64,000 bases of DNA from the IMG/VR virus record IMGVR_UViG_3300027749_000080, positions 20,195 through 84,194 of that record; one strand, 5' to 3'. Source of the stretch: a virus. This document shows positions 1 to 64,000 of this stretch, piece by piece. Position 1 is the stretch's first letter, and each line of letters opens with the position of its first letter. The notes under the pieces are model-generated. The model did no database searches. It was not told the origin of the DNA and saw only the letters and a program-made list of their open reading frames with translations. Position numbers and translations under genes: made by a program.

Positions 1-11
1 TTAGTTAAGTT

Positions 12-482
12 TTAACTAACGAAAGAATAATATACTCCTTCTATTTGATAAAAGTCAGATAAAAAGTCAGTAATTGTGGTACTTGCGTAAATTGTATTAC
101 CAAGTGGATGGTTATCGCCATTTTTATAGAATACGGATACTCCGCCATCATACAGACACACGACTGAATCTAAATTATAGTGCTTTATTGAACCCTTTGC
201 CATGTTCTTAAATTCATCGTCTGTCACTTCAGTACCATGATTAGTAACAAAGATACTTGGAAAACTACGTTTCATTCGGTAACCTGAACCTTCAATTGAG
301 TGTATAACTTGTAGAACATAACTTAATTTGCCATAGGAATCAAGGTCAGCTAAGACTTTATTGTATTGATCTGGATCGGTAAAGTTGTAAACAACGAACG
401 GCCTCTGGTTTTGCACACAATCTCTAACCAGGTTGTACCTGTTTCCATTGTATTCTCTGGTATGTCGTATTGATCTGCTCAT
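12..482 (-). CDS. Hypothetical protein, late-expressed
   Basis: I do not recognise this 156-residue protein. It has no signal peptide, membrane segment or catalytic motif that I can see. It looks like a single soluble domain with several short hydrophobic stretches. The ATG start sits about 30 bases downstream of a minus-strand GATAAATAAC element (511-520), the same late-promoter-like motif found before capsid and tail genes, so I infer late expression and perhaps a virion-associated or lysis-time role. It is divergently transcribed from the HAD-kinase-ligase cassette that begins at 534. It lacks the N-terminal head-targeting peptide seen in other small genes of this window. Confidence 0.75.
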   Translation of the reverse strand: MSRSIRHTREYNGNRYNLVRDCVQNQRPFVVYNFTDPDQYNKVLADLDSYGKLSYVLQVIHSIEGSGYRMKRSFPSIFVTNHGTEVTDDEFKNMAKGSIKHYNLDSVVCLYDGGVSVFYKNGDNHPLGNTIYASTTITDFLSDFYQIEGVYYSFVS

Positions 483-510
483 TATTTAGTATATTAGATA
501 AAACTACTAG

Positions 511-520
511 GTTATTTATC
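511..520 (-). promoter_or_regulatory. Late promoter-like element GATAAATAAC
   Basis: Read on the minus strand, this 10-mer is identical to elements at 9385 and 35741. It resembles the T4 late promoter TATAAATA recognised by gp55. It lies about 30 bases upstream of the gene starting at 482. Confidence 0.6.
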
Positions 521-533
521 AGTAAAATATTCC

Positions 534-1064
534 ATGGAAAAAGGACAACACATTAATATATTTGATTTCGATGAAACCTTATTTAGGGTTCCTGGTTATA
601 CATGTAGTGAAGCTAAAGGAAAGAGCCCATACGAATGGTTTGACTCAGCTGAATCACTTGACCAAAAGTTTAATATTTGCGGTATTGCTAATACAATTGA
701 GCATGCTAGAGCAGATGGTTTGAATTATTTGATAACTCATAGAGTTAAAGCATGTCAACCTAAAGTTCTAGATCTACTTTCAGAGTATAAGATTAGGTTT
801 GAAAAGACCTATTTTTTAGGAAGAGAAGGCGATAAAGCAGAGATTGCAATTGACTTAATTAGAGAAACTGAGGCTGATTCAATTACAATATACGAAGATT
901 CTCTTTGGGAAATTATCAAATATACTTCATGGTTCTTAGATGCAGGGCTTACCATCGATATTAATTTTATTTTTATTGATAAAAGTCGAGTAATTACAAT
1001 AGATTGGGATACGGCCCGATCCCTAGAAGAATTTTCAATAACAGAAAGATTAAAATTAATATGA
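534..1064 (+). CDS. HAD-superfamily phosphatase, RNA-repair-like
   Basis: This 176-residue protein opens with an HAD phosphatase motif I, D11-F-D-E-T15, where the first Asp would be the phosphorylated nucleophile. The context 'FDFDETLF' resembles the HAD domain of 'Swiss army knife' RNA-repair-type proteins, which are predicted nucleic-acid end phosphatases. A later 'ITIYEDS' segment fits the acidic motif IV. The gene overlaps the next by ATGA at 1061-1064, implying translational coupling with a P-loop kinase, and a ligase gene follows. By analogy with T4 Pnkp (kinase plus 3'-phosphatase) and RNA ligase, a role in RNA-end healing is plausible, but the substrate is inferred. A small-molecule phosphatase is the alternative. 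Confidence 0.7.
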   Translation: MEKGQHINIFDFDETLFRVPGYTCSEAKGKSPYEWFDSAESLDQKFNICGIANTIEHARADGLNYLITHRVKACQPKVLDLLSEYKIRFEKTYFLGREGDKAEIAIDLIRETEADSITIYEDSLWEIIKYTSWFLDAGLTIDINFIFIDKSRVITIDWDTARSLEEFSITERLKLI

Positions 1065-1669
1065 TATTATTTGTAGAAGGCGCCAGACACTGTGGCAAAA
1101 CATTCTTAATTAACAAATTTATAGAAAACTGTAATGATCCACGGCTTGAATATTATAAATTCTATTTTGCTGATCACATTAAAACTCTAGATTTAGTAGA
1201 GTTAGATAGTGATCCAAGTTTACACTATTTCAGTTTAGGCAACATTATGACCATTATGGAAATGAATCTTAGACCTGAATACAAAGATAAAATTTGGATA
1301 TTTGACAGAGCAATCATATCTGCTTATACTTGGGCAATCCTAAGAAAAAGAGTAAGCCGAAATAAAGCTGAGCTTGAATTTTTAAAGTTACTAAATACTA
1401 CCCTATATTCAAATTCCAAGACACTAGTGGTTAGTGTAGCTGGCCAAACCGGCGATTCAAATCGAGTTAAAGATACTTGGGATGGAGCTCATTCAACAAC
1501 AGAAGAACAACAGTTAATGGCTCATTTACTTGAGTTAGCAGTGACTGAATTAACGGATTCAGCCAAAAATAACAAACTAAGCATTGTTTTTAATAGTTTT
1601 GATGAAGCCTCAGTCAATTCCTTTAATCAAGAGTGCTATGCATTATTAGGAATAGAGCCTAATAAATAA
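1061..1669 (+). CDS. P-loop nucleotide or polynucleotide kinase
   Basis: The chosen start at 1061 overlaps the previous stop (ATGA) and places a Walker A motif 'GARHCGKT' at residues 7-14, as usual for small kinases; an in-frame ATG at 1004 would add 19 residues inside the upstream gene and is unlikely. The 202-residue protein also has 'FDRAIISAYTWA' near residue 81, resembling the DR...S segment of thymidylate and deoxynucleoside kinases. It could phosphorylate a nucleotide or, given its HAD and ligase neighbours, a 5' RNA end. The kinase fold is well supported but the substrate is not. The stop codon lies inside a late-promoter-like element. Confidence 0.75.
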   Translation: MILFVEGARHCGKTFLINKFIENCNDPRLEYYKFYFADHIKTLDLVELDSDPSLHYFSLGNIMTIMEMNLRPEYKDKIWIFDRAIISAYTWAILRKRVSRNKAELEFLKLLNTTLYSNSKTLVVSVAGQTGDSNRVKDTWDGAHSTTEEQQLMAHLLELAVTELTDSAKNNKLSIVFNSFDEASVNSFNQECYALLGIEPNK

Positions 1670-1670
1670 C
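1660..1670 (+). promoter_or_regulatory. Late promoter-like element TAATAAATAAC
   Basis: The element overlaps the stop codon of the kinase gene and ends only 4 bases before the ATG at 1675. If it behaves like T4 TATAAATA (start about 6 bases after the octamer), transcription would begin at the ATG. The AATAAATAA core also arises from Asn-Lys-stop codons, so chance is possible. Confidence 0.35.
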
Positions 1671-1674
1671 CAAT

Positions 1675-3555
1675 ATGGCAGGATTATCGCACTTACGAGA
1701 TGTTTATGAAAAACGTGGAAAAGAATTTTTAGAAAATCTTCTTAATAAAACAGTTATCATTAATGAAAAAAATGATGGTGCCTATTTTGGTGCCAAACGG
1801 GATGCAAAACAAAATAACTTTAACTTCTTTAAAAAAGACAGTAAAATTGGTTACATCGACCGAGTTCTTAGTAAGTACTACGAGCCGGGTATTAGACATT
1901 TTGAAAGTATTGGGGGTAATTTAACCTCAATACCTGAAAATTATGTATTTGGAATGGACTACAATCCTTCTAAAGAGGTACCACTAACTCTAAGTCATAT
2001 TAAAGTGCTTGATGAAAATTATCAAACCTCTAAACTTATTCACGATAAAACTGAATTAGATAAATGGGCTGGAGTACTTGGAGTTAACTCACCAACTATT
2101 ATATTTCAAGGAAAATTAAATGATGAGCAAAAGGTAAAAATTCAAGAATTTATATTTACAAACTTGCCAATGCTTGCTGAGAAATTTAAAACTCAATCAT
2201 TTAGCAAACATATCCTATCTGTATTAAATCCAGTAGTTGATGAAAATGCTCAACCTGAATTAAGTGATAGAGAAATTAGTGAAATTGTATTTAGGTTCTT
2301 TGATGAAGAGGATCCAATTGGCGATTCGTCTACTTTAGCAAAGATTATTGATCCAGTATTTTATGATAATGCAAAGAACCTACCTCAGGAAAAGGTTCAA
2401 AAGAAAAGCGATGATTATGTTTGGATCATTGTTACTGACTTAATGAATTTTATTGAAAGTTACCGCATGTCTGATCTTAGAAGTTTTACAATTTCTGGAG
2501 AAACAGCGGATGAGCGATTTATTTCATTAATTAATCACCTTTTTATTGAGTTCATTAAGGAATATGGAGATAAATTTAATGATTTAGAAATTCAAATACC
2601 CCAGTTTTTAACTAGACCTGAATTTGATATTAATCCAGAACTAATCAATGACCCAACTGTAATTGATATACTTAGTAAGAATCCAAACTACAAAGAAATT
2701 TACAGAATATTCATTAATATTTTTAGAAAAAAGAAAATCAAAGTTAATTCAACTCTATTTACTGATGCAATGAAAACTAATTTAATTGATCAAATTGACA
2801 AACTTTCAAAAGTTGCAATGGGTGATCAATTATTTGAAAATTATTTTCCATCATTTAGTGAATTTGTTGGAGACGATAAGGTTCCTGGATATTTTGAAAC
2901 ATATGATGTTGCTGAAAACGAAGAACGTAAAGTAAAAAAAGTTAATCTATTAGTATCGGATTTTCAACCAATACACAAAGGTCATCTTAAAAGTGCAAAA
3001 TTGTTAACTGAAAAAAATGGGCTACCTACTCTATTTGTATGTGTTCACCCTGGCAAATCTGGAAAAATGTTTCCATTTAAGAAAGAAACTTTAACTAATT
3101 CATTAGCTAAATTAGCAGCACATGATAAACAAAATATTGCTGGTCACGTAATGGTGAAAGACGGTAACATTGAAACTATCCTAAAAGCAATAAAACCAGG
3201 CTTTGAGCCTCTTAGCATAGCAGCTGAACCCAGTAGAATAAAAGATCTAGCACTACAATTAGAACTTGCAAAAAAAAGATCTAGAAACTTAAATATTAAA
3301 CGCGAGACTCGATTAATTGAATTACCGGTAACCACAGTTGGTGATTCAATCCTAAAGTCAATTAAAGATCGAGATTTTGCAGCATTTAAAGAAGCATCAC
3401 CATCTCCAATCCATTCAGAATTCTATAACTTAAATAAAGACTTAATTGAATCACTAAATGAAAGTGTAAATGAACAAATAACTGATGCAGTTACTGAAAT
3501 AGTATCAGGCGTAACCTTTGCTACGCCAGAACCAATAATTCAAATAGAATCATGA
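1675..3555 (+). CDS. RNA ligase / nucleotidyltransferase fusion
   Basis: This 626-residue protein appears to join two nucleotidyl-transfer modules. Near the N-terminus 'EKNDGAYFG' gives the K-x-D-G ligase motif I with K32 as the candidate adenylated lysine, followed by ligase-like 'YVFGMDY'. From about residue 423, 'LLVSDFQPIHKGHL' contains the HxGH signature (H434-H437) of cytidylyltransferase-fold enzymes such as NMN adenylyltransferase, and 'PVTTVGDSIL' near 551-560 could be the second substrate motif. The middle, about 150-400, is unrecognised. It ends the HAD-kinase-ligase cassette. Likely roles are RNA repair coupled to nucleotide or NAD metabolism. The two motifs are visible; joint function is inference. 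Confidence 0.7.
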   Translation: MAGLSHLRDVYEKRGKEFLENLLNKTVIINEKNDGAYFGAKRDAKQNNFNFFKKDSKIGYIDRVLSKYYEPGIRHFESIGGNLTSIPENYVFGMDYNPSKEVPLTLSHIKVLDENYQTSKLIHDKTELDKWAGVLGVNSPTIIFQGKLNDEQKVKIQEFIFTNLPMLAEKFKTQSFSKHILSVLNPVVDENAQPELSDREISEIVFRFFDEEDPIGDSSTLAKIIDPVFYDNAKNLPQEKVQKKSDDYVWIIVTDLMNFIESYRMSDLRSFTISGETADERFISLINHLFIEFIKEYGDKFNDLEIQIPQFLTRPEFDINPELINDPTVIDILSKNPNYKEIYRIFINIFRKKKIKVNSTLFTDAMKTNLIDQIDKLSKVAMGDQLFENYFPSFSEFVGDDKVPGYFETYDVAENEERKVKKVNLLVSDFQPIHKGHLKSAKLLTEKNGLPTLFVCVHPGKSGKMFPFKKETLTNSLAKLAAHDKQNIAGHVMVKDGNIETILKAIKPGFEPLSIAAEPSRIKDLALQLELAKKRSRNLNIKRETRLIELPVTTVGDSILKSIKDRDFAAFKEASPSPIHSEFYNLNKDLIESLNESVNEQITDAVTEIVSGVTFATPEPIIQIES

Positions 3556-3635
3556 AAAAACTACTTAATTTTTTAGCAATAATTGAATCATATAGAATTA
3601 ACTGTATGATCCATCAAGGCTGGGGTAAATTATAA
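3552..3635 (+). CDS. 27-aa peptide with head-targeting-like N-terminus
   Basis: This tiny open frame starts by ATGA overlap with the preceding stop (3552-3555) and encodes 27 residues beginning 'MKKLLNFLAIIES'. That opening matches the F-x-x-hydrophobic-x-E pattern of the head-targeting peptides in this window, with I-I-E as a possible prohead-protease site. Its stop lies in the loop of a probable terminator. It may be a real mini-protein packed in the head, the remnant of a larger gene, or chance. The coupled start and the motif favour the first two, but length alone makes it uncertain. Confidence 0.4.
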   Translation: MKKLLNFLAIIESYRINCMIHQGWGKL

Positions 3636-3646
3636 CCGCCTTTTTT
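3616..3646 (+). terminator. Intrinsic terminator
   Basis: AAGGC-t-GG pairs with CCGCCTT (one bulged base, 12-base loop), followed directly by a run of six T. It ends the HAD-kinase-ligase transcription unit and contains the stop codon of the 27-residue peptide in its loop. Confidence 0.6.
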
Positions 3647-3666
3647 ATGTGAGGTAATTTAAAGTA

Positions 3667-5238
3667 TTAAGTTAAGGTTGTAAATTCTCCCTTAATGAAG
3701 TTAATGTGTTGAGCCTTACCATCATGATGAATGATTACATGTGATTGCAGCCATCCACTTGGACCTACATTATAGTTAACTCTTAGTTTAGTAGAGGTCC
3801 CGACAGCTAATGCGCCGTCCCTACGTCCAGGAGAATGGTAATGGCCTACAATAATTTTAGTATTTAGTTTACGGAATTGAAGTAGAGATCCACGTGAACC
3901 GTTTGAACCAACATCTCCATGTTGAGCTAATTCCCAACCATTTACTACAAGACTATCACTTCTTCCTAGGGTTTTAAATTTAGGAAATTTTTGATTAATT
4001 AGGTATGGAATAACTCCGTTTGGTGCAACTCCTCTTAGTAAGAGAGCACTATATTCCATATATTCCAAAGAATTCTTTAAGGTTGATGCTTTTCTCCAAT
4101 CAGTAGATTTTAACCAACGATCTAAAAAGTCATCATGATTACTTCGGACAATTGATACATTATAATCTTTAAAATCTTCAAGTCCGTTTAACATTGCATC
4201 AACCTCTTTTCTTAAAGAGTTTGAACCGTCTAATTCTCGACGGTATTGCATAAATGGATCATTTATCTCATGATGATTAATTGAGAGTCCATCAAATACA
4301 TCATGTAAAATAACATTTTCAGGTTTTAATTTTTTAAATAGGTCTAGGGTTTTGGAAATTACTCGTGGATCGTGTTGGCCATAGTGTAAATCTCCTAAAA
4401 CTGCAACTGCAATTGAATTTACTTGACTAATTTCGCTAGTTTCATAGTCTTCATTATATTCAACTCTATTATAAAGGTCAGTAAAGTTTCCATCTTCAGT
4501 CGCGGTTACTTGTCTAGCAAAGAAGGTATTTACATCCTTTATTTCAATAACAACAAAACCTAGAGTATGATGAAATTCTCCCTTTTTACCTGATTTTGAG
4601 TCAGTATAGTTAGAAACCGTACACGCTCCAGTTGTCATCATCATTTTTGGAAGATTGCCTTCCAATACTGGAATTGTTTCTAGATGTACTCTAGGCGACC
4701 CAAACACGCATGAATTAATACCGCTCATTCCTTGTAAACCAGTCATTGGATCAACCGAAGTTGGCTGAATCTTAATATCTGACATGATCCACATGTGTTT
4801 ATGGACTTCATGACGACCTGCGTCTAGATAAGTTTCGATTCTTTCAGCCCAAGTTTCATAATTCTTATCAGAAAATACAGAAGTTGGGTTTTTATATCGA
4901 CCAGCAATTACATGAATGTCAGCATTAATGTGCTCTGCATACTTTTCAAGATTTGATACAAATTCTTCATGCGCTGGTGTATCGTTTTGAGCCCAGGTGA
5001 TGATAAATCGCTTTTTCTTTTTGTTAAACTTACGTTCTCTAGCTTTAATTAATTGCGGAGACTCTTGTATTGAACTTTCGGTTATTCCAAGTTTGGCTAA
5101 CCACTTTTGTACAGTTCTTTCAGATTTATTAAGAAACTGGCTCAATTCTTTCATTCGATTATCCCAACTTATGTCCTTGTTCCAATAGAGTTCGGACAAT
5201 TTTAAAATATCTTCTGGTGTTAATTCTTCAAACTTCAT
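3667..5238 (-). CDS. HTH-metallophosphoesterase protein
   Basis: The 523-residue protein begins with a helix-turn-helix-like segment (about residues 20-52; 'KSERTVQKWLAKLGI'), suggesting DNA binding. The C-terminal half is a calcineurin-like metallophosphoesterase with ordered metal-binding motifs: 'LGDLHYGQ', an Asp-containing 'HDVFDG', 'SNHDD' and 'VGHYHSP'. The central part (about 60-270) is unrecognised. Phages often carry such HTH-phosphoesterase proteins, for which nuclease or phosphatase roles have been suggested. It is a single minus-strand gene between two plus-strand units with no head-targeting peptide. A site-specific DNA nuclease or regulator is plausible; the substrate cannot be read from the sequence. 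Confidence 0.75.
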   Translation of the reverse strand: MKFEELTPEDILKLSELYWNKDISWDNRMKELSQFLNKSERTVQKWLAKLGITESSIQESPQLIKARERKFNKKKKRFIITWAQNDTPAHEEFVSNLEKYAEHINADIHVIAGRYKNPTSVFSDKNYETWAERIETYLDAGRHEVHKHMWIMSDIKIQPTSVDPMTGLQGMSGINSCVFGSPRVHLETIPVLEGNLPKMMMTTGACTVSNYTDSKSGKKGEFHHTLGFVVIEIKDVNTFFARQVTATEDGNFTDLYNRVEYNEDYETSEISQVNSIAVAVLGDLHYGQHDPRVISKTLDLFKKLKPENVILHDVFDGLSINHHEINDPFMQYRRELDGSNSLRKEVDAMLNGLEDFKDYNVSIVRSNHDDFLDRWLKSTDWRKASTLKNSLEYMEYSALLLRGVAPNGVIPYLINQKFPKFKTLGRSDSLVVNGWELAQHGDVGSNGSRGSLLQFRKLNTKIIVGHYHSPGRRDGALAVGTSTKLRVNYNVGPSGWLQSHVIIHHDGKAQHINFIKGEFTTLT

Positions 5239-5323
5239 TAATACATACAGTTTTATTAATTACTTATATTTAACAATCAGATAAAGTTTTAGCCGGATCC
5301 TCTGGAAGTTGAGTTAGGTTGGC

Positions 5324-5334
5324 TAATAAATAAC
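5324..5334 (+). promoter_or_regulatory. Late promoter-like element TAATAAATAAC
   Basis: It lies 3 bases before the ATG at 5338. With T4-like spacing the transcript would start at the A of that ATG, giving a leaderless message. It heads the cluster running to 9320. Confidence 0.5.
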
Positions 5335-5337
5335 TTC

Positions 5338-5520
5338 ATGGAAAAGACGGCTAAAAATATCGATAACTACCGAAAGGGTAAAGAACCTTTAAAAAATGCG
5401 GTTATGCAACATCCAACAGGTAATGACGTATACGATTTTTTACAAAAAAATATTGAGCGTGACTTCTGGGTGACGCCTTTTTCAAAATGGCAAAACTCTC
5501 AAAAATATCATAAAAAGTAA
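5338..5520 (+). CDS. Hypothetical small protein
   Basis: A 60-residue, Lys- and Asn-rich basic protein with no recognised domain. Its ATG is placed immediately after a late-promoter-like element, and its stop overlaps the start of the Dps-like gene (TAATG), so the two are probably translated together. The sequence contains 'PTGNDVYDFLQKNIERDFW', which could form an amphipathic helix. I cannot assign a function; co-transcription with head-type genes suggests a late or virion role. Confidence 0.6.
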   Translation: MEKTAKNIDNYRKGKEPLKNAVMQHPTGNDVYDFLQKNIERDFWVTPFSKWQNSQKYHKK

Positions 5521-5939
5521 TGTTCGGACTAGAAGATTTAACAGAACCTCAAACTGGATCAGAAAATACAATTTCGTATTTTATGTTATCTCTTATGCAG
5601 ATAGCTGATCAAGCTAAAATTATACACTGGCAAACCGGGTATGATACCGAACACCGTCACTTTGGAATGTTTTACGAAACTTTCATTGAGCAAATGGATA
5701 CACTAGTAGAGGCAATTGCTGGTAAATACGGTTCACAACACCTTAAATTTGGAGAAGCGGCAATTATTGTATACGATTATGAACTATCAAGACCTGAATT
5801 TTTTAATCTGGTTCAAGAAGCTCTTCGTGGAACATTTTGCGAAATTTTTGAAAAAGACAAAGACTCTGAATTATATAATTTAGTGGATGAAATTTTAGAC
5901 TTAACAAACAAAACTCAGTATTTACTGCAACAAAAGTAA
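5520..5939 (+). CDS. Dps/ferritin-like protein
   Basis: The 139-residue protein has the ferritin-like Dps pattern: 'KIIHWQTG' followed by 'HFGMFYETFIEQMDTLVEA', matching the Dps ferroxidase region in which an HW helix faces a D-x-x-x-E helix. The length suits a single four-helix bundle. Dps proteins oxidise iron and bind or protect DNA. In a phage the role could be protection from oxidative damage or a scaffold-like use of the fold. It overlaps its upstream neighbour by TAATG and is followed after one base by a head-type gene. The fold is fairly confident; ferroxidase activity is not shown. Confidence 0.7.
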   Translation: MFGLEDLTEPQTGSENTISYFMLSLMQIADQAKIIHWQTGYDTEHRHFGMFYETFIEQMDTLVEAIAGKYGSQHLKFGEAAIIVYDYELSRPEFFNLVQEALRGTFCEIFEKDKDSELYNLVDEILDLTNKTQYLLQQK

Positions 5940-5940
5940 T

Positions 5941-7503
5941 ATGTTTCTAAACGTAAAACGATTATCAATATTTGAGAAGCTAATTCTTGAGACTGACCTG
6001 ATTCAAATAGGCTCAGGTATCAATGACCTAGTTACTAAGATTAAAGATTCTAGCAATAATAAAAATCAAGGCTCTGATAAAAAGATTGATATAACTGCTC
6101 AAATTAATCAATTATTAGATTACCTATTTAGCCTGGGCGAAGAAGGTCTTAATGATAAGTTAAGTGAACCTGAATTTATGAAAGTATTTGGAGATCCAGA
6201 AGTAAAAAAAGCACTGGATCTATATTTTGGCTATTTAGAAACTGAATTAAAAACTTTTCGTGAAGAGTTAACGGCTGCGCTTAATGAACCTGAAATTAAT
6301 GTTCAAAAAGTTGAGAAGATAAGTCAAAAAATGATGAGGTTTGCGGCTAGAATTCATGTGGTTGAAAGAATTTATGCAAAGCAATCTGAAGCCGGCCAAT
6401 CAGAATTCAGTAATGAAATTAGTGAAAAGGTCAAAAAGATTCAAGAAGAATTACTTAACATCTATTCATTAAAAGTTATGGTACCTGCTAAAAAAACTCA
6501 GGAATCATATTCAAAATATCAAGCAGCGCAAACTGACGAAGAAAAAACTGAGGCAGCTACTGAAATTTTATCAAATATAGAAGCAGCTGATCAAATGTCA
6601 GAAGATATGCCAGCTGAAGTTATTTCAGGAATTGAAACTGCCAATACTGAATATAAGAATAAGATTGAGAAAGATTTAGGTAAAGAAACCCTAGCTAATA
6701 TATTATCTGGAGTTCATGTAAATAAAAATGTTGCCTCATTAATTCGTAGGATATTTCAATTTCAATATACAATGTGGACTAATGAAGACGATATTAATCG
6801 TGAAGCCAATTCGCTTAAGGTTAGTATTAATGGTTTTCCTGATGTATCAGAAGATGCTAAAGAATATTTGCGTAGACTTGTTGAAAATATCCAGGCTGAC
6901 TTGCTTAAAAAGGCAAAAAGTAAAGACTTTGATACCAAGAAATATAAAGGAATTCATTATGATTTTAATAAGAAATTACCACTATATGAAAGAACTGCAC
7001 TACCTGTTACTGGTAAACAAATAGCAGATGATTCTAAATTAATGAAATTCAGAAAAGCTTCACAAGATCTAATGGATCTTTTCTTTGGTGGAGGTTCTGG
7101 ACCAGGAACTGAAGCAGGTAGAGCATTTGCCGCAACTGGTAAATATTTACATGCAATTTATGCAAAAAGTCTTAATGGTTTAGGTAAGGTAATTGGAAAA
7201 GCAATCGGTGGTAGAGAAGGAGAAATGAAAGCTGATGCTTATACCCGAATGTTTATATTAGATACGTCAGTTGTTGATCAACCAAAACCAAAACAAGTTA
7301 GCGAAGACGGTGGAGTATCTGCGCCAGGAGTAGCTATTCAAACACCTGGTTCAATTGGGTCAATGGGAGCAATTACGCCTCCTACTCAAACCTCACTAGG
7401 TTCGGGAGATAATTTTGGCCCAAAAATTAATAAAAAGAAAACCAAAAAATCTTCATCCATTCTTGGATTTGCGGATTTTATAAAAGAACAAAATAATCTA
7501 TAA
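5941..7503 (+). CDS. Head-type protein with capsid-targeting-like ends
   Basis: A 520-residue protein I do not recognise as a family. Its N-terminus, 'LSIFEKLILETD', fits the head-targeting pattern with I-L-E as a possible protease site, and its C-terminus, 'LGFADFIKEQ', repeats the same pattern. Residues 461-482 match residues 59-80 of the major capsid protein without gaps at 14 of 22 positions, and a 'GSGDNF' at 487-492 parallels 'GSGDKF' there. The body is mostly helical, Lys/Glu-rich and probably partly coiled-coil. I infer a prohead-core or internal head protein; portal or neck function is not supported. It is followed after two bases by another head-type gene. Confidence 0.7.
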   Translation: MFLNVKRLSIFEKLILETDLIQIGSGINDLVTKIKDSSNNKNQGSDKKIDITAQINQLLDYLFSLGEEGLNDKLSEPEFMKVFGDPEVKKALDLYFGYLETELKTFREELTAALNEPEINVQKVEKISQKMMRFAARIHVVERIYAKQSEAGQSEFSNEISEKVKKIQEELLNIYSLKVMVPAKKTQESYSKYQAAQTDEEKTEAATEILSNIEAADQMSEDMPAEVISGIETANTEYKNKIEKDLGKETLANILSGVHVNKNVASLIRRIFQFQYTMWTNEDDINREANSLKVSINGFPDVSEDAKEYLRRLVENIQADLLKKAKSKDFDTKKYKGIHYDFNKKLPLYERTALPVTGKQIADDSKLMKFRKASQDLMDLFFGGGSGPGTEAGRAFAATGKYLHAIYAKSLNGLGKVIGKAIGGREGEMKADAYTRMFILDTSVVDQPKPKQVSEDGGVSAPGVAIQTPGSIGSMGAITPPTQTSLGSGDNFGPKINKKKTKKSSSILGFADFIKEQNNL

Positions 7504-7505
7504 AA

Positions 7506-7937
7506 ATGAAATTAATTAAAACATTTGAAAATTTTATGCACAGTGAACTAGACACTGAACTAGCTCATCAAGCAAATACATTAGATATTCCACAACACGC
7601 AGCAGGCATGGACCATGAGGCTAATCATGAAGTTGAGAACTATATGTTCTTTGGCAATTTAAAAACAATTCAACGATTAATCGAGATCATGTTGGACATG
7701 GATCCAATGAAGGTTGATCAGTTATTAAAAAATGGTCATAATTGGGCAGAAGATCATGTAACATCGTCAAAGGACGATCTTGAAGAAGTTGCAGATTTCT
7801 TAATGGGAGAAATGACTAATCATGAAGTTCAAGAAGCTAGTGCAATGACCTATTCATGTAATGAATGTGGTACAATGTATGAAGCGCATGAGATTAACGA
7901 AGACCATATGTGTTCGTGTGGTGGTAAAGTAGAATAA
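7506..7937 (+). CDS. Putative internal head protein, zinc-ribbon C-terminus
   Basis: The 143-residue protein starts 'MKLIKTFENFMHSE', matching the F-x-x-F-x-x-E head-targeting pattern, though H-S-E is a weaker protease site than I/L-x-E. The middle is acidic and helical. The C-terminus carries CNEC and CSCGG, a four-cysteine zinc-ribbon or rubredoxin-like knuckle. Zinc ribbons often bind nucleic acid or protein. I infer a packaged protein with a small metal-binding domain. The specific role is unknown. Confidence 0.65.
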   Translation: MKLIKTFENFMHSELDTELAHQANTLDIPQHAAGMDHEANHEVENYMFFGNLKTIQRLIEIMLDMDPMKVDQLLKNGHNWAEDHVTSSKDDLEEVADFLMGEMTNHEVQEASAMTYSCNECGTMYEAHEINEDHMCSCGGKVE

Positions 7938-7951
7938 AATTAGGAATAATT

Positions 7952-8446
7952 ATGAAAAGCACCTTTGTTAAATCGTTTGGGTTATTTAATGAATCATTAG
8001 AAGACTCAACCTTAAATACAGCAGAATGGTATTATGGAATTGCAGACTGCCATGGATTAGAATCCTTTATTAAGGAGCCTTCATTGACTCATGCAGCAAA
8101 TTTAGATAGATTAAAGCAATTGGGAATTACTGATTTTGGGTCAGAGGCTGATCCTGCAAAAAAAGCGTATGGCGGTAATTTAGCAATGATGCAAATGAGA
8201 TGCAGGTTTAATGGCCAACGCCATCCAGTGGTTTATAGAGCTAAATTATCAGAAGACGATGCTGATATGGTACAGGATCTATTGGATAGTGGTGACTATA
8301 TTAATGCACTTAATGTGGTTAAAGGAAATTCAAAAGAAGTTCAATTAGCTAGAGGTGGAAATGGCTCAGCTGAAAAGGCGTGGAAGATGATTCCAAATCC
8401 AGATTTAGACCCAATGCACAATGATGATAGCTTAGGATATCATTAA
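7952..8446 (+). CDS. Putative internal head protein
   Basis: A 164-residue protein beginning 'MKSTFVKSFGLFNESLED', which resembles the head-targeting peptide (F-x-x-F-N-E) with F-N-E as the potential cleavage site. The rest is a soluble domain I do not recognise, with 'YYGIADCHGLESF' near residue 27 and a C-terminal His/Asp-rich end. A start at 7952 gives a 14-base gap from the upstream gene. Membership in the packaged set rests only on the N-terminus and neighbourhood. Confidence 0.6.
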   Translation: MKSTFVKSFGLFNESLEDSTLNTAEWYYGIADCHGLESFIKEPSLTHAANLDRLKQLGITDFGSEADPAKKAYGGNLAMMQMRCRFNGQRHPVVYRAKLSEDDADMVQDLLDSGDYINALNVVKGNSKEVQLARGGNGSAEKAWKMIPNPDLDPMHNDDSLGYH

Positions 8447-8478
8447 AAATAAATATTAAAAAATAAAAACCAAAAACA

Positions 8479-8784
8479 ATGAAACTCTCAGTAGGTGACA
8501 AAATTAGGATTCACGTAGATGTGGAAGAACTGCAAAATGATTTGCTTGAAATGGTAGATGGCCAAGAAGCAGTCATTACCGAAATCTATCAAAATAGTTA
8601 TGAACCTGACGTTGACCGAATTGAAGTTGAATTAGTTAATCCAGTTGAGTTTCATGGACAGAGCCTGGTGGTTGTTCCTGGTTTGTATATGGATAATATT
8701 GAAAAAATTGAAGGCCTTCAAGAAAGTAAAAAAACTGCTAAAAGATACCTAAGTAGATTCGTTGGAACTTTTGCAAATTATTAA
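8479..8784 (+). CDS. Hypothetical small protein
   Basis: A 101-residue protein of unknown function. The first 70 residues look like a small beta-barrel ('KLSVGDKIRIHVDVEE', 'EAVITEIYQ', 'DRIEVELV'), reminiscent of SH3- or KOW-like folds that bind proteins or nucleic acids. The C-terminal 25 residues are basic ('SKKTAKRYLSRF'). It has no clear head-targeting N-terminus but sits between two genes that do, and the next start follows after two bases. Confidence 0.55.
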   Translation: MKLSVGDKIRIHVDVEELQNDLLEMVDGQEAVITEIYQNSYEPDVDRIEVELVNPVEFHGQSLVVVPGLYMDNIEKIEGLQESKKTAKRYLSRFVGTFANY

Positions 8785-8786
8785 TT

Positions 8787-9320
8787 ATGAAATCTGGTAT
8801 AAAATTATTTGAAGCATTTTACGGAAAGGACTATTTGGAGCATGAATTTCACAGATATGATAGTGATATTGATTTTTATAAGACGGTTAAAATAAAGACT
8901 GCGGGTAATCCGGATAATTTAAAAAGATTAGCTGAATTAGGAATAACAAAGGATGTTGAAGAAATTGAAGATATTAGTTTTGATACAGTTAGGGTTACAT
9001 ATGAAATGAAACCTTATTTTGATAATGCTGGGATTCATGATATTGACTTTATCCTAAGGACCGTTTATATTTCTGGCGAATATACAATTTGGGATGAAGC
9101 TAAACAGGAAGAAACTCGGTATGATTTTGAAATTGAAGATGCTGGGCCGTTTGACGGTCGAGTTCAGGCAAAATGGGGTAGCTTACCGTTTTATCCAAAA
9201 AATATAGCAATTACTACTCCATGGTCAACTATTAAAAATGGGGTTCAAACTAAACATCCATTTGACCCATCTGCACCAGATGCATCTAAATTTACATATG
9301 AAGTAGAAATTGGTGAATAA
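8787..9320 (+). CDS. Putative internal head protein
   Basis: A 177-residue protein starting 'MKSGIKLFEAFYGKDYLE'. The 'LFEAFYGK' segment partly fits the head-targeting pattern but lacks a clean hydrophobic-x-E site until L-E-H-E. The remainder is acidic and beta-rich, with 'IDFILRTVYISGEYTIWD'. It has no recognised family. It closes the 5.3-9.3 kb cluster and is followed by a strong terminator. Confidence 0.55.
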   Translation: MKSGIKLFEAFYGKDYLEHEFHRYDSDIDFYKTVKIKTAGNPDNLKRLAELGITKDVEEIEDISFDTVRVTYEMKPYFDNAGIHDIDFILRTVYISGEYTIWDEAKQEETRYDFEIEDAGPFDGRVQAKWGSLPFYPKNIAITTPWSTIKNGVQTKHPFDPSAPDASKFTYEVEIGE

Positions 9321-9344
9321 TTCTTAAATTGATTGATATTAAGT

Positions 9345-9377
9345 AAAAGGAAGGTCTCATACTCTTCCTTTTTTTAT
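9345..9377 (+). terminator. Intrinsic terminator
   Basis: AAAAGGAAG (9345-9353) pairs with CTTCCTTTT (9364-9372) around a 10-base loop, followed by more T. It separates the small-protein cluster from the baseplate module. Confidence 0.75.
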
Positions 9378-9384
9378 TTAGGTC

Positions 9385-9394
9385 GATAAATAAC
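9385..9394 (+). promoter_or_regulatory. Late promoter-like element GATAAATAAC
   Basis: It lies between the terminator and the baseplate module, 23 bases before the ATG at 9418. It is identical to elements at 511 (minus) and 35741. Confidence 0.65.
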
Positions 9395-9417
9395 CTTATA
9401 AAAAATAGTTTAATAAT

Positions 9418-11442
9418 ATGTCTGGACTAAATCCAACCTTTGGGCTAGAGTTAATAACAGCAGAAGCATTTGCTGGGGTTAATTATATGCGCACATTAGC
9501 TGAAAAAGCAAAAACTCCAGGGTTTGCGTCATTAACTAAAGCATTAGATGAGGCGCCTACTGGAAATGGTGGGTTTTTACAGACAAACGTAAGTTCAATA
9601 TTTAATAAGTTTACAGTATTCCAGTATTCGGCTTTGACGATCGGTTCAATATATAAGCCAGAAGGTCACTTTATTGGATTTTCAACTAATTTAAAATCGG
9701 ATAAAGATTACATATCTGACTCGCTTACTGATCTTGTCCTTAAAAAAACAGTTCTTGACAACATTGAAGATGGCGTAATTAGTAGTGATACTAGTCCTAG
9801 GAGAAGAAGAATAGATTCAGCCTTAGCTGGACTTGAAGCAACTAAAGCAGCGGCCAAAGGCGCTGCTGCTAGTTTTAAATCAAATGTTGAAAATACATTA
9901 TCTAATCCAACTGCGCCAGTTTTAATAAAATGGGGAGCAACAAAATCTCCAGCCTCAGCAATTGGATTTCAGCCATATTCACTAACTGATTTTATGTTTT
10001 GTAAAGATTATGGTAAAATTCCAAATAATCGATTGATAACTTTACGCAGATATCCATTTCCAATTGATGATTCATTAAGATTAGGCCAAACTGACCAAAA
10101 GCGTAATGCATTACCGGTTGCGCAAGCAGTTACTTGGTTTGGTAGTGATACTGGTAATTCATTAAATAGTATTGGACTTTTTAAATGGGATATGACATTT
10201 ACTGATGTTGAAGTTCAGGAACAAATTATTACAGGTAATGAAGTAACGTTGGATGATTTAGCTGAGGTATTTACAAAGATTGGAAAAGGCGGCGACGCTG
10301 TTGTTGGCCTTTTAAAAACTGCATATGCAACAGTTAATGGATCAGATGAATCTATGCAACAAGCAAGCGGATTTGATAAAGAGATGCAAAAATATCAAAG
10401 GAATTTATATGATTCAACATCCGGTCCATATTGGAATCGTATATACGGCCCAGTAAACGTAATTCATAAATCAAGTAAACGTACTAGAGGAATGCAAAAT
10501 CAAAATTGGAATACAACATTTACAATAAACTTTAGATATTCGTTTAGATCGTTTAATGGTATGAGCCCAAAGATTGTAGCCCTAGACCTAATTTCAAATT
10601 TTATTAATTTGACATATAATGATGCCCAATTTTTAGGCCAACTTGCTAGATATTTTCCAAAAACTGGATTAAAAATGAGCCCAACCACAACTGAGGCATT
10701 TGGTAAAATTTTAACAAGTTGGGGATCAAGCTATACTGGAAATAATGCTGATGAGTTTAGTAAAATTTTAACAAATATGAATAGCGCATTAGAAGCAGCT
10801 GGAAGTGCAATTCAAAATAATTTGATGGAGACAATAGGTAAAGGTCTTCAAACTGCATTAATGTCTCCTGATAAATTAGGAAAGGCAATTCCTGAGCTTA
10901 TTTCTGTGAAAGCCGCATTATCCGATAGGCCAGTTGGAGAATGGCATATTGTTGTAGGCAATCCACTTAATCCAATTTTTGTAATGGGAGATTTATTATG
11001 CACAAATGTTGAAATGAAATGGGATGAAGAACTTGGGCCTGATGATTTTCCAACTGGTGTTAGTTTTGGAGTAACCCTAAAACAGGGAAAACCTAGAGAT
11101 AAAACATCAATTGAAAGAATGTTAAATCATGGAGAAACTAAATTAACCTCAGGTATGCTTAGAACCTCTTCAATTAGTGATACCTTTGGTAAAGAAAATA
11201 ATAATGTGTGGTCAGAAGTTAAGGCAACTTCTGAGGGTAAGCAAGACGAATCCCTTGCTGCATATTATGAGCAGTTAGGAGCACCAGCTAAAGCCAGGTA
11301 TGACCAATTTAGAAATAGATTTTTAGTTGGATATGGATTAAGCGAGGCCCCAAAAGCAGTAACCGATAAAGCACTTAAGCCTGACATAATTGATGATAAT
11401 TTACTATTATTTTATTATCAACGCCAATACGGTAAAAACTAA
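9418..11442 (+). CDS. Baseplate or tail structural protein
   Basis: A 674-residue protein that opens the hub-spike module and is transcribed from its own late-promoter-like element. It has no enzymatic motif. A segment near residue 510-560 ('PVGEWHIVVGNPLNPIFVM', then an acidic 'MKWDEELGPDDFP') has the look of tail-tube or tube-initiator beta domains, and a helical region precedes it. Position directly upstream of gp27-like and gp5-like genes suggests a baseplate central-hub or tube-initiator part. I cannot match it to one named T4 protein. Fold comparison with gp48 and gp54 would be the natural test. Confidence 0.6.
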   Translation: MSGLNPTFGLELITAEAFAGVNYMRTLAEKAKTPGFASLTKALDEAPTGNGGFLQTNVSSIFNKFTVFQYSALTIGSIYKPEGHFIGFSTNLKSDKDYISDSLTDLVLKKTVLDNIEDGVISSDTSPRRRRIDSALAGLEATKAAAKGAAASFKSNVENTLSNPTAPVLIKWGATKSPASAIGFQPYSLTDFMFCKDYGKIPNNRLITLRRYPFPIDDSLRLGQTDQKRNALPVAQAVTWFGSDTGNSLNSIGLFKWDMTFTDVEVQEQIITGNEVTLDDLAEVFTKIGKGGDAVVGLLKTAYATVNGSDESMQQASGFDKEMQKYQRNLYDSTSGPYWNRIYGPVNVIHKSSKRTRGMQNQNWNTTFTINFRYSFRSFNGMSPKIVALDLISNFINLTYNDAQFLGQLARYFPKTGLKMSPTTTEAFGKILTSWGSSYTGNNADEFSKILTNMNSALEAAGSAIQNNLMETIGKGLQTALMSPDKLGKAIPELISVKAALSDRPVGEWHIVVGNPLNPIFVMGDLLCTNVEMKWDEELGPDDFPTGVSFGVTLKQGKPRDKTSIERMLNHGETKLTSGMLRTSSISDTFGKENNNVWSEVKATSEGKQDESLAAYYEQLGAPAKARYDQFRNRFLVGYGLSEAPKAVTDKALKPDIIDDNLLLFYYQRQYGKN

Positions 11443-11452
11443 TCAATATAAT

Positions 11453-12052
11453 ATGATAGATTTTAAAATATTTCAAAATAAGCTAAGTTTTACAAAAACA
11501 AATGGCGATGTTGTTACTGACTTAACTCGACGCAGTGTTTCATTTAAAGGAGTTTTAGTAAATCAAGGCAGAAGTTTAATAGTTGATGATGGATTACAAA
11601 TGAGAGGAGACTTACTTTCAAAAATTTTATATCAAACCACTTCATTTATGTGTGTGTTATTTAAGTATAATGGAATATCTAATCCATTTTCATTAGATAT
11701 TAATGATTTTATTAAAGCGCCAGATGGTGCAGTATTATCAGCAATGTTAACTAATCCTGCTAATATTAATGGAAGTAATAATAATTGGGAGACTTCTACT
11801 AGAAAAAAGAAAAAGACTGCACTAATTTCTCCAAAAACTAAACAGGATAAAATGCGGCTTGATTATTTACAGAAAAATACAAATACAGCAATCGCACCTC
11901 CTAATATAGCCAAAGACACCTCAGTAAAAGTGGTGAATGGTAAGATTATTTTTGGAGCTGATGTTACATCAGTGAAAAAGGAGGACTGCCCTGATCCAAT
12001 CTCTAGGACTAAGCTACAAGCAGCATTGGTAAAAAATAAAATATTTGGTTAA
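11453..12052 (+). CDS. Hypothetical baseplate-module protein
   Basis: A 199-residue protein starting 'MIDFKIFQNKLSF' at 11453. An upstream in-frame ATG at 11390 lies inside the preceding gene and encodes an unlikely low-complexity extension. The stop overlaps the next start (TAATG at 12050-12054). The C-terminal half is Lys- and Asn-rich and probably flexible. The family is unknown. Position between two baseplate genes suggests a hub accessory protein or assembly factor. Confidence 0.6.
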   Translation: MIDFKIFQNKLSFTKTNGDVVTDLTRRSVSFKGVLVNQGRSLIVDDGLQMRGDLLSKILYQTTSFMCVLFKYNGISNPFSLDINDFIKAPDGAVLSAMLTNPANINGSNNNWETSTRKKKKTALISPKTKQDKMRLDYLQKNTNTAIAPPNIAKDTSVKVVNGKIIFGADVTSVKKEDCPDPISRTKLQAALVKNKIFG

Positions 12053-13548
12053 TGGCAGCGGTTAAAGACTTAATTATACAAACACTTGAGCCAACAATTA
12101 CTCCACCAAGTATTAGTTTACTTGATCTTGAAACTGCTGGTCCAGATACAAGCGTTAGGTCTGCTTCCCAGTCAGGCTATGCTCAACAGTTAGGTAAAAA
12201 ATCTCCATTAATTAGAATTGGAAATTCTACAATTGCTCCAGAGAACGTAATATCAATGTCAGTATCAATGAATTCAATTATACCTACAATTCATGTAGCT
12301 GTAATTGATACAATGGGAACACTAACTTCACGAACATATCCTAGGACTAATTTATTAATCACTGCATTTGTTGCACAAAGCCATCCAAAATTAAAATCCT
12401 TTTCTCAATCATTCTTAATTACAAATGTCAATTCAATACCATTGGGTTTTGGAGAAACCAGATATGATTTCTTTGGGGAATTGTATATTCCAAATTTGAA
12501 TGGTAATTTTATTAAATCATATAATGGTCTAACTTCAGCACAAGCACTAAAAAAAGTAGCAGAAGAATTAGGATTAGGTTTTGCAACAAATGAAGATACG
12601 ACTGATGATAAAATGACTTGGATTAATCCTAACTTAAATTATAAATCATTTATTAAGCAAGTAACAGATCACTCATATAAAAATGAAAAGTCTTTTTTTG
12701 AATGTTTTATTGACCGGTATTATGTACTTAATTTTATTAATGTTGAAAAACAATTTAAACAGTTTAATGATGATAAAGAAATATCAGACGGATATCCAGC
12801 AATATCAGCTGAATCAATTGATACTTCTAGAGCAGAAAATGGAAATACAATATTATCACCAGATACAACAATTAAGCTTATTTTAACAAATTCATCTAGC
12901 GGAAGTAAATTATCTGAGATGAAAATTTTAGAATATTCAATGATTGGCGAAAATGGAGATATTTTAAAAAATAATGGTTTTAGAAAAAGAATTTTTATTT
13001 ATAAACATGGAGAGACTGATCCACTTAACACCTGGTTTGTTGAACCTCTATCTGAAGCATCAGCGGATGGAGTAAGTGTATATCAATTGCCTGATCTAAA
13101 AGATTATATTGATAATGATGTTGTTAAATGGATGGGAACTGATTATAACAATGCTCATCTAAATTATAAATTTGCAAAATTATTAAATAATCATAATTTA
13201 GTTGAATCAAATAAAAATGCACTTTTGGTTAAATTGCCTGGGTTTAATCATAATATACTTAGAGGAAGTAGAATTAAGGTAAATATATATTCAACCAGAA
13301 CTCAACAAATGAGTCATGATAAAATACAAAATGATTTGGCAGTACCTAGTGATTCTCAAAAATCCGATAATCCAATGGAGAGTAGTGCATCTGCTGAAAT
13401 ATTAGATACATATTTAAGTGATACATATTATGTAAAGAGTATAGATTATCATTATAATACGCAGGACCCGGCATATAAATTTACAACAACAATGATTTTA
13501 AGTAGAAAAAATTGGTTACCTGAACCAAAGGTAGAAAATAAAGAATAA
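12052..13548 (+). CDS. 27: Baseplate hub protein, gp27-like
   Basis: The 498-residue protein resembles the gp27 / late-control-D family that forms the trimeric hub beneath the tail tube and holds the spike. Supporting segments are beta-rich 'PTIHVAVIDTMGTLTS', a 'TSAQALKKVAEELGLGF' helix followed by 'TWINPNLNYKSFIKQV' and 'ECFIDRYYVLNFI', the pattern of the domain that loads a protein from within a hub, and a C-terminal beta domain. The spike gene lies two genes downstream, as expected for a hub-spike pair. It overlaps its upstream gene by TAATG. No lysozyme domain is fused to it. Confidence 0.7.
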   Translation: MAAVKDLIIQTLEPTITPPSISLLDLETAGPDTSVRSASQSGYAQQLGKKSPLIRIGNSTIAPENVISMSVSMNSIIPTIHVAVIDTMGTLTSRTYPRTNLLITAFVAQSHPKLKSFSQSFLITNVNSIPLGFGETRYDFFGELYIPNLNGNFIKSYNGLTSAQALKKVAEELGLGFATNEDTTDDKMTWINPNLNYKSFIKQVTDHSYKNEKSFFECFIDRYYVLNFINVEKQFKQFNDDKEISDGYPAISAESIDTSRAENGNTILSPDTTIKLILTNSSSGSKLSEMKILEYSMIGENGDILKNNGFRKRIFIYKHGETDPLNTWFVEPLSEASADGVSVYQLPDLKDYIDNDVVKWMGTDYNNAHLNYKFAKLLNNHNLVESNKNALLVKLPGFNHNILRGSRIKVNIYSTRTQQMSHDKIQNDLAVPSDSQKSDNPMESSASAEILDTYLSDTYYVKSIDYHYNTQDPAYKFTTTMILSRKNWLPEPKVENKE

Positions 13549-13550
13549 TT

Positions 13551-14636
13551 ATGGCAGTAAATTTTAAAACAAATGGACCAAGAAGATGGAAGCAGTTTGT
13601 AAAAACTTCGCTTAATGATATACAGGATCCAATATTCCTGACATTTGACTTGGACTTTTTTCCACCAATACATCAACAAACTGCATCAAATGATGGATTA
13701 TATTTTGATGGATTATTTAAGAAGGGACATGTGGCAACCAAAGACGAGAGTGAATATAACTTGGTTGAATGGGCAGCAATTGACTGGTTGTATGCATATG
13801 GTTCTCCATGGACAAAAAAGAATTTTCAATATTTAGGAGATGCCACAGTATTATTAAAACAATTACAAGAGAGCCCATGGTATTTTCAATCTATTATGGG
13901 AGTAGATAGTTTATGGAAAGCTGCAAGTAGAGTTAAAGAAGGGGATAAAAAGATTGAAATTACTATAAATTGCCTTGATTCAATACAGCAACCATTACTT
14001 AGATTTGCTGAAGCATATCGCCGCGCAATTTATGATTTTGATAAACTATGTTATACACTACCAGATAATCTTAGAACATTTGATATGACAATTACTCTAT
14101 TTGAAATTAGAGATATTAGTGATGACTCTGGTAATTTAGAAAATGGACTTCACCAGTTAAAATATAGACTACAACGCTGTGAATTTGATTTTTCAGATAT
14201 ACTTAATGGTGCAGGTACTACTGAAATTAAAGCGTATACTGAAGATAAACCTTTTAGTACATCATTTAAAATTAGAGCAGCATGGGTAATGGAAGAGTCA
14301 GAGTCCTCAAACGTGTCTAATTATCAGTCATTAGGTATTTTTTCAGGCCTAGCAAGTTCGCTTGGAAGTAAAGCTCAAGGCTTTTTACAAAGTGCAGCAC
14401 GACTACCGGCCCGAATACTTGGGGATCTTACCAACCAATTACAAACTAAACTTGAAACCGCATTAGGCCAAAATGTGTATAATAGAACTACTGAAGTACT
14501 TGGAACAAATCAACTATTTGGTAGAACTTCACCAGTTGGACCAGGCGGTGGAGCTGTTGTTAATGACGATGTTTATCCAGGAGTGGATAAGAAGCCTGTA
14601 ATTAAGGATGGCGGTTTGGGTGATGTTTATCCATAA
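13551..14636 (+). CDS. Baseplate structural protein
   Basis: A 361-residue protein two bases downstream of the hub gene. It begins 'MAVNFKTNGPRRWKQFV' and contains 'DPIFLTFDLDFFPP' near residue 25-38 and 'PDNLRTFDMTITLFEIRDI' near residue 169-187, beta-strand segments typical of tube- or hub-like baseplate proteins that stack on each other. The C-terminal 90 residues are helical and then Gly/Pro-rich with two copies of 'DVYPG'-like sequence. I infer a hub or tube-initiator component. The exact T4 counterpart is unclear. Confidence 0.6.
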   Translation: MAVNFKTNGPRRWKQFVKTSLNDIQDPIFLTFDLDFFPPIHQQTASNDGLYFDGLFKKGHVATKDESEYNLVEWAAIDWLYAYGSPWTKKNFQYLGDATVLLKQLQESPWYFQSIMGVDSLWKAASRVKEGDKKIEITINCLDSIQQPLLRFAEAYRRAIYDFDKLCYTLPDNLRTFDMTITLFEIRDISDDSGNLENGLHQLKYRLQRCEFDFSDILNGAGTTEIKAYTEDKPFSTSFKIRAAWVMEESESSNVSNYQSLGIFSGLASSLGSKAQGFLQSAARLPARILGDLTNQLQTKLETALGQNVYNRTTEVLGTNQLFGRTSPVGPGGGAVVNDDVYPGVDKKPVIKDGGLGDVYP

Positions 14637-14675
14637 TTCTAATAATAGGTAAAGTGAAAAGTTAAAAAGTGTAAA

Positions 14676-15479
14676 ATGATAGGACCAAATCACGATATAG
14701 ACAAGGATCCAACTGGATCGGATAATTTAACTACTAAATTTCTTGGTGAAGTAGTTGATGTTACTGACCCATTACGTGAGGGTCGGTGTAAAATTAAAGT
14801 ATTTAGTATTTTTGATACTTTACCAGTTGAGGATATTCCATGGGCAACACAGTCTCAAAAACCTGCATTTTTTGGGCAAGATGCAAAGGCTGGCTCAATT
14901 TCAATTCCTAAAAAAGGAGCAATTGTAAATGTCCGATTTAATAATGGCGATCTTTATTCTCCAGAGTATGAACAGGTGCAGGAAATTGGAGATGATATTA
15001 AAGAAGAACTTAAGAAGAGTACGGATTACGAATATGAAGGCGCTCACTATATCTTATTTGATGGAGATGAACAAATTAAATTTTGGTTTAATAAAGGTAA
15101 AGGCTTAACCCTTGAGATGAAAGACTCTTACCTAAACATTGATCAAAATTCCAAAATTGAACTTTATCATAAAGATGGACTATCGTCAGTTGAATTAGAT
15201 GGAAATGTTATTACAGTAATGAGTCAATCTCAAGTAAATGTAGTTTCAAATTCAATTAAAACCAGTGCTCAAAATGTTCACATTGACGGTAAAACAACCC
15301 GAATTGGATCATCTAATGTTGTTGAAAGTGCAGTAATGGGAGATACTTTATACGCTGCATTATACGGCTTAGCTGCCATGATTGATGCTAAAATGCCTGC
15401 AACACCAGGTGCAGCACAACAATATATACAAAATTTAAGAGATGCAATGCTTTCTGAAACAGTAGCAATTGGCCATTAA
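14676..15479 (+). CDS. 5: Baseplate spike, gp5/VgrG-like without lysozyme
   Basis: The 267-residue protein has an N-terminal OB-fold typical of gp5 and gpV spikes: 'FLGEVVDVTDPLREGRCKIK' is followed by 'DIPWATQSQKPAFFG', 'SISIPKKGAIVNVRF' and 'NGDLYSPEY'. After a linker come short repeated beta strands ('SSVELDGNVITVMSQSQVNV', 'IKTSAQNVHIDGKTTRIGS') suggesting the triple-stranded beta-helix needle. T4 gp5 is 575 residues with an internal lysozyme; here the enzyme is absent, so peptidoglycan cleavage must be done elsewhere. The spike tip protein is not recognised in the window. Confidence 0.8.
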   Translation: MIGPNHDIDKDPTGSDNLTTKFLGEVVDVTDPLREGRCKIKVFSIFDTLPVEDIPWATQSQKPAFFGQDAKAGSISIPKKGAIVNVRFNNGDLYSPEYEQVQEIGDDIKEELKKSTDYEYEGAHYILFDGDEQIKFWFNKGKGLTLEMKDSYLNIDQNSKIELYHKDGLSSVELDGNVITVMSQSQVNVVSNSIKTSAQNVHIDGKTTRIGSSNVVESAVMGDTLYAALYGLAAMIDAKMPATPGAAQQYIQNLRDAMLSETVAIGH

Positions 15480-15525
15480 ACTTATTTAGTCTAATTAGTA
15501 TTAGATAGTAAATTACAATTCACAT

Positions 15526-16437
15526 TTGTTGAAGAATCATTACCAAACGCTTGGGGTCTCAGAAACCTCAACCCATGACGATATCCGAAAGGCATATCGA
15601 AAACTTGCAACCAAATATCATCCAGATAAAAATGGTGGAAGCTCTGAGGCGGAAGATAAATTCAAAGAAATTGCAGAAGCTTATGAGACCTTAGGTAATG
15701 AAGATAAACGTACAACTTATGATAATTCCAGAAAATTTGGTGATTCACGGAATGCTGATTTTTTTGGTAATTTTGGATCATTTAGAGACTTTTCATTTGG
15801 TGGAAACAGATCACATGATTTTAGAAACTTAACAATAATGGTTGATAAGTGGGCCACTATTAAGGAATTAATGGATGGAGCTGTATTTGATATACAATAT
15901 ATTGTAAATAAAACAATTTCAGGCTCGGCAAAATCTGAAAATAAACAGGTTAGGGTTAAAATTGACTTGGCAAATGAAAGTTATCCAATTTCATTTGATA
16001 ATGGCAGATATTTAATTACTTTAAAAGTTAGAGGCGGTGGCTCAGGTCAAGAAATTGAAGATTTTGACTATTTGGGTAAAAAAAGAAATTCAGTAGTTAC
16101 TGGTGATTTAATAGTTCGTATAAACATTGATATGTTAGGACTTACCCTTGACCAAAGTGATATTATTCAGGACTTTGAGCTAAGTTTACATGATATATTA
16201 TTCACTGAAGAAGTTATCCTGGAAAGCCCAATGGGCAAAAAGTATCGAATTAAATCGTTTAATCGAGATACTCTAAATAATATAACCGTCAAAATACCTA
16301 ATCAAGGCTTGCTCTCTGCATTTGGTCACAAAGGAAGCTATGTGTTTAAGATATTGGTTAAAAAGCCAAATTTTTCAAATATTAGTGAAGAAAACTTACA
16401 AATTTTAAAAGACTTGCTGATTGACGTTAATAAATAA
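15526..16437 (+). CDS. DnaJ-like co-chaperone
   Basis: The 303-residue protein carries a complete J-domain at residues 4-70: '[20 protein letters not shown]' and H32-P-D34, the motif that stimulates Hsp70 ATPase. The zinc-finger region of DnaJ is absent. A short Gly/Phe-rich segment ('[16 protein letters not shown]') leads into a beta-rich client-binding C-terminus, as in type II J-proteins. The start must be TTG at 15526 or 15529, since an in-frame stop lies at 15502 and no ATG intervenes. It sits between the spike and prohead-protease genes, suggesting that it recruits host DnaK for head or tail assembly. No phage DnaK is seen here. Confidence 0.85.
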
Positions 16438-16476
16438 TGTTAGTACGGCCTACCTAGAGTAATAGGAATGGACTCG

Positions 16477-16486
16477 TATAAATAAT
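16477..16486 (+). promoter_or_regulatory. Late promoter-like element TATAAATAAT
   Basis: This is an exact TATAAATA octamer, the T4 late consensus, 18 bases before the TTG start of the protease-scaffold gene. Predicted transcript start is about 16490. Confidence 0.65.
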
Positions 16487-16504
16487 CAAAAAAGTCTAAC
16501 TAAG

Positions 16505-18493
16505 TTGACTACTACTAATATTAAAAGTTTAAACCAACCTGCTATCCCAGAGAATTCAGTGTTTATCATTGAGCATCTAAATGAAGCAGTTACGGTAACT
16601 AGAGAAAACAATGATGTTATTCTTGAAGGTACTGCGGCAGTTTTCGGAGTAATGAATGAAAACAATCGTATTTACGAAAAACAAGAATACTTACCTCATT
16701 TAACTTACTTAAATGAGAAGATCAAACAACGCAGACTATTTGGTGAACTTGATCATCCACAAAAATTTGATGTTTCGTTAGCTAATGTATCTCACGTAAT
16801 TGAGGGACTTACTTATGATGAACCAACTAATAGTGTAAAAATTAGACTGCGTTTATTAGATACACCATGCGGTAGAATTGCAAAAACCTTGGTTGAAGCC
16901 GGTTGTACCACTTCAATCTCTTCAAGAGCTGCAGGTAATGTTGCTGAGAATGGAAAGGTTAAATTAGCAAAAATATTCACATACGATTTGGTTGCAGAAC
17001 CTGGTTTTGCACAAGCTGCGCTTGGCCAAGTATCTGAAAGTTTGCAAAATAACTATTCTGCAATATTTGAATCACTAGATTCATTAAGAACTACTGCAAT
17101 CACTACCAAGTTAACAGATATTTCTGAAAACTTTGGTTTTGAGGATTCTGTGAAGATTTACAGAATAAATAATCAAGAAATACCAACTAAACAAAATAAT
17201 ACACAGCAAATGGCTAATGAGTTTGTAACAAAAGAAGAGATGAATCAGTATTCTGAACTGGTTAAAAAGAAATTTTCTTCTCTACAAGAGAATATCTCTA
17301 AAAACAATAAAGGTCTTCAAAAGATCAGCGAAAATGCAACCGAAGGAGAATCTCCAGTTGTTGCTAAAATGGTAGAATACGTTAACTACTTAGCTGGCGA
17401 AATGGAGCAGTTAGTTGAATACTCTAACTATCTTTCAACAATGTTAAATCAAGGTATTAATTACACTGAGCACGTTGCAGAGAAAGTTAATACTGTAATC
17501 GATTATTCTGATTACTTAGCAGAAAAAGTAGAAAAGAATATTCAATACTCTGACTATTTAGGAGAGAAAGTTAATCAAAATATTAACTATTCTGAATATA
17601 TTGCAGAAAACGTAGAAAAAACAGTTGAATACGCTAACTACATTGCAGAAAACGTAGATAAAGGCATTCAATACACTGAATACGTTGCTGAAAGCGCAGA
17701 AAAAGGAATTCAATTTTCAAATTACCTAGCTGAGAATTTAGATGCAGCAATTAAATACTCTAATTATCTTGGAGAAAACCTTGATCAAGGTATTAAATAT
17801 TCAGAATATATTGCTGAATCATTAAATGAAAAAATCACTCCTTCAGCTTTAACTAAAACTCGTTCTTTACTTGGAGAAGTTAAAAAATTAAACGAAGGTG
17901 TAGAATTTGAAGTTAATGAAACTTCTTCAGTTGATGATCTAGTTGGAGCAGTTGATGGAATCTTAACTCACATTAAATCAAATTCAGCTAAAGCTGTTTT
18001 GGAAAACAAATATCCATTCCTAAAATTGTTAAACGAAGGTCGTAAGCAAGCATTCTATAATTTAGATCAAGCTACTAAATCTGCAATTGTTGAAACAATG
18101 CAAGGAGCTATTTACTTTAACGAAGGTGAAGTAGTTAATATTATGGAAGCAGTTCTTAACAAGCAAGTTGAAAACACTCCTAATTATATTAAACTTATGC
18201 CAGCTGCATACAAGCAATTATTTGAAGGTATGACTGATGGAGAGAAAAATTGGATGGCTTCTCAAGCTAATAACTTCACTCTAAATACTTCATATCAAGT
18301 TAAGTCTTTCTGGGATTCTCGCGATTTCAGAGGAATTAATGAAAGAATTGCAACTGAAACAATTATAAATAATAATTCTATTAACGAAAACCAAGGTAAA
18401 GAAGGTTACGTATCGTTAAACCAAATAAACGAAAGTCTACGTGGTTATTCTAATAACTACATGGACGCTCTTAAAAGAAGAGCACAAAATTAA
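16505..18493 (+). CDS. 21: Prohead protease fused to repeat-rich scaffold
   Basis: Residues 1-180 match the gp21 (S77) prohead protease: 'LEGTAAVFGVMNENNRIY', 'RRLFGELDHP' with H84, 'TSISSRA' with S139/S140, and 'YDLVAEPGF' with a candidate Asp. Position and spacing match the T4 catalytic residues. The remaining 480 residues look like prohead core scaffold: residues 291-444 are 11 tandem 14-residue repeats of the type 'YSDYLAEKVEKNI', compatible with a long coiled coil. T4 encodes protease and scaffold (gp22) separately. Residue 236 is a Met ('MANEFVTKEEM', 17210) that could start a free scaffold. The TTG start follows a late promoter by 18 bases. The major capsid protein is next. Confidence 0.85.
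   Translation: MTTTNIKSLNQPAIPENSVFIIEHLNEAVTVTRENNDVILEGTAAVFGVMNENNRIYEKQEYLPHLTYLNEKIKQRRLFGELDHPQKFDVSLANVSHVIEGLTYDEPTNSVKIRLRLLDTPCGRIAKTLVEAGCTTSISSRAAGNVAENGKVKLAKIFTYDLVAEPGFAQAALGQVSESLQNNYSAIFESLDSLRTTAITTKLTDISENFGFEDSVKIYRINNQEIPTKQNNTQQMANEFVTKEEMNQYSELVKKKFSSLQENISKNNKGLQKISENATEGESPVVAKMVEYVNYLAGEMEQLVEYSNYLSTMLNQGINYTEHVAEKVNTVIDYSDYLAEKVEKNIQYSDYLGEKVNQNINYSEYIAENVEKTVEYANYIAENVDKGIQYTEYVAESAEKGIQFSNYLAENLDAAIKYSNYLGENLDQGIKYSEYIAESLNEKITPSALTKTRSLLGEVKKLNEGVEFEVNETSSVDDLVGAVDGILTHIKSNSAKAVLENKYPFLKLLNEGRKQAFYNLDQATKSAIVETMQGAIYFNEGEVVNIMEAVLNKQVENTPNYIKLMPAAYKQLFEGMTDGEKNWMASQANNFTLNTSYQVKSFWDSRDFRGINERIATETIINNNSINENQGKEGYVSLNQINESLRGYSNNYMDALKRRAQN
17375..17836 (+). repeat. 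11 tandem 14-residue coiled-coil repeats
   Basis: Within the scaffold region, 11 consecutive ungapped 14-residue units each follow Y-x-x-Y-(L/I/V)-(A/G)-E-x-(V/L)-x-x-x-(I/V)-x, which is two heptads per unit. The DNA copies have diverged, so selection acts on the protein pattern and there is no sign of recent duplication. Confidence 0.85.
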
Positions 18494-18511
18494 AAAAACA
18501 TTTTTTAAAAA

Positions 18512-20233
18512 ATGGCAACAAAAATTTTCAAAAAATTGAACGACGCTTCAATTAAGGAAACTTGGACCCCAGTTTTAGAAGGTTATGGTGCAAACGTTAC
18601 AGCTCGCCCTTGGTTAGTTGACTACGCTCACAATCATGCTATCTTCGATAACGCAGGTTCAATTAATGAATCAAACTCAGGAGTAGCTCCAGGTTTATTC
18701 TTACAACAACCTGGTTCTATCAGTTCTATTGGTGCAATTAGTTCTCCAACGAGTTCTATGACTCCATTCACTGGTGGTGCTAAAAACGGTTACGGTGCTT
18801 CTGTATCTGGTTCTGGTGATAAATTCCCAAGCCTTTTACCAGTTGCAATCCAAGTAGCTGCTAAAACTATTGGTTTCGACCTAGTTGGTGTAGTTCCTAT
18901 GGATTCTCCAGTAGGTTTCCTACCTTACTTGGATTATGTATACCAAGGTGGTAACATCGACAAGCAATACGAACCATATTTGATCAAGATCACTGGTGCA
19001 TTGGAAAATGCTGCAGGTTCTACAGTAAATGGTATCGCAAATGGTTCTAAATTCACAGTAGCAACTCTTCCATTCGCTGAAGGTTCTAACTACGGTGTTA
19101 ACGAAAGCAACACTGACCTAGTTCTACAATTCGTTGGTAAATCACGTGTTGATGGTTCTCCAATCTTCAAAGTTATCCTATCTCATGATGGTGGTACTCT
19201 TGCTGATTACTTTGCAGCTGACGTTGATATTCAACCAGCAAATGCAACTGACGTTTCAGGTACTGCGGTAGTAACTTTCCGTACAGCTGATAACAAAGTT
19301 GAATTAGTTTCTGCTTTAGAAAACCATATTTCTGGTTTTACTTCAGTATCTGACGCTGATTACGCTACATCTGATTTCAATGGTCCTTACATGGGATCTA
19401 CTGGATCTCAAATGGAAGGTATGGCTCGTCAAACAGCTGAATCTTCTAAATTCCGTCAAATGGGTCTTCGTATGTTCACTAAGTTCATCGAAGCAAAAGG
19501 AGATCAAGTTTCTATTTCAGCAACTGTTGAACAAATCCAAGATCTTAACCGAGTTTGGAACTTTGACGTAATCTCTATGTTAGAGAACGTAGCAGTTAAC
19601 GAATTAGCTCAATCAATCAACAAAAAGTTAGTTGACCGTGTTCTTAATTTAGGATCAGTTCATGCTACTGCTGTTGAAGGTGTTGAAGGTGCAGGTATCA
19701 CTACTTTGGACCTAACTGTTGGAACAACTGGATTTGAGAACATCTCAACTCTACAACGTCGTGTTGTAACTAAAATTCTTGAAATGGCTAACTTGATTTA
19801 TCATAGAGGTCGTTTCGGTGCAGGTACATACATCGTTACTAACGGTCGTGTTGCTTCTGCTTTAGCAGATGTAGCTGGTTACTCTTTCGCTCCATTCAAT
19901 AATGATCTTCCATCTACTGCTGGTCAATTGTACCCTGCAGGTAAAGTACATGGTTTAACCATCTACGTTGATCCTAACTTGAAATTCAGCGATAACCGTA
20001 TCCATATCGGTCGTAAAGGCGCTGATGAAGAGCCAGGTGTTAAATTCCTTCCATATATCATGGCAGAGAGTCTTCAAACAATTGCAGAGGGAACTTTCTC
20101 TCCGAAAATTGGTATGAAATCTCGTTATGCTATTACCGAAGCTGGATGGCACCCAGAAACTCAATACATTACTTTGGCTGTAACAGGTCTAGGAGTATTG
20201 ACTGGTTCAACTCGCCCTGCTTCTTCTTACTAA
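18512..20233 (+). CDS. 23: Major capsid protein, gp23-like
   Basis: The 573-residue protein follows the protease-scaffold gene, the standard head order. It has the gp23-family segment 'DLVGVVPMDSPVGFLPYLDY' and HK97-type downstream features such as 'YHRGRFGAGTYIVTNGRV'. T4 gp23 loses an N-terminal peptide to gp21; here 'SINE|SN' at residues 50-55 and 'PVLE|GY' at 20-25 fit the hydrophobic-x-E rule. Residues 59-80 match a segment of the 520-residue head-type protein at 5941. Codon use differs from neighbours: many more C-ending codons (ttc, aac, tac), as expected of the most highly expressed gene. A strong terminator follows. Confidence 0.9.
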   Translation: MATKIFKKLNDASIKETWTPVLEGYGANVTARPWLVDYAHNHAIFDNAGSINESNSGVAPGLFLQQPGSISSIGAISSPTSSMTPFTGGAKNGYGASVSGSGDKFPSLLPVAIQVAAKTIGFDLVGVVPMDSPVGFLPYLDYVYQGGNIDKQYEPYLIKITGALENAAGSTVNGIANGSKFTVATLPFAEGSNYGVNESNTDLVLQFVGKSRVDGSPIFKVILSHDGGTLADYFAADVDIQPANATDVSGTAVVTFRTADNKVELVSALENHISGFTSVSDADYATSDFNGPYMGSTGSQMEGMARQTAESSKFRQMGLRMFTKFIEAKGDQVSISATVEQIQDLNRVWNFDVISMLENVAVNELAQSINKKLVDRVLNLGSVHATAVEGVEGAGITTLDLTVGTTGFENISTLQRRVVTKILEMANLIYHRGRFGAGTYIVTNGRVASALADVAGYSFAPFNNDLPSTAGQLYPAGKVHGLTIYVDPNLKFSDNRIHIGRKGADEEPGVKFLPYIMAESLQTIAEGTFSPKIGMKSRYAITEAGWHPETQYITLAVTGLGVLTGSTRPASSY

Positions 20234-20260
20234 TCATAAGAATTAATAAGCTTAATACGA

Positions 20261-20292
20261 AAAAGGCTCCTCACAAGGGAGCCTTTTTCTTT
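20261..20292 (+). terminator. Strong intrinsic terminator after capsid gene
   Basis: AAAAGGCTCC (20261-20270) pairs perfectly with GGAGCCTTTT (20278-20287) around a 7-base loop, followed by T-rich sequence. Confidence 0.85.
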
Positions 20293-20308
20293 TTTAAGGA
20301 CGGGTCGC

Positions 20309-20319
20309 TAATAAATAAC
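20309..20319 (+). promoter_or_regulatory. Late promoter-like element TAATAAATAAC
   Basis: It lies between the capsid terminator and the Lys-rich head protein gene, 32 bases before its ATG. Confidence 0.55.
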
Positions 20320-20351
20320 ATTCTAAAGTACTTAAAAAATAATACAAACAA

Positions 20352-20717
20352 ATGAGCAATTCTGTTTTAAACTACTCACAATTTCTTTTAGAAAAGAAAG
20401 CAATCAACCAAGAAATGGCTGAATTACCTAAAGGTAAAGATTCAAAATCTAACACTACTGTAAAACCAGCAATGTCTGAACTTCCAAAAGGTAAAGGTAA
20501 AGGTATTAGCAAATCAGTAAAACCTGAAATGGCTACTCTTCCTAAAGGAAAAGGTAAAATGATTGGCAAATCAGTAGATACGAAAGTTTCTAAATTACCT
20601 ACAACTAAAGGTTCTTCACCTAAAAAATCAGTAGACTCTAAAATGTCTAAATTGGTAATTAAAGGTAAAGCTATCAGTAAGAAAGTTGAGCCTAATATGG
20701 CTAAAATGCCTAAGTAA
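20352..20717 (+). CDS. Lys-rich repeat internal head protein
   Basis: The 121-residue protein begins 'MSNSVLNYSQFLLEKKA', a near-ideal head-targeting peptide with L-L-E as the predicted prohead-protease site after residue 14. Residues 21-114 are five tandem units of 19,19,19,19 and 18 residues ('EMAELPKGK', 'AMSELPKGK', 'EMATLPKGK' and so on), with a partial sixth to the end. The repeats are strongly basic and low-complexity, like histone tails, so DNA binding inside the capsid is likely. T4 internal proteins are also small, basic and cleaved this way. It has its own late promoter just after the capsid terminator, which fits high late expression. Confidence 0.75.
   Translation: MSNSVLNYSQFLLEKKAINQEMAELPKGKDSKSNTTVKPAMSELPKGKGKGISKSVKPEMATLPKGKGKMIGKSVDTKVSKLPTTKGSSPKKSVDSKMSKLVIKGKAISKKVEPNMAKMPK
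20412..20714 (+). repeat. Five-and-a-half 19-residue basic repeats
   Basis: Tandem units with the core M-(A/S)-(E/T/K)-L-P-K-G-K, then a Lys/Ser linker ending near S-V-K-P. The period is 57 bases, except for one 54-base unit. It lies inside the Lys-rich head protein. Confidence 0.8.
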
Positions 20718-20736
20718 TTAAAAAACCCATTCTGAA

Positions 20737-21042
20737 ATGTCAGATCAAAGAAAACATAAGGTCACGTCCTTTCAGTCGTTCGTTATTCAAGAAAATTCAA
20801 TCAAGGATTTAGTTGGAAAAACTGATGATGAGCAATTGGACTTAGATGATGCTCGTAGTATCGGAAAGAAGATTTCCAAAATGAAAGGTGAAGATCGTAA
20901 GAAATACGTTGGGATTGTTAATTTCATGGGAGCGTCTTGTAGAATTTACAATGAGATTTGGGCTAACTATAAACCAGTTGATCCATCAACCAAAAAATCA
21001 AACCGTGGAAAAGAATTCCAAGGTGAAAAAGAAGTAGGTTAA
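20737..21042 (+). CDS. Putative internal head protein
   Basis: A 101-residue basic protein starting 'MSDQRKHKVTSFQSFVIQEN', which contains the head-targeting pattern at residues 11-19 with I-Q-E as an excellent protease site. After cleavage about 80 residues remain, mostly helical and Lys-rich ('SIGKKISKMKGEDRKKYVGI'). No family is recognised. It lies 19 bases after the Lys-rich repeat gene and is probably co-transcribed with it. A DNA-associated packaged protein is the best guess. Confidence 0.65.
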   Translation: MSDQRKHKVTSFQSFVIQENSIKDLVGKTDDEQLDLDDARSIGKKISKMKGEDRKKYVGIVNFMGASCRIYNEIWANYKPVDPSTKKSNRGKEFQGEKEVG

Positions 21043-21045
21043 TAA

Positions 21046-22062
21046 TTGAGCGCACAAGGAGTAATAGCTGAATCAGTAGCAAGTTTTAAAATAACTTGGG
21101 ATAATCCAGGCAATGGTCAACAACCAAAGTGGGATCAAACCAAACAGTCAATTGAGTTACATCAAACTGACGTTTATCCTGATTTACAATATGTGTCAGC
21201 ATTTGCAGCTCCAATCTATACCAAATATACGTCTGGATCACTTCTAAACGACTTAATAGTTGAGATTAATAAAGTTATTGACTCTAAATTAACTAGTAAG
21301 TCTGATGATAAAAAAGAAAAAGTTGACGAGTTATATCTTAATGCTGGACCGGCTGCCTCTAAACAACTAGGAGCTGGACCATCTGCCCCTAAACAGTTAG
21401 GAGCTGGGTCAAAAGAAGAGGACCTGGTTAAAGCAGATGATGAGAAGCCGGCTGAGATTATTGATACTAATAAGGAAACTAATAATGAACCTAAGGTGAC
21501 TACAAATGATCAGGAACTTGTTACTACAACTACTACCATTGCACCACAAAAAACAGAGTCATCTGCTTATACAGTTACAGTGTACGGAGATAACCTAAGA
21601 TTTTTAGAAGGTCAAGAAGGTCGCGGAGCTTATTCGTCAGGAATTAAGTTTTTATATAAGGTTTCAAATAACCTAACTAAACAAGTAGCTGGCGAACAAA
21701 TTGATAACCGAACAAAGATTTGGGCAGAAGTAACTTCTTCTGGCTTATTATCAAAAACAACTCGTCTTGAATTTGCAGAGTTTGATGAAATTGAATTTAA
21801 GTTTGGAGGTAATTTACTTGCTCAGATACTACCTTCAATTGAACTAAGTTTTACACCAGATCCAAATTCAGTTTACTCAAAAGAAAAACCTGAACTTGAT
21901 ATCGCTGACGTTATTAAGGCAACTAATATTACATTAGGCACTAAAACAACCTCTGAGATTAAGTCTTTACAGAAACAAATACAAAAAGAAATCGACTCAC
22001 GTGAACCTGTTGAAAAACAAAAGCAACCTGGTAAACAAAGTGCTTCGGTTGATAATAAATAA
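21046..22062 (+). CDS. Hypothetical virion-associated protein
   Basis: A 338-residue protein of unknown family. The only plausible start is TTG at 21046, three bases after the previous stop. Residues about 101-125 contain two copies of a short 'AGPxAxKQLG' repeat and precede a low-complexity Asp/Glu/Thr linker to about residue 170. The C-terminal domain ('YTVTVYGDNLRFLEGQEG', 'FDEIEFKFGGNL') is beta-rich. The stop lies within a late-promoter-like element that serves the tail tube gene. The bipartite layout with a flexible linker suggests a structural or adaptor protein. Confidence 0.55.
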   Translation: MSAQGVIAESVASFKITWDNPGNGQQPKWDQTKQSIELHQTDVYPDLQYVSAFAAPIYTKYTSGSLLNDLIVEINKVIDSKLTSKSDDKKEKVDELYLNAGPAASKQLGAGPSAPKQLGAGSKEEDLVKADDEKPAEIIDTNKETNNEPKVTTNDQELVTTTTTIAPQKTESSAYTVTVYGDNLRFLEGQEGRGAYSSGIKFLYKVSNNLTKQVAGEQIDNRTKIWAEVTSSGLLSKTTRLEFAEFDEIEFKFGGNLLAQILPSIELSFTPDPNSVYSKEKPELDIADVIKATNITLGTKTTSEIKSLQKQIQKEIDSREPVEKQKQPGKQSASVDNK

Positions 22063-22063
22063 C
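22053..22063 (+). promoter_or_regulatory. Late promoter-like element TAATAAATAAC
   Basis: It overlaps the stop codon of the upstream gene and lies 19 bases before the tail tube ATG. It would allow separate strong expression of the tube protein. Confidence 0.55.
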
Positions 22064-22082
22064 TAAAAAAATACGAGATAAA

Positions 22083-22670
22083 ATGGCAGGTCTACCACAT
22101 TTTAAAAATTCAGCAGCTGGTCCAGGTAAATATGAACCCCTGTACCTTAATCAATTTGAGGTGATTATTACTCCGCCACCATTGGTATCAGGTAAAATTG
22201 GATTTGGAAATAATTTAATGCTTGAGCACGTGCTTAAAGTAACAAGTTTACCAGAATATTCAGGATCAGGTTCAGCAGTAGTTACACAAAACTATAAATT
22301 CTCTCAAAGAGCCTATGCTCCAGCTAAGCCTACTCAAACTTATCATCAATTTAATATTGAGTTTGAGGTTAACTTAAATAACAATAATGATATGTATATT
22401 TACAATGCTCTTAGATCATGGGGAGATTTAATATATGATCCATTAACTGGTCGTCAAGGCCTAAAGGCTGATTACGCAGCTGCAACTATTCAAGTAACAA
22501 TGTTTAATAGAAGCGGTGTAATTTATAGAGATTTTGTATTTGGCCCAGTATTTCTTGGTCCAACTAAAATGACTGAAACTGTTCTTGACTATACAGCAGA
22601 TAATTCAATTTATAAGTTAACTGCTCAATTTACAGCAGACACTTACAAAGAAACCCGAATTGGTCAATAA
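22083..22670 (+). CDS. 19: Tail tube protein, gp19-like
   Basis: The 195-residue protein matches the T4 gp19 tail tube family in length (T4: 163) and in pattern: N-terminal 'YLNQFEVIITPPP', central 'TYHQFNIEFEVNLNN', 'ALRSWGDLIYDPLTGRQG', and C-terminal 'RSGVIYRDFVFGPVFLGP' with 'YKLTAQFTADTYKE'. It polymerises into the inner tube through which DNA passes. Unusually for T4-like order, it is far from the sheath gene at 35.8 kb. A late-promoter-like element directly upstream fits its high copy number. Confidence 0.85.
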   Translation: MAGLPHFKNSAAGPGKYEPLYLNQFEVIITPPPLVSGKIGFGNNLMLEHVLKVTSLPEYSGSGSAVVTQNYKFSQRAYAPAKPTQTYHQFNIEFEVNLNNNNDMYIYNALRSWGDLIYDPLTGRQGLKADYAAATIQVTMFNRSGVIYRDFVFGPVFLGPTKMTETVLDYTADNSIYKLTAQFTADTYKETRIGQ

Positions 22671-22688
22671 AATAACAGTTATTATACG

Positions 22689-23336
22689 ATGGACATATTT
22701 AATGTAAAACGCCGAGACAATCCTTCAATGGATAATTATATGGACCTAAAGAAACCAGGTTTCGGTGGTCCAAATTCAAAGGAAGACTTTGATAAATCAA
22801 AAAGAAAATCGCTTGAAGGATACCAACGAGTAGTTGACAGAAATGCCGATTTTGAAGGTGGAAATTTCAATCATAATTATGATCCAACGTGGAAAGCAGT
22901 AACCCGCGACCTAATTTCAAGAACTGCAAAGAAAAAACCATTTAATCCAATGTACGCAAAACAAACAATTGCAACAGTTAATGCTGTTGAAGAAGGTACT
23001 ATCAAACGCTTTGAACAATTCGTTAATGAAAACGAAGGTTTTAATATGTTTGCTGAAGCTGAAGACGAAACTCCAGAAATGGAAGAAACTACTCCAGAAA
23101 TGGAAGAAGTTGAAGTAGATCAAGAACAAGTAGAAATGCTAATGGCAGACTTCGGAGATGATCTTGAAGAAATGATTGATGAAATCGCTGAAAAAATGGA
23201 ACTTGAAAAAGAAGAAGTTTGCGATATTCTATGTGCAGCTATTAAAAAGATGTGCGCTCCTGCTGAAGAAGAGGAAGAAGAAGAAGAAAATCCAGAAGGT
23301 GAAGAACCTACTGAAGAAGAAGAAACCGAAGAATAA
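22689..23336 (+). CDS. Acidic prohead core-like protein with internal targeting motif
   Basis: The 215-residue protein has a basic N-terminal half (1-95) and an extremely acidic C-terminal half with runs of Glu. Between them, residues 104-116 read 'TIKRFEQFVNENE', the same pattern that forms the N-terminal head-targeting peptide elsewhere, here internal. Cleavage at V-N-E would separate the two halves. T4 prohead core proteins gp67/gp68 are likewise small, charged and cleaved. I infer a prohead core component. The duplicated 'TPEMEE' and Glu runs are low-complexity. Confidence 0.6.
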   Translation: MDIFNVKRRDNPSMDNYMDLKKPGFGGPNSKEDFDKSKRKSLEGYQRVVDRNADFEGGNFNHNYDPTWKAVTRDLISRTAKKKPFNPMYAKQTIATVNAVEEGTIKRFEQFVNENEGFNMFAEAEDETPEMEETTPEMEEVEVDQEQVEMLMADFGDDLEEMIDEIAEKMELEKEEVCDILCAAIKKMCAPAEEEEEEEENPEGEEPTEEEETEE

Positions 23337-23339
23337 TTA

Positions 23340-23693
23340 ATGAAGCTGATTAAATTATTTGAACAATGGGTTTCTGAAGAAGACTCTAATGTAGATTCTC
23401 CTAAAGTTGAGGATATTGAAAATCCTGTTGAGTCATATACTCTTATGTTATCAACTAATGAATTTGGAGATTTTGAAGTTACTGCAATTATTGATCCAGA
23501 CTTTACAACTGACTCAACTAAAGCGTTTAAGGTAATTAGTTCAAATAATTCAAATATTGAATTAGGATCAACCATTATGGTTTCATCAACGGTTGACAAG
23601 AATTATGATTCTGATATTGTTATAATAAATGACAAAAATAAACCAGAAGAGTCATTAATTTATTCAGGAAAAATTAAAATTGACAAATCCTAA
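23340..23693 (+). CDS. Putative internal head protein
   Basis: A 117-residue acidic protein starting 'MKLIKLFEQWVSEED', which fits the head-targeting pattern (F-x-x-W-V-S-E). The rest is predicted beta-rich and has no recognised family. It follows the acidic core-like gene after three bases and ends the plus-strand head cluster just before a bidirectional terminator. Confidence 0.6.
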   Translation: MKLIKLFEQWVSEEDSNVDSPKVEDIENPVESYTLMLSTNEFGDFEVTAIIDPDFTTDSTKAFKVISSNNSNIELGSTIMVSSTVDKNYDSDIVIINDKNKPEESLIYSGKIKIDKS

Positions 23694-23715
23694 ATTTTAA
23701 AAGTAATTAAACTAG

Positions 23716-23740
23716 AAAGGGGCTTTATTGCCCCTTTTTT
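23716..23740. terminator. Bidirectional terminator between convergent genes
   Basis: AAAGGGGC (23716-23723) pairs with GCCCCTTT (23730-23737) around a 6-base loop, with T runs on the plus strand and A runs on the left. The stop codon of the minus-strand gene ending at 23725 lies in the loop. Confidence 0.8.
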
Positions 23741-24126
23741 ATTGTATCTACACCGGTTAGTTCCCCAATCTCTAGTTCCGAATCAATTAAGTGTGGAACA
23801 AAATCAATTGTTGTGTATGCAGTATTTAAGAATTTAACAGTATTGTTAATATTACTTGCACTTAGTCCAGCATTAACATAAATTATTCGATTGTATTTTC
23901 GGTTTCTTACGTTAATTGCTTTATCAATTAATTTCTTAATTTCATAATTAATTAAGAATGATTGTATTTTATTAGGAACTAAAATGTCCTGATCAAATTT
24001 TTCTTTAATGATTTTATTTACATTTAGTAAATAATCGCATTTTTGCTTTTTAGTAAAAATTTGAATGAATTGTTTTTGATCCTTTACGAAAATTATTTCG
24101 AGAGTACGATCTACTGAATCTATCAT
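23725..24126 (-). CDS. Hypothetical protein
   Basis: A 133-residue Ile/Lys/Asn-rich protein with no family I recognise. It overlaps the dCMP deaminase gene by ATGA (24123-24126), so it is translationally coupled to it, and its last codons form one arm of the terminator. A possible nucleotide-binding or protein-interaction role is only suggested by the operon. A beta-alpha segment 'YNRIIYVNAGLSASNINN' is the most structured-looking part. Confidence 0.6.
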   Translation of the reverse strand: MIDSVDRTLEIIFVKDQKQFIQIFTKKQKCDYLLNVNKIIKEKFDQDILVPNKIQSFLINYEIKKLIDKAINVRNRKYNRIIYVNAGLSASNINNTVKFLNTAYTTIDFVPHLIDSELEIGELTGVDTIKKGQ

Positions 24127-24578
24127 ATTGAATCATGGTCGATTTTTTTAACCTCAATTCCAGCACGACGTAAAAAATCTAATCCGTTTATATCTCGGTA
24201 TTCTTCAAGATATACAACTCGTTTAATACCAGATTGTAGAATTAATTTGCTACAGTCAGTACATGGGGAATAAGTAATATATAAGGTTGCACCATCACTA
24301 CTTTGGGTAGATTTAGCGACTTTTGCTAATGCGTTGGATTCGGCATGCAAAACATACCATTTAGTTTTATATTCTTTAAAAGAACCATCGTTATTATGAA
24401 TAGCCTCTTCACATTCATTTTCAAAACCAGACGGAGTTCCATTAAATCCATCAGCAATGATTGTGTTATTTTTTACAATTAATGCACCAACTTTTTTTCT
24501 AGTTGCATAAGATAGCTCTGCCCAAACTTGGGCCATTTTAATGTAGGCTATATCTATTTTATGTTGCTTTTGAGACAT
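24123..24578 (-). CDS. dCMP deaminase
   Basis: The 151-residue protein has the full zinc deaminase signature: H78-A-E80 with the catalytic glutamate, then P-C106-T-D-C109. The 'GFNGTPSGFENECE' segment is characteristic of dCMP deaminases rather than tRNA or cytidine deaminases. The enzyme turns dCMP into dUMP, the precursor for dTMP. It follows the thymidylate-synthase-family gene after two bases, as in a nucleotide-precursor operon. The family is normally regulated by dCTP and dTTP. Confidence 0.9.
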   Translation of the reverse strand: MSQKQHKIDIAYIKMAQVWAELSYATRKKVGALIVKNNTIIADGFNGTPSGFENECEEAIHNNDGSFKEYKTKWYVLHAESNALAKVAKSTQSSDGATLYITYSPCTDCSKLILQSGIKRVVYLEEYRDINGLDFLRRAGIEVKKIDHDSI

Positions 24579-24580
24579 TT

Positions 24581-25465
24581 TTATTTAGCTTGAAAAGTTT
24601 TATCATATATCCATTTAAAAATATCTTCTCCATCTTGGAATAGGATAATATCATTGGAATCTGAGGTAATTGAATTAAATAGGGTTTTAAAATCTGATGT
24701 TTGGCTGCCATCTATTTCAATTAAATCTGATACAATTGGAGGTAGTGTTATTGAGGTAAATGGTTCAGCTAACATTCTTGAAGCAAGGTCATAATGTCTA
24801 TCATAGACGTGATATGAATTTGCAACATGAGTGTAGGTTCCTAATTCAAGATCTGGATAAAAATGTTTTAGATGAGATAGGATTTGCATTTGTAATGAAC
24901 AAAAGAAGGCTACATCGGTTGCTGTACCCCATATTGCATCATTACTTCTCATAAATACGCTCATGTATAACTTGTTTTGTCTGATATGTAAATTTGCATA
25001 CATTGTACAAACAAAATCTTTATTTGAAGAGTATTGGTGTTTTGGTTTATTAAAGTGCAATACTGCCTGTCTGGTATTTTGATCAGTTGCTAAGCTTTGA
25101 ATTGCCCATTGATATTGACTAATTGCATGCTCATTCTTTTCAGTAAATATGAGGTTTCCATATGCGGAATTGACAGTTCCATCAATATTTTGAATTTCTT
25201 CCCAGAATTTTGCCCATTTTGAAATAAAGGCTGCATCACTACGACCTGCATAATACCATAAAAACTCAGCAGCAATATACTTCTGCTGAGAACCCCTAAC
25301 TGAATTTTCATAAAGACATTGAGTTGGGTCTTCAATAACTAGCGCAACATTTAATAATTCTTTACTAGTAGTGCCTCGTGCATTATTAACAACTCCATAA
25401 TTTAATAAAAACTTAATAGAATCATGATATGCATCAGCAAATGTTAAACCTTTAAATAGTATCAT
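24581..25465 (-). CDS. Thymidylate-synthase family, likely dCMP hydroxymethylase
   Basis: The 294-residue protein aligns along the thymidylate synthase fold: 'EFLWYYAGRSD' with catalytic Glu67, 'DFVCTMYANLHI' with nucleophile C153, 'RSND' with the phosphate-binding R173-S174, and 'HVANSYHVYDRH'. At the position where thymidylate synthase has Asn (GLPFNIA in E. coli) this protein has Asp184 (GTATDVA). That Asn-to-Asp change is what gives T4 dCMP hydroxymethylase (gp42) its preference for dCMP. I therefore favour a dCMP hydroxymethylase making 5-hydroxymethyl-dCMP, with thymidylate synthase as the alternative. A shared promoter-like motif lies upstream. Confidence 0.8.
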   Translation of the reverse strand: MILFKGLTFADAYHDSIKFLLNYGVVNNARGTTSKELLNVALVIEDPTQCLYENSVRGSQQKYIAAEFLWYYAGRSDAAFISKWAKFWEEIQNIDGTVNSAYGNLIFTEKNEHAISQYQWAIQSLATDQNTRQAVLHFNKPKHQYSSNKDFVCTMYANLHIRQNKLYMSVFMRSNDAIWGTATDVAFFCSLQMQILSHLKHFYPDLELGTYTHVANSYHVYDRHYDLASRMLAEPFTSITLPPIVSDLIEIDGSQTSDFKTLFNSITSDSNDIILFQDGEDIFKWIYDKTFQAK

Positions 25466-25517
25466 ATAGTTTATTAATTTTAATCCAACTCACCGTTAGA
25501 TCTTATTAATATACTAT

Positions 25518-25538
25518 GAAAATGAAAAAGGGTTAACT
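25518..25538 (-). promoter_or_regulatory. Candidate early/middle promoter motif
   Basis: On the minus strand the 21-mer AGTTAACCC...TTTTC matches the one upstream of dUTPase (35703-35723) at 17 of 21 positions. It lies about 53 bases before the ATG at 25465. Confidence 0.35.
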
Positions 25539-25548
25539 TAGCTATACA

Positions 25549-27210
25549 TTAAATGACAGTTAGGTCTGAGAAGTGATCAGTATTTTCAACTTGGATTTTA
25601 GTATCAAAGTATTCTTCTGGTAATGGGTCATGTGAAATTACAAATACGGTCATATTATATTTCTTTGAAAAGGTTTTAAGTAGATCAACTACTCTAAATA
25701 TTGAGTCAACGTCTAATGATGAAAAAACTTCATCTAAGAAAAGAAGATTTACCTTATTATGCTTTAATTTAATTAATTCAAGAATGCATAGCAACACAAT
25801 TAAATTCATTTTCTTTTGCTCTCCAGAAGATAATGAGTCTGGCGAAACTTGCATACCTAAATGGGTAATGATTGGATTAAATTCTAAATCAAACTCAAAT
25901 GCAAATTTGAATTCAAGAACCTTGGCTGTTTTTAAGATCTTTTTATTTAATAATGGAATAATTTGACTCATTAGCATACGCTTCATACCATTATCAGATA
26001 GAATCATTTCCATTTCTTGAGAAACTTTTAATTTTTCAGTTTGACCAGCCAGGCTAGTACCAGCAGTACTTAGTTCAGTCTCAATATTTTTTATTACTTC
26101 AACTAGATGTTTATCTGATGTTTGTTTTCCTTGTTGAGATAACTGCTGAATTTCTCTTTTTACCGTAGAGACTTGAGCATCAATTTTATAGAATTTGTCC
26201 TTTGCTTTATTTTGGTCTGCTTCTATTAATGAAAAACCTGATTCATTACTCTTAATCGTTTGAGAAATAGTTGGAATAGAGGACTCTTGTGACTCTTTTA
26301 ATTTTAATAATTTATCCTTAATTTGACTATGAATTTCATCAGTTAAGTCAGATAAACAATGTGGGCATTTATTTTTATTGTAAAGATCAAGTTTCTTTTG
26401 TATTTCTGAAATATTTGCTCTAATTGTAGTTAATTCATCACGTGATGTTCTAACCATTGTTTGTATTTCTGAAAGCTTTGTTGTAAAACTGCCCGCTTCA
26501 ACTCTGGCTGACTCTTTTAAATCAACTAATTTTTTCAATTCAATATTAAGCTCTTCAATTCTAGCAGTATTAGTTGCTTGAATTTCATTTTTTAAATTTT
26601 CAAGTTGATTAACTGATGACTCTAATAATCTTTGGTTACTTGCAATTGAAGATTCAAGTGGAGTAATTTCTCCTTTAACTCGTTTAGTATCTTCTTTGGA
26701 TATTTTAGACATGTCATTAACAATATCTAATCCAAAAATCTTATCAATGATCTGGCGTTTATCCGCTGGGCTTAATTTAACAAAACTTTTAAAGTCATTT
26801 ACTGATAAGCTAATGGTATTTGAGAATACATTAAATGGTAATTTAGTTAATTCCTCTTCAATAAAATCGTCTACTCGTCTTTTATCTGGTAAATTATATT
26901 CAGCACCATCAATTGAAAGCTTTGAGAAATTAGGCTCAAGACCACGTTCTATATCAATAAGCCTACCATTGCCGGTTGTAAATTTAATTTGAGTATAGGC
27001 ATTCTTATTAATTCGGTTTGGAATTTCTTTGGTTTTACGAATTGCCGACTTTCCATAAATGGCAACAGTTAATGCATCAGAAATTGATGATTTACCACTG
27101 CCGTTTTTACCCTGAACCAAGATTAATCTAGGATCATCGGTAAATTTAAAAGTCTGTAATTTATTGCCGTATGAGCAAATATTTCTAAAGGAAAATTCGT
27201 GTATCTTCAT
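25549..27210 (-). CDS. 46: Recombination nuclease large subunit, gp46/SbcC-like
   Basis: The 553-residue protein (T4 gp46: 560) is an SMC-like ATPase. Walker A 'GKNGSGKS' is at 34-41, a zinc-hook CPHC near residue 282 sits amid long coiled-coil arms, the ABC signature 'LSSGEQKK' is near 456 and Walker B 'LLFLDEVFSSLD' near 487, with a D-loop. With gp47 it forms the Mre11-Rad50-type complex that resects DNA ends for recombination-dependent replication. The start overlaps the SET gene stop by one base, giving tight coupling. Confidence 0.9.
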   Translation of the reverse strand: MKIHEFSFRNICSYGNKLQTFKFTDDPRLILVQGKNGSGKSSISDALTVAIYGKSAIRKTKEIPNRINKNAYTQIKFTTGNGRLIDIERGLEPNFSKLSIDGAEYNLPDKRRVDDFIEEELTKLPFNVFSNTISLSVNDFKSFVKLSPADKRQIIDKIFGLDIVNDMSKISKEDTKRVKGEITPLESSIASNQRLLESSVNQLENLKNEIQATNTARIEELNIELKKLVDLKESARVEAGSFTTKLSEIQTMVRTSRDELTTIRANISEIQKKLDLYNKNKCPHCLSDLTDEIHSQIKDKLLKLKESQESSIPTISQTIKSNESGFSLIEADQNKAKDKFYKIDAQVSTVKREIQQLSQQGKQTSDKHLVEVIKNIETELSTAGTSLAGQTEKLKVSQEMEMILSDNGMKRMLMSQIIPLLNKKILKTAKVLEFKFAFEFDLEFNPIITHLGMQVSPDSLSSGEQKKMNLIVLLCILELIKLKHNKVNLLFLDEVFSSLDVDSIFRVVDLLKTFSKKYNMTVFVISHDPLPEEYFDTKIQVENTDHFSDLTVI

Positions 27211-27704
27211 TAATTTAAAAAATAGGTAAGTTCTTGATCTGGATCAATATCTTGTACTGTATAGAATTTATATAGTTTTTTCTCAGAATCATAGTCCCAA
27301 TTAATATTAGGCGAAGCTGATCTTCGATAAATTGAGCCAAATCCTAATAGAATTGCATGAGAATCTATGTGCAACATTTTATTTGGATTAATTGCATCAT
27401 ATACAATTGCTTTGAATTGATCAGTTGAAATAAGCCCGCGGTCTAGTCTCTCCTGTAAATTAAGTTCGGCAAGTCTTTCAGCAATCTCTCGTTCTTTATT
27501 CATACCGTCTGAATTGACAAATAGTCGGTTGTCTAATGCTTGATCATGCCTATTAAGTAAAAGTTGAGTTTTTTGGCTTATTGGAATCCATGCGCAAAAT
27601 TCAATGGTTGAATTTCTATAAATTTGGGTACTACTAAATACACCAAATTCTTTAGAATTTACCGGTTTTACATATAAACTAGATAGGATACTTGGGTTAC
27701 TCAT
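27210..27704 (-). CDS. SET-domain-like protein
   Basis: The 164-residue protein has the layout of a small SET domain, the fold of lysine methyltransferases: 'VNSKEFGVFSSTQIYRNSTI' (the G-x-G-hA turn), 'GFGSIYRRSASPNINWDY' where SET proteins have G-x-x-x-N-H-S-x-x-P-N, and 'DIDPDQELTYF' for the final G-E-E-L-x-x-D-Y. The canonical Asn-His is replaced by Arg-Arg and the closing Tyr by Phe, so catalysis is uncertain. It is inserted between gp47 and gp46, overlapping gp47 by 8 bases and gp46 by one, which implies co-regulation with the recombination nuclease. Confidence 0.65.
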   Translation of the reverse strand: MSNPSILSSLYVKPVNSKEFGVFSSTQIYRNSTIEFCAWIPISQKTQLLLNRHDQALDNRLFVNSDGMNKEREIAERLAELNLQERLDRGLISTDQFKAIVYDAINPNKMLHIDSHAILLGFGSIYRRSASPNINWDYDSEKKLYKFYTVQDIDPDQELTYFLN

Positions 27705-28809
27705 CAGTTGCTTGTTGTTTTACTAAGTTATGAATTTCTATAAATTTTTGAGCTAATTCAGTTTTAAAAGTGTGTGAATAGTCTTTTGTCTTTATGTAGC
27801 TTTTAAATATATCAATAACATTAAATTGATCTTCTGGATTAAAGTCAGTTGAGGTAGACTCATCGGTTACTTGATCAACGTATGTAAAAAATTCAACTTT
27901 CCTATGTGTTGATTTTGAAATAAGTTCTAAAAATCGAGTTACTGAGAATTTATTAACAAAATTTACGCTAATCATAATATCAACAAACGAATTATTTAAT
28001 TTTTCAATTACTTCATTTGCTGGCATTTCTAATAATTGAAATATATCAAATTTCTTATAGACTGGAGATTGAGTATTCTCAATGAACCTCTCAGTTAAGA
28101 CTTGAGAAGATACGTCTAATTGATAAAAACCTTTAGTATTATCACGATCTCCTCTGTCCATTTGATATGGTGTTCCAGTATAGAGAACATTTTTAAATTC
28201 TTGACGATGATGAATATGCCCGGCATAAACGCGTCTATAAGAAGATAGCATATCTACTTCAATTCCGTGTTCAACCTTTGTCCATTTATTAAAACTAAGC
28301 CCTTTAATATCTGCGTGGCAAACAATATATTCACATAAATCTTTATGATCAGTTATTATTTGGTTTAACCGATTAGTGTCTTCAACCCATGGTAACATTA
28401 AAAAGTTATGGGCTCCGTTAATCGTAATAATTTCAGGATTTTCAAATACATGAATATTATCAGCAATATGTGAGATTGCTTTTAACGAGTGAACTACATT
28501 TCTATCTTTATAGTAAACATCATGGTTTCCTATAATAATATAGATACCTCTTTTAAATTTCTCAGAAAGCTTCTTAAAGATAGTTAAGGCTTCATCATGC
28601 ACTCTAACATTAATTGATTCACGTGAATGAAATACGTCGCCTTCTAAAAATAACACATCTCGATCTTCATCAAAATCTTCATCTACTTTATTAATTAAAA
28701 AGTCCAATAGAAAATCCTTTTGTATTTGGATCCATTCGATTGAATTATTTTTAATACCTAAATGTAAATCACCAACTAGTGTTATTTTTCTGATATTTGT
28801 AAGCTTCAT
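27697..28809 (-). CDS. 47: Recombination nuclease small subunit, gp47/SbcD-like
   Basis: The 370-residue protein (T4 gp47: 339) has the Mre11-type metallophosphoesterase motifs in order: 'VGDLHLG', 'EGDVFHS', 'IGNHDVY', 'CHADIKG' and 'AGHIHHR'. These bind two metal ions and cut DNA 3' to 5' under control of gp46. It is encoded upstream of the SET gene and gp46 in one overlapping operon and follows the 223-residue acidic gene after one base. Confidence 0.9.
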   Translation of the reverse strand: MKLTNIRKITLVGDLHLGIKNNSIEWIQIQKDFLLDFLINKVDEDFDEDRDVLFLEGDVFHSRESINVRVHDEALTIFKKLSEKFKRGIYIIIGNHDVYYKDRNVVHSLKAISHIADNIHVFENPEIITINGAHNFLMLPWVEDTNRLNQIITDHKDLCEYIVCHADIKGLSFNKWTKVEHGIEVDMLSSYRRVYAGHIHHRQEFKNVLYTGTPYQMDRGDRDNTKGFYQLDVSSQVLTERFIENTQSPVYKKFDIFQLLEMPANEVIEKLNNSFVDIMISVNFVNKFSVTRFLELISKSTHRKVEFFTYVDQVTDESTSTDFNPEDQFNVIDIFKSYIKTKDYSHTFKTELAQKFIEIHNLVKQQATDE

Positions 28810-28810
28810 T

Positions 28811-29482
28811 TTAAAATATTTTATAGTTCTTACCCATGCTATCTAAAAATCCGTATTTACTATTTAATTCAACTAATAAAAGCTCCTTATTTTCATAAGT
28901 TAGCATATCGAATATTTTTTTATATTCCATATTAAGAGTTGAAGAAATTGATTCAAGTACCTGGATTGGGCTAATGAATACGGTTGTATTTGTTCCAGCA
29001 CTCAACCCGTTTAAAATTATACCAAATATTTGGTTAATTTGTACTTTTGTAAATTTTTGCTTTTCAGGCTCATCACCTAGGATCTCCAGCAGTTCAGAGC
29101 AACCTTTGATAAAGTTGTATATGTCTCTTTGTACAATTGTATAGTCTACATGATCAGAATATCTGTCTGGATCGGACATTGAATGAGCAGCCGAACCACT
29201 TTCTAATTTAATAGCTGAACCTGAAGTTGGTGAATTATTATCGTCTTCGTCATTATGTTCGTATCCTAAATTATAAGTATTTCCAAAAATCTTATCATTT
29301 CTTTTTAGGTCAGAATAGGCAACCTTACGGCGTTCTAATTCTTCTTCGTCATATTCTCCTTCAATTAATCCATCTTCTTCAATAATGACGTCTTCATCGT
29401 CAAATTCTAAGGTATCGTCTTGTTCAACGGTTAAATCATTATCTAAATCTGAAAAATCGTCTGGGTGTTTTCTTGGTGCCAT
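28811..29482 (-). CDS. Hypothetical acidic replication-operon protein
   Basis: A 223-residue protein, very acidic in its first 100 residues ('LTVEQDDTLEFDDEDVIIEE') and helical in its last 110. It lies between helicase and gp47 genes with spacings of one and sixteen bases, so it is part of the replication-recombination operon. No family is recognised. The acidic, probably disordered N-terminus could bind a DNA-binding protein. Functional assignment as helicase loader or mediator would be speculation. Confidence 0.6.
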   Translation of the reverse strand: MAPRKHPDDFSDLDNDLTVEQDDTLEFDDEDVIIEEDGLIEGEYDEEELERRKVAYSDLKRNDKIFGNTYNLGYEHNDEDDNNSPTSGSAIKLESGSAAHSMSDPDRYSDHVDYTIVQRDIYNFIKGCSELLEILGDEPEKQKFTKVQINQIFGIILNGLSAGTNTTVFISPIQVLESISSTLNMEYKKIFDMLTYENKELLLVELNSKYGFLDSMGKNYKIF

Positions 29483-29498
29483 TTGGTTATGTGTATTT

Positions 29499-31034
29499 TT
29501 ATATCGAATTTAGCAAATCATCATAATCTGCAGAAGTTCGATGGGATTGGACTGGTACTGGCATAGCTAGTGCAACATCCATTGGTATTAAATTTTGAGG
29601 TAACGTTGTAGTATTAGTATGAGCAGTTTGGTATTGAGTTCTCATTTGATTTTCAAGAGATTGAGTATCATCGTCATCTGAATAAAATTCGCTAGCTGGA
29701 TCGTATTCTTCAGTTAGTTTAGCAAACTCATAACTCATTCTATACATTTTAAAACTTTCAGTATAGCCACCATCTCTATTTGCAATTAACTTAATCTTCA
29801 TACGCTTTTCCATAGGTCCACGAATTAGTCCAAATAGGGAATCTACTGTATGTACTAGACCGAATGATTCTGCAATATCTGACATGCTTAAGTCTTGATC
29901 ATCAACCGCATCTCGTTTAATTTGAGTTGCTGTAATAATGCACCATTCATTTCGGATTGCAACTGCTCTAAGTTCTTCAGAAATAACCTTGATCTTTTCA
30001 TAAGTATTGCCCTGTTCTCTAAGCGGTCTCATTAAGTTAATATAGTCAACTACAATTACGGTAAATTTAATTCCAGAATTTTGTTGAACTTTTAAAAAGT
30101 AGTTTTCTACATCAATTGCTGAGGCAGTTCCAGTAGGAAATTCCTTAACAATTAATTGGCCAAGTTGAGGCATATCTAACTTAAGCTTTTGTATTTTACT
30201 AGTAACTTCAGATACTTGATTATTATCAAGCATTGAATCATAGTCCTTAAATGGAATACTTAATATACTTGAGCCAAGCCTCTTCATGTATTTACGGTCA
30301 GATAATTCAAGAGTTCCTATGCCTACATGACAGCCTGCCATAAATGCTCTGGCTGCAATATTTGAAAGAACCATTGATTTACCTACTTTAGGTCTTCCTT
30401 GAAAAACTACTAATGTTTTTGGATTCCAACCTCCACCTAATGTTTTATCAAAGAATGGGAAGCCGGTTGGATTTCCAATTTTTGAAAGTTGAACGTGATC
30501 TATTGAAGTAAAAAAGTTTAGACCAGACTCTGCGCTTGTAAATGAAACATTTAATTTGCTATTGAATTTTTCTCTAACATCATTTGTAATTAATTCAACA
30601 TTCTCCGGATTAATATCGGTTGTCTTTAAATACGACAATACATCAATTACTGATGCATTTAAGTTTTTATAGAAAATAAAAGCCTTTGTATATTTAAAAA
30701 GAAACTCATAATTATAACTAGATAAGTCTACTTCAAATAGTGAATTAAATTTTTGTTCTGAAATATCTAGATTTGAAAGATTTGCAATTTGGCGTAATTC
30801 ATTTCGAGTTGGAATTTTAGAGTATTCAATGAACCATTTTTTAGCTTCACGATATAGTCTTTGTAAGGTATCATCGTTAAAGTAATGAGCTTTAATTAAA
30901 GGAATAACTTCGCGTTTGTCTAATGAGTCGAAGTTTTTAGGCTTAATGATTACATCATTGTCATCTTCGGTTAGAACAAAGTTAAAAATTATTTTTTCGA
31001 GAAGCTCAATGTTCTCTTTGAAATCTATCATCAT
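29499..31034 (-). CDS. 41: Replicative DNA helicase, gp41/DnaB-like
   Basis: The 511-residue protein has a helical N-terminal region and a RecA-type motor from about residue 185: Walker A 'GRPKVGKS' at 213-220, 'GIGTLELSDRKYMKRL' (motif 1a), Walker B 'VIVVDYINLM', the 'TATQIKRD' motif 3 and 'LIANRDGG' near the arginine finger. The order matches DnaB-family hexameric helicases such as T4 gp41 (475 residues). A primase is not seen in this window. The last 60 residues are Gln/Thr/Ser-rich and probably flexible. It lies in an operon with UvsX. Confidence 0.88.
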   Translation of the reverse strand: MMIDFKENIELLEKIIFNFVLTEDDNDVIIKPKNFDSLDKREVIPLIKAHYFNDDTLQRLYREAKKWFIEYSKIPTRNELRQIANLSNLDISEQKFNSLFEVDLSSYNYEFLFKYTKAFIFYKNLNASVIDVLSYLKTTDINPENVELITNDVREKFNSKLNVSFTSAESGLNFFTSIDHVQLSKIGNPTGFPFFDKTLGGGWNPKTLVVFQGRPKVGKSMVLSNIAARAFMAGCHVGIGTLELSDRKYMKRLGSSILSIPFKDYDSMLDNNQVSEVTSKIQKLKLDMPQLGQLIVKEFPTGTASAIDVENYFLKVQQNSGIKFTVIVVDYINLMRPLREQGNTYEKIKVISEELRAVAIRNEWCIITATQIKRDAVDDQDLSMSDIAESFGLVHTVDSLFGLIRGPMEKRMKIKLIANRDGGYTESFKMYRMSYEFAKLTEEYDPASEFYSDDDDTQSLENQMRTQYQTAHTNTTTLPQNLIPMDVALAMPVPVQSHRTSADYDDLLNSI

Positions 31035-31039
31035 ATTTT

Positions 31040-31378
31040 TTAGTTCGAAATTATATAAAATTTTAAAAATTCAGATTGATCAATTATTATAAATTCACCT
31101 TTCTTAATTAGGGTAGTGTCTTCTATTAAGTCTTTCATTAATAGTTTTAGTTTTTCTAAAAATTCAGCAGTTAATTTATCTCCAAATACATATTTTAAAG
31201 TCTTTGTTGAAAACTTAATATCTTCTGGGTCAAAATCTTTAGACTTGACTTGGGTAACTTTTACAATGTATGAAAGAATATCAAATATAAAGTCTTGCCT
31301 AGTCGGATAGCTAGGCAAGACTGTATGCGAATCTAGTAAATATTTAAGCGGAATATTTGGCTGTAATTTAAAGGTCAT
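31040..31378 (-). CDS. Hypothetical small replication-operon protein
   Basis: A 112-residue protein overlapping the uvsX gene by 11 bases and ending 5 bases before helicase. It is Lys- and Phe-rich, probably mixed alpha-beta, and starts 'MTFKLQPNIPLKYLLDS'. T4 places mediator or loader proteins near these genes, but I see no sequence likeness to UvsY or gp59. Function is unknown; the tight coupling to UvsX and helicase suggests a partner of one of them. Confidence 0.6.
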   Translation of the reverse strand: MTFKLQPNIPLKYLLDSHTVLPSYPTRQDFIFDILSYIVKVTQVKSKDFDPEDIKFSTKTLKYVFGDKLTAEFLEKLKLLMKDLIEDTTLIKKGEFIIIDQSEFLKFYIISN

Positions 31379-32558
31379 TGTCAGAATCAGTTAAATCTTC
31401 TAATTCATCTATTTCCATTTCGTCTATTCCATCTTGAGTTTCAGGAAATTTAAACTTAGGTTTAATGGTAGTCTCATCTAATTGAGTTAGCACTTCATGA
31501 GTAAATAGCCTAGCTGAGAAAAATTCTTTAACTGGAACCGCATCACCATTGTGTTTAATGATATATGTTTTTCCAAGTTTTTTTGGTAGAAAATAGAAAG
31601 TCTCTCCAGCCACTTCAAATTTTGAACATAATTCGGATTCATCTGGTTTTAGTTTAGAGAATTCCTTTTCAGTTAACTTATTACCTCTACCAACTCCACA
31701 TGTTTCCCAACTAACATACTGCTCAAGGCCGACAAATGGATTCATACCTTTATGGAATGAAATATGAAATTCAATATCAATCGGTCGAGCTAAACGATTC
31801 TTTTTAGTTTTAGAACGAACAATAATTCCAGTAGTGGTTTTAGCTTCATCGCGAAGAGTTCCTTTACTCAACATCAAAATAATTGATGCAGAGAATTCTG
31901 GACCGCCACCGCCGGACATACCCTTTGGAGTGTATTGATCCATTGAGGCATATGTGTGGTTTGTAAAAATAAATGGAACTTTATAATTTGAAAGATCCAA
32001 AGTTAATGATTTGAATAGTGACCTCATTTCTTTTGCACGAAGTCCCATATCTGCAGCATTTTTACCTGCATCCATATCGCGTTGACTCTTATCAGTATCA
32101 AGCATTCCTACTGAATCTACAAATAGTGCAATTTTAAGTCCTGGATTCTCCTTGATTGTGTCAATTAGATCATGAACATAGAATTTAACTTCACTAATAA
32201 GACCCATACGTAAATATTTTAATTTAGTTAGGTCTACTCCAAATTTAACATAGTCACTTGAATCAATTGCACCTTCGGTGTCAATATAAATTACCATGTA
32301 ATCCATTTTTTGTAATTCACGAACTGCATTTAAGCATAGGAATGTTTTACCTGAACCTGAATCTCCAGCAATTCCAATACTTCGAGTATTGGGATAACCT
32401 CCAAATAAGGATCCTGACATTTGTGCATTTAATAAGTAATTTCCAGTTGGAATGTACTCTTCAATATCAGAGAAGCCTCTGATTTCAATTTTTGATTTGA
32501 CTTTTTTCTCGAGCAAGTCGTTAAACTTGGCGAATGCGTCCATTGTTGATTTTGCCAT
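31368..32558 (-). CDS. uvsX: UvsX RecA-like recombinase
   Basis: The 396-residue protein (T4 UvsX: 391) has the RecA core: Walker A 'GDSGSGKT' at 65-72, 'VIYIDTEGA', Walker B 'IALFVDSVGML', and 'FTNHTYASMDQYTPKGMSGG' covering the DNA-binding loop region. The C-terminal tail is acidic ('ELEDLTDSDNDL'), as in UvsX and RecA, where it tempers DNA binding. It catalyses strand invasion for recombination-dependent replication with gp32 and gp46/47, all encoded nearby. It is the first gene of the operon running to gp46. Confidence 0.92.
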   Translation of the reverse strand: MAKSTMDAFAKFNDLLEKKVKSKIEIRGFSDIEEYIPTGNYLLNAQMSGSLFGGYPNTRSIGIAGDSGSGKTFLCLNAVRELQKMDYMVIYIDTEGAIDSSDYVKFGVDLTKLKYLRMGLISEVKFYVHDLIDTIKENPGLKIALFVDSVGMLDTDKSQRDMDAGKNAADMGLRAKEMRSLFKSLTLDLSNYKVPFIFTNHTYASMDQYTPKGMSGGGGPEFSASIILMLSKGTLRDEAKTTTGIIVRSKTKKNRLARPIDIEFHISFHKGMNPFVGLEQYVSWETCGVGRGNKLTEKEFSKLKPDESELCSKFEVAGETFYFLPKKLGKTYIIKHNGDAVPVKEFFSARLFTHEVLTQLDETTIKPKFKFPETQDGIDEMEIDELEDLTDSDNDL

Positions 32559-32609
32559 GTGTATAAAATTAATATTTTAATATCTTTTACAAAGGATACT
32601 AAAATGGGT

Positions 32610-33179
32610 TTAGTTAAAATATGAAGCTAGTAAAAAAGATCCAGATAGGATTGTTGTATCTGGAAAATCACCATTAACTACTTGATGAAATCCTATATTA
32701 ATGATTTTTGAATCGTCCTTTGTAAAATTATCTTTTGAAAGATTTCTGGTAAATTCAAATCCATCTTTTGCAGGTTTACCTAAATCAATTCCATAACAGT
32801 GCATGGTTAGAGTTATTGGAGAATTCATTGCAATATCTCCCAAATAAAATATTTGGTTCTCAGTTAAACCGAGTTGTTCAATATTTAAGCCAGCTTCTTC
32901 AACTAGCGCTCTACATACCGAATCATATGGAGTACGGTCTAGGTCTGAATTGACTTCGTCTATAATTAAGGTATGTGCAGTTTGACCATTTGCCTTATTT
33001 GAAAACTCAAGAGCATAAATTGACTTAATTGTATCCTCAGCCGTTTTAGTAAATGGTATTAAACAAATATATTCTGAATCAACTGATAAGTATTGAGCTG
33101 AGTGTTGATCACGGTTAACTGTTAATAAGTTAAATTTTCCTATTTTGCTAGGGGTTTCATTAGATACTTGATTATGCAT
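32610..33179 (-). CDS. Nudix-like protein with degenerate box
   Basis: The 189-residue protein contains 'CRALVEEAGL', corresponding to the R-E-x-x-E-E-x-G-(I/L/V) end of the Nudix box, in a setting like 'TLIIDEV...YDSVCRALVEEAGL'. The first Glu of R-E is Ala and the upstream Gly and Glu are not conserved, so hydrolase activity is doubtful while the EE metal ligands remain. The rest is beta-rich and compatible with the fold. It overlaps the preceding gene by 8 bases. It may bind a nucleotide or RNA cap without cutting it. The assignment is moderate. Confidence 0.5.
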   Translation of the reverse strand: MHNQVSNETPSKIGKFNLLTVNRDQHSAQYLSVDSEYICLIPFTKTAEDTIKSIYALEFSNKANGQTAHTLIIDEVNSDLDRTPYDSVCRALVEEAGLNIEQLGLTENQIFYLGDIAMNSPITLTMHCYGIDLGKPAKDGFEFTRNLSKDNFTKDDSKIINIGFHQVVNGDFPDTTILSGSFLLASYFN

Positions 33180-33801
33180 TAGCTGTAGATTTTTTAGTAG
33201 GTGTTGTACTCAACATTTTCTTCATAGTCTTTTTAATTGAGTCAGCAGTTACGTTATTATTTATATAGTCAGACAATTTTGTCAAAAACTCTTCTTTATT
33301 CTTAGAGTTTGAATACATCATCTTTAATAAATTTTTACTAGGTAATTTAATTTTAACAGAAAGAGCTAAATCCGTATCTTCTAGTGAAAACATACCGAAT
33401 AAGTCACCTGGATCAGTAGATACTTTAAGTTGAACCGGTTGAGGTGGTGGAGCTATTGGTTTTGGCGCAATAATTTCAGACCTAAATTCGGCTGGAATTT
33501 CTTCAGTTACTTTAAAATCTTCATTTAATGAAGGAATATAATTGATTGACTGAATTTCGGCCATTGACATTGGCTGTTGATCTTCAGAAATCATCATTAG
33601 GTCAGAAGAAACTCGGTCAGTATCAAGTTGAGTACCGTCTGATAGTACTGCCATAAATCTGCCATTCCTAGAAGGCAGGACATCTCTAACTTGGACTACT
33701 TTCCCTAGTTTAGTTTTATCATTGGTTTTTATCCATTGAAAGTCGTTTGATTGGAAGCTGCTTTTTATTGCAACTAAGGTATCAATATCGTAGTTATTCA
33801 T
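33172..33801 (-). CDS. Hypothetical protein after split polymerase
   Basis: I chose the ATG at 33801 ('MNNYDIDTLVAIKSSF', 209 residues), which avoids overlap with the polymerase gene; an ATG at 33837 would add a Lys-rich 12-residue extension. An N-terminal beta-barrel-like region ('KLGKVVQVRDVLPSRNGRFM') is followed by a Pro-rich linker ('PKPIAPPPQPVQ') and a basic helical tail. It shows none of the polymerase motifs B or C, so it is not the missing half of the polymerase. Function is unknown. Confidence 0.6.
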   Translation of the reverse strand: MNNYDIDTLVAIKSSFQSNDFQWIKTNDKTKLGKVVQVRDVLPSRNGRFMAVLSDGTQLDTDRVSSDLMMISEDQQPMSMAEIQSINYIPSLNEDFKVTEEIPAEFRSEIIAPKPIAPPPQPVQLKVSTDPGDLFGMFSLEDTDLALSVKIKLPSKNLLKMMYSNSKNKEEFLTKLSDYINNNVTADSIKKTMKKMLSTTPTKKSTANA

Positions 33802-33820
33802 AATTATGTTTTTTATTTTT

Positions 33821-35203
33821 TTAAGCCACTTTTTCACTTGACAATTGTTCTTCTAATTTTTTCATTTGATTCTTTGTATCTACTCGACCATTATATAATT
33901 TAGTAAGAATTGTTCGAGCAGCTGAATCCATTTTATTTGTGAAGACTGTATCGTTTTTTGTTAATATTTGGTCAGGTTGTAGTTCAATACCGGGTTTAAT
34001 TTTTCCCAAATACGCATCTGGCGAAATATTAAATTGAATTTGAATGTTTGGATACATTGAGGCAAAGTCAAAACATGAAACATACTTGTAATAGCCAGGT
34101 TCAGGTTTTGCAACATACGCTCCATCATAAGTTGCATCTTCTTCTAGGTCTCTTCTGTCATTTGCCATATAACGGCCTCTATCTAAAAACTCACGACACA
34201 TTAATGATTCAGTAATGAATACAGCGGAGAATACTTTTGAAACATCAACCTTTGCAAATTTTGAAATTGCAAATGCAACATCAAGTAGTCCAAGTTTATC
34301 TTCAATTAGCTTAATAAGAATGGTATCAATAATATTATACTTGATAAAGTTTTCAATATCTTGTTGGGCCTCCATCATGGTTGCATATTCACTATGAAGT
34401 TTAGTTGTTCCTAATACTAGGTTAGCAATATAATCTAATTTATAATTTTCAACTACTTTATAAGGTTTAGTATTCATGAATACTTCCATGTAATCTAAAA
34501 GACCTAAATGAACTGGCATTTTTGATTTACCAATTAAGGTTTTAGACGGCATTGTTTGCATTGGATCAATATCCAATTTTTTACAACGATTAATTAGATA
34601 AATCCAGTCAAATCCAATAACATTCCAACCAGTTAAGAATGGAATTTTTGGAAGAACTTTATGAAAGAACGTTTTCATTAACTCTTCTTCAGTTTCAAAG
34701 AAGAGATATTTAAGAGTAAAGGTTTGACCATGTGCTTTAAAGTAGTCATTCACTTCATCTTGCATTTGTAAAATTGGAGACTCTTCCAATTTCTTCATGG
34801 TTGACATTACAAAACAAACATTGTCCTCATTAACAAAAGTAATTAAATTAACTGGCATTGCTGCTTTTGCTGGATCAGGAAACTCTTGTGAAGTTAACTG
34901 AATCTCAATATCTAAATAATATTTTTTTGGACTGTCATCTGAATAAATTGAGGCAAGCTCAGTTTCATCTAATCTGGTTTGTGTTAATTCCTCAAGTCTA
35001 AATTTACTTAACCATTTACCTTGAACTTTTTTTAGGAACTTTCCATCCCAATTTCTGTGTTCAGTTGGGGTTGGAGTTAAGTTCCAATTATAAAGATCAT
35101 GAGGGAGTATTGGCTTTTTCATAAAGCCGATTGTACCATCCGGTTTATAATAAGAAATGACTAGAGTCGAGTCTTCTGTGTGAAATTCTGTGCTTACAAT
35201 CAT
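33821..35203 (-). CDS. 43: DNA polymerase B, N-terminal half (split gene 43)
   Basis: The 460-residue product has the N-terminal and 3'-5' exonuclease domains of T4-type family B polymerase: Exo I 'YYLDIEI' (D98, E100), Exo II 'GWNVIGFDWIYL', Exo III 'YNIIDTIL', and polymerase motif A 'DFASMYPNIQIQFNISP' near residue 378. It stops about 80 residues later. Motif B (K-x-x-x-N-S-x-Y-G) and motif C (D-T-D-S), needed for catalysis, are missing, and neither reading frame after the stop encodes them. T4 gp43 is 898 residues. A separate C-terminal gene outside the window is the likely explanation, as known for some T4-like phages. Confidence 0.85.
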   Translation of the reverse strand: MIVSTEFHTEDSTLVISYYKPDGTIGFMKKPILPHDLYNWNLTPTPTEHRNWDGKFLKKVQGKWLSKFRLEELTQTRLDETELASIYSDDSPKKYYLDIEIQLTSQEFPDPAKAAMPVNLITFVNEDNVCFVMSTMKKLEESPILQMQDEVNDYFKAHGQTFTLKYLFFETEEELMKTFFHKVLPKIPFLTGWNVIGFDWIYLINRCKKLDIDPMQTMPSKTLIGKSKMPVHLGLLDYMEVFMNTKPYKVVENYKLDYIANLVLGTTKLHSEYATMMEAQQDIENFIKYNIIDTILIKLIEDKLGLLDVAFAISKFAKVDVSKVFSAVFITESLMCREFLDRGRYMANDRRDLEEDATYDGAYVAKPEPGYYKYVSCFDFASMYPNIQIQFNISPDAYLGKIKPGIELQPDQILTKNDTVFTNKMDSAARTILTKLYNGRVDTKNQMKKLEEQLSSEKVA

Positions 35204-35223
35204 ATTAGTTAATATACCAAAAA

Positions 35224-35661
35224 TTAATGGGTTCCAGTTGAACCAAACCCGCCTTCTCCACGTTCAGTTGTCTCAGAATAAAGCTCTTCAAATGGAACAT
35301 CCTCAATTATATCATAAAATACTGGAACAAGTACAAACTGGATCAATTTTTGACCTGGTGTTATGATTTGGGTTTCGGTTCCAACATTAATCACATGGAT
35401 ATGAATTTCTCCTTGATAATCTTCATCGCAGACTTCCGCACCTTTAATTAATAATTGTTTAGTTGCAACCCCGGACTTGTTAAAGGCAGTTAACATATAC
35501 CCAGTAGGAATGTCAGCTTTAATACCAGTTGGAATTAGTGCAGAGTTCCCAGGAAGTAATGCTAGTTCAGGATAATCATTTGGAACAAAAAAATCTATAC
35601 CTGCAGATTTAGAGGTTCCCCTGGTTGGGATCTTAACGTCCCGAATTCTTGAAATTTTCAT
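35224..35661 (-). CDS. dut: dUTPase
   Basis: The 145-residue protein contains all five motifs of trimeric dUTPases: 'SAGIDFF', 'PTGIKADIP', 'NKSGVATKQLLIKGAEVCDE' (motif 3 region), 'PGQKLIQFVL', and the C-terminal P-loop-like 'RGEGGFGSTG'. It hydrolyses dUTP to dUMP, keeping uracil out of phage DNA and supplying dUMP. It is the first gene of the minus-strand replication block and is preceded by a candidate early/middle promoter motif at 35703. Confidence 0.92.
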   Translation of the reverse strand: MKISRIRDVKIPTRGTSKSAGIDFFVPNDYPELALLPGNSALIPTGIKADIPTGYMLTAFNKSGVATKQLLIKGAEVCDEDYQGEIHIHVINVGTETQIITPGQKLIQFVLVPVFYDIIEDVPFEELYSETTERGEGGFGSTGTH

Positions 35662-35702
35662 TAAATATTGGTTTTATATAGTATTACTTGTTCTTTTACC
35701 CC

Positions 35703-35723
35703 CAAAGTGAAAAAAGTTTAACT
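35703..35723 (-). promoter_or_regulatory. Candidate early/middle promoter motif
   Basis: The minus-strand 21-mer AGTTAAACTTT...CTTTG matches the one before the thymidylate-synthase-family gene (25518-25538) at 17 of 21 positions. It lies about 42 bases before the dUTPase ATG and faces away from the late elements at 35741 and 35800. Confidence 0.35.
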
Positions 35724-35740
35724 TTGGATACAATATTGCT

Positions 35741-35750
35741 GATAAATAAC
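35741..35750 (+). promoter_or_regulatory. Late promoter-like element GATAAATAAC
   Basis: The first of two elements before the tail sheath gene, in the 175-base divergent intergenic region. Confidence 0.6.
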
Positions 35751-35799
35751 TTTATCAACTCGTAGACCGTTTTTAAATTTATGAATTTGGGACGAATGC

Positions 35800-35813
35800 G
35801 ATAAATAAATAAC
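35800..35813 (+). promoter_or_regulatory. Tandem late promoter-like element
   Basis: GATAAATAAATAAC contains two overlapping ATAAATAA cores and lies 22 bases before the sheath ATG. Two late elements in series may explain high sheath output. Confidence 0.6.
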
Positions 35814-35835
35814 TTCAAAATAATACGCAAAAGCG

Positions 35836-38800
35836 ATGGCAGAAAAATTAAATCTGAACAGATACAAGTCAAGCGGTGTCTACACAGTAGAAATTGATGA
35901 GAGTACTAACCTTTCATTACCTCTTTCAACTGGAAGATTGGTAATTGGCTCAAGTAAAAAAGGCCCAATCAATTCAGTAGTACTAGTTAATGACTTACGT
36001 ACATTATCAGCAGTATATGGTGATATTGACTCTAAATTAGAAAAAAATGGTAATTATTTTCATAGAACTATCGAAGTCGCATTAAGAAATGGACCAGTTT
36101 ATGCACTAAATTTATTGCCTATTGCTGATTCGGATGTTGCATATTTTACAACATTTAATACAGAAGCAGCTTCAAATAACTCAAGTTGGTCAGCAAGTTC
36201 TTACCAAAGCAGCATAGCTGATTTTTATAATACTCAAAAACTATGGTTTGCTGATGTTGACGCTGTTAACAAATATAAAAACTTAGCATTAGGCGATTCA
36301 TTCCCAGCAACTGGAACAGTAGATAAAGATGCAAACAAGCTGTTAAGCTTAGTTAACTTGTCTAAGAAACATGTTACCTCATGGGCTAGAATAGCTGATA
36401 CAACCGGATACGATATTAAAGTTAAGGAATATTATAAATTACTTGGAGATAAGGTTGAAGTTCCTGATTTCTTACACCCTGACGATTATGTTTCTGACTA
36501 TTTTGTAGAACTAGCAGTAGTTGAAGGAGACTGGTCAGATGCTCTTAGATTATCAAAAGACCCAATTTACCAACAGTACTTTAATGCAAGCGGTATCATT
36601 TTATCAAAGTTAAATGATTTCCTATCATTAAAAGAAGTTACCGTTGTTAACCGTACAATTGGAGCCATTATCCCAGACTTTAGAGACCTAGCTGGATCAC
36701 CAGCTGCATTAGATCATTTATTTAATAATAAGTTTTCTACTTCTGGAGTTTATTGTGCTCTTGACTACAAGAAAATTGATATGATCGATTTGCTAAACAA
36801 TCCAGTATTCGATGGTGGACCAGGTTCGCCAGAAAATGTTGAAACCCAAAGATTAGACCTAGTAGGTTACGGGTTTGATGAAATTGATGCTCAAGTTTAT
36901 TCAGTAGATACAGGTAACCCAGATTTATCAATTGAGCCAGTTAAATTAATTGATGTACTAAGTTACAAAAAAACTGCTGGTTACAAATATTATTTCAATA
37001 TTCCAACCACTTCACCTGATAACTACGATATTTTACCAGGCGCAGCACTTAGCCTTGGCGAAATGTATACGGTTAATCCAACTGGTTCTGACAATAATTA
37101 TATTATTGCAACAATCGGTAGTCCACTGTATAATGCATGGGCAAATGGATTTATTAAAACTGGAGATACTTTACTTACAGGATCTACTAGATACTTATCA
37201 ACTGATGGAGTAATTAAAACAGTTATGAATGGTATGGTTAAAGTTAGCTATATTGAATTTTATGCATATAGCGATTTAACTTATACTAACCAAGTTGATG
37301 CAGCTGCAATAACTAGTGGATCTAATAAGTATCTACATATTGTGTCATCTACTTCTACTGAATTTAATATTGATTTCGATTTAACTGACACTGACATATT
37401 TATGCCAGGCTTTAATTATTTTGCGCCTAACCAATTAGTAGTTACCCTAACTCCTACCCTTTATGGAAATCCAGCAAAGAAAGAAACGCCAAATGGAAAT
37501 GCTGCATATAATGCAGACCTAAGAGGTGATATTGACAACTTTATTAAAACTGGTCAATACGTTAAAGCTAGAGTACTTACAGACGGCAATGGTGACCCAG
37601 TTATTCGTGAACGTTTATTAAGGATTAAAACTGTGTATGCAAAAAAAGTAAGTGTTACTTATTTAGGAGATCCTACTAGCACGCTACAATATACAATTAC
37701 AGTAGATTCTCCATTAGATACAAATGTAACTGGAATTGATCTTACTGATTCAATATTAAAGGTATATAAAGGAATTAAAAATTATGTAACTGATCTTACT
37801 GGTTTTTATGTACCGGCAATGTCTCTTGATGAAACTGGTTTATATCCTAACGGAACATCTACTCGTCAAAATAAGATTCTTGACTATATGTTTGAGAATA
37901 CTAATATTGCATCAACTATTGCAGATAATGAGACCCTAAACTTCCGATATATTATCGATTCATTTGAAGGTCAAATTGCACCTGCTTCTAAACAGCAACT
38001 TGCACAGCTTGCAGCAAATCACGGAAAAGCACTAGCTATTTGTAATGCTCCATCTTTTGCTCAATATGAGAAATCAATTGACCCAAGCTTTATCGATTTT
38101 AACACTAACTTAGTATCAACTGAGTATATTTCAACTGGTGGTAATCTATCTTCAAATCCTGAATTTACATTTGGATTTGCAAGTGGAGATAAGAATGGTA
38201 TTGCAATTGCATCTTACGCTGCATATTTTATGCCTAACCTAGTAATATTTGACAATGGTAGAAGTAAATCAGTTCCACCTGCTGCATATATTGCAAATAC
38301 GTATATGAAAAAATATACAGGCGGAAATACTTTCTCAATTGTTGCAGGTAAGCGCGGTATTATTACTGAGCCAGAAGTAACTGGACTAGAGTATGACTTA
38401 ACTAATGACGACCGAGATTATTTAGAACCAGTAGGTTTTAATATGATCGTTAGACGTAGAGGTTTCGGAGTAATGATTTTCTCAAATAACACAGGTTATC
38501 AAAGAGTAAAATCTGCACTTAATAACATCCACGTTAGAGAGGCATTAGTAACAATTGAAAGAGATATTGAAAGAATCTTATTGAATTATCTCTTTGAATT
38601 TAACGATCCAACTACTAGACTAAGAGTTAAAACACTAGTTAAAAACTACTTAGAAGCAGTTCAAGATGCTAGAGGTATTGCAACATTTGATGTAATATTT
38701 GATGATTCAAATAACGGTTCTGAGGTTCTTGAAAATAATGCTGGTGTAATTGATATTATTGTTGATTTCCCAAGAGGTATTCAAAAGTTTATCAACCGTA

Positions 38801-38865
38801 TTACAATCACAAGAGCTGGAGGCCAATTAGCTTCTGCTTCTACTGGATTTACTCCTTCATTCTAA
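35836..38865 (+). CDS. 18: Tail sheath protein, gp18-like
   Basis: The 1009-residue protein has the conserved sheath ends: N-terminal 'YKSSGVYTVEIDESTNLSL' with 'GRLVIGSSKKGPIN', and C-terminal 'FEFNDPTTRLRVKTLVKNYL' with 'VIDIIVDFPRGIQKFINRI', the handshake region that interlocks subunits. T4 gp18 is 659 residues; the extra 350 lie in the middle (about 200-650) and probably form additional surface domains. It contracts to drive the tube through the host envelope. It is alone on its strand here, with two late promoters before it and a strong terminator after it. Confidence 0.9.
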   Translation: MAEKLNLNRYKSSGVYTVEIDESTNLSLPLSTGRLVIGSSKKGPINSVVLVNDLRTLSAVYGDIDSKLEKNGNYFHRTIEVALRNGPVYALNLLPIADSDVAYFTTFNTEAASNNSSWSASSYQSSIADFYNTQKLWFADVDAVNKYKNLALGDSFPATGTVDKDANKLLSLVNLSKKHVTSWARIADTTGYDIKVKEYYKLLGDKVEVPDFLHPDDYVSDYFVELAVVEGDWSDALRLSKDPIYQQYFNASGIILSKLNDFLSLKEVTVVNRTIGAIIPDFRDLAGSPAALDHLFNNKFSTSGVYCALDYKKIDMIDLLNNPVFDGGPGSPENVETQRLDLVGYGFDEIDAQVYSVDTGNPDLSIEPVKLIDVLSYKKTAGYKYYFNIPTTSPDNYDILPGAALSLGEMYTVNPTGSDNNYIIATIGSPLYNAWANGFIKTGDTLLTGSTRYLSTDGVIKTVMNGMVKVSYIEFYAYSDLTYTNQVDAAAITSGSNKYLHIVSSTSTEFNIDFDLTDTDIFMPGFNYFAPNQLVVTLTPTLYGNPAKKETPNGNAAYNADLRGDIDNFIKTGQYVKARVLTDGNGDPVIRERLLRIKTVYAKKVSVTYLGDPTSTLQYTITVDSPLDTNVTGIDLTDSILKVYKGIKNYVTDLTGFYVPAMSLDETGLYPNGTSTRQNKILDYMFENTNIASTIADNETLNFRYIIDSFEGQIAPASKQQLAQLAANHGKALAICNAPSFAQYEKSIDPSFIDFNTNLVSTEYISTGGNLSSNPEFTFGFASGDKNGIAIASYAAYFMPNLVIFDNGRSKSVPPAAYIANTYMKKYTGGNTFSIVAGKRGIITEPEVTGLEYDLTNDDRDYLEPVGFNMIVRRRGFGVMIFSNNTGYQRVKSALNNIHVREALVTIERDIERILLNYLFEFNDPTTRLRVKTLVKNYLEAVQDARGIATFDVIFDDSNNGSEVLENNAGVIDIIVDFPRGIQKFINRITITRAGGQLASASTGFTPSF

Positions 38866-38887
38866 TTAAGAAAAGTTTAATACAAAT

Positions 38888-38916
38888 AAAAAGGACCTCA
38901 ATTGAGGTCCTTTTTT
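38888..38916. terminator. Bidirectional terminator
   Basis: AAAAAGGACCTC pairs perfectly with GAGGTCCTTTTT around AATT; A and T runs flank both sides. It lies between the sheath gene and the convergent HAD nucleotidase gene. Confidence 0.85.
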
Positions 38917-38970
38917 GTTTAGGGCCGACAGGATATGTCAGATTCCACCACTTGGTTTAAGTCCAAGAAC

Positions 38971-39543
38971 TTAGTCTTCAATTTCCATAATACTTTCAAG
39001 AACTCGAATAGAGTCAGTTGAGTCATTATGCAAAATACCGGTTCCACCGGCATCAGTCCATTTATTTAGCTTAGTATCAAAATCGTCAATTAGGATATCA
39101 AATTCATTTCGGGCATATTTCCATTTGTCTTGATCTAAAATAATTCTGGTTTTACTTGTAAAATCTTCAGGTTTAGTAACAGGCTCTTCATCAATGTGAA
39201 GGTGTAGTTTAATCCATTTTGTTTTACCAGCTAAACATTCAGGGCTTCTGCTTGGAGCAGATAGAATAATTGGATCATACTGTTTTAAATAGTCCCATAA
39301 TTCTCTACCATCTTGTGTCCAAGGTAAATCTGCCCAAAAATCTTCTCCTAATTTATCCAGGATTGGCCAAATCGAATTTTTACCATGAAGTTCTTCGTAT
39401 GCATGCGGAGAAAGTTTTTCAGGATTTTCTGAAATTTCAGTAAAGCCACGATTAAAGTCTACTAGGACCCCGTCTAAATCACAGAAAATTGTGTATTTTC
39501 CGCCTCTTTTTTCAAAGACAAATTGTTTAAATTTTTTAAGCAT
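38971..39543 (-). CDS. HAD nucleotidase-like with head-targeting N-terminus
   Basis: The ATG at 39543 (8-base overlap with the GroES-like stop) is preferred over an upstream TTG at 39558. The 190-residue protein starts 'MLKKFKQFVFEKRGG', a clear head-targeting peptide with V-F-E as a potential protease site, and runs straight into 'FCDLDGVLVDF', the D-x-D HAD nucleophile motif typical of 5'(3')-deoxyribonucleotidases. Later 'IILSAPS' and 'ILIDDF' provide motifs II and IV. It may be a nucleotidase delivered with the DNA. A minus-strand TAATAAATAAA inside the upstream gene could be its late promoter. Confidence 0.75.
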   Translation of the reverse strand: MLKKFKQFVFEKRGGKYTIFCDLDGVLVDFNRGFTEISENPEKLSPHAYEELHGKNSIWPILDKLGEDFWADLPWTQDGRELWDYLKQYDPIILSAPSRSPECLAGKTKWIKLHLHIDEEPVTKPEDFTSKTRIILDQDKWKYARNEFDILIDDFDTKLNKWTDAGGTGILHNDSTDSIRVLESIMEIED

Positions 39544-39868
39544 TTTCTTTAAGTTCAAATTGTGTATCTTGATCTTTATTTATTATGGCTAAAAGATCGT
39601 TAGCTATTACCAAATGATATCCGATACCATCCCAAGTTACATCAAGGCCTGAATATCTTTGATATAAAACTTTATCTCCAGCTTTAACTGGACATTTTGA
39701 ATTATCTGGAACTGAGTGGCCAACTGCAATTACGGTTCCTGTATTTGGGCGCTTGCGTGCATCAACTGATAAAATAATACCAGTTTCGGTTTTTGTCTCT
39801 ACTGTATCTGGTAAAACCAGCAGTCTTTCAAATAGTGGCATAAAGCCTTTTGTTATATCAACACTCAT
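39536..39868 (-). CDS. groS: GroES-like co-chaperonin
   Basis: The 110-residue protein follows GroES: 'PLFERLLVLPDTVETKTETG' (first strand and mobile-loop region), 'GTVIAVGHSVPD', 'VKAGDKVLYQRYSGLDV' and C-terminal 'ANDLLAIIN'. GroES is about 97 residues and forms a seven-fold lid for GroEL. T4 uses gp31 with host GroEL to fold gp23. Here a phage GroEL is also encoded (52411-53991), so the two may form a phage-specific chaperonin. It overlaps RNase H by TAATG. Confidence 0.88.
   Translation of the reverse strand: MSVDITKGFMPLFERLLVLPDTVETKTETGIILSVDARKRPNTGTVIAVGHSVPDNSKCPVKAGDKVLYQRYSGLDVTWDGIGYHLVIANDLLAIINKDQDTQFELKENA
39575..39585 (-). promoter_or_regulatory. Possible late promoter inside groS
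   Basis: Minus-strand TAATAAATAAA lies within the GroES-like coding sequence about 32 bases upstream of the HAD nucleotidase ATG. It may separate late expression of that head-type gene from the earlier replication operon. Coding constraint (Asn-Lys) could also explain it. Confidence 0.3.
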
Positions 39869-40980
39869 TAGTATTTATAATTTTTTTTGAATTTGTAATA
39901 ATTAAATTTACGGCGAACTGTTAAATCCACACTTGCTTTTATTGCATCGAGTACGTCAGTTGGAAAAAGCTTTGTACTTAATCTTACTAATGTCTTATTA
40001 CGATGGATGTTATTCTGGATTGTCTGCCATTCACCAGGTTCCTTTATCTTTAGAGTATCACATGTTATTTCACGCATTACATCAAGGAACCCAGAATCAC
40101 CTGAATCGATTAGTTCTTTAACATCAGACCACTCATATGATTCTCTAACATGCTCTATTATTTTAGTTACTTTAGAGGCTGTCATTTTTGGATGAACTCT
40201 TGGGATATTATCAGAACTGTCTCCAGCTAAGCATTTTGTTAAAATATCCAGAGTTGGATCAATTGTTAAGTGCTGATAGTCTTTTTGGGTTAAGTCATTT
40301 ATTATATTAATAACCGCCGAGTTATCAATTGACTCAATATCAAAATCAAATAGATTAACTTCTGCCGGTTTTTCGTCTTTACCAAAATCTTCAGTTGTAT
40401 AAATCTTTTTATATTTTGTCATCTGTTTTGGCATAATTAAAATAACTTTGCGCTTATTGCTTTCCAATAATTGAGTTAAATCTTTGTCAACTGACCAAAT
40501 ACAAATATCTTCTTTTAGATTTTCACAAATGTAGGCAATTAAATCGTCACCTTCTGCTCCAGGTACTCGATTGACTACAACTCCATATTCATCTGAGATT
40601 ATATTGAGTACTTCATTTTGAAAGTATTCAAAGAACAGATAAATTTTATCATCGTATTTTCTTTGACCTTTATAACTAAAGTCTCCTTCTCCATGTGTTT
40701 CAAAATGTTCCTTAATATATTTTTTTCTCCAACTCTTAGAGTCAAATACAAAAAATACAGATTGGATATTTTCTTTAAATGGAGCAAGGATACTACCAAA
40801 ATAATTTGTTGAAAATGATTTAAACGAATCTTTACTACCCTGTTTAAGAATAAATTTATCATCGTTTAATAAATCAGCAACGTAATACTTTTCACCAATT
40901 CTTTTATCGTTTGCAAGAATGTTTTTAACAATACTTACTGCCACGTTTAAAAAAGCATTTCCGTCTATGATTAGATTCAT
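39868..40980 (-). CDS. rnh: RNase H / 5'-3' flap exonuclease
   Basis: The 370-residue protein (T4 RNase H: 305) is a FEN1-like nuclease. Acidic metal ligands lie in 'LIIDGNAFLN', 'FVFDSKSWRK', 'PGAEGDDLIAYI', 'WSVDKDLTQLL' and 'CLAGDSSDNIPR'. It removes RNA primers from lagging-strand fragments. Gene order gp32, small protein, rnh mirrors the T4 32-59-33-dsbA-rnh cluster. The C-terminal helix-hairpin region is followed by a basic end ('RRKFNYYKFKKNYK'). Confidence 0.85.
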   Translation of the reverse strand: MNLIIDGNAFLNVAVSIVKNILANDKRIGEKYYVADLLNDDKFILKQGSKDSFKSFSTNYFGSILAPFKENIQSVFFVFDSKSWRKKYIKEHFETHGEGDFSYKGQRKYDDKIYLFFEYFQNEVLNIISDEYGVVVNRVPGAEGDDLIAYICENLKEDICIWSVDKDLTQLLESNKRKVILIMPKQMTKYKKIYTTEDFGKDEKPAEVNLFDFDIESIDNSAVINIINDLTQKDYQHLTIDPTLDILTKCLAGDSSDNIPRVHPKMTASKVTKIIEHVRESYEWSDVKELIDSGDSGFLDVMREITCDTLKIKEPGEWQTIQNNIHRNKTLVRLSTKLFPTDVLDAIKASVDLTVRRKFNYYKFKKNYKY

Positions 40981-40986
40981 TTTATT

Positions 40987-41265
40987 TTAATTAGTAGGTT
41001 GTTTAGGAACTTGCAGTTTCTTTATTGCTTTTACAATAAGTTCAGATTCTTCTAGTGTAAATATTCCTTTAGCTTGGCAATGATTTGCTGAGGCTACTAA
41101 AATAAGAACTGCGTGTTCTGGAGTTAAATTTACCAAAAAGTTTTCATAATCTTCAAGATTAGTATAACTAATTGAAGAAAGTAGTGTAGCGATTGGAGCG
41201 GCCTCAGGTTGATTTGCGTCAACCTGAGGAGCTTCAACTACTGGTGGTGTTTTTGATTTTGCCAT
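40987..41265 (-). CDS. Small protein at gp33 position
   Basis: The 92-residue protein has a Pro/Ala-rich first 25 residues and a helical remainder, 'LEDYENFLVNLTPEHAVLIL' to 'LEESELIVKAIKKLQ'. It sits between gp32 and rnh, exactly where T4 carries gene 33, the late-transcription co-activator that bridges gp55-RNA polymerase to the sliding clamp. Since gp55 and late promoters are present, a gp33-like role is attractive. I see no diagnostic motif, so this rests on position and size (T4 gp33 is 112 residues). Confidence 0.55.
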   Translation of the reverse strand: MAKSKTPPVVEAPQVDANQPEAAPIATLLSSISYTNLEDYENFLVNLTPEHAVLILVASANHCQAKGIFTLEESELIVKAIKKLQVPKQPTN

Positions 41266-41283
41266 TTTGTAGTTTAATTATTT

Positions 41284-42330
41284 TTATAAAGATGCAAATA
41301 AATCGTCTAAGTCATCTGCCTTTGGGGCAGCTGTTTTAGGTTTAACTTCAGGCGCTGGAGCAGAAATTTCAAAGTCATCATCTAAATTAATTGATGAGCT
41401 TACATTTTTTACTGCTGGCGCTGGAGTGAATTCAATATCTTCACCAAGTGGTGCTTGTGTTCTAGCAACCGGCGCAGATAATTTAAAGTGTTTCTTCATT
41501 CTTTCATCTTTAGTGTTTGCAACTAAATTGTCAATGATTTGTTTGTAAGGAACAATTGCTTTAATATAGTCTGCAACTTTTTCGTATTCAACATCAGTCC
41601 ATTCCTTTAAGAAATATTGACTCATATCTGGCGAATTCTTTTTAAAGTATTCGCTTACAAATTGCATAACCTTAGGCTCAGTAGAAACTGGAATTTCTTT
41701 ACCTTGAGTTGAGATAATTAATGGGCTAACTTCATTCATGAATTTACTAGCACTAAAATCTCTCCATGCTTTAGTCTTACGCTTAATAACCAAAACAAAA
41801 TCCTTACCTGTAGTAAGTGAGAATGGATTAATTTTTTGAGTAGTAACTAATTCTTGTTCAGGATTAATTTCTTGTTGGATTAAGTTGTCAATTGTATATC
41901 CATAAGAATATATTTTGATTTTACCTTCCATTGTAGGAAATTGTGGATCCTTCTTGATGTAAACGCAAGAATAGTAATTGTAATAACGATTAAAATACTT
42001 TTGAATCTCTTCAACAATTGAAGGCTCTTCATTTTTTAATCTCTTTAATTCAAGATCAAGCGTCCAAAGAATTGATGATGCTCCTGTCGTTGATGGACAA
42101 TCTACATACAACTTTTCGTTGGTTAAAGGGTTAGTTAATTTAGCTGCATATTTTTTGTAGCGGCTCTTAGTTGGATCGGTTACCCAAGGGATAAAACGAA
42201 TAACTGATTTGTAAATACCGTTTTGACCTTGGTCTGGACCGGGATTGTACACATTGTCGTCGACTTTGCGACCTGCTGCTGATGATTTACCTGAGAAATC
42301 ATCGAGATTAAGATTGAATAGATCTTCCAT
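41284..42330 (-). CDS. 32: Single-stranded DNA-binding protein, gp32-like
   Basis: The 348-residue protein resembles T4 gp32 (301). The core has 'KSVIRFIPWVTDPTKSRYKK', 'YYNYYSCVYIKKDPQFPTME' and 'EGKIKIYSYGYTI', aromatic- and Lys-rich as in the DNA-binding cleft. The C-terminal tail is acidic and ends 'DDLDDLFASL', the part that recruits partner proteins. T4 gp32 binds zinc through three Cys and one His; here only one Cys lies in the equivalent stretch ('YVDCPSTTG'), so zinc appears lost. It coats single strands for replication and recombination. Confidence 0.85.
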   Translation of the reverse strand: MEDLFNLNLDDFSGKSSAAGRKVDDNVYNPGPDQGQNGIYKSVIRFIPWVTDPTKSRYKKYAAKLTNPLTNEKLYVDCPSTTGASSILWTLDLELKRLKNEEPSIVEEIQKYFNRYYNYYSCVYIKKDPQFPTMEGKIKIYSYGYTIDNLIQQEINPEQELVTTQKINPFSLTTGKDFVLVIKRKTKAWRDFSASKFMNEVSPLIISTQGKEIPVSTEPKVMQFVSEYFKKNSPDMSQYFLKEWTDVEYEKVADYIKAIVPYKQIIDNLVANTKDERMKKHFKLSAPVARTQAPLGEDIEFTPAPAVKNVSSSINLDDDFEISAPAPEVKPKTAAPKADDLDDLFASL

Positions 42331-42389
42331 ATTGTTTATAATGTTTAATAATTTAATAGAATTGTACTAAATAAATGTGAAGAGTTTTG

Positions 42390-42422
42390 AAAAAAAAAGG
42401 ACGAGTTGTAAAACCCGTCCTT
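42390..42422 (-). terminator. Intrinsic terminator after histone-like gene
   Basis: On the minus strand AAGGACG pairs with CGTCCTT, followed by a run of T. It ends the histone H1-like transcript 25 bases after its stop and separates it from gp32. Confidence 0.75.
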
Positions 42423-42446
42423 AAATGTGAACTTTTAGTCTAAAAA

Positions 42447-42638
42447 TTAGGCTTTAGTATCAACTTTAGATTCCTGAACGTGAGTTCGGCCTTCTTGACA
42501 AAGTGCTTTAATGTCTTGAAGAACTTTACGAGTTCTAGTTCCAGCTGATTTATTTCCTTTTTCGTAGAATTTTCCAGCTTCTGCTTCTAATTGAGAAACT
42601 TGTTCCTTTAGCGATGTTAACCATGTAGGTGTTGTCAT
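42447..42638 (-). CDS. Histone H1-like (Hc1-type) DNA-binding protein
   Basis: The 63-residue basic protein matches the Hc1-type 'histone H1-like' family common in Bacteroidota: 'LKEQVSQLEAEAGKFYEKGN' is followed by 'KSAGTRTRKVLQDIKALCQE', with the family's invariant-looking G-N-K-x-A-G-T-R-x-R-K core. These proteins bind DNA and help to organise the nucleoid. It is a monocistronic unit with its own terminator, between gp32 and two head-type genes. It may compact phage DNA or disturb the host nucleoid. It is a strong pointer to the host group and to gene exchange with it. Confidence 0.8.
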   Translation of the reverse strand: MTTPTWLTSLKEQVSQLEAEAGKFYEKGNKSAGTRTRKVLQDIKALCQEGRTHVQESKVDTKA

Positions 42639-42691
42639 AATTTCAAATATTTTTTTATCTTATATTTGAGAAATCCACCCGGTTTTAAATA

Positions 42692-43417
42692 TTAGTGATA
42701 TTTGTTTAAAAATTTAGCTGCTGGGTATACTTTTTTAGCAAAAGTTATCCAAGTTGACATAACTTTATCAGCTTCAGGTTGAGAAATTAACTTGGTCTCA
42801 ATAAAAGGTTTTAAGTATTCTTCAAATTCCTGATCAAGAGGTACTCTTTTCTTTTTAGCTGATGCATACATACCTGCAACCATTGCTGGAATTTCATCAG
42901 CTAATAAAAAGTAATGATAATCACTTTCAGCACGAGATCTTACTGATTTTGTGGTATTAATAATATGGCCAGTCTTTTTATTTATGCCTTTTTGTAAAAG
43001 GTGTTCAAGTTCATGTCGTATATTATCAATTAATTTATAATTTAATGCTGGATAACATTGAGGTTCCGCATCTGGACTAATATAAAGGACTACTTCAATT
43101 TCAGGCGACTCCGGCTCGTTTGCCTTTGGAATAAATGAATTTGCATCTATTGCAAACCCTTTATTTTCAAAATTAATTACTTCCCAAGGAAGTCCACTAA
43201 AATATTTAGATTTAGCCGGCTCAAATTCTTCAACTCTAACTAACTTAATTGATAGTGTAAATTCAAGTGGGGTATCATATTCAAATTCTTTGGATATTTC
43301 TTTACCTATCTTAACACCTGCAGTTTTCTTAATTACGCTAAATAGATCTTTAGCGAAAGTTGAAGCAAGTGAATCGTATTTTGATTCAAATATAAATTGT
43401 GAAAACCTTTTTATCAT
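42692..43417 (-). CDS. Putative packaged zinc metalloprotease
   Basis: The 241-residue protein opens 'MIKRFSQFIFESKYD', an almost perfect match to the T4-type head-targeting peptide with I-F-E as protease site. Further on 'NIRHELEHLLQKG' gives the HExxH zinc-binding motif (H135-E-x-x-H139) in a helix, and 'LLADEIPAMVAGMY' downstream could supply the third ligand. The combination predicts a zinc peptidase carried in the head and perhaps delivered into the host. It overlaps the upstream head-type gene by ATGA and shares its late promoter. The target is unknown. Confidence 0.7.
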   Translation of the reverse strand: MIKRFSQFIFESKYDSLASTFAKDLFSVIKKTAGVKIGKEISKEFEYDTPLEFTLSIKLVRVEEFEPAKSKYFSGLPWEVINFENKGFAIDANSFIPKANEPESPEIEVVLYISPDAEPQCYPALNYKLIDNIRHELEHLLQKGINKKTGHIINTTKSVRSRAESDYHYFLLADEIPAMVAGMYASAKKKRVPLDQEFEEYLKPFIETKLISQPEADKVMSTWITFAKKVYPAAKFLNKYH

Positions 43418-43974
43418 TTTTTAGGTTTAATAAAATTTACTTCTAATTGATTGGTCGAAGGAGATAGTTTAGCATCAAAATCTATATCAATATCACCCTT
43501 ATCAATACCTAGTTTTTTAGCAGCCATTGCGGATTTTAATTTGTCATAGATTTCTTTATCTAAAAATCCTTTACCTCTAAGGGCATCAACAATTTCAACT
43601 TTCTTTGAGTCTAGTTGATTATCAGTTATCCACTTATCTAAATCAACTTGTTTAACTTGATATTCTTTATATCTTTTAACTCCGCCGCCTCCAGTATATT
43701 GAGAATGCCATTTCTTATCAGCATCAATTAACACTAGATTAATATCGCCAGTTTGACCAGCGGTTGGAGCTGGTGCATTTGGGTCTGGCGGTAATTCAGC
43801 AGTTGCAAATGGATCAGTTGAAGGTGCATCAATTGGACTTGCTGGAGCTGGTGAATTTTCAGCAGGCGCTGAAGCAGTCTCAGTAGGAGAAGGTGGCTCA
43901 ACTGGTGGTGGAGTAGCCGCAGGTTCATCTGCTTCTAGTAATAACTTAAATTGTCTAAAGTCTAGGATTTCCAT
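43414..43974 (-). CDS. Pro-rich putative internal head protein
   Basis: The 186-residue protein begins 'MEILDFRQFKLLLEADEP', a head-targeting peptide with L-L-E as the predicted cleavage site. Residues 17-75 are a Pro/Ala/Ser-rich linker, probably disordered. The C-terminal domain (about 80-186) is mixed, with 'INLVLIDADKKWHSQY' and a Lys/Asp-rich end. It is transcribed from a late promoter placed between it and nrdJ and is coupled to the metalloprotease gene. It could be a partner, chaperone or inhibitor of that protease. Confidence 0.65.
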   Translation of the reverse strand: MEILDFRQFKLLLEADEPAATPPPVEPPSPTETASAPAENSPAPASPIDAPSTDPFATAELPPDPNAPAPTAGQTGDINLVLIDADKKWHSQYTGGGGVKRYKEYQVKQVDLDKWITDNQLDSKKVEIVDALRGKGFLDKEIYDKLKSAMAAKKLGIDKGDIDIDFDAKLSPSTNQLEVNFIKPKK

Positions 43975-43993
43975 AAATATAGTAATTGTTATG

Positions 43994-44003
43994 GTTATTT
44001 ATA
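43994..44003 (-). promoter_or_regulatory. Late promoter-like element TATAAATAAC
   Basis: The minus-strand sequence is an exact TATAAATA octamer 19 bases before the ATG at 43974, directly after the nrdJ terminator. It gives two head-type genes late expression inside an otherwise replication-type block. Confidence 0.7.
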
Positions 44004-44004
44004 C

Positions 44005-44032
44005 AAAAAAAGGGAGACAACTGCCTCCCTTT
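44005..44032 (-). terminator. Intrinsic terminator after nrdJ
   Basis: On the minus strand AAAGGGAG pairs with CTCCCTTT around an 8-base loop, followed by a T run. It lies 24 bases after the nrdJ stop and immediately before the late promoter. Confidence 0.8.
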
Positions 44033-44055
44033 CCATATTCAATAGTTAATATTGG

Positions 44056-46629
44056 TTAGCCGCACTTAGAATCACCGCAGTTCTTACAAGATAGACAACC
44101 TTCTGTATAAACAAGTGCATCAGAGCCACAAGATTTACAGGTTTTACCAGAAACAGGTGTTCCGTCTTTTACAAACTTTTTAAGCATTCGTTTAACTCCA
44201 GCTTTCCAGGTAGTAATTAAGTCGCCATCTAGGTTTAAAGAATCTAATAATTCAATAACGTATGGTAATGGCATGCCATGACGTAATACAGCCGAGATAG
44301 TTTTTGCCATATCATGATATTTTTCGTCAAATGCATGATTTAGGTTAGGGATCTTAATTGTTTCTCCAAGTTTATCAACATAGACAACGTCATATGAAGA
44401 TTTTCCTTCTTTTTTAGTTCTAACAATTTTAACTGTTTCAACATAAGTTGGAATTGGGAAATTTTCATGTTGGCCAGTAAATACTTCATACGGCTTTCCA
44501 TTTAGAAGTCCAATAAGTCCGACCCAACGTTCTCCACTATTCATAAAGGTCGTAACTGAACCTTCTAATGATAGTGGTCTTTTTGGAGCTTGTGAATCGC
44601 TAAATAATTCCTGTTTTTTCTTATCGTCCTTTGAAACTAATACACCAGATCGGGAACCGTCTCGGTAAATAGTACAGCCTTTACAACCTTCTTCCCAAGC
44701 AGTCATATAAACTTGATTAACTAACTCTTCAGTAACGTGTTCTGGAAGATTTACAGTAACCGAAATTGAATGGTCAACCCATTGTTGAATCTTTCCTTGC
44801 ATTCTAACTTTTTCTACCCAATCAACATCATTTGCCATTGCTTTATGATATGGAGACTTTTCAGTTAGTAACTGTATGGCGTCATCTGAAAGCTTTTCGA
44901 TAATGTCTGATTCACCTTTAGGAATGTATTTGTATCCTTCAATCTCAATCCATTTTTTAAAGCCGTGATGAAATACGTGATATTCTTCCCAATGATCCCC
45001 AACTGAATCAATAAAGTCAGATTTGGAATTTTTATCATTTGGATTAATTTTCTTTCGGCGTTTATAAGATACCATAAAGGCAGGCTCAATACCTGAAGTA
45101 GTTTGAGACATTAATGAAACTGTACCAGTTGGTGCAATTGTTAATAGTGCAATATTACGTCTACCATATTTCATAAGATCTGCATATAGATCAGCATCGT
45201 ATTCTTTAATTCTTTCTAAGAATGGATGGCCTTCTTCTCTAGCTGCGTCCCATATCTTAAATGCTCCACGCTCTTTTGCTAGGGTATTAGATGAACGAAA
45301 AACTTCAAGTGCATAAGTTCTAGCAACTTCAACTGCAAAGTCAGTCGCTTTTTTAGTTCCATAACGTAAACCTAAGGCAGCTAACATATCTCCTTCAGCG
45401 GTAATACCTACACCAGTACGGCGACCTTCCATACATTTGGTTCGAATACGAAGCCATAATTCAAGTTCAGTACGCTTAACATCAGTAGATTCAGGATCAC
45501 TGTCAATCTTAGAAATAATGGTATCGATTTTTTCAATTTCAAGATCAATAATATCATCCATCATACGCAGTGCAATTTGAGCGTGTTCTTTAAATAACTC
45601 AAAATCAAATTTTGCATTTTTAGTAAATGGATTAACTACATATGAGTATAGATTAATTGCTAATAATCTACATGAATCGTCTGGGCATAATGGAATTTCT
45701 CCACATGGATTGGTTGAAACTGTTTTATATCCTAAATCTGCATAACGGTCAGCAAATGATTCTCTAATTATTTGATCCCAATAAAGAATTCCAGGTTCTG
45801 CTGATTTCCAAGCATTATGAATAACTTTATTCCAAAGAAGTTTTGGATCAATTACTTTAGTTACTCTTGGTGTTTCAGAAAAAATTGGATATTGCTGAGT
45901 ATACGGTTTACCAGCCTTAACTGCTTTCATAAAATCGTCGTGCATTTTAAGAGAAATATTTGCACCAGTAACTTTAGTACTATCAAGTTTAGCATCAACA
46001 AATGCTTCTGCTTCTGGGTGTCTAACTGAACATGATAACATTAATGCTCCACGACGACCTCCTTGAGCAACTTCACGAGTTGAATTTGAATAGCGTTCCA
46101 TAAATGGAATAATACCAGTAGAGGTCAATGCTGAATTCTTAACTGGTAAACCAGCAGGTCGAATATCAGATAAATCATGACCTACTCCTCCACGGCGTTT
46201 CATTAATTGAACCTGTTCTTGATCTACTTTTAAGATTGCTCCGTATGAGTCAGATGATCCATTAACTCCAATAACAAAACAGTTAGACAATGACACGGTT
46301 TGATTATTATTTCCGATACCGCTCATTGGTGAACCTTGTGGAATAATATATTTAAACTTATCTAGTAATGAAAAGATATATTCTTCACTTAACGGATTTT
46401 TATATTTCTTTTCAACTCTAGCAAGCTCTGATGCAATTCGACGATGCATCATTTCTGGATTCTTTTCATAAAGATTACCATCTGAATCTTTTAGTGCGTA
46501 TTTGTTAATCCATACACTGGCTGCTAAATCATCTCCATTAAAATACTCTAATGATGACTCATTTGCTTCTTCTCGGGTATACGTCATTTTAACCTCGGTT
46601 TCTGTTTCTAATACTGAATTGTCTATCAT
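44056..46629 (-). CDS. nrdJ: Class II ribonucleotide reductase (NrdJ)
   Basis: The 857-residue protein is an adenosylcobalamin-dependent ribonucleotide reductase. Diagnostic segments are 'NCFVIGVNGSSDSYGAI', 'RRGGVGHDLSDIRP', 'VSTNPCGEIPL' with active-site Cys and Glu, 'GRRTGVGI', 'IAPTGTVSLM', and a C-terminal Cys-rich tail ('CKSCGSDALVYTEGCLSCKN'). The class II type needs vitamin B12 instead of a partner subunit, so no nrdB or nrdE/F is required. T4 uses class Ia. It converts ribonucleotides to deoxyribonucleotides for phage DNA synthesis under any oxygen level. It has its own terminator and lies alone between S1 and the head-type genes. Confidence 0.92.
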   Translation of the reverse strand: MIDNSVLETETEVKMTYTREEANESSLEYFNGDDLAASVWINKYALKDSDGNLYEKNPEMMHRRIASELARVEKKYKNPLSEEYIFSLLDKFKYIIPQGSPMSGIGNNNQTVSLSNCFVIGVNGSSDSYGAILKVDQEQVQLMKRRGGVGHDLSDIRPAGLPVKNSALTSTGIIPFMERYSNSTREVAQGGRRGALMLSCSVRHPEAEAFVDAKLDSTKVTGANISLKMHDDFMKAVKAGKPYTQQYPIFSETPRVTKVIDPKLLWNKVIHNAWKSAEPGILYWDQIIRESFADRYADLGYKTVSTNPCGEIPLCPDDSCRLLAINLYSYVVNPFTKNAKFDFELFKEHAQIALRMMDDIIDLEIEKIDTIISKIDSDPESTDVKRTELELWLRIRTKCMEGRRTGVGITAEGDMLAALGLRYGTKKATDFAVEVARTYALEVFRSSNTLAKERGAFKIWDAAREEGHPFLERIKEYDADLYADLMKYGRRNIALLTIAPTGTVSLMSQTTSGIEPAFMVSYKRRKKINPNDKNSKSDFIDSVGDHWEEYHVFHHGFKKWIEIEGYKYIPKGESDIIEKLSDDAIQLLTEKSPYHKAMANDVDWVEKVRMQGKIQQWVDHSISVTVNLPEHVTEELVNQVYMTAWEEGCKGCTIYRDGSRSGVLVSKDDKKKQELFSDSQAPKRPLSLEGSVTTFMNSGERWVGLIGLLNGKPYEVFTGQHENFPIPTYVETVKIVRTKKEGKSSYDVVYVDKLGETIKIPNLNHAFDEKYHDMAKTISAVLRHGMPLPYVIELLDSLNLDGDLITTWKAGVKRMLKKFVKDGTPVSGKTCKSCGSDALVYTEGCLSCKNCGDSKCG

Positions 46630-46660
46630 TTTTATTGTTTATTTTTAAGTTAATTTATTG

Positions 46661-46702
46661 AAAAAAGACAACTCTACCCCAGCGGTTTACTGAGGTAGGG
46701 TT
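46661..46702 (-). terminator. Intrinsic terminator after S1-like gene
   Basis: On the minus strand AACCCTACC pairs with GGTAGAGTT (one G-U), followed after a few bases by a T run. It separates the S1-like gene from nrdJ. Confidence 0.65.
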
Positions 46703-46704
46703 AA

Positions 46705-47892
46705 TTATTGGATAAAATCGTATCTTAGTTGTTTACGAATTGCATCAACTTTATGAACCTTTATTTGACCTGAGTCAGAAATTTTGGTTCTGCCTTTTAG
46801 GTGATTTACATCACTGTTAAAAGTATTTTCTCCGTCTGGCATTGTGATGGTAATCGAGAAATTAGACTTATCTAAGGAATATGTTAACGTCTGGCCTTCA
46901 ATTTTGTTTTTAAGATCTTGCCATTGAAGTTGCTCTTGACCAATTTTATCATATGAATCGGTTAAGATTATACGAGGTTCGCCTTTTTTAAGAATAACGT
47001 CCTTAACGTAAAATTCAATAGTATCGCCAGAACGATATTGTTTACTAACCTCTTCATAATTTTCAAATTCAGTTTTATGAAGTAATCCAGTAAAGTAGTT
47101 TTGGAATTCAACAAACATTCCAAAGTCATACGGCTTATTAGTTAAAATACCTGTGTATTTTTCTCCAATATTAAGTTCGTGTACTTTTTGAGGTAGAGTT
47201 TGTTTAATATATTTCTTATATGAAACAATGAATAGATCATTAGTTGAATCGTAATTCTCAATCATTACTGGAATTTCCTTATTCAAATATTCGTTAAAGT
47301 CTCTAATTACGTTAGCTGCAGCGTGCGAACCTGGTAAAAAGCATTTAACTGTTCCTTTATAAAGTGCAAGGTATCCGCCTTTAACAAGGTTAGTAACTTT
47401 AACATAGAACCATTTTTCTGTTTTTAAATAGTCTTCCAAATCTTCACGATGAGAAAGAGCAGCACAGCGTTTTTCTGAACCTAAGAAATCTCCATTATCG
47501 TTTTTATAAACAATAACTTTAAAACTATGGTTAACTTCATTGTGAACTAATAATGAAGGCTCTGAACTAAATTCTCTAAATGGAACAAAGATTGTAGATA
47601 AAGATGCATTATCTTGAACTTCAATCATTTTCTCATCAAAGTCAATTTTCTTAGCAGTAACCGTACAAATTTTACCAAGTTCAAAATCTTTATTTGATGG
47701 TACAAATGAGGTTTTTGAATTTGATGAAAAGTACATATCGTACAATTCTTGAGCATAGGGCTCTTTACAGAAAATTTTAAGGCCAGAGCGTTGATCTTCC
47801 GACGTTAATTTAATGGTTTGATTAAATTTAGAATTCCCTTGACTGAATAGTAGATCAAAGTCAATTAATTCTCGGGTGTTGTCTTTTTGCAT
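46705..47892 (-). CDS. Ribosomal protein S1-like RNA-binding protein
   Basis: The 395-residue protein contains about three S1 (OB-fold) RNA-binding repeats: near 70-125 ('GKICTVTAKKIDFDEKMIEV'), near 155-215 ('WFYVKVTNLVKGGYLALYKG'), and near 240-310 ('GEKYTGILTNKPYDFGMFVE'). The pattern resembles ribosomal protein S1, which brings mRNA to the 30S subunit and matters most where Shine-Dalgarno pairing is weak, as in Bacteroidota. It may steer host ribosomes to phage messages or protect RNA. It forms a single-gene unit ended by a terminator. Polynucleotide phosphorylase-like domains are absent. Confidence 0.75.
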   Translation of the reverse strand: MQKDNTRELIDFDLLFSQGNSKFNQTIKLTSEDQRSGLKIFCKEPYAQELYDMYFSSNSKTSFVPSNKDFELGKICTVTAKKIDFDEKMIEVQDNASLSTIFVPFREFSSEPSLLVHNEVNHSFKVIVYKNDNGDFLGSEKRCAALSHREDLEDYLKTEKWFYVKVTNLVKGGYLALYKGTVKCFLPGSHAAANVIRDFNEYLNKEIPVMIENYDSTNDLFIVSYKKYIKQTLPQKVHELNIGEKYTGILTNKPYDFGMFVEFQNYFTGLLHKTEFENYEEVSKQYRSGDTIEFYVKDVILKKGEPRIILTDSYDKIGQEQLQWQDLKNKIEGQTLTYSLDKSNFSITITMPDGENTFNSDVNHLKGRTKISDSGQIKVHKVDAIRKQLRYDFIQ

Positions 47893-47945
47893 ATGTTATT
47901 GTTTAAACGTTGCTATCTAATTATACACAAAAGTTGACAGTAGTT

Positions 47946-50900
47946 TTATGAAGTATGCATTCCTGGGTCAATAAAAATACTAGGTGACCAAGCGGTTGGG
48001 TAGAGGCCTGGCATTTTTGACTGGAATAGAAGAGTACCAGTTGACGCTATACTTCCTCTCCATGCAAGTTCATCTAAAAATATTGCAAATAATGGATTTT
48101 TATGAGTTAATCTTTCCCATGGCGGAAGGTCATCTTGGTTAAAAAATGGGCTTGAGGCAATTCTAGCAACTTGAACTCCTGGCTTATTACCAAATGAGCA
48201 TGCAAGTATTGAAACTAAATAGGCTAATTCTTTAACTACCGGTTCAGCAAAAGTAATAACTGGAATATATGCAGCTTTTAATAAATTAATTGCCTCTAAA
48301 TTTGCTAATTTAAGCTTAGCTGAATTTGGAATTTCTAACTGAATTAGCATTATTGCTAATTTAATTGGAAGAATATACGGATTAGCTGAATCAACTACGG
48401 TAAAACTTAAATCTTTTAAACTTTTAGTTAGTGATAAAATTGGGCCAACTATTGTTTTTAATGGTTCTAAAATTCCATCAATTGCAGTATTTAGTAGGCC
48501 TTTAATTAATTCAACTAGATCAGTTGCGGTAAGCAGCGCAAAATAACTAACAATATCAAGAGGTAACATTGGAATTTTTGGAAGCTTTATATTAAAGCCA
48601 TTAGGTAATGTTATTGAAACATAGTTTGAAGATGCAGTAGTAGAAACCTTTGCAAATTCAGAATTTCCACATGGAATCTGTCTAAGAATCTCTTTTAGTG
48701 AACTTGAGTTTGGTCCTTGATTGGCAGTTAGCATATCACCGGCATCAGATAACATCCTAAGTATTAATTCAAGTAGATAAGCAAGTGCAAGTTTAAGTAA
48801 TGGTTTAATTACAATATCTAATGGTATTACTATTTGAATTGGAAATGGTACACCAGTTGGATTTGGAGATTGTGGAACACTTAATGCGGATAATATTGGT
48901 AATATTACGGCTTGTGAGATTGAAACAATATCGGGTTTTAAAGGTAAAATAATTGGTGGAAGTAATCCAAGTAGTGAATTAAATAAAGTAGTCACCACTG
49001 CAATTCCAATTTCCTCAAGAGCCTCTCCTAATAAACTTTTTAATACATCAATTGTTAGCCCTGATAAAAGAGCATCAAGCAGCGCATTAAAAACTCCAAT
49101 TGCTGCAAGGATTTGTGGTGAAACTATTTCAGGTGGAGGTTGAGCAGCCGCACAACATGGAGCAGCTGGATCAAATAGTTTTAAATTAGGAGCAGCAACA
49201 GATAGTGTAGTAAAAGTTAAGGCTTGTTTAAGACGTTCTTTTCTTAATTTTGCAGCTTCTTTAATTTTACCTTTCTCAGCCTCGCTTAAGTTTGGATCAA
49301 TATCTTCCTCAGCTGGATTAGCATTTCCTTGTAAATAATCTAAAGCTTTATTTGCATATTCTTTAATTGCTTTTTTAAATTCGCTAACGTCTTCTTCTTT
49401 ATTTAAGTTAAATGTTTTTTTACTAAGTAATTTAGCTGGATTAACGTGAGATGCCATTCTTTTTATTTTTGCAATAAGATCAGTAGAGTCAAGATCAAAA
49501 TCTATTAGACCTTTTGCGGCTTTTTCGATTGTTGGTTGCAATCCGCTAATTGCTGATGGTAATTTTGGATTAAGTTTAGTTGGACTATCTGGAAATGAAA
49601 TTGTACCTAAGTTTATTTTATCAATATATGCATCAAAATCATCTAATACACCTGAAATTTTAGAAGATAGTTTAATTGGGTCTAACGATCTTGCTGCTTT
49701 TTTTGATTCGCGCTTCTTTTTTAAGTTTGATTCACCCTCAGCGCCCATTACTTGAGATTCACGGTCCTTTCTGGTTTTATCCTTTAATTTAGCAACGGCA
49801 GTTAGTTGAATTTCTCCTAATTTATTAAATTGGATATTCATACTTCTTTTAAAATCTGCAATTTGTTTATTAAAATCATTTCCTAAATCTAAGTCTAGAA
49901 AGTTCATCATTTTTTCCAAATCGCCAGCATATGATGCAATATACGTAATTGGATCAACTTCACCAATTGGGGTTCCATCTCTGGTTGTAATTTTAGGGTT
50001 TTTGCCAAGTGCTAAAGTTGCAGCAAGTGCAGTAAGTCTAACCGCTTTTGATGCATTTCCAGAAATAGCTAATGGATTAACTAATGAACCTTTAATTAAT
50101 TGCCCCTTGAATGGATTAGCTGGGTCAAGACCTAGCGGATTTTCAGAGGCAGCTGTTTGATCAATTTCAAATCCATATTTTATAGAAGTAGGCGTCATGT
50201 ATACCAATGGAATATTGGGAGCAAGCAACATATACTTATTACCATCAGGCGCAAAATATAGGATATAAATGCTAGGTAATGGTATTCCAACTATTGCAAT
50301 TGGCATGGTTAGAAAAGTAACAAGGGTGCCAACTGGTGTAGATAGTGTAAATAAGGTTCTCCATTTTTGAGGTATTGGTATTAATGCAATACCTAATGGG
50401 GTTGGAATAATATTGTTAATTGGATAATATCTAAATAACGGAGCGGTTAAGTCAGGAATTGGTAAAAGGCTTACTTTATTTAATGATTTCGTAAATTCTC
50501 TCCAATAACAGCTATTTGTCATATCTGGTAAACTTGCATCGGTTCCGCCCAGTGTTCTAATGAATAATGGATCTTTGCCAAGTTTTTTCATTACTTCGGC
50601 TTCACAATCTTTAGTTGGAATAACCGTCGCAGCTGGCCCTTTAAAGCATGCAACATCCGCGATTTTTTTTGCTAGAACGTCTGGGTCCATTGAATTTTCT
50701 TTTATCTTTACATCTAATAATTCAATTTCAGTATTACACTCTTTTATTTTTTCAAGTATTTCAGAATAGGATTTAGTATAATAGGCTAATTTTTCAGGTA
50801 AAACTGAATCAATTGGACTGTATTTAAAATTTCCATTTGAATAAATGCTGGAAGTTTGAGCTCGATATGAGGTAGGCCTAGCTAATTTAAGCTGAACATC

Positions 50901-52310
50901 AGTAGTTCTTCTAAAAAAATCCGCAACTTCTCTTTTTGCAATAACCTTTAATTCATTAATTGTCGGTTCTATTTGATTTGGAAAAACCTTTTCAATTTCT
51001 GCCTTCTTTTTTATTTCAAGGGTTGAGTTTAGAGTTTCATAAAATTTCTCATAAGCTGCTTGGCTTTTAATATAAAATTGAGTATCTCCTTCTGTTATTG
51101 AAACTGGAGCGTTTTCAATTCCTTTAAAAATTGGATCAATTTTATTTGGATCAACTGACAGCCCTCTTTCTTCTAATGTATATAAATATTGAATTGGGTT
51201 TGCAAATTTACGGTATAGTCCAGGATAACCATTTGATACTCGGTTATATAGTGCTCCAGGAACATAGTCATAATTTGATAAAGGGTCAGAATTTACAGAA
51301 TCAGCTGGGATACTTGAACAAAATGTTGCAAGAGTATTAGCAAATGGAGTATTGGTTAAATGAGTATTTTCTTTAACTGGAATATATTTAGTAATTGATT
51401 CAGAGCTGCCATCCTGTTTTATTTGAGGTACATTTATCGTAGTTATATCTAAATCAATTAATCTAACTCCAAAGGCTGCTGTAAATGCAGGAATATTAAT
51501 GATAGTAGAGGTTTGATCATTATCAAAATATGGAATAAATTGGCCGCTTATTTTTTTACATAAAGAACTGAGGGTTTGAGAAGTAGTCGATGCAGATCCA
51601 AGTGGAGGTAGTGAGCTAATTTTTTCGGATAGAGCATTGGTTGCTCCTTGTTTAGCAACAATTTGATTTTCTTCTGCAACAATTCTATTTTTACGAGCTT
51701 CATAATATAGTTTATAAGCTGAACCACTTATTAGAATATTATAGGCGTTTTCTGAAATAAGATATGTTAATATCTTATTCGAATCATATGTTGTAAATGT
51801 TTTAAAGGTTGAGTCACTTAAATTACTAATTATACTAAATGCATAATAATAATTACCATAATTGTTATAGTTATTAATATACTCATTCCAAATTTGATTT
51901 TCAATAGCTAGTGTTCGGGTATATTCATCAGTCCAATATAAGAATTGGGAAGTTAATGGTTCAACGTTAGATATTGTAGAATTAAAAAAGTCTAGTCGTT
52001 CTTTGTAATACTCTGAAATAACTGTATAATGGTCAAGTGCTTCTTGTACTCGACCTTTAACTACGGCAATTTCAATAGTAGTTGCCTGCTTTGCCATTTG
52101 ATTAATTAAAATAGCCTTTACGTCTTCAACTCCTTGGTTAATACAATTGCCATTATCTGCTGGCATTGGAATTTTAAACTCTTTTGCAACTGGGGCAATA
52201 GGTTCAGGTAAACAGGCTTTTACATTAGCTAGGTCAGCATCAGTAAAAACAGGCGATGCAAGCTTTCCGCACTTAATATCATTAATTAGGCTTTTAAATG
52301 TGACGTTCAA
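47946..52310 (-). CDS. Giant structural-type protein, unknown
   Basis: A 1454-residue protein starting from TTG at 52310. It has no enzymatic motif. The first 600 residues are helical and beta-mixed; about 780-1030 is Lys-rich and probably coiled; about 1060-1300 is rich in hydrophobic Leu/Ile/Pro stretches ('LFNSLLGLLPPIILPLKPDI') that look like amphipathic or membrane-active segments rather than classic spans. The C-terminus ('LPPWERLTHKNPLFAIFLDE') is aromatic. It could be a baseplate wedge, virion-internal or membrane-penetrating protein. A near-late element (GATAAAATAA) lies about 20 bases upstream. It is opposite in strand to other tail genes. Confidence 0.55.
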   Translation of the reverse strand: MNVTFKSLINDIKCGKLASPVFTDADLANVKACLPEPIAPVAKEFKIPMPADNGNCINQGVEDVKAILINQMAKQATTIEIAVVKGRVQEALDHYTVISEYYKERLDFFNSTISNVEPLTSQFLYWTDEYTRTLAIENQIWNEYINNYNNYGNYYYAFSIISNLSDSTFKTFTTYDSNKILTYLISENAYNILISGSAYKLYYEARKNRIVAEENQIVAKQGATNALSEKISSLPPLGSASTTSQTLSSLCKKISGQFIPYFDNDQTSTIINIPAFTAAFGVRLIDLDITTINVPQIKQDGSSESITKYIPVKENTHLTNTPFANTLATFCSSIPADSVNSDPLSNYDYVPGALYNRVSNGYPGLYRKFANPIQYLYTLEERGLSVDPNKIDPIFKGIENAPVSITEGDTQFYIKSQAAYEKFYETLNSTLEIKKKAEIEKVFPNQIEPTINELKVIAKREVADFFRRTTDVQLKLARPTSYRAQTSSIYSNGNFKYSPIDSVLPEKLAYYTKSYSEILEKIKECNTEIELLDVKIKENSMDPDVLAKKIADVACFKGPAATVIPTKDCEAEVMKKLGKDPLFIRTLGGTDASLPDMTNSCYWREFTKSLNKVSLLPIPDLTAPLFRYYPINNIIPTPLGIALIPIPQKWRTLFTLSTPVGTLVTFLTMPIAIVGIPLPSIYILYFAPDGNKYMLLAPNIPLVYMTPTSIKYGFEIDQTAASENPLGLDPANPFKGQLIKGSLVNPLAISGNASKAVRLTALAATLALGKNPKITTRDGTPIGEVDPITYIASYAGDLEKMMNFLDLDLGNDFNKQIADFKRSMNIQFNKLGEIQLTAVAKLKDKTRKDRESQVMGAEGESNLKKKRESKKAARSLDPIKLSSKISGVLDDFDAYIDKINLGTISFPDSPTKLNPKLPSAISGLQPTIEKAAKGLIDFDLDSTDLIAKIKRMASHVNPAKLLSKKTFNLNKEEDVSEFKKAIKEYANKALDYLQGNANPAEEDIDPNLSEAEKGKIKEAAKLRKERLKQALTFTTLSVAAPNLKLFDPAAPCCAAAQPPPEIVSPQILAAIGVFNALLDALLSGLTIDVLKSLLGEALEEIGIAVVTTLFNSLLGLLPPIILPLKPDIVSISQAVILPILSALSVPQSPNPTGVPFPIQIVIPLDIVIKPLLKLALAYLLELILRMLSDAGDMLTANQGPNSSSLKEILRQIPCGNSEFAKVSTTASSNYVSITLPNGFNIKLPKIPMLPLDIVSYFALLTATDLVELIKGLLNTAIDGILEPLKTIVGPILSLTKSLKDLSFTVVDSANPYILPIKLAIMLIQLEIPNSAKLKLANLEAINLLKAAYIPVITFAEPVVKELAYLVSILACSFGNKPGVQVARIASSPFFNQDDLPPWERLTHKNPLFAIFLDELAWRGSIASTGTLLFQSKMPGLYPTAWSPSIFIDPGMHTS

Positions 52311-52356
52311 TGAATTAGGTTCTTTATTTTATCTATCATTCTCTCTAAATAGAACA

Positions 52357-52384
52357 GCGCTTGTGAGGGTTACTCAACAAGCGC
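52357..52384. other. Hairpin between groL and giant gene
   Basis: GCGCTTG-TGAG pairs with CTCA-a-CAAGCGC, an 11-bp stem with one bulge and a 5-base loop, in the 100-base gap after the GroEL stop. No T run follows on either strand, so it may be a weak terminator, an RNA-stabilising end or an operator. Confidence 0.45.
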
Positions 52385-52410
52385 CGATCTGCAATTGTAA
52401 TTTAAAATTA

Positions 52411-53994
<1,584 letters not shown>

Positions 53995-54007
53995 TTATTT
54001 GATTATT

Positions 54008-54751
54008 TTACTTTATTATTATATCTGATTTTTCAATTTGGTTTAGGTTAGAAAGCTTTAATGCCACTTGAATTAAGGTAATAACGTCTTTTTGGCAGTA
54101 TTCTTTAATTCCTTCAACGTTTCCAGCCCAATAATTCTCATGCACTTGTTCGCCTTTCATTGCATCTTTGGGGGAGTCAATGCCAAGTACAGTAGCTAAA
54201 AGGTCAAGCGATGTGAATCCTTCTTGCCATGCACCAAATGACCAAAGTTCGGAAGTATCAACTATTGAAGTTTCCCAAGGTTTTTTATCCCATACTTGTA
54301 ATGGAGTTGCTGGCTCAATATTAAGAATGAATGCTCTTTTACATAGGAACGGAACATCAAATCTTTTAACGTTATGGCCAGCAATTTTTACGCCAGTCTT
54401 TGAAAGAGCTGACATTAGTTTAAAGGACTGCCGTAGGATTTCGGCTTCATCATCACCAGCATAGGAAACAATTTGAGCAGTTGGCACGCCATCTACAAAT
54501 TTCATTTTGCCAAATGAGACACAAACAACTCTACCGAATTCAGCATGCAGAGCCGATTTCATTTGATAAAGCTCTTCATCTGACTTGTCTTTATTATCTG
54601 GGTATTTAGCCCCTAACTGATTTTTAAGGATTTCTGCTTTAGCTGACCATAACTCTTGCATTTTAGGTGAAAGAGAATCAGCATGATTGGCAGTACCGGC
54701 TGTTTCTATATCAAAAAACAGCATTTTTTCTAATTGGTGTGGATCGAACAT
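54008..54751 (-). CDS. DEDD 3'-5' exonuclease
   Basis: The 247-residue protein carries the DEDDy exonuclease motifs: 'LFFDIETAG' (D14, E16), '[20 protein letters not shown]' (motif II with Asp) and '[13 protein letters not shown]' (motif III, Y-x-x-x-D). The arrangement resembles stand-alone exonucleases related to the family B polymerase proofreading domain. It may trim DNA ends or degrade host DNA. It precedes GroEL by 16 bases on the minus strand and faces the RuvC-like gene across a 232-base intergenic region. Confidence 0.8.
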
Positions 54752-54983
54752 GAATTTAGTGTTATAAGTTAGGCTAATTATACCTATAAAAAGAATTAAG
54801 TAGCTAAGTCTAAAGTTTACTTAATTTTTAATATTAATAAAATAAGTAGACTAAGAATCAACTAACTAAGTTTCTGACGCTATACCCTCCCAACACCCTT
54901 ATTCTACAGTACATTTTACAAAGGTTTTAAACAAAACTAAAAAATAGTTATGAGTAGAATATTTAAAATGATTAAAATGAACC
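54752..54983. promoter_or_regulatory. Divergent intergenic region
   Basis: A 232-base AT-rich gap between the exonuclease (minus) and RuvC-like (plus) genes. It must hold promoters for both, but I find no late element and no clear match to the early/middle motif. No tRNA or convincing hairpin is visible. Confidence 0.3.
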
Positions 54984-55649
54984 TTGGTAGTAATTGGTAT
55001 AGACTTTTCAATACAGTTTCCAGCTGTATGCATCTGTAAAGACTTTAAAAGTTTTCATTGGATTGCGTGTGTTAATACCAATACGACTAAAGCCCATCGA
55101 AAATTACTTGAAGATACGCAACTTCAATTTCCTGGACTCGAATTCATATTTTTACCCCCCAAGAACTTTAAATACGATACCTACTCTGGTGTAGAACGTG
55201 CTAAATTAGCAAACTATTCACTGCTAGTTGATACCCTAATAAATCGAGTAAAAGAGGTCATTAAACCAGAACCAGACCGAATCATTTCAATTGAAGGTAT
55301 TGCGTATGGGGCTCAAGGTAATGCCTTATTAGATATAGCTCAGTCAACTGGAATGCTTAGAAAAAAGGTGCTAGATGACTTATTAAATAACAAGCAGGAA
55401 AGTCTATTCATATTTTCACCTGGCGAACTTAAAAATGCAATTGGTGCAAAGGGTAATGCTGGTAAAATTGACGTTTACAAACAGTTTATGGAAACCCCGC
55501 TGCTTGCAAAAGACAGTAGTTTACATAAAGTATTAATTCAATATAATGATCAAATTATTAAAAAAGATGTGGTAGGTTCGCCATTTATGGACATGATTGA
55601 TTCGTATTTAGCCGTCCTTAAGGTCTACACATCACTAAAAGAATCCTAA
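54984..55649 (+). CDS. RuvC-like Holliday junction resolvase
   Basis: The 221-residue protein has the RNase H-fold resolvase acidic set: D7 in 'VIGIDFS', E104 in 'IISIEGIAYG', and D203/D206 in 'FMDMIDSYLA', with a helical 'LDIAQSTGMLRKKV' as in RuvC. It would cut branched DNA from recombination and packaging, a job done by endonuclease VII in T4. The start must be TTG at 54984 because an in-frame stop lies two codons upstream. The late sigma factor gene follows after four bases, so the pair are probably co-transcribed. Confidence 0.75.
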   Translation: MVVIGIDFSIQFPAVCICKDFKSFHWIACVNTNTTKAHRKLLEDTQLQFPGLEFIFLPPKNFKYDTYSGVERAKLANYSLLVDTLINRVKEVIKPEPDRIISIEGIAYGAQGNALLDIAQSTGMLRKKVLDDLLNNKQESLFIFSPGELKNAIGAKGNAGKIDVYKQFMETPLLAKDSSLHKVLIQYNDQIIKKDVVGSPFMDMIDSYLAVLKVYTSLKES

Positions 55650-55653
55650 CCAA

Positions 55654-56073
55654 ATGGCAAAGGCTAAAGAAAGTAAGTATTACATTAACAACCGAGATTT
55701 TACTAATGAAATTATCAGGTGCAAGCATGGAATGCTTAATGAAGTAACCGGTTATCAGCACACTGCTGGAGAATTATCCCCTATTGCAATCAATTATTTT
55801 ATAATTCTAGCAAATAGAGCAATCTTAAAATTAAGGTTTAGCAATCCACTCGATAAAGAGGACTGTATTCAGTCGGCTCTATTAGATCTACTTAGATATT
55901 GGAGAAACTTTAACGAAGAAAAATCAAACAATGCATTTGCCTATTTTACGCAGATTGCAAAGAACGGATATGCAAAGGAATACAAAAAGATTTACAAACA
56001 CATAGGTAAAGGCGAAAAGGTTGAGTTTGTATCATTAAGCCATTCTGGAGAAAGTGAAATCTATACGATATGA
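55654..56073 (+). CDS. 55: Late transcription sigma factor, gp55-like
   Basis: The 139-residue protein (T4 gp55: 185) has the gp55 opening 'SKYYINNRDFTNEIIRCK' and a sigma region 2-like segment, 'DKEDCIQSALLDLLRYWRNF' followed by 'NAFAYFTQIAKNGYAKEYKK', which contacts core RNA polymerase and opens the promoter. gp55 recognises the TATAAATA late promoter without a -35 element. The same motif stands before structural genes here, supporting the assignment. It would work with a clamp and gp33-type co-activator in T4; a gp33 candidate lies at 40987. Confidence 0.82.
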   Translation: MAKAKESKYYINNRDFTNEIIRCKHGMLNEVTGYQHTAGELSPIAINYFIILANRAILKLRFSNPLDKEDCIQSALLDLLRYWRNFNEEKSNNAFAYFTQIAKNGYAKEYKKIYKHIGKGEKVEFVSLSHSGESEIYTI

Positions 56074-56120
56074 ACATTTTTGTACCTAGTCATATATAAA
56101 TCCACTAGCACTAACCTCCT

Positions 56121-56130
56121 TAATAAATAA
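56121..56130 (+). promoter_or_regulatory. Late promoter-like element TAATAAATAA
   Basis: It lies 24 bases before the ATG at 56155. A weaker TATAAATC occurs at 56095. Confidence 0.5.
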
Positions 56131-56154
56131 AGGTAAAGAGCTGGGCAATAACTC

Positions 56155-59100
56155 ATGAACATTAATAATCTGGTATTTTTTGATAAAAATGGTGAATCTT
56201 ATAACTTTTCACAAAACACCGAAACCGGTGCTTGGGAAGGTTCTGATTACTTTTTACCAATATCAACTGCGTTATATGACGTTTCAAACCTGTTTATTCT
56301 TGAAAAGGTTGGAGATAATTACAGATTTCCAGTTTTAGAACCTGGCTCTAAATTAACAGTTACTTGGCAAACTGCTGAGTCTGCTGATAATTTTTTCTTA
56401 TTTACAATAGCAAAAGAGGATAAACATACCGATTCAACTACCTACTTATCAAGACAGTCTAGGCTTGATATAAATTACGAAGATCTTTCACCGGGCGGAT
56501 TTGTTAATCTGGATTTAGCTTACCCATTACAATTAAATGTAGGATTTTCTCCATCAGAAGAGGTTAGTTATAACCGAATCTTAAATATTCATTATGAAAC
56601 TGGTTCAGGTAAGACACTAATTGCCTCTATTTACTTTTACGGTGAAGGCGAAGATGAAGATGAACGTTTCCGAATTTGGTTAGCCAACTTTGGAATCAAG
56701 TTTAATCGAGAAGATGCTCTTTTACTAAAAGATTACGACCTAAAAGAAGGTTTACCTGACTGGAAACAAATTAACCAAGCCCGAAAGCAGCTATTAGTAA
56801 ACCGCGATCAAATTTATCCATACGTTGGTACCTATAAAGGACTTATTAATATTATTAATATTTTAGGGTATCGAGATGTACTTAGAGTAAAGGAATATTG
56901 GCAAGATCAGGACTCCAAGTCTGGATACTATGGCAAATATGCGATGGTTGACGTTACTGACCTACTTACAACAGGTTCAATTGATGAATTAGATTTAGTT
57001 GATCTAAATGGCCAACTTAAAAAAGGCGGAAAATTTAAAAAGACTGAATTTCTTGCGCTGGTTTATGAATTTTCAGTTGCCAGCAATGTTTATGATGACG
57101 ATGGTGTTCCAGAAGTTGAATTTACCACAGATTTCACAGTAGACGAAATATTTTATAAATTAAATCGCCTTTCTACTAAATTAAAAACTGAAATTTTACC
57201 AATAAACGTTGTAATTAAGGACGTTATTGGAGAATTCATATATTTTAGTAAATTTAATATTAGAAGTTGGTCAGATTCTGCAATAATTACTGAATTGCAG
57301 ATAAATGATGACTATAATACTATAATTAATCATCCATCTTCTAAATCTCAACTACTATTAATTAGAGATATTAAACCTCTATACCCTAAGCTTAATGGAA
57401 CCTCAGAATTTCCTGAAATTACTTTTAATCAAACCACAATTTTCCCATATCAAAATGGCCAAAAGTATACAATATCAGAAATGCCAAGTTTTATCACGGC
57501 AATTGCTGATTACTATAGTGATATAAATCGATATGAATTTGAATTACACGGACAAACCAATCCAACTGTAACTGGCGATGATATTGATGGAAAAGTAGGT
57601 TGCCCAATTACACTTGAAGCCTATATTCCAGACTTTATGTTAGCTGATTTAGATGGATCAAAATTTGGTGATTTTAGTGGCAGCCATTTTACAATAGGTA
57701 ATATTCGATACCGTAACGGTTATGAAATTGAGTGGAATATTACAGGACCTCAAGGTTATGTATTTAATTGGAGAAGCAATCTTACTGATTTAGTTAAACT
57801 GCCTCATATTTTACCACATGTCGGAGATTATTCAATTAAATCAACTGTTTATGATTTACAAGGCGGTCAAAATGTTAGCTATTTACACACAACTGTACTT
57901 AATGAAGAGCCAGTAATTGAAGTATTTATGAAGGTCCAAGATAAACCTAAATACCAAATTAAGGACTTACATAATATAATGATTAAAGATCTTGGAGATA
58001 GTCCACTATATTTACCATTTGCAAATGTAGTTCAAGGAAATACATTTAATTCAGGATTATCTCAACACTATTTAGATTGGAACACCTATTCAAATAACTT
58101 TGGAGTAGGTAATCCACAAACTGAATCTGAAATATTTACAGAAGGTACTGGCTTTGAATTAATTAAAAATTCTACAAATTCTGCTAAATTACAATATGGA
58201 ACAGGTTCAAGTCAAGAAGGTCAACCTACGCTTGGAGATTATAGAAATGCAACACTACAAGACCTAATTCTAAATAGGCTATCTGATTTTTCATATACGG
58301 CTGACCGATTAAATGGATTTATAATTAAACTGGCTGAATACCCAAGCCATACTCTAACTTACCTTAATTTCTATTCAGACGATACACTAGGTGCATATGC
58401 ATTGGGCTCATATACTGATGCTGAGGATTTAGCTGATCAATTAAATCATGAAACCGCTGATCTAAATATTCAAGAATATCGATACGTTGCAGTAAACGAA
58501 AATATTCATGCTCATGCAAAGAGACAAGACAGAACGCTACACCGAGTTTTGGCATTAACTTATCAAGGCTCTCCTAGGTTTACTGAACATGTATATACGT
58601 TTAGTTATCCTAGACTAGTATATTCACCGACCCTAGTTAGTACCTTAAATTCACAGCTTTCTCAAATTGCTAAAGAAATAGATGAGGACTTATTATTTTT
58701 AAGTGTACCGTTTGATGACTGTTTAAGAAAAACTGGAGAAACCGCTTATTCGAATGGGTCATTTATAATTCCAAGTTCCTTTCCAAGTGCTAAAACTTTT
58801 ATCCTAACTCGTCCTCAGGAATTTATAGTAGGTAAAAAGGTCAGGGCCTCTAGTATATCAAACCCATCTGATTGGGCTGAAGGTATAGTGACTCAGCCTG
58901 CGGGTATAGATAGAATCCTTATAACTTTCTCAAGTAGTTCATTAACTGGTAATGTTGTATCAGACTGGAAATTTGAATATGTTGAAAGTATCGCTAATTT
59001 AACCCCAACTGAAGCAGTTGCTGGTACCCCAGATTATTGGATTAATAATCAATTTGGAAACTATATTGAATTTTCATCAACTACTGATCCAACTGCCACA

Positions 59101-59490
59101 GTTACCGGGTTCTTACCTTCTAACTTAGACCAAAATACGTTTAGCCTTTCCAACTTAAAAACTGGACCAGATGGGCTGGTTATTCCATTACATCAACCAG
59201 TATTTGCAGCAATTGCCAATATTGAATCTAAAAAGGAATGTATTTGGACACTAAGGCTATTTGACAAACAGGTTGTACAAATTAAAAATACTTCAACCTT
59301 TATTTGGAGATTTTCAGATCCTGGAGAATATTCATTAACCGTAAAAGTAACAGACATTAATAACAACGAGTATAAACTGGTCACTAATTTTAATGCAATT
59401 CATGCAAATGGAATAAAGGACTATACTAAATACCTTGAAGGCACGCTTAATCGCCGCAACCTATTATACGGTTCACGTCGATTTGCTTAA
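56155..59490 (+). CDS. Large baseplate/tail structural protein
   Basis: The 1111-residue protein begins a late structural block. An N-terminal part (1-330) includes 'PYVGTYKGLINIINILGYRD', a helix seen in wedge-type baseplate proteins. The middle and end have beta-sandwich, PKD-like stretches ('YEIEWNITGPQGYVFNW', 'HVGDYSIKSTVYDLQGGQ', 'WRFSDPGEYSLTVKVTD'), typical of carbohydrate or surface-binding modules. I infer a baseplate wedge or peripheral protein that touches the host surface. No catalytic residues are visible. Its stop overlaps the next late element. Confidence 0.6.
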   Translation: MNINNLVFFDKNGESYNFSQNTETGAWEGSDYFLPISTALYDVSNLFILEKVGDNYRFPVLEPGSKLTVTWQTAESADNFFLFTIAKEDKHTDSTTYLSRQSRLDINYEDLSPGGFVNLDLAYPLQLNVGFSPSEEVSYNRILNIHYETGSGKTLIASIYFYGEGEDEDERFRIWLANFGIKFNREDALLLKDYDLKEGLPDWKQINQARKQLLVNRDQIYPYVGTYKGLINIINILGYRDVLRVKEYWQDQDSKSGYYGKYAMVDVTDLLTTGSIDELDLVDLNGQLKKGGKFKKTEFLALVYEFSVASNVYDDDGVPEVEFTTDFTVDEIFYKLNRLSTKLKTEILPINVVIKDVIGEFIYFSKFNIRSWSDSAIITELQINDDYNTIINHPSSKSQLLLIRDIKPLYPKLNGTSEFPEITFNQTTIFPYQNGQKYTISEMPSFITAIADYYSDINRYEFELHGQTNPTVTGDDIDGKVGCPITLEAYIPDFMLADLDGSKFGDFSGSHFTIGNIRYRNGYEIEWNITGPQGYVFNWRSNLTDLVKLPHILPHVGDYSIKSTVYDLQGGQNVSYLHTTVLNEEPVIEVFMKVQDKPKYQIKDLHNIMIKDLGDSPLYLPFANVVQGNTFNSGLSQHYLDWNTYSNNFGVGNPQTESEIFTEGTGFELIKNSTNSAKLQYGTGSSQEGQPTLGDYRNATLQDLILNRLSDFSYTADRLNGFIIKLAEYPSHTLTYLNFYSDDTLGAYALGSYTDAEDLADQLNHETADLNIQEYRYVAVNENIHAHAKRQDRTLHRVLALTYQGSPRFTEHVYTFSYPRLVYSPTLVSTLNSQLSQIAKEIDEDLLFLSVPFDDCLRKTGETAYSNGSFIIPSSFPSAKTFILTRPQEFIVGKKVRASSISNPSDWAEGIVTQPAGIDRILITFSSSSLTGNVVSDWKFEYVESIANLTPTEAVAGTPDYWINNQFGNYIEFSSTTDPTATVTGFLPSNLDQNTFSLSNLKTGPDGLVIPLHQPVFAAIANIESKKECIWTLRLFDKQVVQIKNTSTFIWRFSDPGEYSLTVKVTDINNNEYKLVTNFNAIHANGIKDYTKYLEGTLNRRNLLYGSRRFA

Positions 59491-59497
59491 TAAATAA
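59488..59497 (+). promoter_or_regulatory. Late promoter-like element TAATAAATAA
   Basis: It overlaps the stop of the 1111-residue gene and lies 24 bases before the ATG at 59522, the same spacing as the element at 56121. Confidence 0.45.
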
Positions 59498-59521
59498 AAA
59501 AGACAAAAAATTACTTAAAAA

Positions 59522-60583
59522 ATGGCATTTACTAACCTAAATTTAAACACAACACCTTTATTGGAAACAACATTTATTTCTGATATGCGACTAATCGTTA
59601 ACGCTAACGTTGCTGTCGTTAAGGGTAAAGTTGAAGACTTAATCAATACCTTTGAATTTGATTTAACAAACAAATACATTGGAGTTGATAATTACTTTAA
59701 CCAAGTTAAAACAAATAACGTAATCCTAGGAAATAGTATTTCCTTTATGGATTCAACCAATGTAATTGGAAGTTTAACTAAATCCTCTGGCAAATCAATA
59801 TTTTCAGTTGATAAACTGGTTATTCAAGCTGGCGGATCAATCGATATGACTGGTACCGGCAATGCAATGGCGGTAAAGAAATTAGGAGTAGGCATGTCAT
59901 TGGTTAATTTACAAAATGTTGCACTATTTGCAGATGATGGATTCTATGTAGGTTCTCCAAATACATCAACTCCTGCTAAAACTCAACTTTACGGAGAAAC
60001 ATTACTGTTAGGCCAAGCAGTTACCCAAAGTACTGATACTGAGGCAGTTCCTAATTTAATTACGCTAAGCGCTGAATCTACTTATTATCATAAGACTCTA
60101 GTTTTAAGTAAGTCTAGTAATCAATTCATTTATCTTACTCTTAAAGCGGCAGATTCAAGCCCTAGTGGAAAACCGATTTACTTATTCTTAATGGAAGATG
60201 CCGCAAATCGTCCAAATCCAGGTCAAAGCTTTACAATTATAATTAAAGATTATAAAGATTCAAGCGGATTAAATTCAATAGCAGTAGGATATTGGGGAGA
60301 TATTAAAATTGTTCCAGGTTATATTGACGGAACCAATACTCAAGCTTTAATAAATGGTGGGACTCACTCAACTGAAGCAACTTCTGCAAATGCAAAAACA
60401 TTTGCACTAGCTAATCAGCATATTCAAATGTATAATACATCAATCCAAGCAACACTTACTGGATCATTAAAGTTTGGATCATCTGTTACTTTAACTAAAT
60501 TTGAAAACTTACCAGCAATTGGAACAGTTACTGATGCTCGATTTGTTATAACAGGTTCTCATAATATTAAAATAGTAAACTAA
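59522..60583 (+). CDS. Tail fibre or structural protein
   Basis: A 353-residue protein with Ser/Thr/Gly-rich, beta-repetitive sequence ('NNVILGNSISFMDSTNVIGS', 'SVDKLVIQAGGSIDMTGTGN') like the shafts of trimeric phage fibres. The C-terminal region has a globular beta look ('SFTIIIKDYKDSSGLNS'). The start follows a Lys-rich AT stretch and a late element. It lies between two large structural genes. Fibre or collar are both possible. No family is recognised with certainty. Confidence 0.55.
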   Translation: MAFTNLNLNTTPLLETTFISDMRLIVNANVAVVKGKVEDLINTFEFDLTNKYIGVDNYFNQVKTNNVILGNSISFMDSTNVIGSLTKSSGKSIFSVDKLVIQAGGSIDMTGTGNAMAVKKLGVGMSLVNLQNVALFADDGFYVGSPNTSTPAKTQLYGETLLLGQAVTQSTDTEAVPNLITLSAESTYYHKTLVLSKSSNQFIYLTLKAADSSPSGKPIYLFLMEDAANRPNPGQSFTIIIKDYKDSSGLNSIAVGYWGDIKIVPGYIDGTNTQALINGGTHSTEATSANAKTFALANQHIQMYNTSIQATLTGSLKFGSSVTLTKFENLPAIGTVTDARFVITGSHNIKIVN

Positions 60584-60598
60584 TTTAACTAAATACCT

Positions 60599-62776
60599 AT
60601 GGCAGTTGCACCACTAATAAAACCAATACAGACCCAAAAGGGAATGTTTTATACATTCCAGAGTTCTATTGAAGATTTAAGTTTAACCTTTAATAATAAC
60701 ACAAATAAGTTTAAATTTTCTAAATTTGCCCTGTTGCGTATTCCAGAAATTGGAATCCCAACTACTATGACAACTGACAATAAAATGCAGTTTTTTGCAC
60801 AAGGCGAAACTCCAGTACTTTCTAATTTATCAAATAACGAAAATTTAAACCTAGCAAATAGCTTTCAAAACTATGCGCTTAACCTTGAAAGTTTACTAAT
60901 TTCTCAAACTTCATATAAGAGAGAGAAAAAATTAAATGTATCTGAGAGAGTATTTTGGAAATGGTTAAAAGAGACTGGCGCAATTCGTTGGAGAGATTCA
61001 AACACTACTGAAGTTATTCAAACTTTACCAGTTGGTCAAAGCCGTTGGAGCGAAGATTGGTCTGATCCTAACTCTACAACATATGACCGCGTAGTTAAAT
61101 ATATTGGAGAAATTGATGTTGTAAATTCAGTTCGTAGTAAAGATAATTCGTATAGCGAATTGTATATACATGTACCAACAAACGTAGGTGCAACACCAAC
61201 TGTTTTGTTTGAATCAAAACCTGATGAGAATTACGGACCAGATATGATCATTGTAAATACTCCAGGCGATCCATTAGATCTTGAATATCTTAATGGCCGA
61301 CACTACAATGATACTCATCCATTTGCTGGAATGAGTTTACAGGCATTTTATGACCTAGATGCAAATATTGTTGACAATTATATTTCAAATACTTTATCTG
61401 CACAGCCAGCATCTACTGGATTTTGGTGGGGCTCTCATTCAGTTCAAAATGCATATTATACAGATAAGGCAGAATATTTTGGAACTCCATACAGCGGAGT
61501 ACTAACTTCTGCTCCTAAAAATCAAAGAATTTTTAAAGACTATCCAGCTTCATCTAGATCGGTTGAATATATTAGATCAACTCATGATGGTATGGCAATT
61601 GATTTTAAATTATCTGACTATTTACTTGCACAACAAAATACCAATATTAAATCATTTGCTCAATTAAATGATAGTTATACAAATAGTGATTTTGAGTTTA
61701 ATGCAATCCTAGTTTATTATGATGTATATGATCCATCGCCAAATGCAGTTGCTGGTACAGAACCAGTTACCGTAACCAATTTATATGGCGTTTATTTCTT
61801 AAATAAAGTAGTTCAAAGCGGTAGTGAGTATATCATACCAATGATAACTAAGAATAAACCAGATACCATTAATAAAACAAATGGAAATGCCTTTGCCTTT
61901 AAAGTAAATTTAAAATTTGATACTTCAATTGAGGACGTATCCGTTGAAAAATCAGTTAATGATTATAGCACAGTTGCTTTAGAATTATTTTATGATGTAC
62001 TAACTGAAATGAGATCATTACAAACTAAATTTAATGATAAACTACTTGAACTTGAATCTTTAAAAACCGATGTTAATTTAGCAAAAGATGCTTTATTAAA
62101 TACTACATCGTTAACCAGTATTTCTACTAGACTTAGTAATCTTGAAACTACGGTTGCTGCCTCAACTTCTGCCTTTGCTGAAGCTACTTCAATAATGATG
62201 TTAATTGACAGCGTAAATAGTCGAATTGATGAACTATTAAGCGGAACAGTTTCATTACAGATAAAATATAACACTGATTCGTTTAAACCTGGATATGGCA
62301 TGGTTCTAGATAAAACTATTCCAGGACAAATTGTATTTGCATCAGGAGTTCAAAATTATTCAGTAATTAATGAAGTGGACTTTAGTGTTAATACTCAAGG
62401 AGAAAAATATGTAAAATTAGGAATTGGTGGAACCCAAATTCGCCATCTTAAATTAAATGGCTCAGGTAATCCAATACCATTTACTCTTACTAGAGACTTG
62501 ACTCTGTATATTGATGATTCAATCAATGCATGGAGCCTTGGCCAAACCCTAAGAATTGTTTGTGATTCTCAAATCATTCCAAGTACTTACACAATTACTC
62601 TAAAAACAGATTCACAAAATATAACAAATTCGCTTGCGTCTTATAATACAATAATTGCACAATTAAATGCAGCAGATTTTCCTACAACGTATGGAAGAAC
62701 TGGTACAACCATTATTGATATTATATGTACAAATGCTAAAACTTTAACGTTCAGCGTTGATAAAATAATAAGATAA
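60599..62776 (+). CDS. Structural protein, baseplate-associated
   Basis: The 725-residue protein begins 'MAVAPLIKPIQTQKGMFYTF' and has aromatic, beta-rich segments ('RWRDSNTTEVIQTLPVGQSR', 'STGFWWGSHSVQNAYY'). A coiled-coil about residues 455-550 ('LELESLKTDVNLAKDALLNT') precedes a C-terminal beta domain. No enzymatic motif is visible. Fifteen bases separate it from the upstream gene. It is probably a large baseplate or collar component, with identity unknown. Confidence 0.55.
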   Translation: MAVAPLIKPIQTQKGMFYTFQSSIEDLSLTFNNNTNKFKFSKFALLRIPEIGIPTTMTTDNKMQFFAQGETPVLSNLSNNENLNLANSFQNYALNLESLLISQTSYKREKKLNVSERVFWKWLKETGAIRWRDSNTTEVIQTLPVGQSRWSEDWSDPNSTTYDRVVKYIGEIDVVNSVRSKDNSYSELYIHVPTNVGATPTVLFESKPDENYGPDMIIVNTPGDPLDLEYLNGRHYNDTHPFAGMSLQAFYDLDANIVDNYISNTLSAQPASTGFWWGSHSVQNAYYTDKAEYFGTPYSGVLTSAPKNQRIFKDYPASSRSVEYIRSTHDGMAIDFKLSDYLLAQQNTNIKSFAQLNDSYTNSDFEFNAILVYYDVYDPSPNAVAGTEPVTVTNLYGVYFLNKVVQSGSEYIIPMITKNKPDTINKTNGNAFAFKVNLKFDTSIEDVSVEKSVNDYSTVALELFYDVLTEMRSLQTKFNDKLLELESLKTDVNLAKDALLNTTSLTSISTRLSNLETTVAASTSAFAEATSIMMLIDSVNSRIDELLSGTVSLQIKYNTDSFKPGYGMVLDKTIPGQIVFASGVQNYSVINEVDFSVNTQGEKYVKLGIGGTQIRHLKLNGSGNPIPFTLTRDLTLYIDDSINAWSLGQTLRIVCDSQIIPSTYTITLKTDSQNITNSLASYNTIIAQLNAADFPTTYGRTGTTIIDIICTNAKTLTFSVDKIIR

Positions 62777-62780
62777 CTAA

Positions 62781-64000
62781 ATGGCAGCAGACAAATCATC
62801 ATTAAGCGATTACTTAGCTGAGCTCGGCGTCGATATTAATAATCTTCAAGAATTTTTACTTAAACTTTCTTTAATATTATCAACTAAATCAGACTCGGTT
62901 ACAATTAACCAAACTCTACAAGATGGGACAACGGCCGCTTATCTAGTACCATCATTTGGTTACTTAAGTGGTCGTGTTAATAGCATAGAACAAAAATTTA
63001 ATGATCTATTAAGTGGCAATGCCAATCAATTAGGTGTTAAAGATGCCAATGGTAATTTAAGAAAATTTGAATTAAAAGATATATCAGCAGTTATTTCCGA
63101 TTTAGAAAATGTTAGTAATTCTGGCGTTACTTTACCTGCAAGCTTTAACTATAAAACAAATTGGTTTTTTGAATCATTTTTAAATCCATTACTCTACATT
63201 AATGTAAATACTTCTACAATTACAACTGACACTGATATTAATAAATTTGAAGTTAAACGATTAATTATTACAAGTAATACTCAATCTCAGTTAGACTATT
63301 TTGATGCAACATATAAAGGTAAAAATGATTTAGTATATTCAGATGTAATTAAAGATCTGGGAACTCGAATCATTAACTATTTTGAAGATGAGTCTGAGGT
63401 TGAATTACCTCCATCTAAAAATACGGTTAGAGGAACCTTTGATATATTAGAGATTTTAGAAGATAGCTCAACTGCAATTGTTGGTGGTCAAACTTTAACA
63501 AATGCAGTACGTAGATACAAATTAAGTACTCTAAGATACTCAAATATTATAGGGTCAACCACTGTAGATAAATCACTAGCATTTGGAGATATATTACTTG
63601 CAAGTGATAATTCAGAATTTAAAGTTGAATCAATTGATGCCAATTCAAAAACTGTAATTTTATCTTTAATTTTTGGAACTGCTGGTTTAAAAAGAGGATC
63701 GGCCGCTCTAAGAATAAAACCTCAATTAACTAAAGAATCAATTATTCAAGTAAATTTAGGATATAATGAAAGAAACCTTATTTTCTTACGACCAATTAGT
63801 AATAGGCTTTCAGTAACAACTGACAAATATTCTAAAGGTTTTGGACTATTTACTAATGAATTGACAATTACTATGAATAATGGTAATCAATTATCGTTAA
63901 CTGATTTTTATACAACATATGTTTCAGATTTTGGAATGCTTTTCTTAAGTTATGCAAAAGAAAAGAAAATGCCAGCATCGCTTGGGGAAATACCAAATAG
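62781..64000 (+). CDS. Structural protein, partial at window end
   Basis: An open frame begins with ATG at 62781, four bases after the previous stop, and continues without a stop for 406 codons to the window edge. It starts 'MAADKSSLSDYLAELGVDIN' and continues with helical then beta-rich sequence. The final portion includes 'TTYVSDFGMLFLSYAKEK'. It belongs to the same structural operon. No family is recognised; a baseplate wedge role (gp6-like) is a guess from position. Confidence 0.65.
   Translation, partial: MAADKSSLSDYLAELGVDINNLQEFLLKLSLILSTKSDSVTINQTLQDGTTAAYLVPSFGYLSGRVNSIEQKFNDLLSGNANQLGVKDANGNLRKFELKDISAVISDLENVSNSGVTLPASFNYKTNWFFESFLNPLLYINVNTSTITTDTDINKFEVKRLIITSNTQSQLDYFDATYKGKNDLVYSDVIKDLGTRIINYFEDESEVELPPSKNTVRGTFDILEILEDSSTAIVGGQTLTNAVRRYKLSTLRYSNIIGSTTVDKSLAFGDILLASDNSEFKVESIDANSKTVILSLIFGTAGLKRGSAALRIKPQLTKESIIQVNLGYNERNLIFLRPISNRLSVTTDKYSKGFGLFTNELTITMNNGNQLSLTDFYTTYVSDFGMLFLSYAKEKKMPASLGEIPN

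Follow-up and report, generated by a model that had tools for sequence, protein, structure and literature searches.

What do proteins as different as a deoxyribonucleotidase, a putative metalloprotease and a lysine-rich repeat protein share in their first dozen or so residues, and why should they share it? The question is raised by a 64,000-nucleotide stretch of viral DNA (positions 20,195 to 84,194 of IMG/VR record IMGVR_UViG_3300027749_000080; hereafter the window), in which an initial annotation had listed some ten genes, on both strands, whose products begin with a short peptide resembling the capsid-targeting sequence of T4. Comparison of the window DNA with named phages by megablast returned no matches. 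The peptide was followed in the proteins of the record and in those of related genomes.

Genes carrying the peptide

The conserved core of the peptide, or tag, is aromatic-x-x-aromatic-hydrophobic-x-E, located near the start of the protein. Held-out scores refer to a profile trained on relatives, from which every protein family present in this record had been excluded. The genes considered are as follows.

Record 17338-18102: tagged gene upstream of the window; tag MKLQRFQQFINEAR
5941..7503, plus strand: head-associated protein of 520 residues; C-terminus copies the capsid protein arm
7506..7937, plus strand: zinc ribbon at the C-terminus; N-terminus tag-like, MKLIKTFENFMHSE (7506-7547), score 13.4
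7952..8446, plus strand: 164-residue protein; short-form tag MKSTFVKSFGLFNE at 7952-7993 (FxxFNES)
8787..9320, plus strand: 177-residue protein; degenerate tag-like N-terminus MKSGIKLFEAF
20352..20717, plus strand: Lys-rich repeat protein adjoining the capsid gene; tag MSNSVLNYSQFLLE at 20352-20393, held-out score 14.8
20737..21042, plus strand: small conserved protein, encoded beside the capsid gene, whose variant tag (20737-20793) ends in SFQSFVIQE
22689..23336, plus strand: acidic, prohead-core-like protein; internal tag KRFEQFVNE at 23004-23030, score 25.3
23340..23693, plus strand: 117-residue protein; tag MKLIKLFEQWVSE at 23340-23378, held-out score 21.6
38971..39543, minus strand: HAD-fold 5'-3' deoxyribonucleotidase (phrog_2643, E 2.9e-23); tag MLKKFKQFVFE at 39511-39543, held-out score 18.0
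42692..43417, minus strand: HExxH protein, putative metalloprotease; tag MIKRFSQFIFE at 43385-43417, held-out score 20.1
43414..43974, minus strand: product containing a Pro-rich linker; its variant tag, MEILDFRQFKLLLE (43933-43974), has a profile score of 9.9 (p about 0.003)

The listed N-termini proved to be as originally read, and the observation stands for most of the genes. With the held-out profile, the genes starting at 20352, 23340, 39543 (minus) and 43417 (minus) are individually significant, as is the gene at record 17338-18102. The tag is found in six of seven orthologues of the 20352 gene, as called, and in all four orthologues of the 23340 gene; it is likewise kept in orthologues of the deoxyribonucleotidase, and homologues of that enzyme in Atu_ph07 and Cr30 start without it. 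Across nine orthologues of the HExxH protein, tag residues F5, F8, I9 and E11 are invariant, together with the HExxH motif and a downstream Glu, E175, the candidate further ligand of a zincin; a fold search with its model (mean pLDDT 76.6) gave no significant match.

For five further genes on the list, the case is carried by orthologues. The 20737 tag contains a one-residue insertion (orthologues read SFKDFVTNE and RFEQYALLE), and that of the 43974 minus-strand gene a two-residue insertion, FRQFKLLLE, where the orthologue in genome G005 reads YSDFLFE. Orthologues of the 7506 gene retain FExF, the targeting half, and poorly keep the E; the 7952 tag, weak when taken alone, is matched by orthologues reading MKYANSFKSFNES; and at 8787, a weakly supported case, two orthologues are tagged (TFKGFVINES, SFKSYLITES) and the window copy is degenerate. 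Two of the eleven listed starts were dropped: 3552 opens a 27-codon reading frame that was not accepted by the gene caller, and no aromatic pair is present where the 5941 product begins (profile p about 0.11). Two other N-termini were considered and rejected, at 1675 (where the E is not at the right place and the entire start is conserved) and at 13551 (which is without the E, and whose motif is missing from some orthologues).

As judged from these sequences, the initial list nevertheless understates the extent of tagging. It did not include the internal copy in the 22689-23336 protein, which is followed by NEG and is kept in eight of eight orthologues; the acidic C-terminus of that protein, as in T4 gp67, suggests a role in the prohead core. 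At the C-terminus of the 5941-7503 protein, the similarity to the capsid arm (z 8.5 against shuffles) is the best non-capsid match in seven genomes, and a tag-like end, GFADFIKEQ (FADFIKE at 7468-7488), is also found there.

Chance and composition

The window is AT-rich, and chance alone might supply AT-rich genes with N-terminal F, K, I, N and E, as it did in a few of the listed cases (3552 and the N-terminus at 5941). As an account of the tag as a whole, that explanation was refuted and retains a negligible probability. Across the whole record the motif pattern was observed seven times, against 1.4 expected, and shuffled N-termini gave 0.7 matches; the spacing variants FxxxF and FxF and the reversed motif showed no enrichment in the same record. 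The held-out profile found five strong tags where 0.05 were expected (p about 3e-9), and no strong tag in either the replication block (23.7-35.7 kb) or the block at 44-54.8 kb, so that the pattern is not equally frequent elsewhere. The tag is strongest in related genomes of 38-41% GC, and codons differ at its conserved positions, which also rules out a signal at the nucleotide level. A preference at the residue following the E, described below, argues in the same direction.

A predicted cleavage site shared with the capsid protein

Eight related genomes contain 62 strongly tagged, independent cargo families, counted as unrelated after the N-terminal 22 residues had been cut off. The first aromatic is F or Y in 60 of the 62, the second is F, W or Y in 60, the hydrophobic position is I, L or V in 57, and the E is present in 50. 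In 41 of those 50 families the residue after the E (P1') is small (S, N, A or G), against a background of 23% (p = 3e-18), and further downstream there is no comparable enrichment. The aromatics, the hydrophobic residue and the E were selected by the profile itself; the P1' residue lay outside it. A small residue at P1' is expected of a cleavage site.

The initial annotation had also noted an encoded prohead protease, and this is borne out by the first of two adjacent head genes.

16505..18493, plus strand: gp21-like prohead protease over residues 30-274, by a match (E 1.5e-35) to phrog_207, head maturation protease
18512..20233, plus strand: gp23-like major capsid protein (phrog_138 major head protein)

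From its length and position, the first of these is probably a protease fused to a scaffold region, and it would be the enzyme that processes the tags. The propeptide of the capsid protein ends in INE (residues 51-53, bases 18662-18670), and in relatives I/L/V/M-x-E directly precedes the capsid mature arm (INE, LNE, LFE, VFE and similar); the cleavage site of T4 gp23 is FGSFLTE.

Mutagenesis of T4 IPIII has shown that residues 4 and 7 direct targeting and that residues 8 and 10 direct cleavage (PMC9026906), and the conserved positions of the tag in this clade are those same four. When the clade profile was applied to T4, the top four of 269 genes were gp61.1, ipII, ipIII and ipI, and the held-out profile likewise picked out ipII, ipIII and the uncharacterised gp61.1. 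Taken together with the diversity of domains behind it, these observations indicate that the shared peptide is very probably a capsid-targeting sequence of the T4 type, and that tagged proteins would be loaded into the head, cut, kept there and ejected. By analogy with T4, the two aromatics would attach the protein that carries them to the scaffold core of the prohead; the gp21-type protease would then cut after hydrophobic-x-E, since a small residue follows the E and the capsid protein has the same site; and the freed protein would remain in the head with the DNA until the next infection, when it would be ejected into the new host, as are the T4 internal proteins.

Several observations count against this reading. 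Twelve of the 62 families are without the E; genome G003, with a capsid protein 60% identical, has almost no tags; and T4 Alt is not high in the profile ranking. To our knowledge, moreover, the T4 targeting sequence has been demonstrated experimentally for IPIII only. That the peptide might instead be a sorting or binding signal for the tail, the membrane or a host protease, with a convergent likeness to T4, would suit its presence on cell-wall hydrolases (lysozyme, CHAP and VanY); it would also require chance to recreate all four T4 positions, the P1' rule and the match to the capsid site, and is highly improbable.

Cargo, assembly and delivery

As the initial annotation had observed within the window, the domains behind the tag differ: they include, across the related genomes, deoxynucleotidase, HExxH, NUDIX, MoxR-type ATPase, Acb1-like 2H phosphodiesterase and cell-wall hydrolase domains. 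Structure models place the tag at low confidence and predict most of the cargo well. Genomes of at least 176 kb in the clade have 11-27 strongly tagged genes each, and the presence of the tag on dozens of unrelated proteins would make it a general loading label, extending beyond a few internal proteins.

The cell-wall hydrolases are unexpected as injected cargo, and were counted against delivery. One cargo, at first read as annexin-like from its GTDE repeats, was assigned by Pfam to phage lysozyme instead.

A 2H phosphoesterase encoded in related phages, outside this window, is also tagged. Its two HxT/S motifs are invariant in 17 homologues; it matches phrog_755 (E 2.3e-10), as does T4 57B, and in fold comparison it comes closest to 2H phosphodiesterases, Acb1 among them. 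The Pfam Acb1 score (25.0 bits) falls under the cut-off of 27, and the sequence match to the solved Acb1 in the PDB (E 0.66) is not significant.

If the peptide recruited proteins to the prohead core for assembly only, its carriers would be head parts, consumed or retained and never delivered. Some carriers do resemble core components, namely the acidic 22689 protein with its internal tag, the Lys-rich product of the 20352 gene, which adjoins the capsid gene, and the 5941 protein, in which the capsid arm is copied. Unlike essential head parts, however, most tagged families are confined to just one or two of the genomes; many carriers are enzymes (NUDIX, deoxynucleotidase, 2H phosphoesterase, MoxR ATPase); and T4 injects its internal proteins, which bear this tag, but does not need them for growth (PMC12373910). 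Assembly alone is thus an unlikely explanation.

Under the capsid-targeting and delivery reading, this uncultured, T4-related virus and its relatives probably inject an unusually large protein arsenal along with their DNA. More tentatively, with the balance slightly against it, some 20 different proteins may be loaded per virion, among them cell-wall hydrolases, a metalloprotease, enzymes of the nucleotide pool and a cyclic-nucleotide phosphodiesterase directed against CBASS-type defence; counter-defence and takeover of the host would then start ahead of all phage gene expression. The tag would point to counter-defence proteins delivered alongside DNA, and sequence alone makes named candidates for injected effectors of dozens of uncultured-phage proteins that had lacked annotation.

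Comparison with T4 and giant phages

The capsid-targeting sequence of T4 is carried by IPI, IPII and IPIII (Mullaney and Black 1996, as summarised in PMC9026906). The T4 internal proteins likewise combine aromatic-x-x-aromatic-hydrophobic-x-E with a gp21-type protease and diverse proteins behind the tag. The clade differs from T4 in that many of its tagged proteins are enzymes and in the number of strongly tagged genes, 11-27 per large genome against 3-4 in T4; seven other T4-type phages have 0-4, although a profile from one clade undercounts tags in other T4-type groups, to which it can nonetheless be applied. The clade consensus differs further in preferring F to Y as its first aromatic and N as the residue ahead of the E, and internal and inserted variants of the tag occur. 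T4 Acb1 (57B) is an anti-CBASS 2H phosphodiesterase, whose putative counterpart in the relatives bears the head tag.

T4 gp61.1 resembles the C-terminus of the 5941-7503 protein, in that a tag or tag-like segment, a charged tail and a copy of the arm of the mature capsid protein occur in both; gp61.1 has 54 residues with the tag first and the arm copy after it, whereas the window protein has 520 with the tag-like segment last. A literature search for gp61.1 by number gave one false match in a reference list and nothing else, and the protein is put forward here as a candidate internal head protein, overlooked even though T4 is the best-studied phage, in which the cut site and arm of the capsid protein are copied.

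In the giant phages SPN3US and phiKZ, many head proteins have N-terminal propeptides that are cut after Glu, and are ejected into the host (PMC5694885). Those propeptides are mostly longer than 100 residues, whereas the tags of the present clade are about 10-19 residues in length, as in T4.

A T4-type head and its relatives

Judged by sequence, the head encoded by the window (bases 20195-84194 of the 84,194-base record) is of T4 type, with the following genes:

16505-18493: gp21-like prohead protease, probable scaffold fusion
18512-20233: gp23-like capsid protein
In the record, upstream of the window: gp20-like portal

A capsid protein search retained 80 related IMG/VR loci (52-100% identity). 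Named phages are distant by this protein, the best match (37%) being an uncultured phage, and identities of about 27-36% were found in phages such as Lak and those of Tenacibaculum and Flavobacterium, which suggests a Bacteroidota host. A Dps-like protein (5520-5939, phrog_858), possibly acting in DNA protection or iron binding, lies just upstream of the head-protein genes, and a predicted DnaJ-like J-domain protein (15526-16437) immediately precedes the prohead protease gene.

Enrichment of an N-terminal tag

The initial annotation had listed about ten genes, on both strands, that begin with a short peptide of the form (K)-x-hydrophobic-x-x-F-x-x-F-hydrophobic-x-E, read as a capsid-targeting sequence ('tag'). 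Genes were called with our own script in this record and seven related records, and the pattern [FY]xx[FWYL]-hydrophobic-x-E was scored over the first residues of their proteins, with expectations drawn from internal protein positions. It occurred 7 times in this record (1.4 expected) and 21, 23, 15 and 14 times in four larger relatives (2.2-3.7 expected); changed spacings and a reversed motif, scored as controls, gave no enrichment. A position-specific profile (consensus K-[KSR]-F-x-[QE]-F-[ILV]-N-E) returned 158 N-terminal matches versus 15.3 expected. The strictest profile, trained only on proteins of families absent from the record and with the closest relatives excluded, gave five strong matches in this record versus 0.05 expected (p 2.7e-9):

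Record position 17338, upstream of the window
20352
23340
38971-39543: deoxyribonucleotidase
42692-43417: HExxH protein

The last four had been named in the initial annotation; 3552 and the N-terminus of 5941 failed as tags. At 20737, 43974, 7952 and 8787 the assignment rests on orthologues with cleaner tags, and at 7506 orthologues retain the two aromatics, the E being poorly conserved. The initial annotation had overlooked a tag lying inside 22689-23336, which is kept in 8/8 orthologues. With these corrections to the gene list, the interpretation as a capsid-targeting tag holds.

When families were defined in eight genomes after removal of the N-terminal 22 residues, a strongly tagged member was present in 62 independent families. 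Every genome of 176 kb or more has between 11 and 27 genes with a strong tag, and a looser threshold gives 18-34 (0.6-1.0 expected). At that threshold the same profile, which undercounts phages with diverged tags, found 4 in KVP40, 3 each in T4 and PAU, 2 in Lak-A1, 1 each in phiAS5, HTVC008M and PTm1, and 0 in immuto. In one related virus (G003; 29% GC, with a 60% identical capsid protein) the LNE site of the capsid protein is preserved but tagged genes are almost absent; tag expansion is therefore not universal among relatives.

Evidence for capsid targeting

Among the 269 genes of T4, a phage never shown to the profile, the four highest-ranked were gp61.1, ipII, ipIII and ipI, three of which were still found with the strictest profile described above. 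In the ten-residue tag of T4 IPIII, mutations mapped targeting chiefly to residues 4 and 7, and processing to residues 8 and 10 (PMC9026906); these are the four positions conserved in the clade tags. If the peptide is cleaved, the residue that follows the E should be constrained. This position lies outside the profile, and 41 of 50 independent families have S, N, A or G there versus a 23% background (p 3e-18), with nothing comparable further downstream. In the relatives examined, I/L/V/M-x-E also ends the capsid propeptide, directly ahead of the mature arm, and the T4 gp23 site is itself FGSFLTE. Tag residues F5, F8, I9 and E11 are invariant in nine HExxH orthologues, and codons vary at conserved tag positions, which indicates selection on the peptide; two structure models have low confidence over the tag, with most of the cargo well predicted. 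Counting against the proposed mechanism are the 12 of the 62 tagged families that lack the E, the near absence of tags from G003 and the presence of cell-wall hydrolases behind the tag. The tag very probably directs packaging and processing; the cargo may act in the next host, a proposal that is less certain.

Cargo

The recognisable proteins behind the tag include, in the window, the deoxyribonucleotidase and the HExxH protein, together with phage lysozyme, CHAP, VanY and peptidoglycan-binding domains, as well as NUDIX, nucleotidyltransferase, MoxR-type ATPase and 2H phosphoesterase proteins. The tagged cell-wall hydrolases might aid entry of the DNA; alternatively, they could be lysis enzymes whose tag is unexpected. 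Agrobacterium phage Atu_ph07 and Caulobacter phage Cr30 encode homologues of the deoxynucleotidase that start directly at the enzyme, and the tag is therefore an added module. The deoxynucleotidase gene of the window adjoins a GroES-like gene (39536-39868), and this and a GroEL-like chaperonin (52411-53991) both appear to be phage-encoded. In Flavobacterium phage immuto (108416-111895; locus L285) the HExxH and deoxynucleotidase genes are adjacent, as in the window, and the HExxH domain occupies the C-terminal portion of a long NadR-annotated protein, where it follows an internal SFSDFIESDD stretch.

The 2H phosphoesterase (in related loci L265-L270, L273, L275 and L281) matches phrog_755, as does T4 57B (Acb1), and its two HxT motifs are invariant; the best fold matches of its predicted structure are poxvirus cGAMP phosphodiesterase and Acb1. 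Several of these Acb1-like homologues are tagged and others are not, some of the latter being embedded in proteins of 1000-2000 residues.

Copies of the capsid arm

The C-terminus of the 5941-7503 protein carries a copy of the capsid mature arm (APGVAIQTPGSIGSMGAITPPT, versus APGLFLQQPGSISSIGAISSPT in the capsid protein), then a stretch rich in lysine and finally the tag-like GFADFIKEQ; in 7/7 genomes tested, this family matches the capsid arm better than any other protein except the capsid protein itself. T4 gp61.1 (NC_000866 18966-19130), in which a gp23-like segment precedes a Lys/Glu tail, is the best non-gp23 match to the gp23 cut site and arm (z 12.8 versus shuffles). The two proteins are alike in setting a copy of their own phage's capsid arm beside a tag-like segment and a stretch rich in lysine. 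Both may act inside the head as partners of the shell; no report of this turned up among the papers searched.

Comparison with the T4 system

At the level of sequence, the system comprises a tag of cleavable appearance that unrelated proteins have in common, a protease, and a site shared with the capsid protein. By extension from T4, a tagged protein would dock on the scaffold core, lose its tag by cleavage during head assembly, be retained with the DNA and finally be ejected. The mechanism is already known in kind, and the present case is therefore a new and unusually rich example of it rather than a new category.
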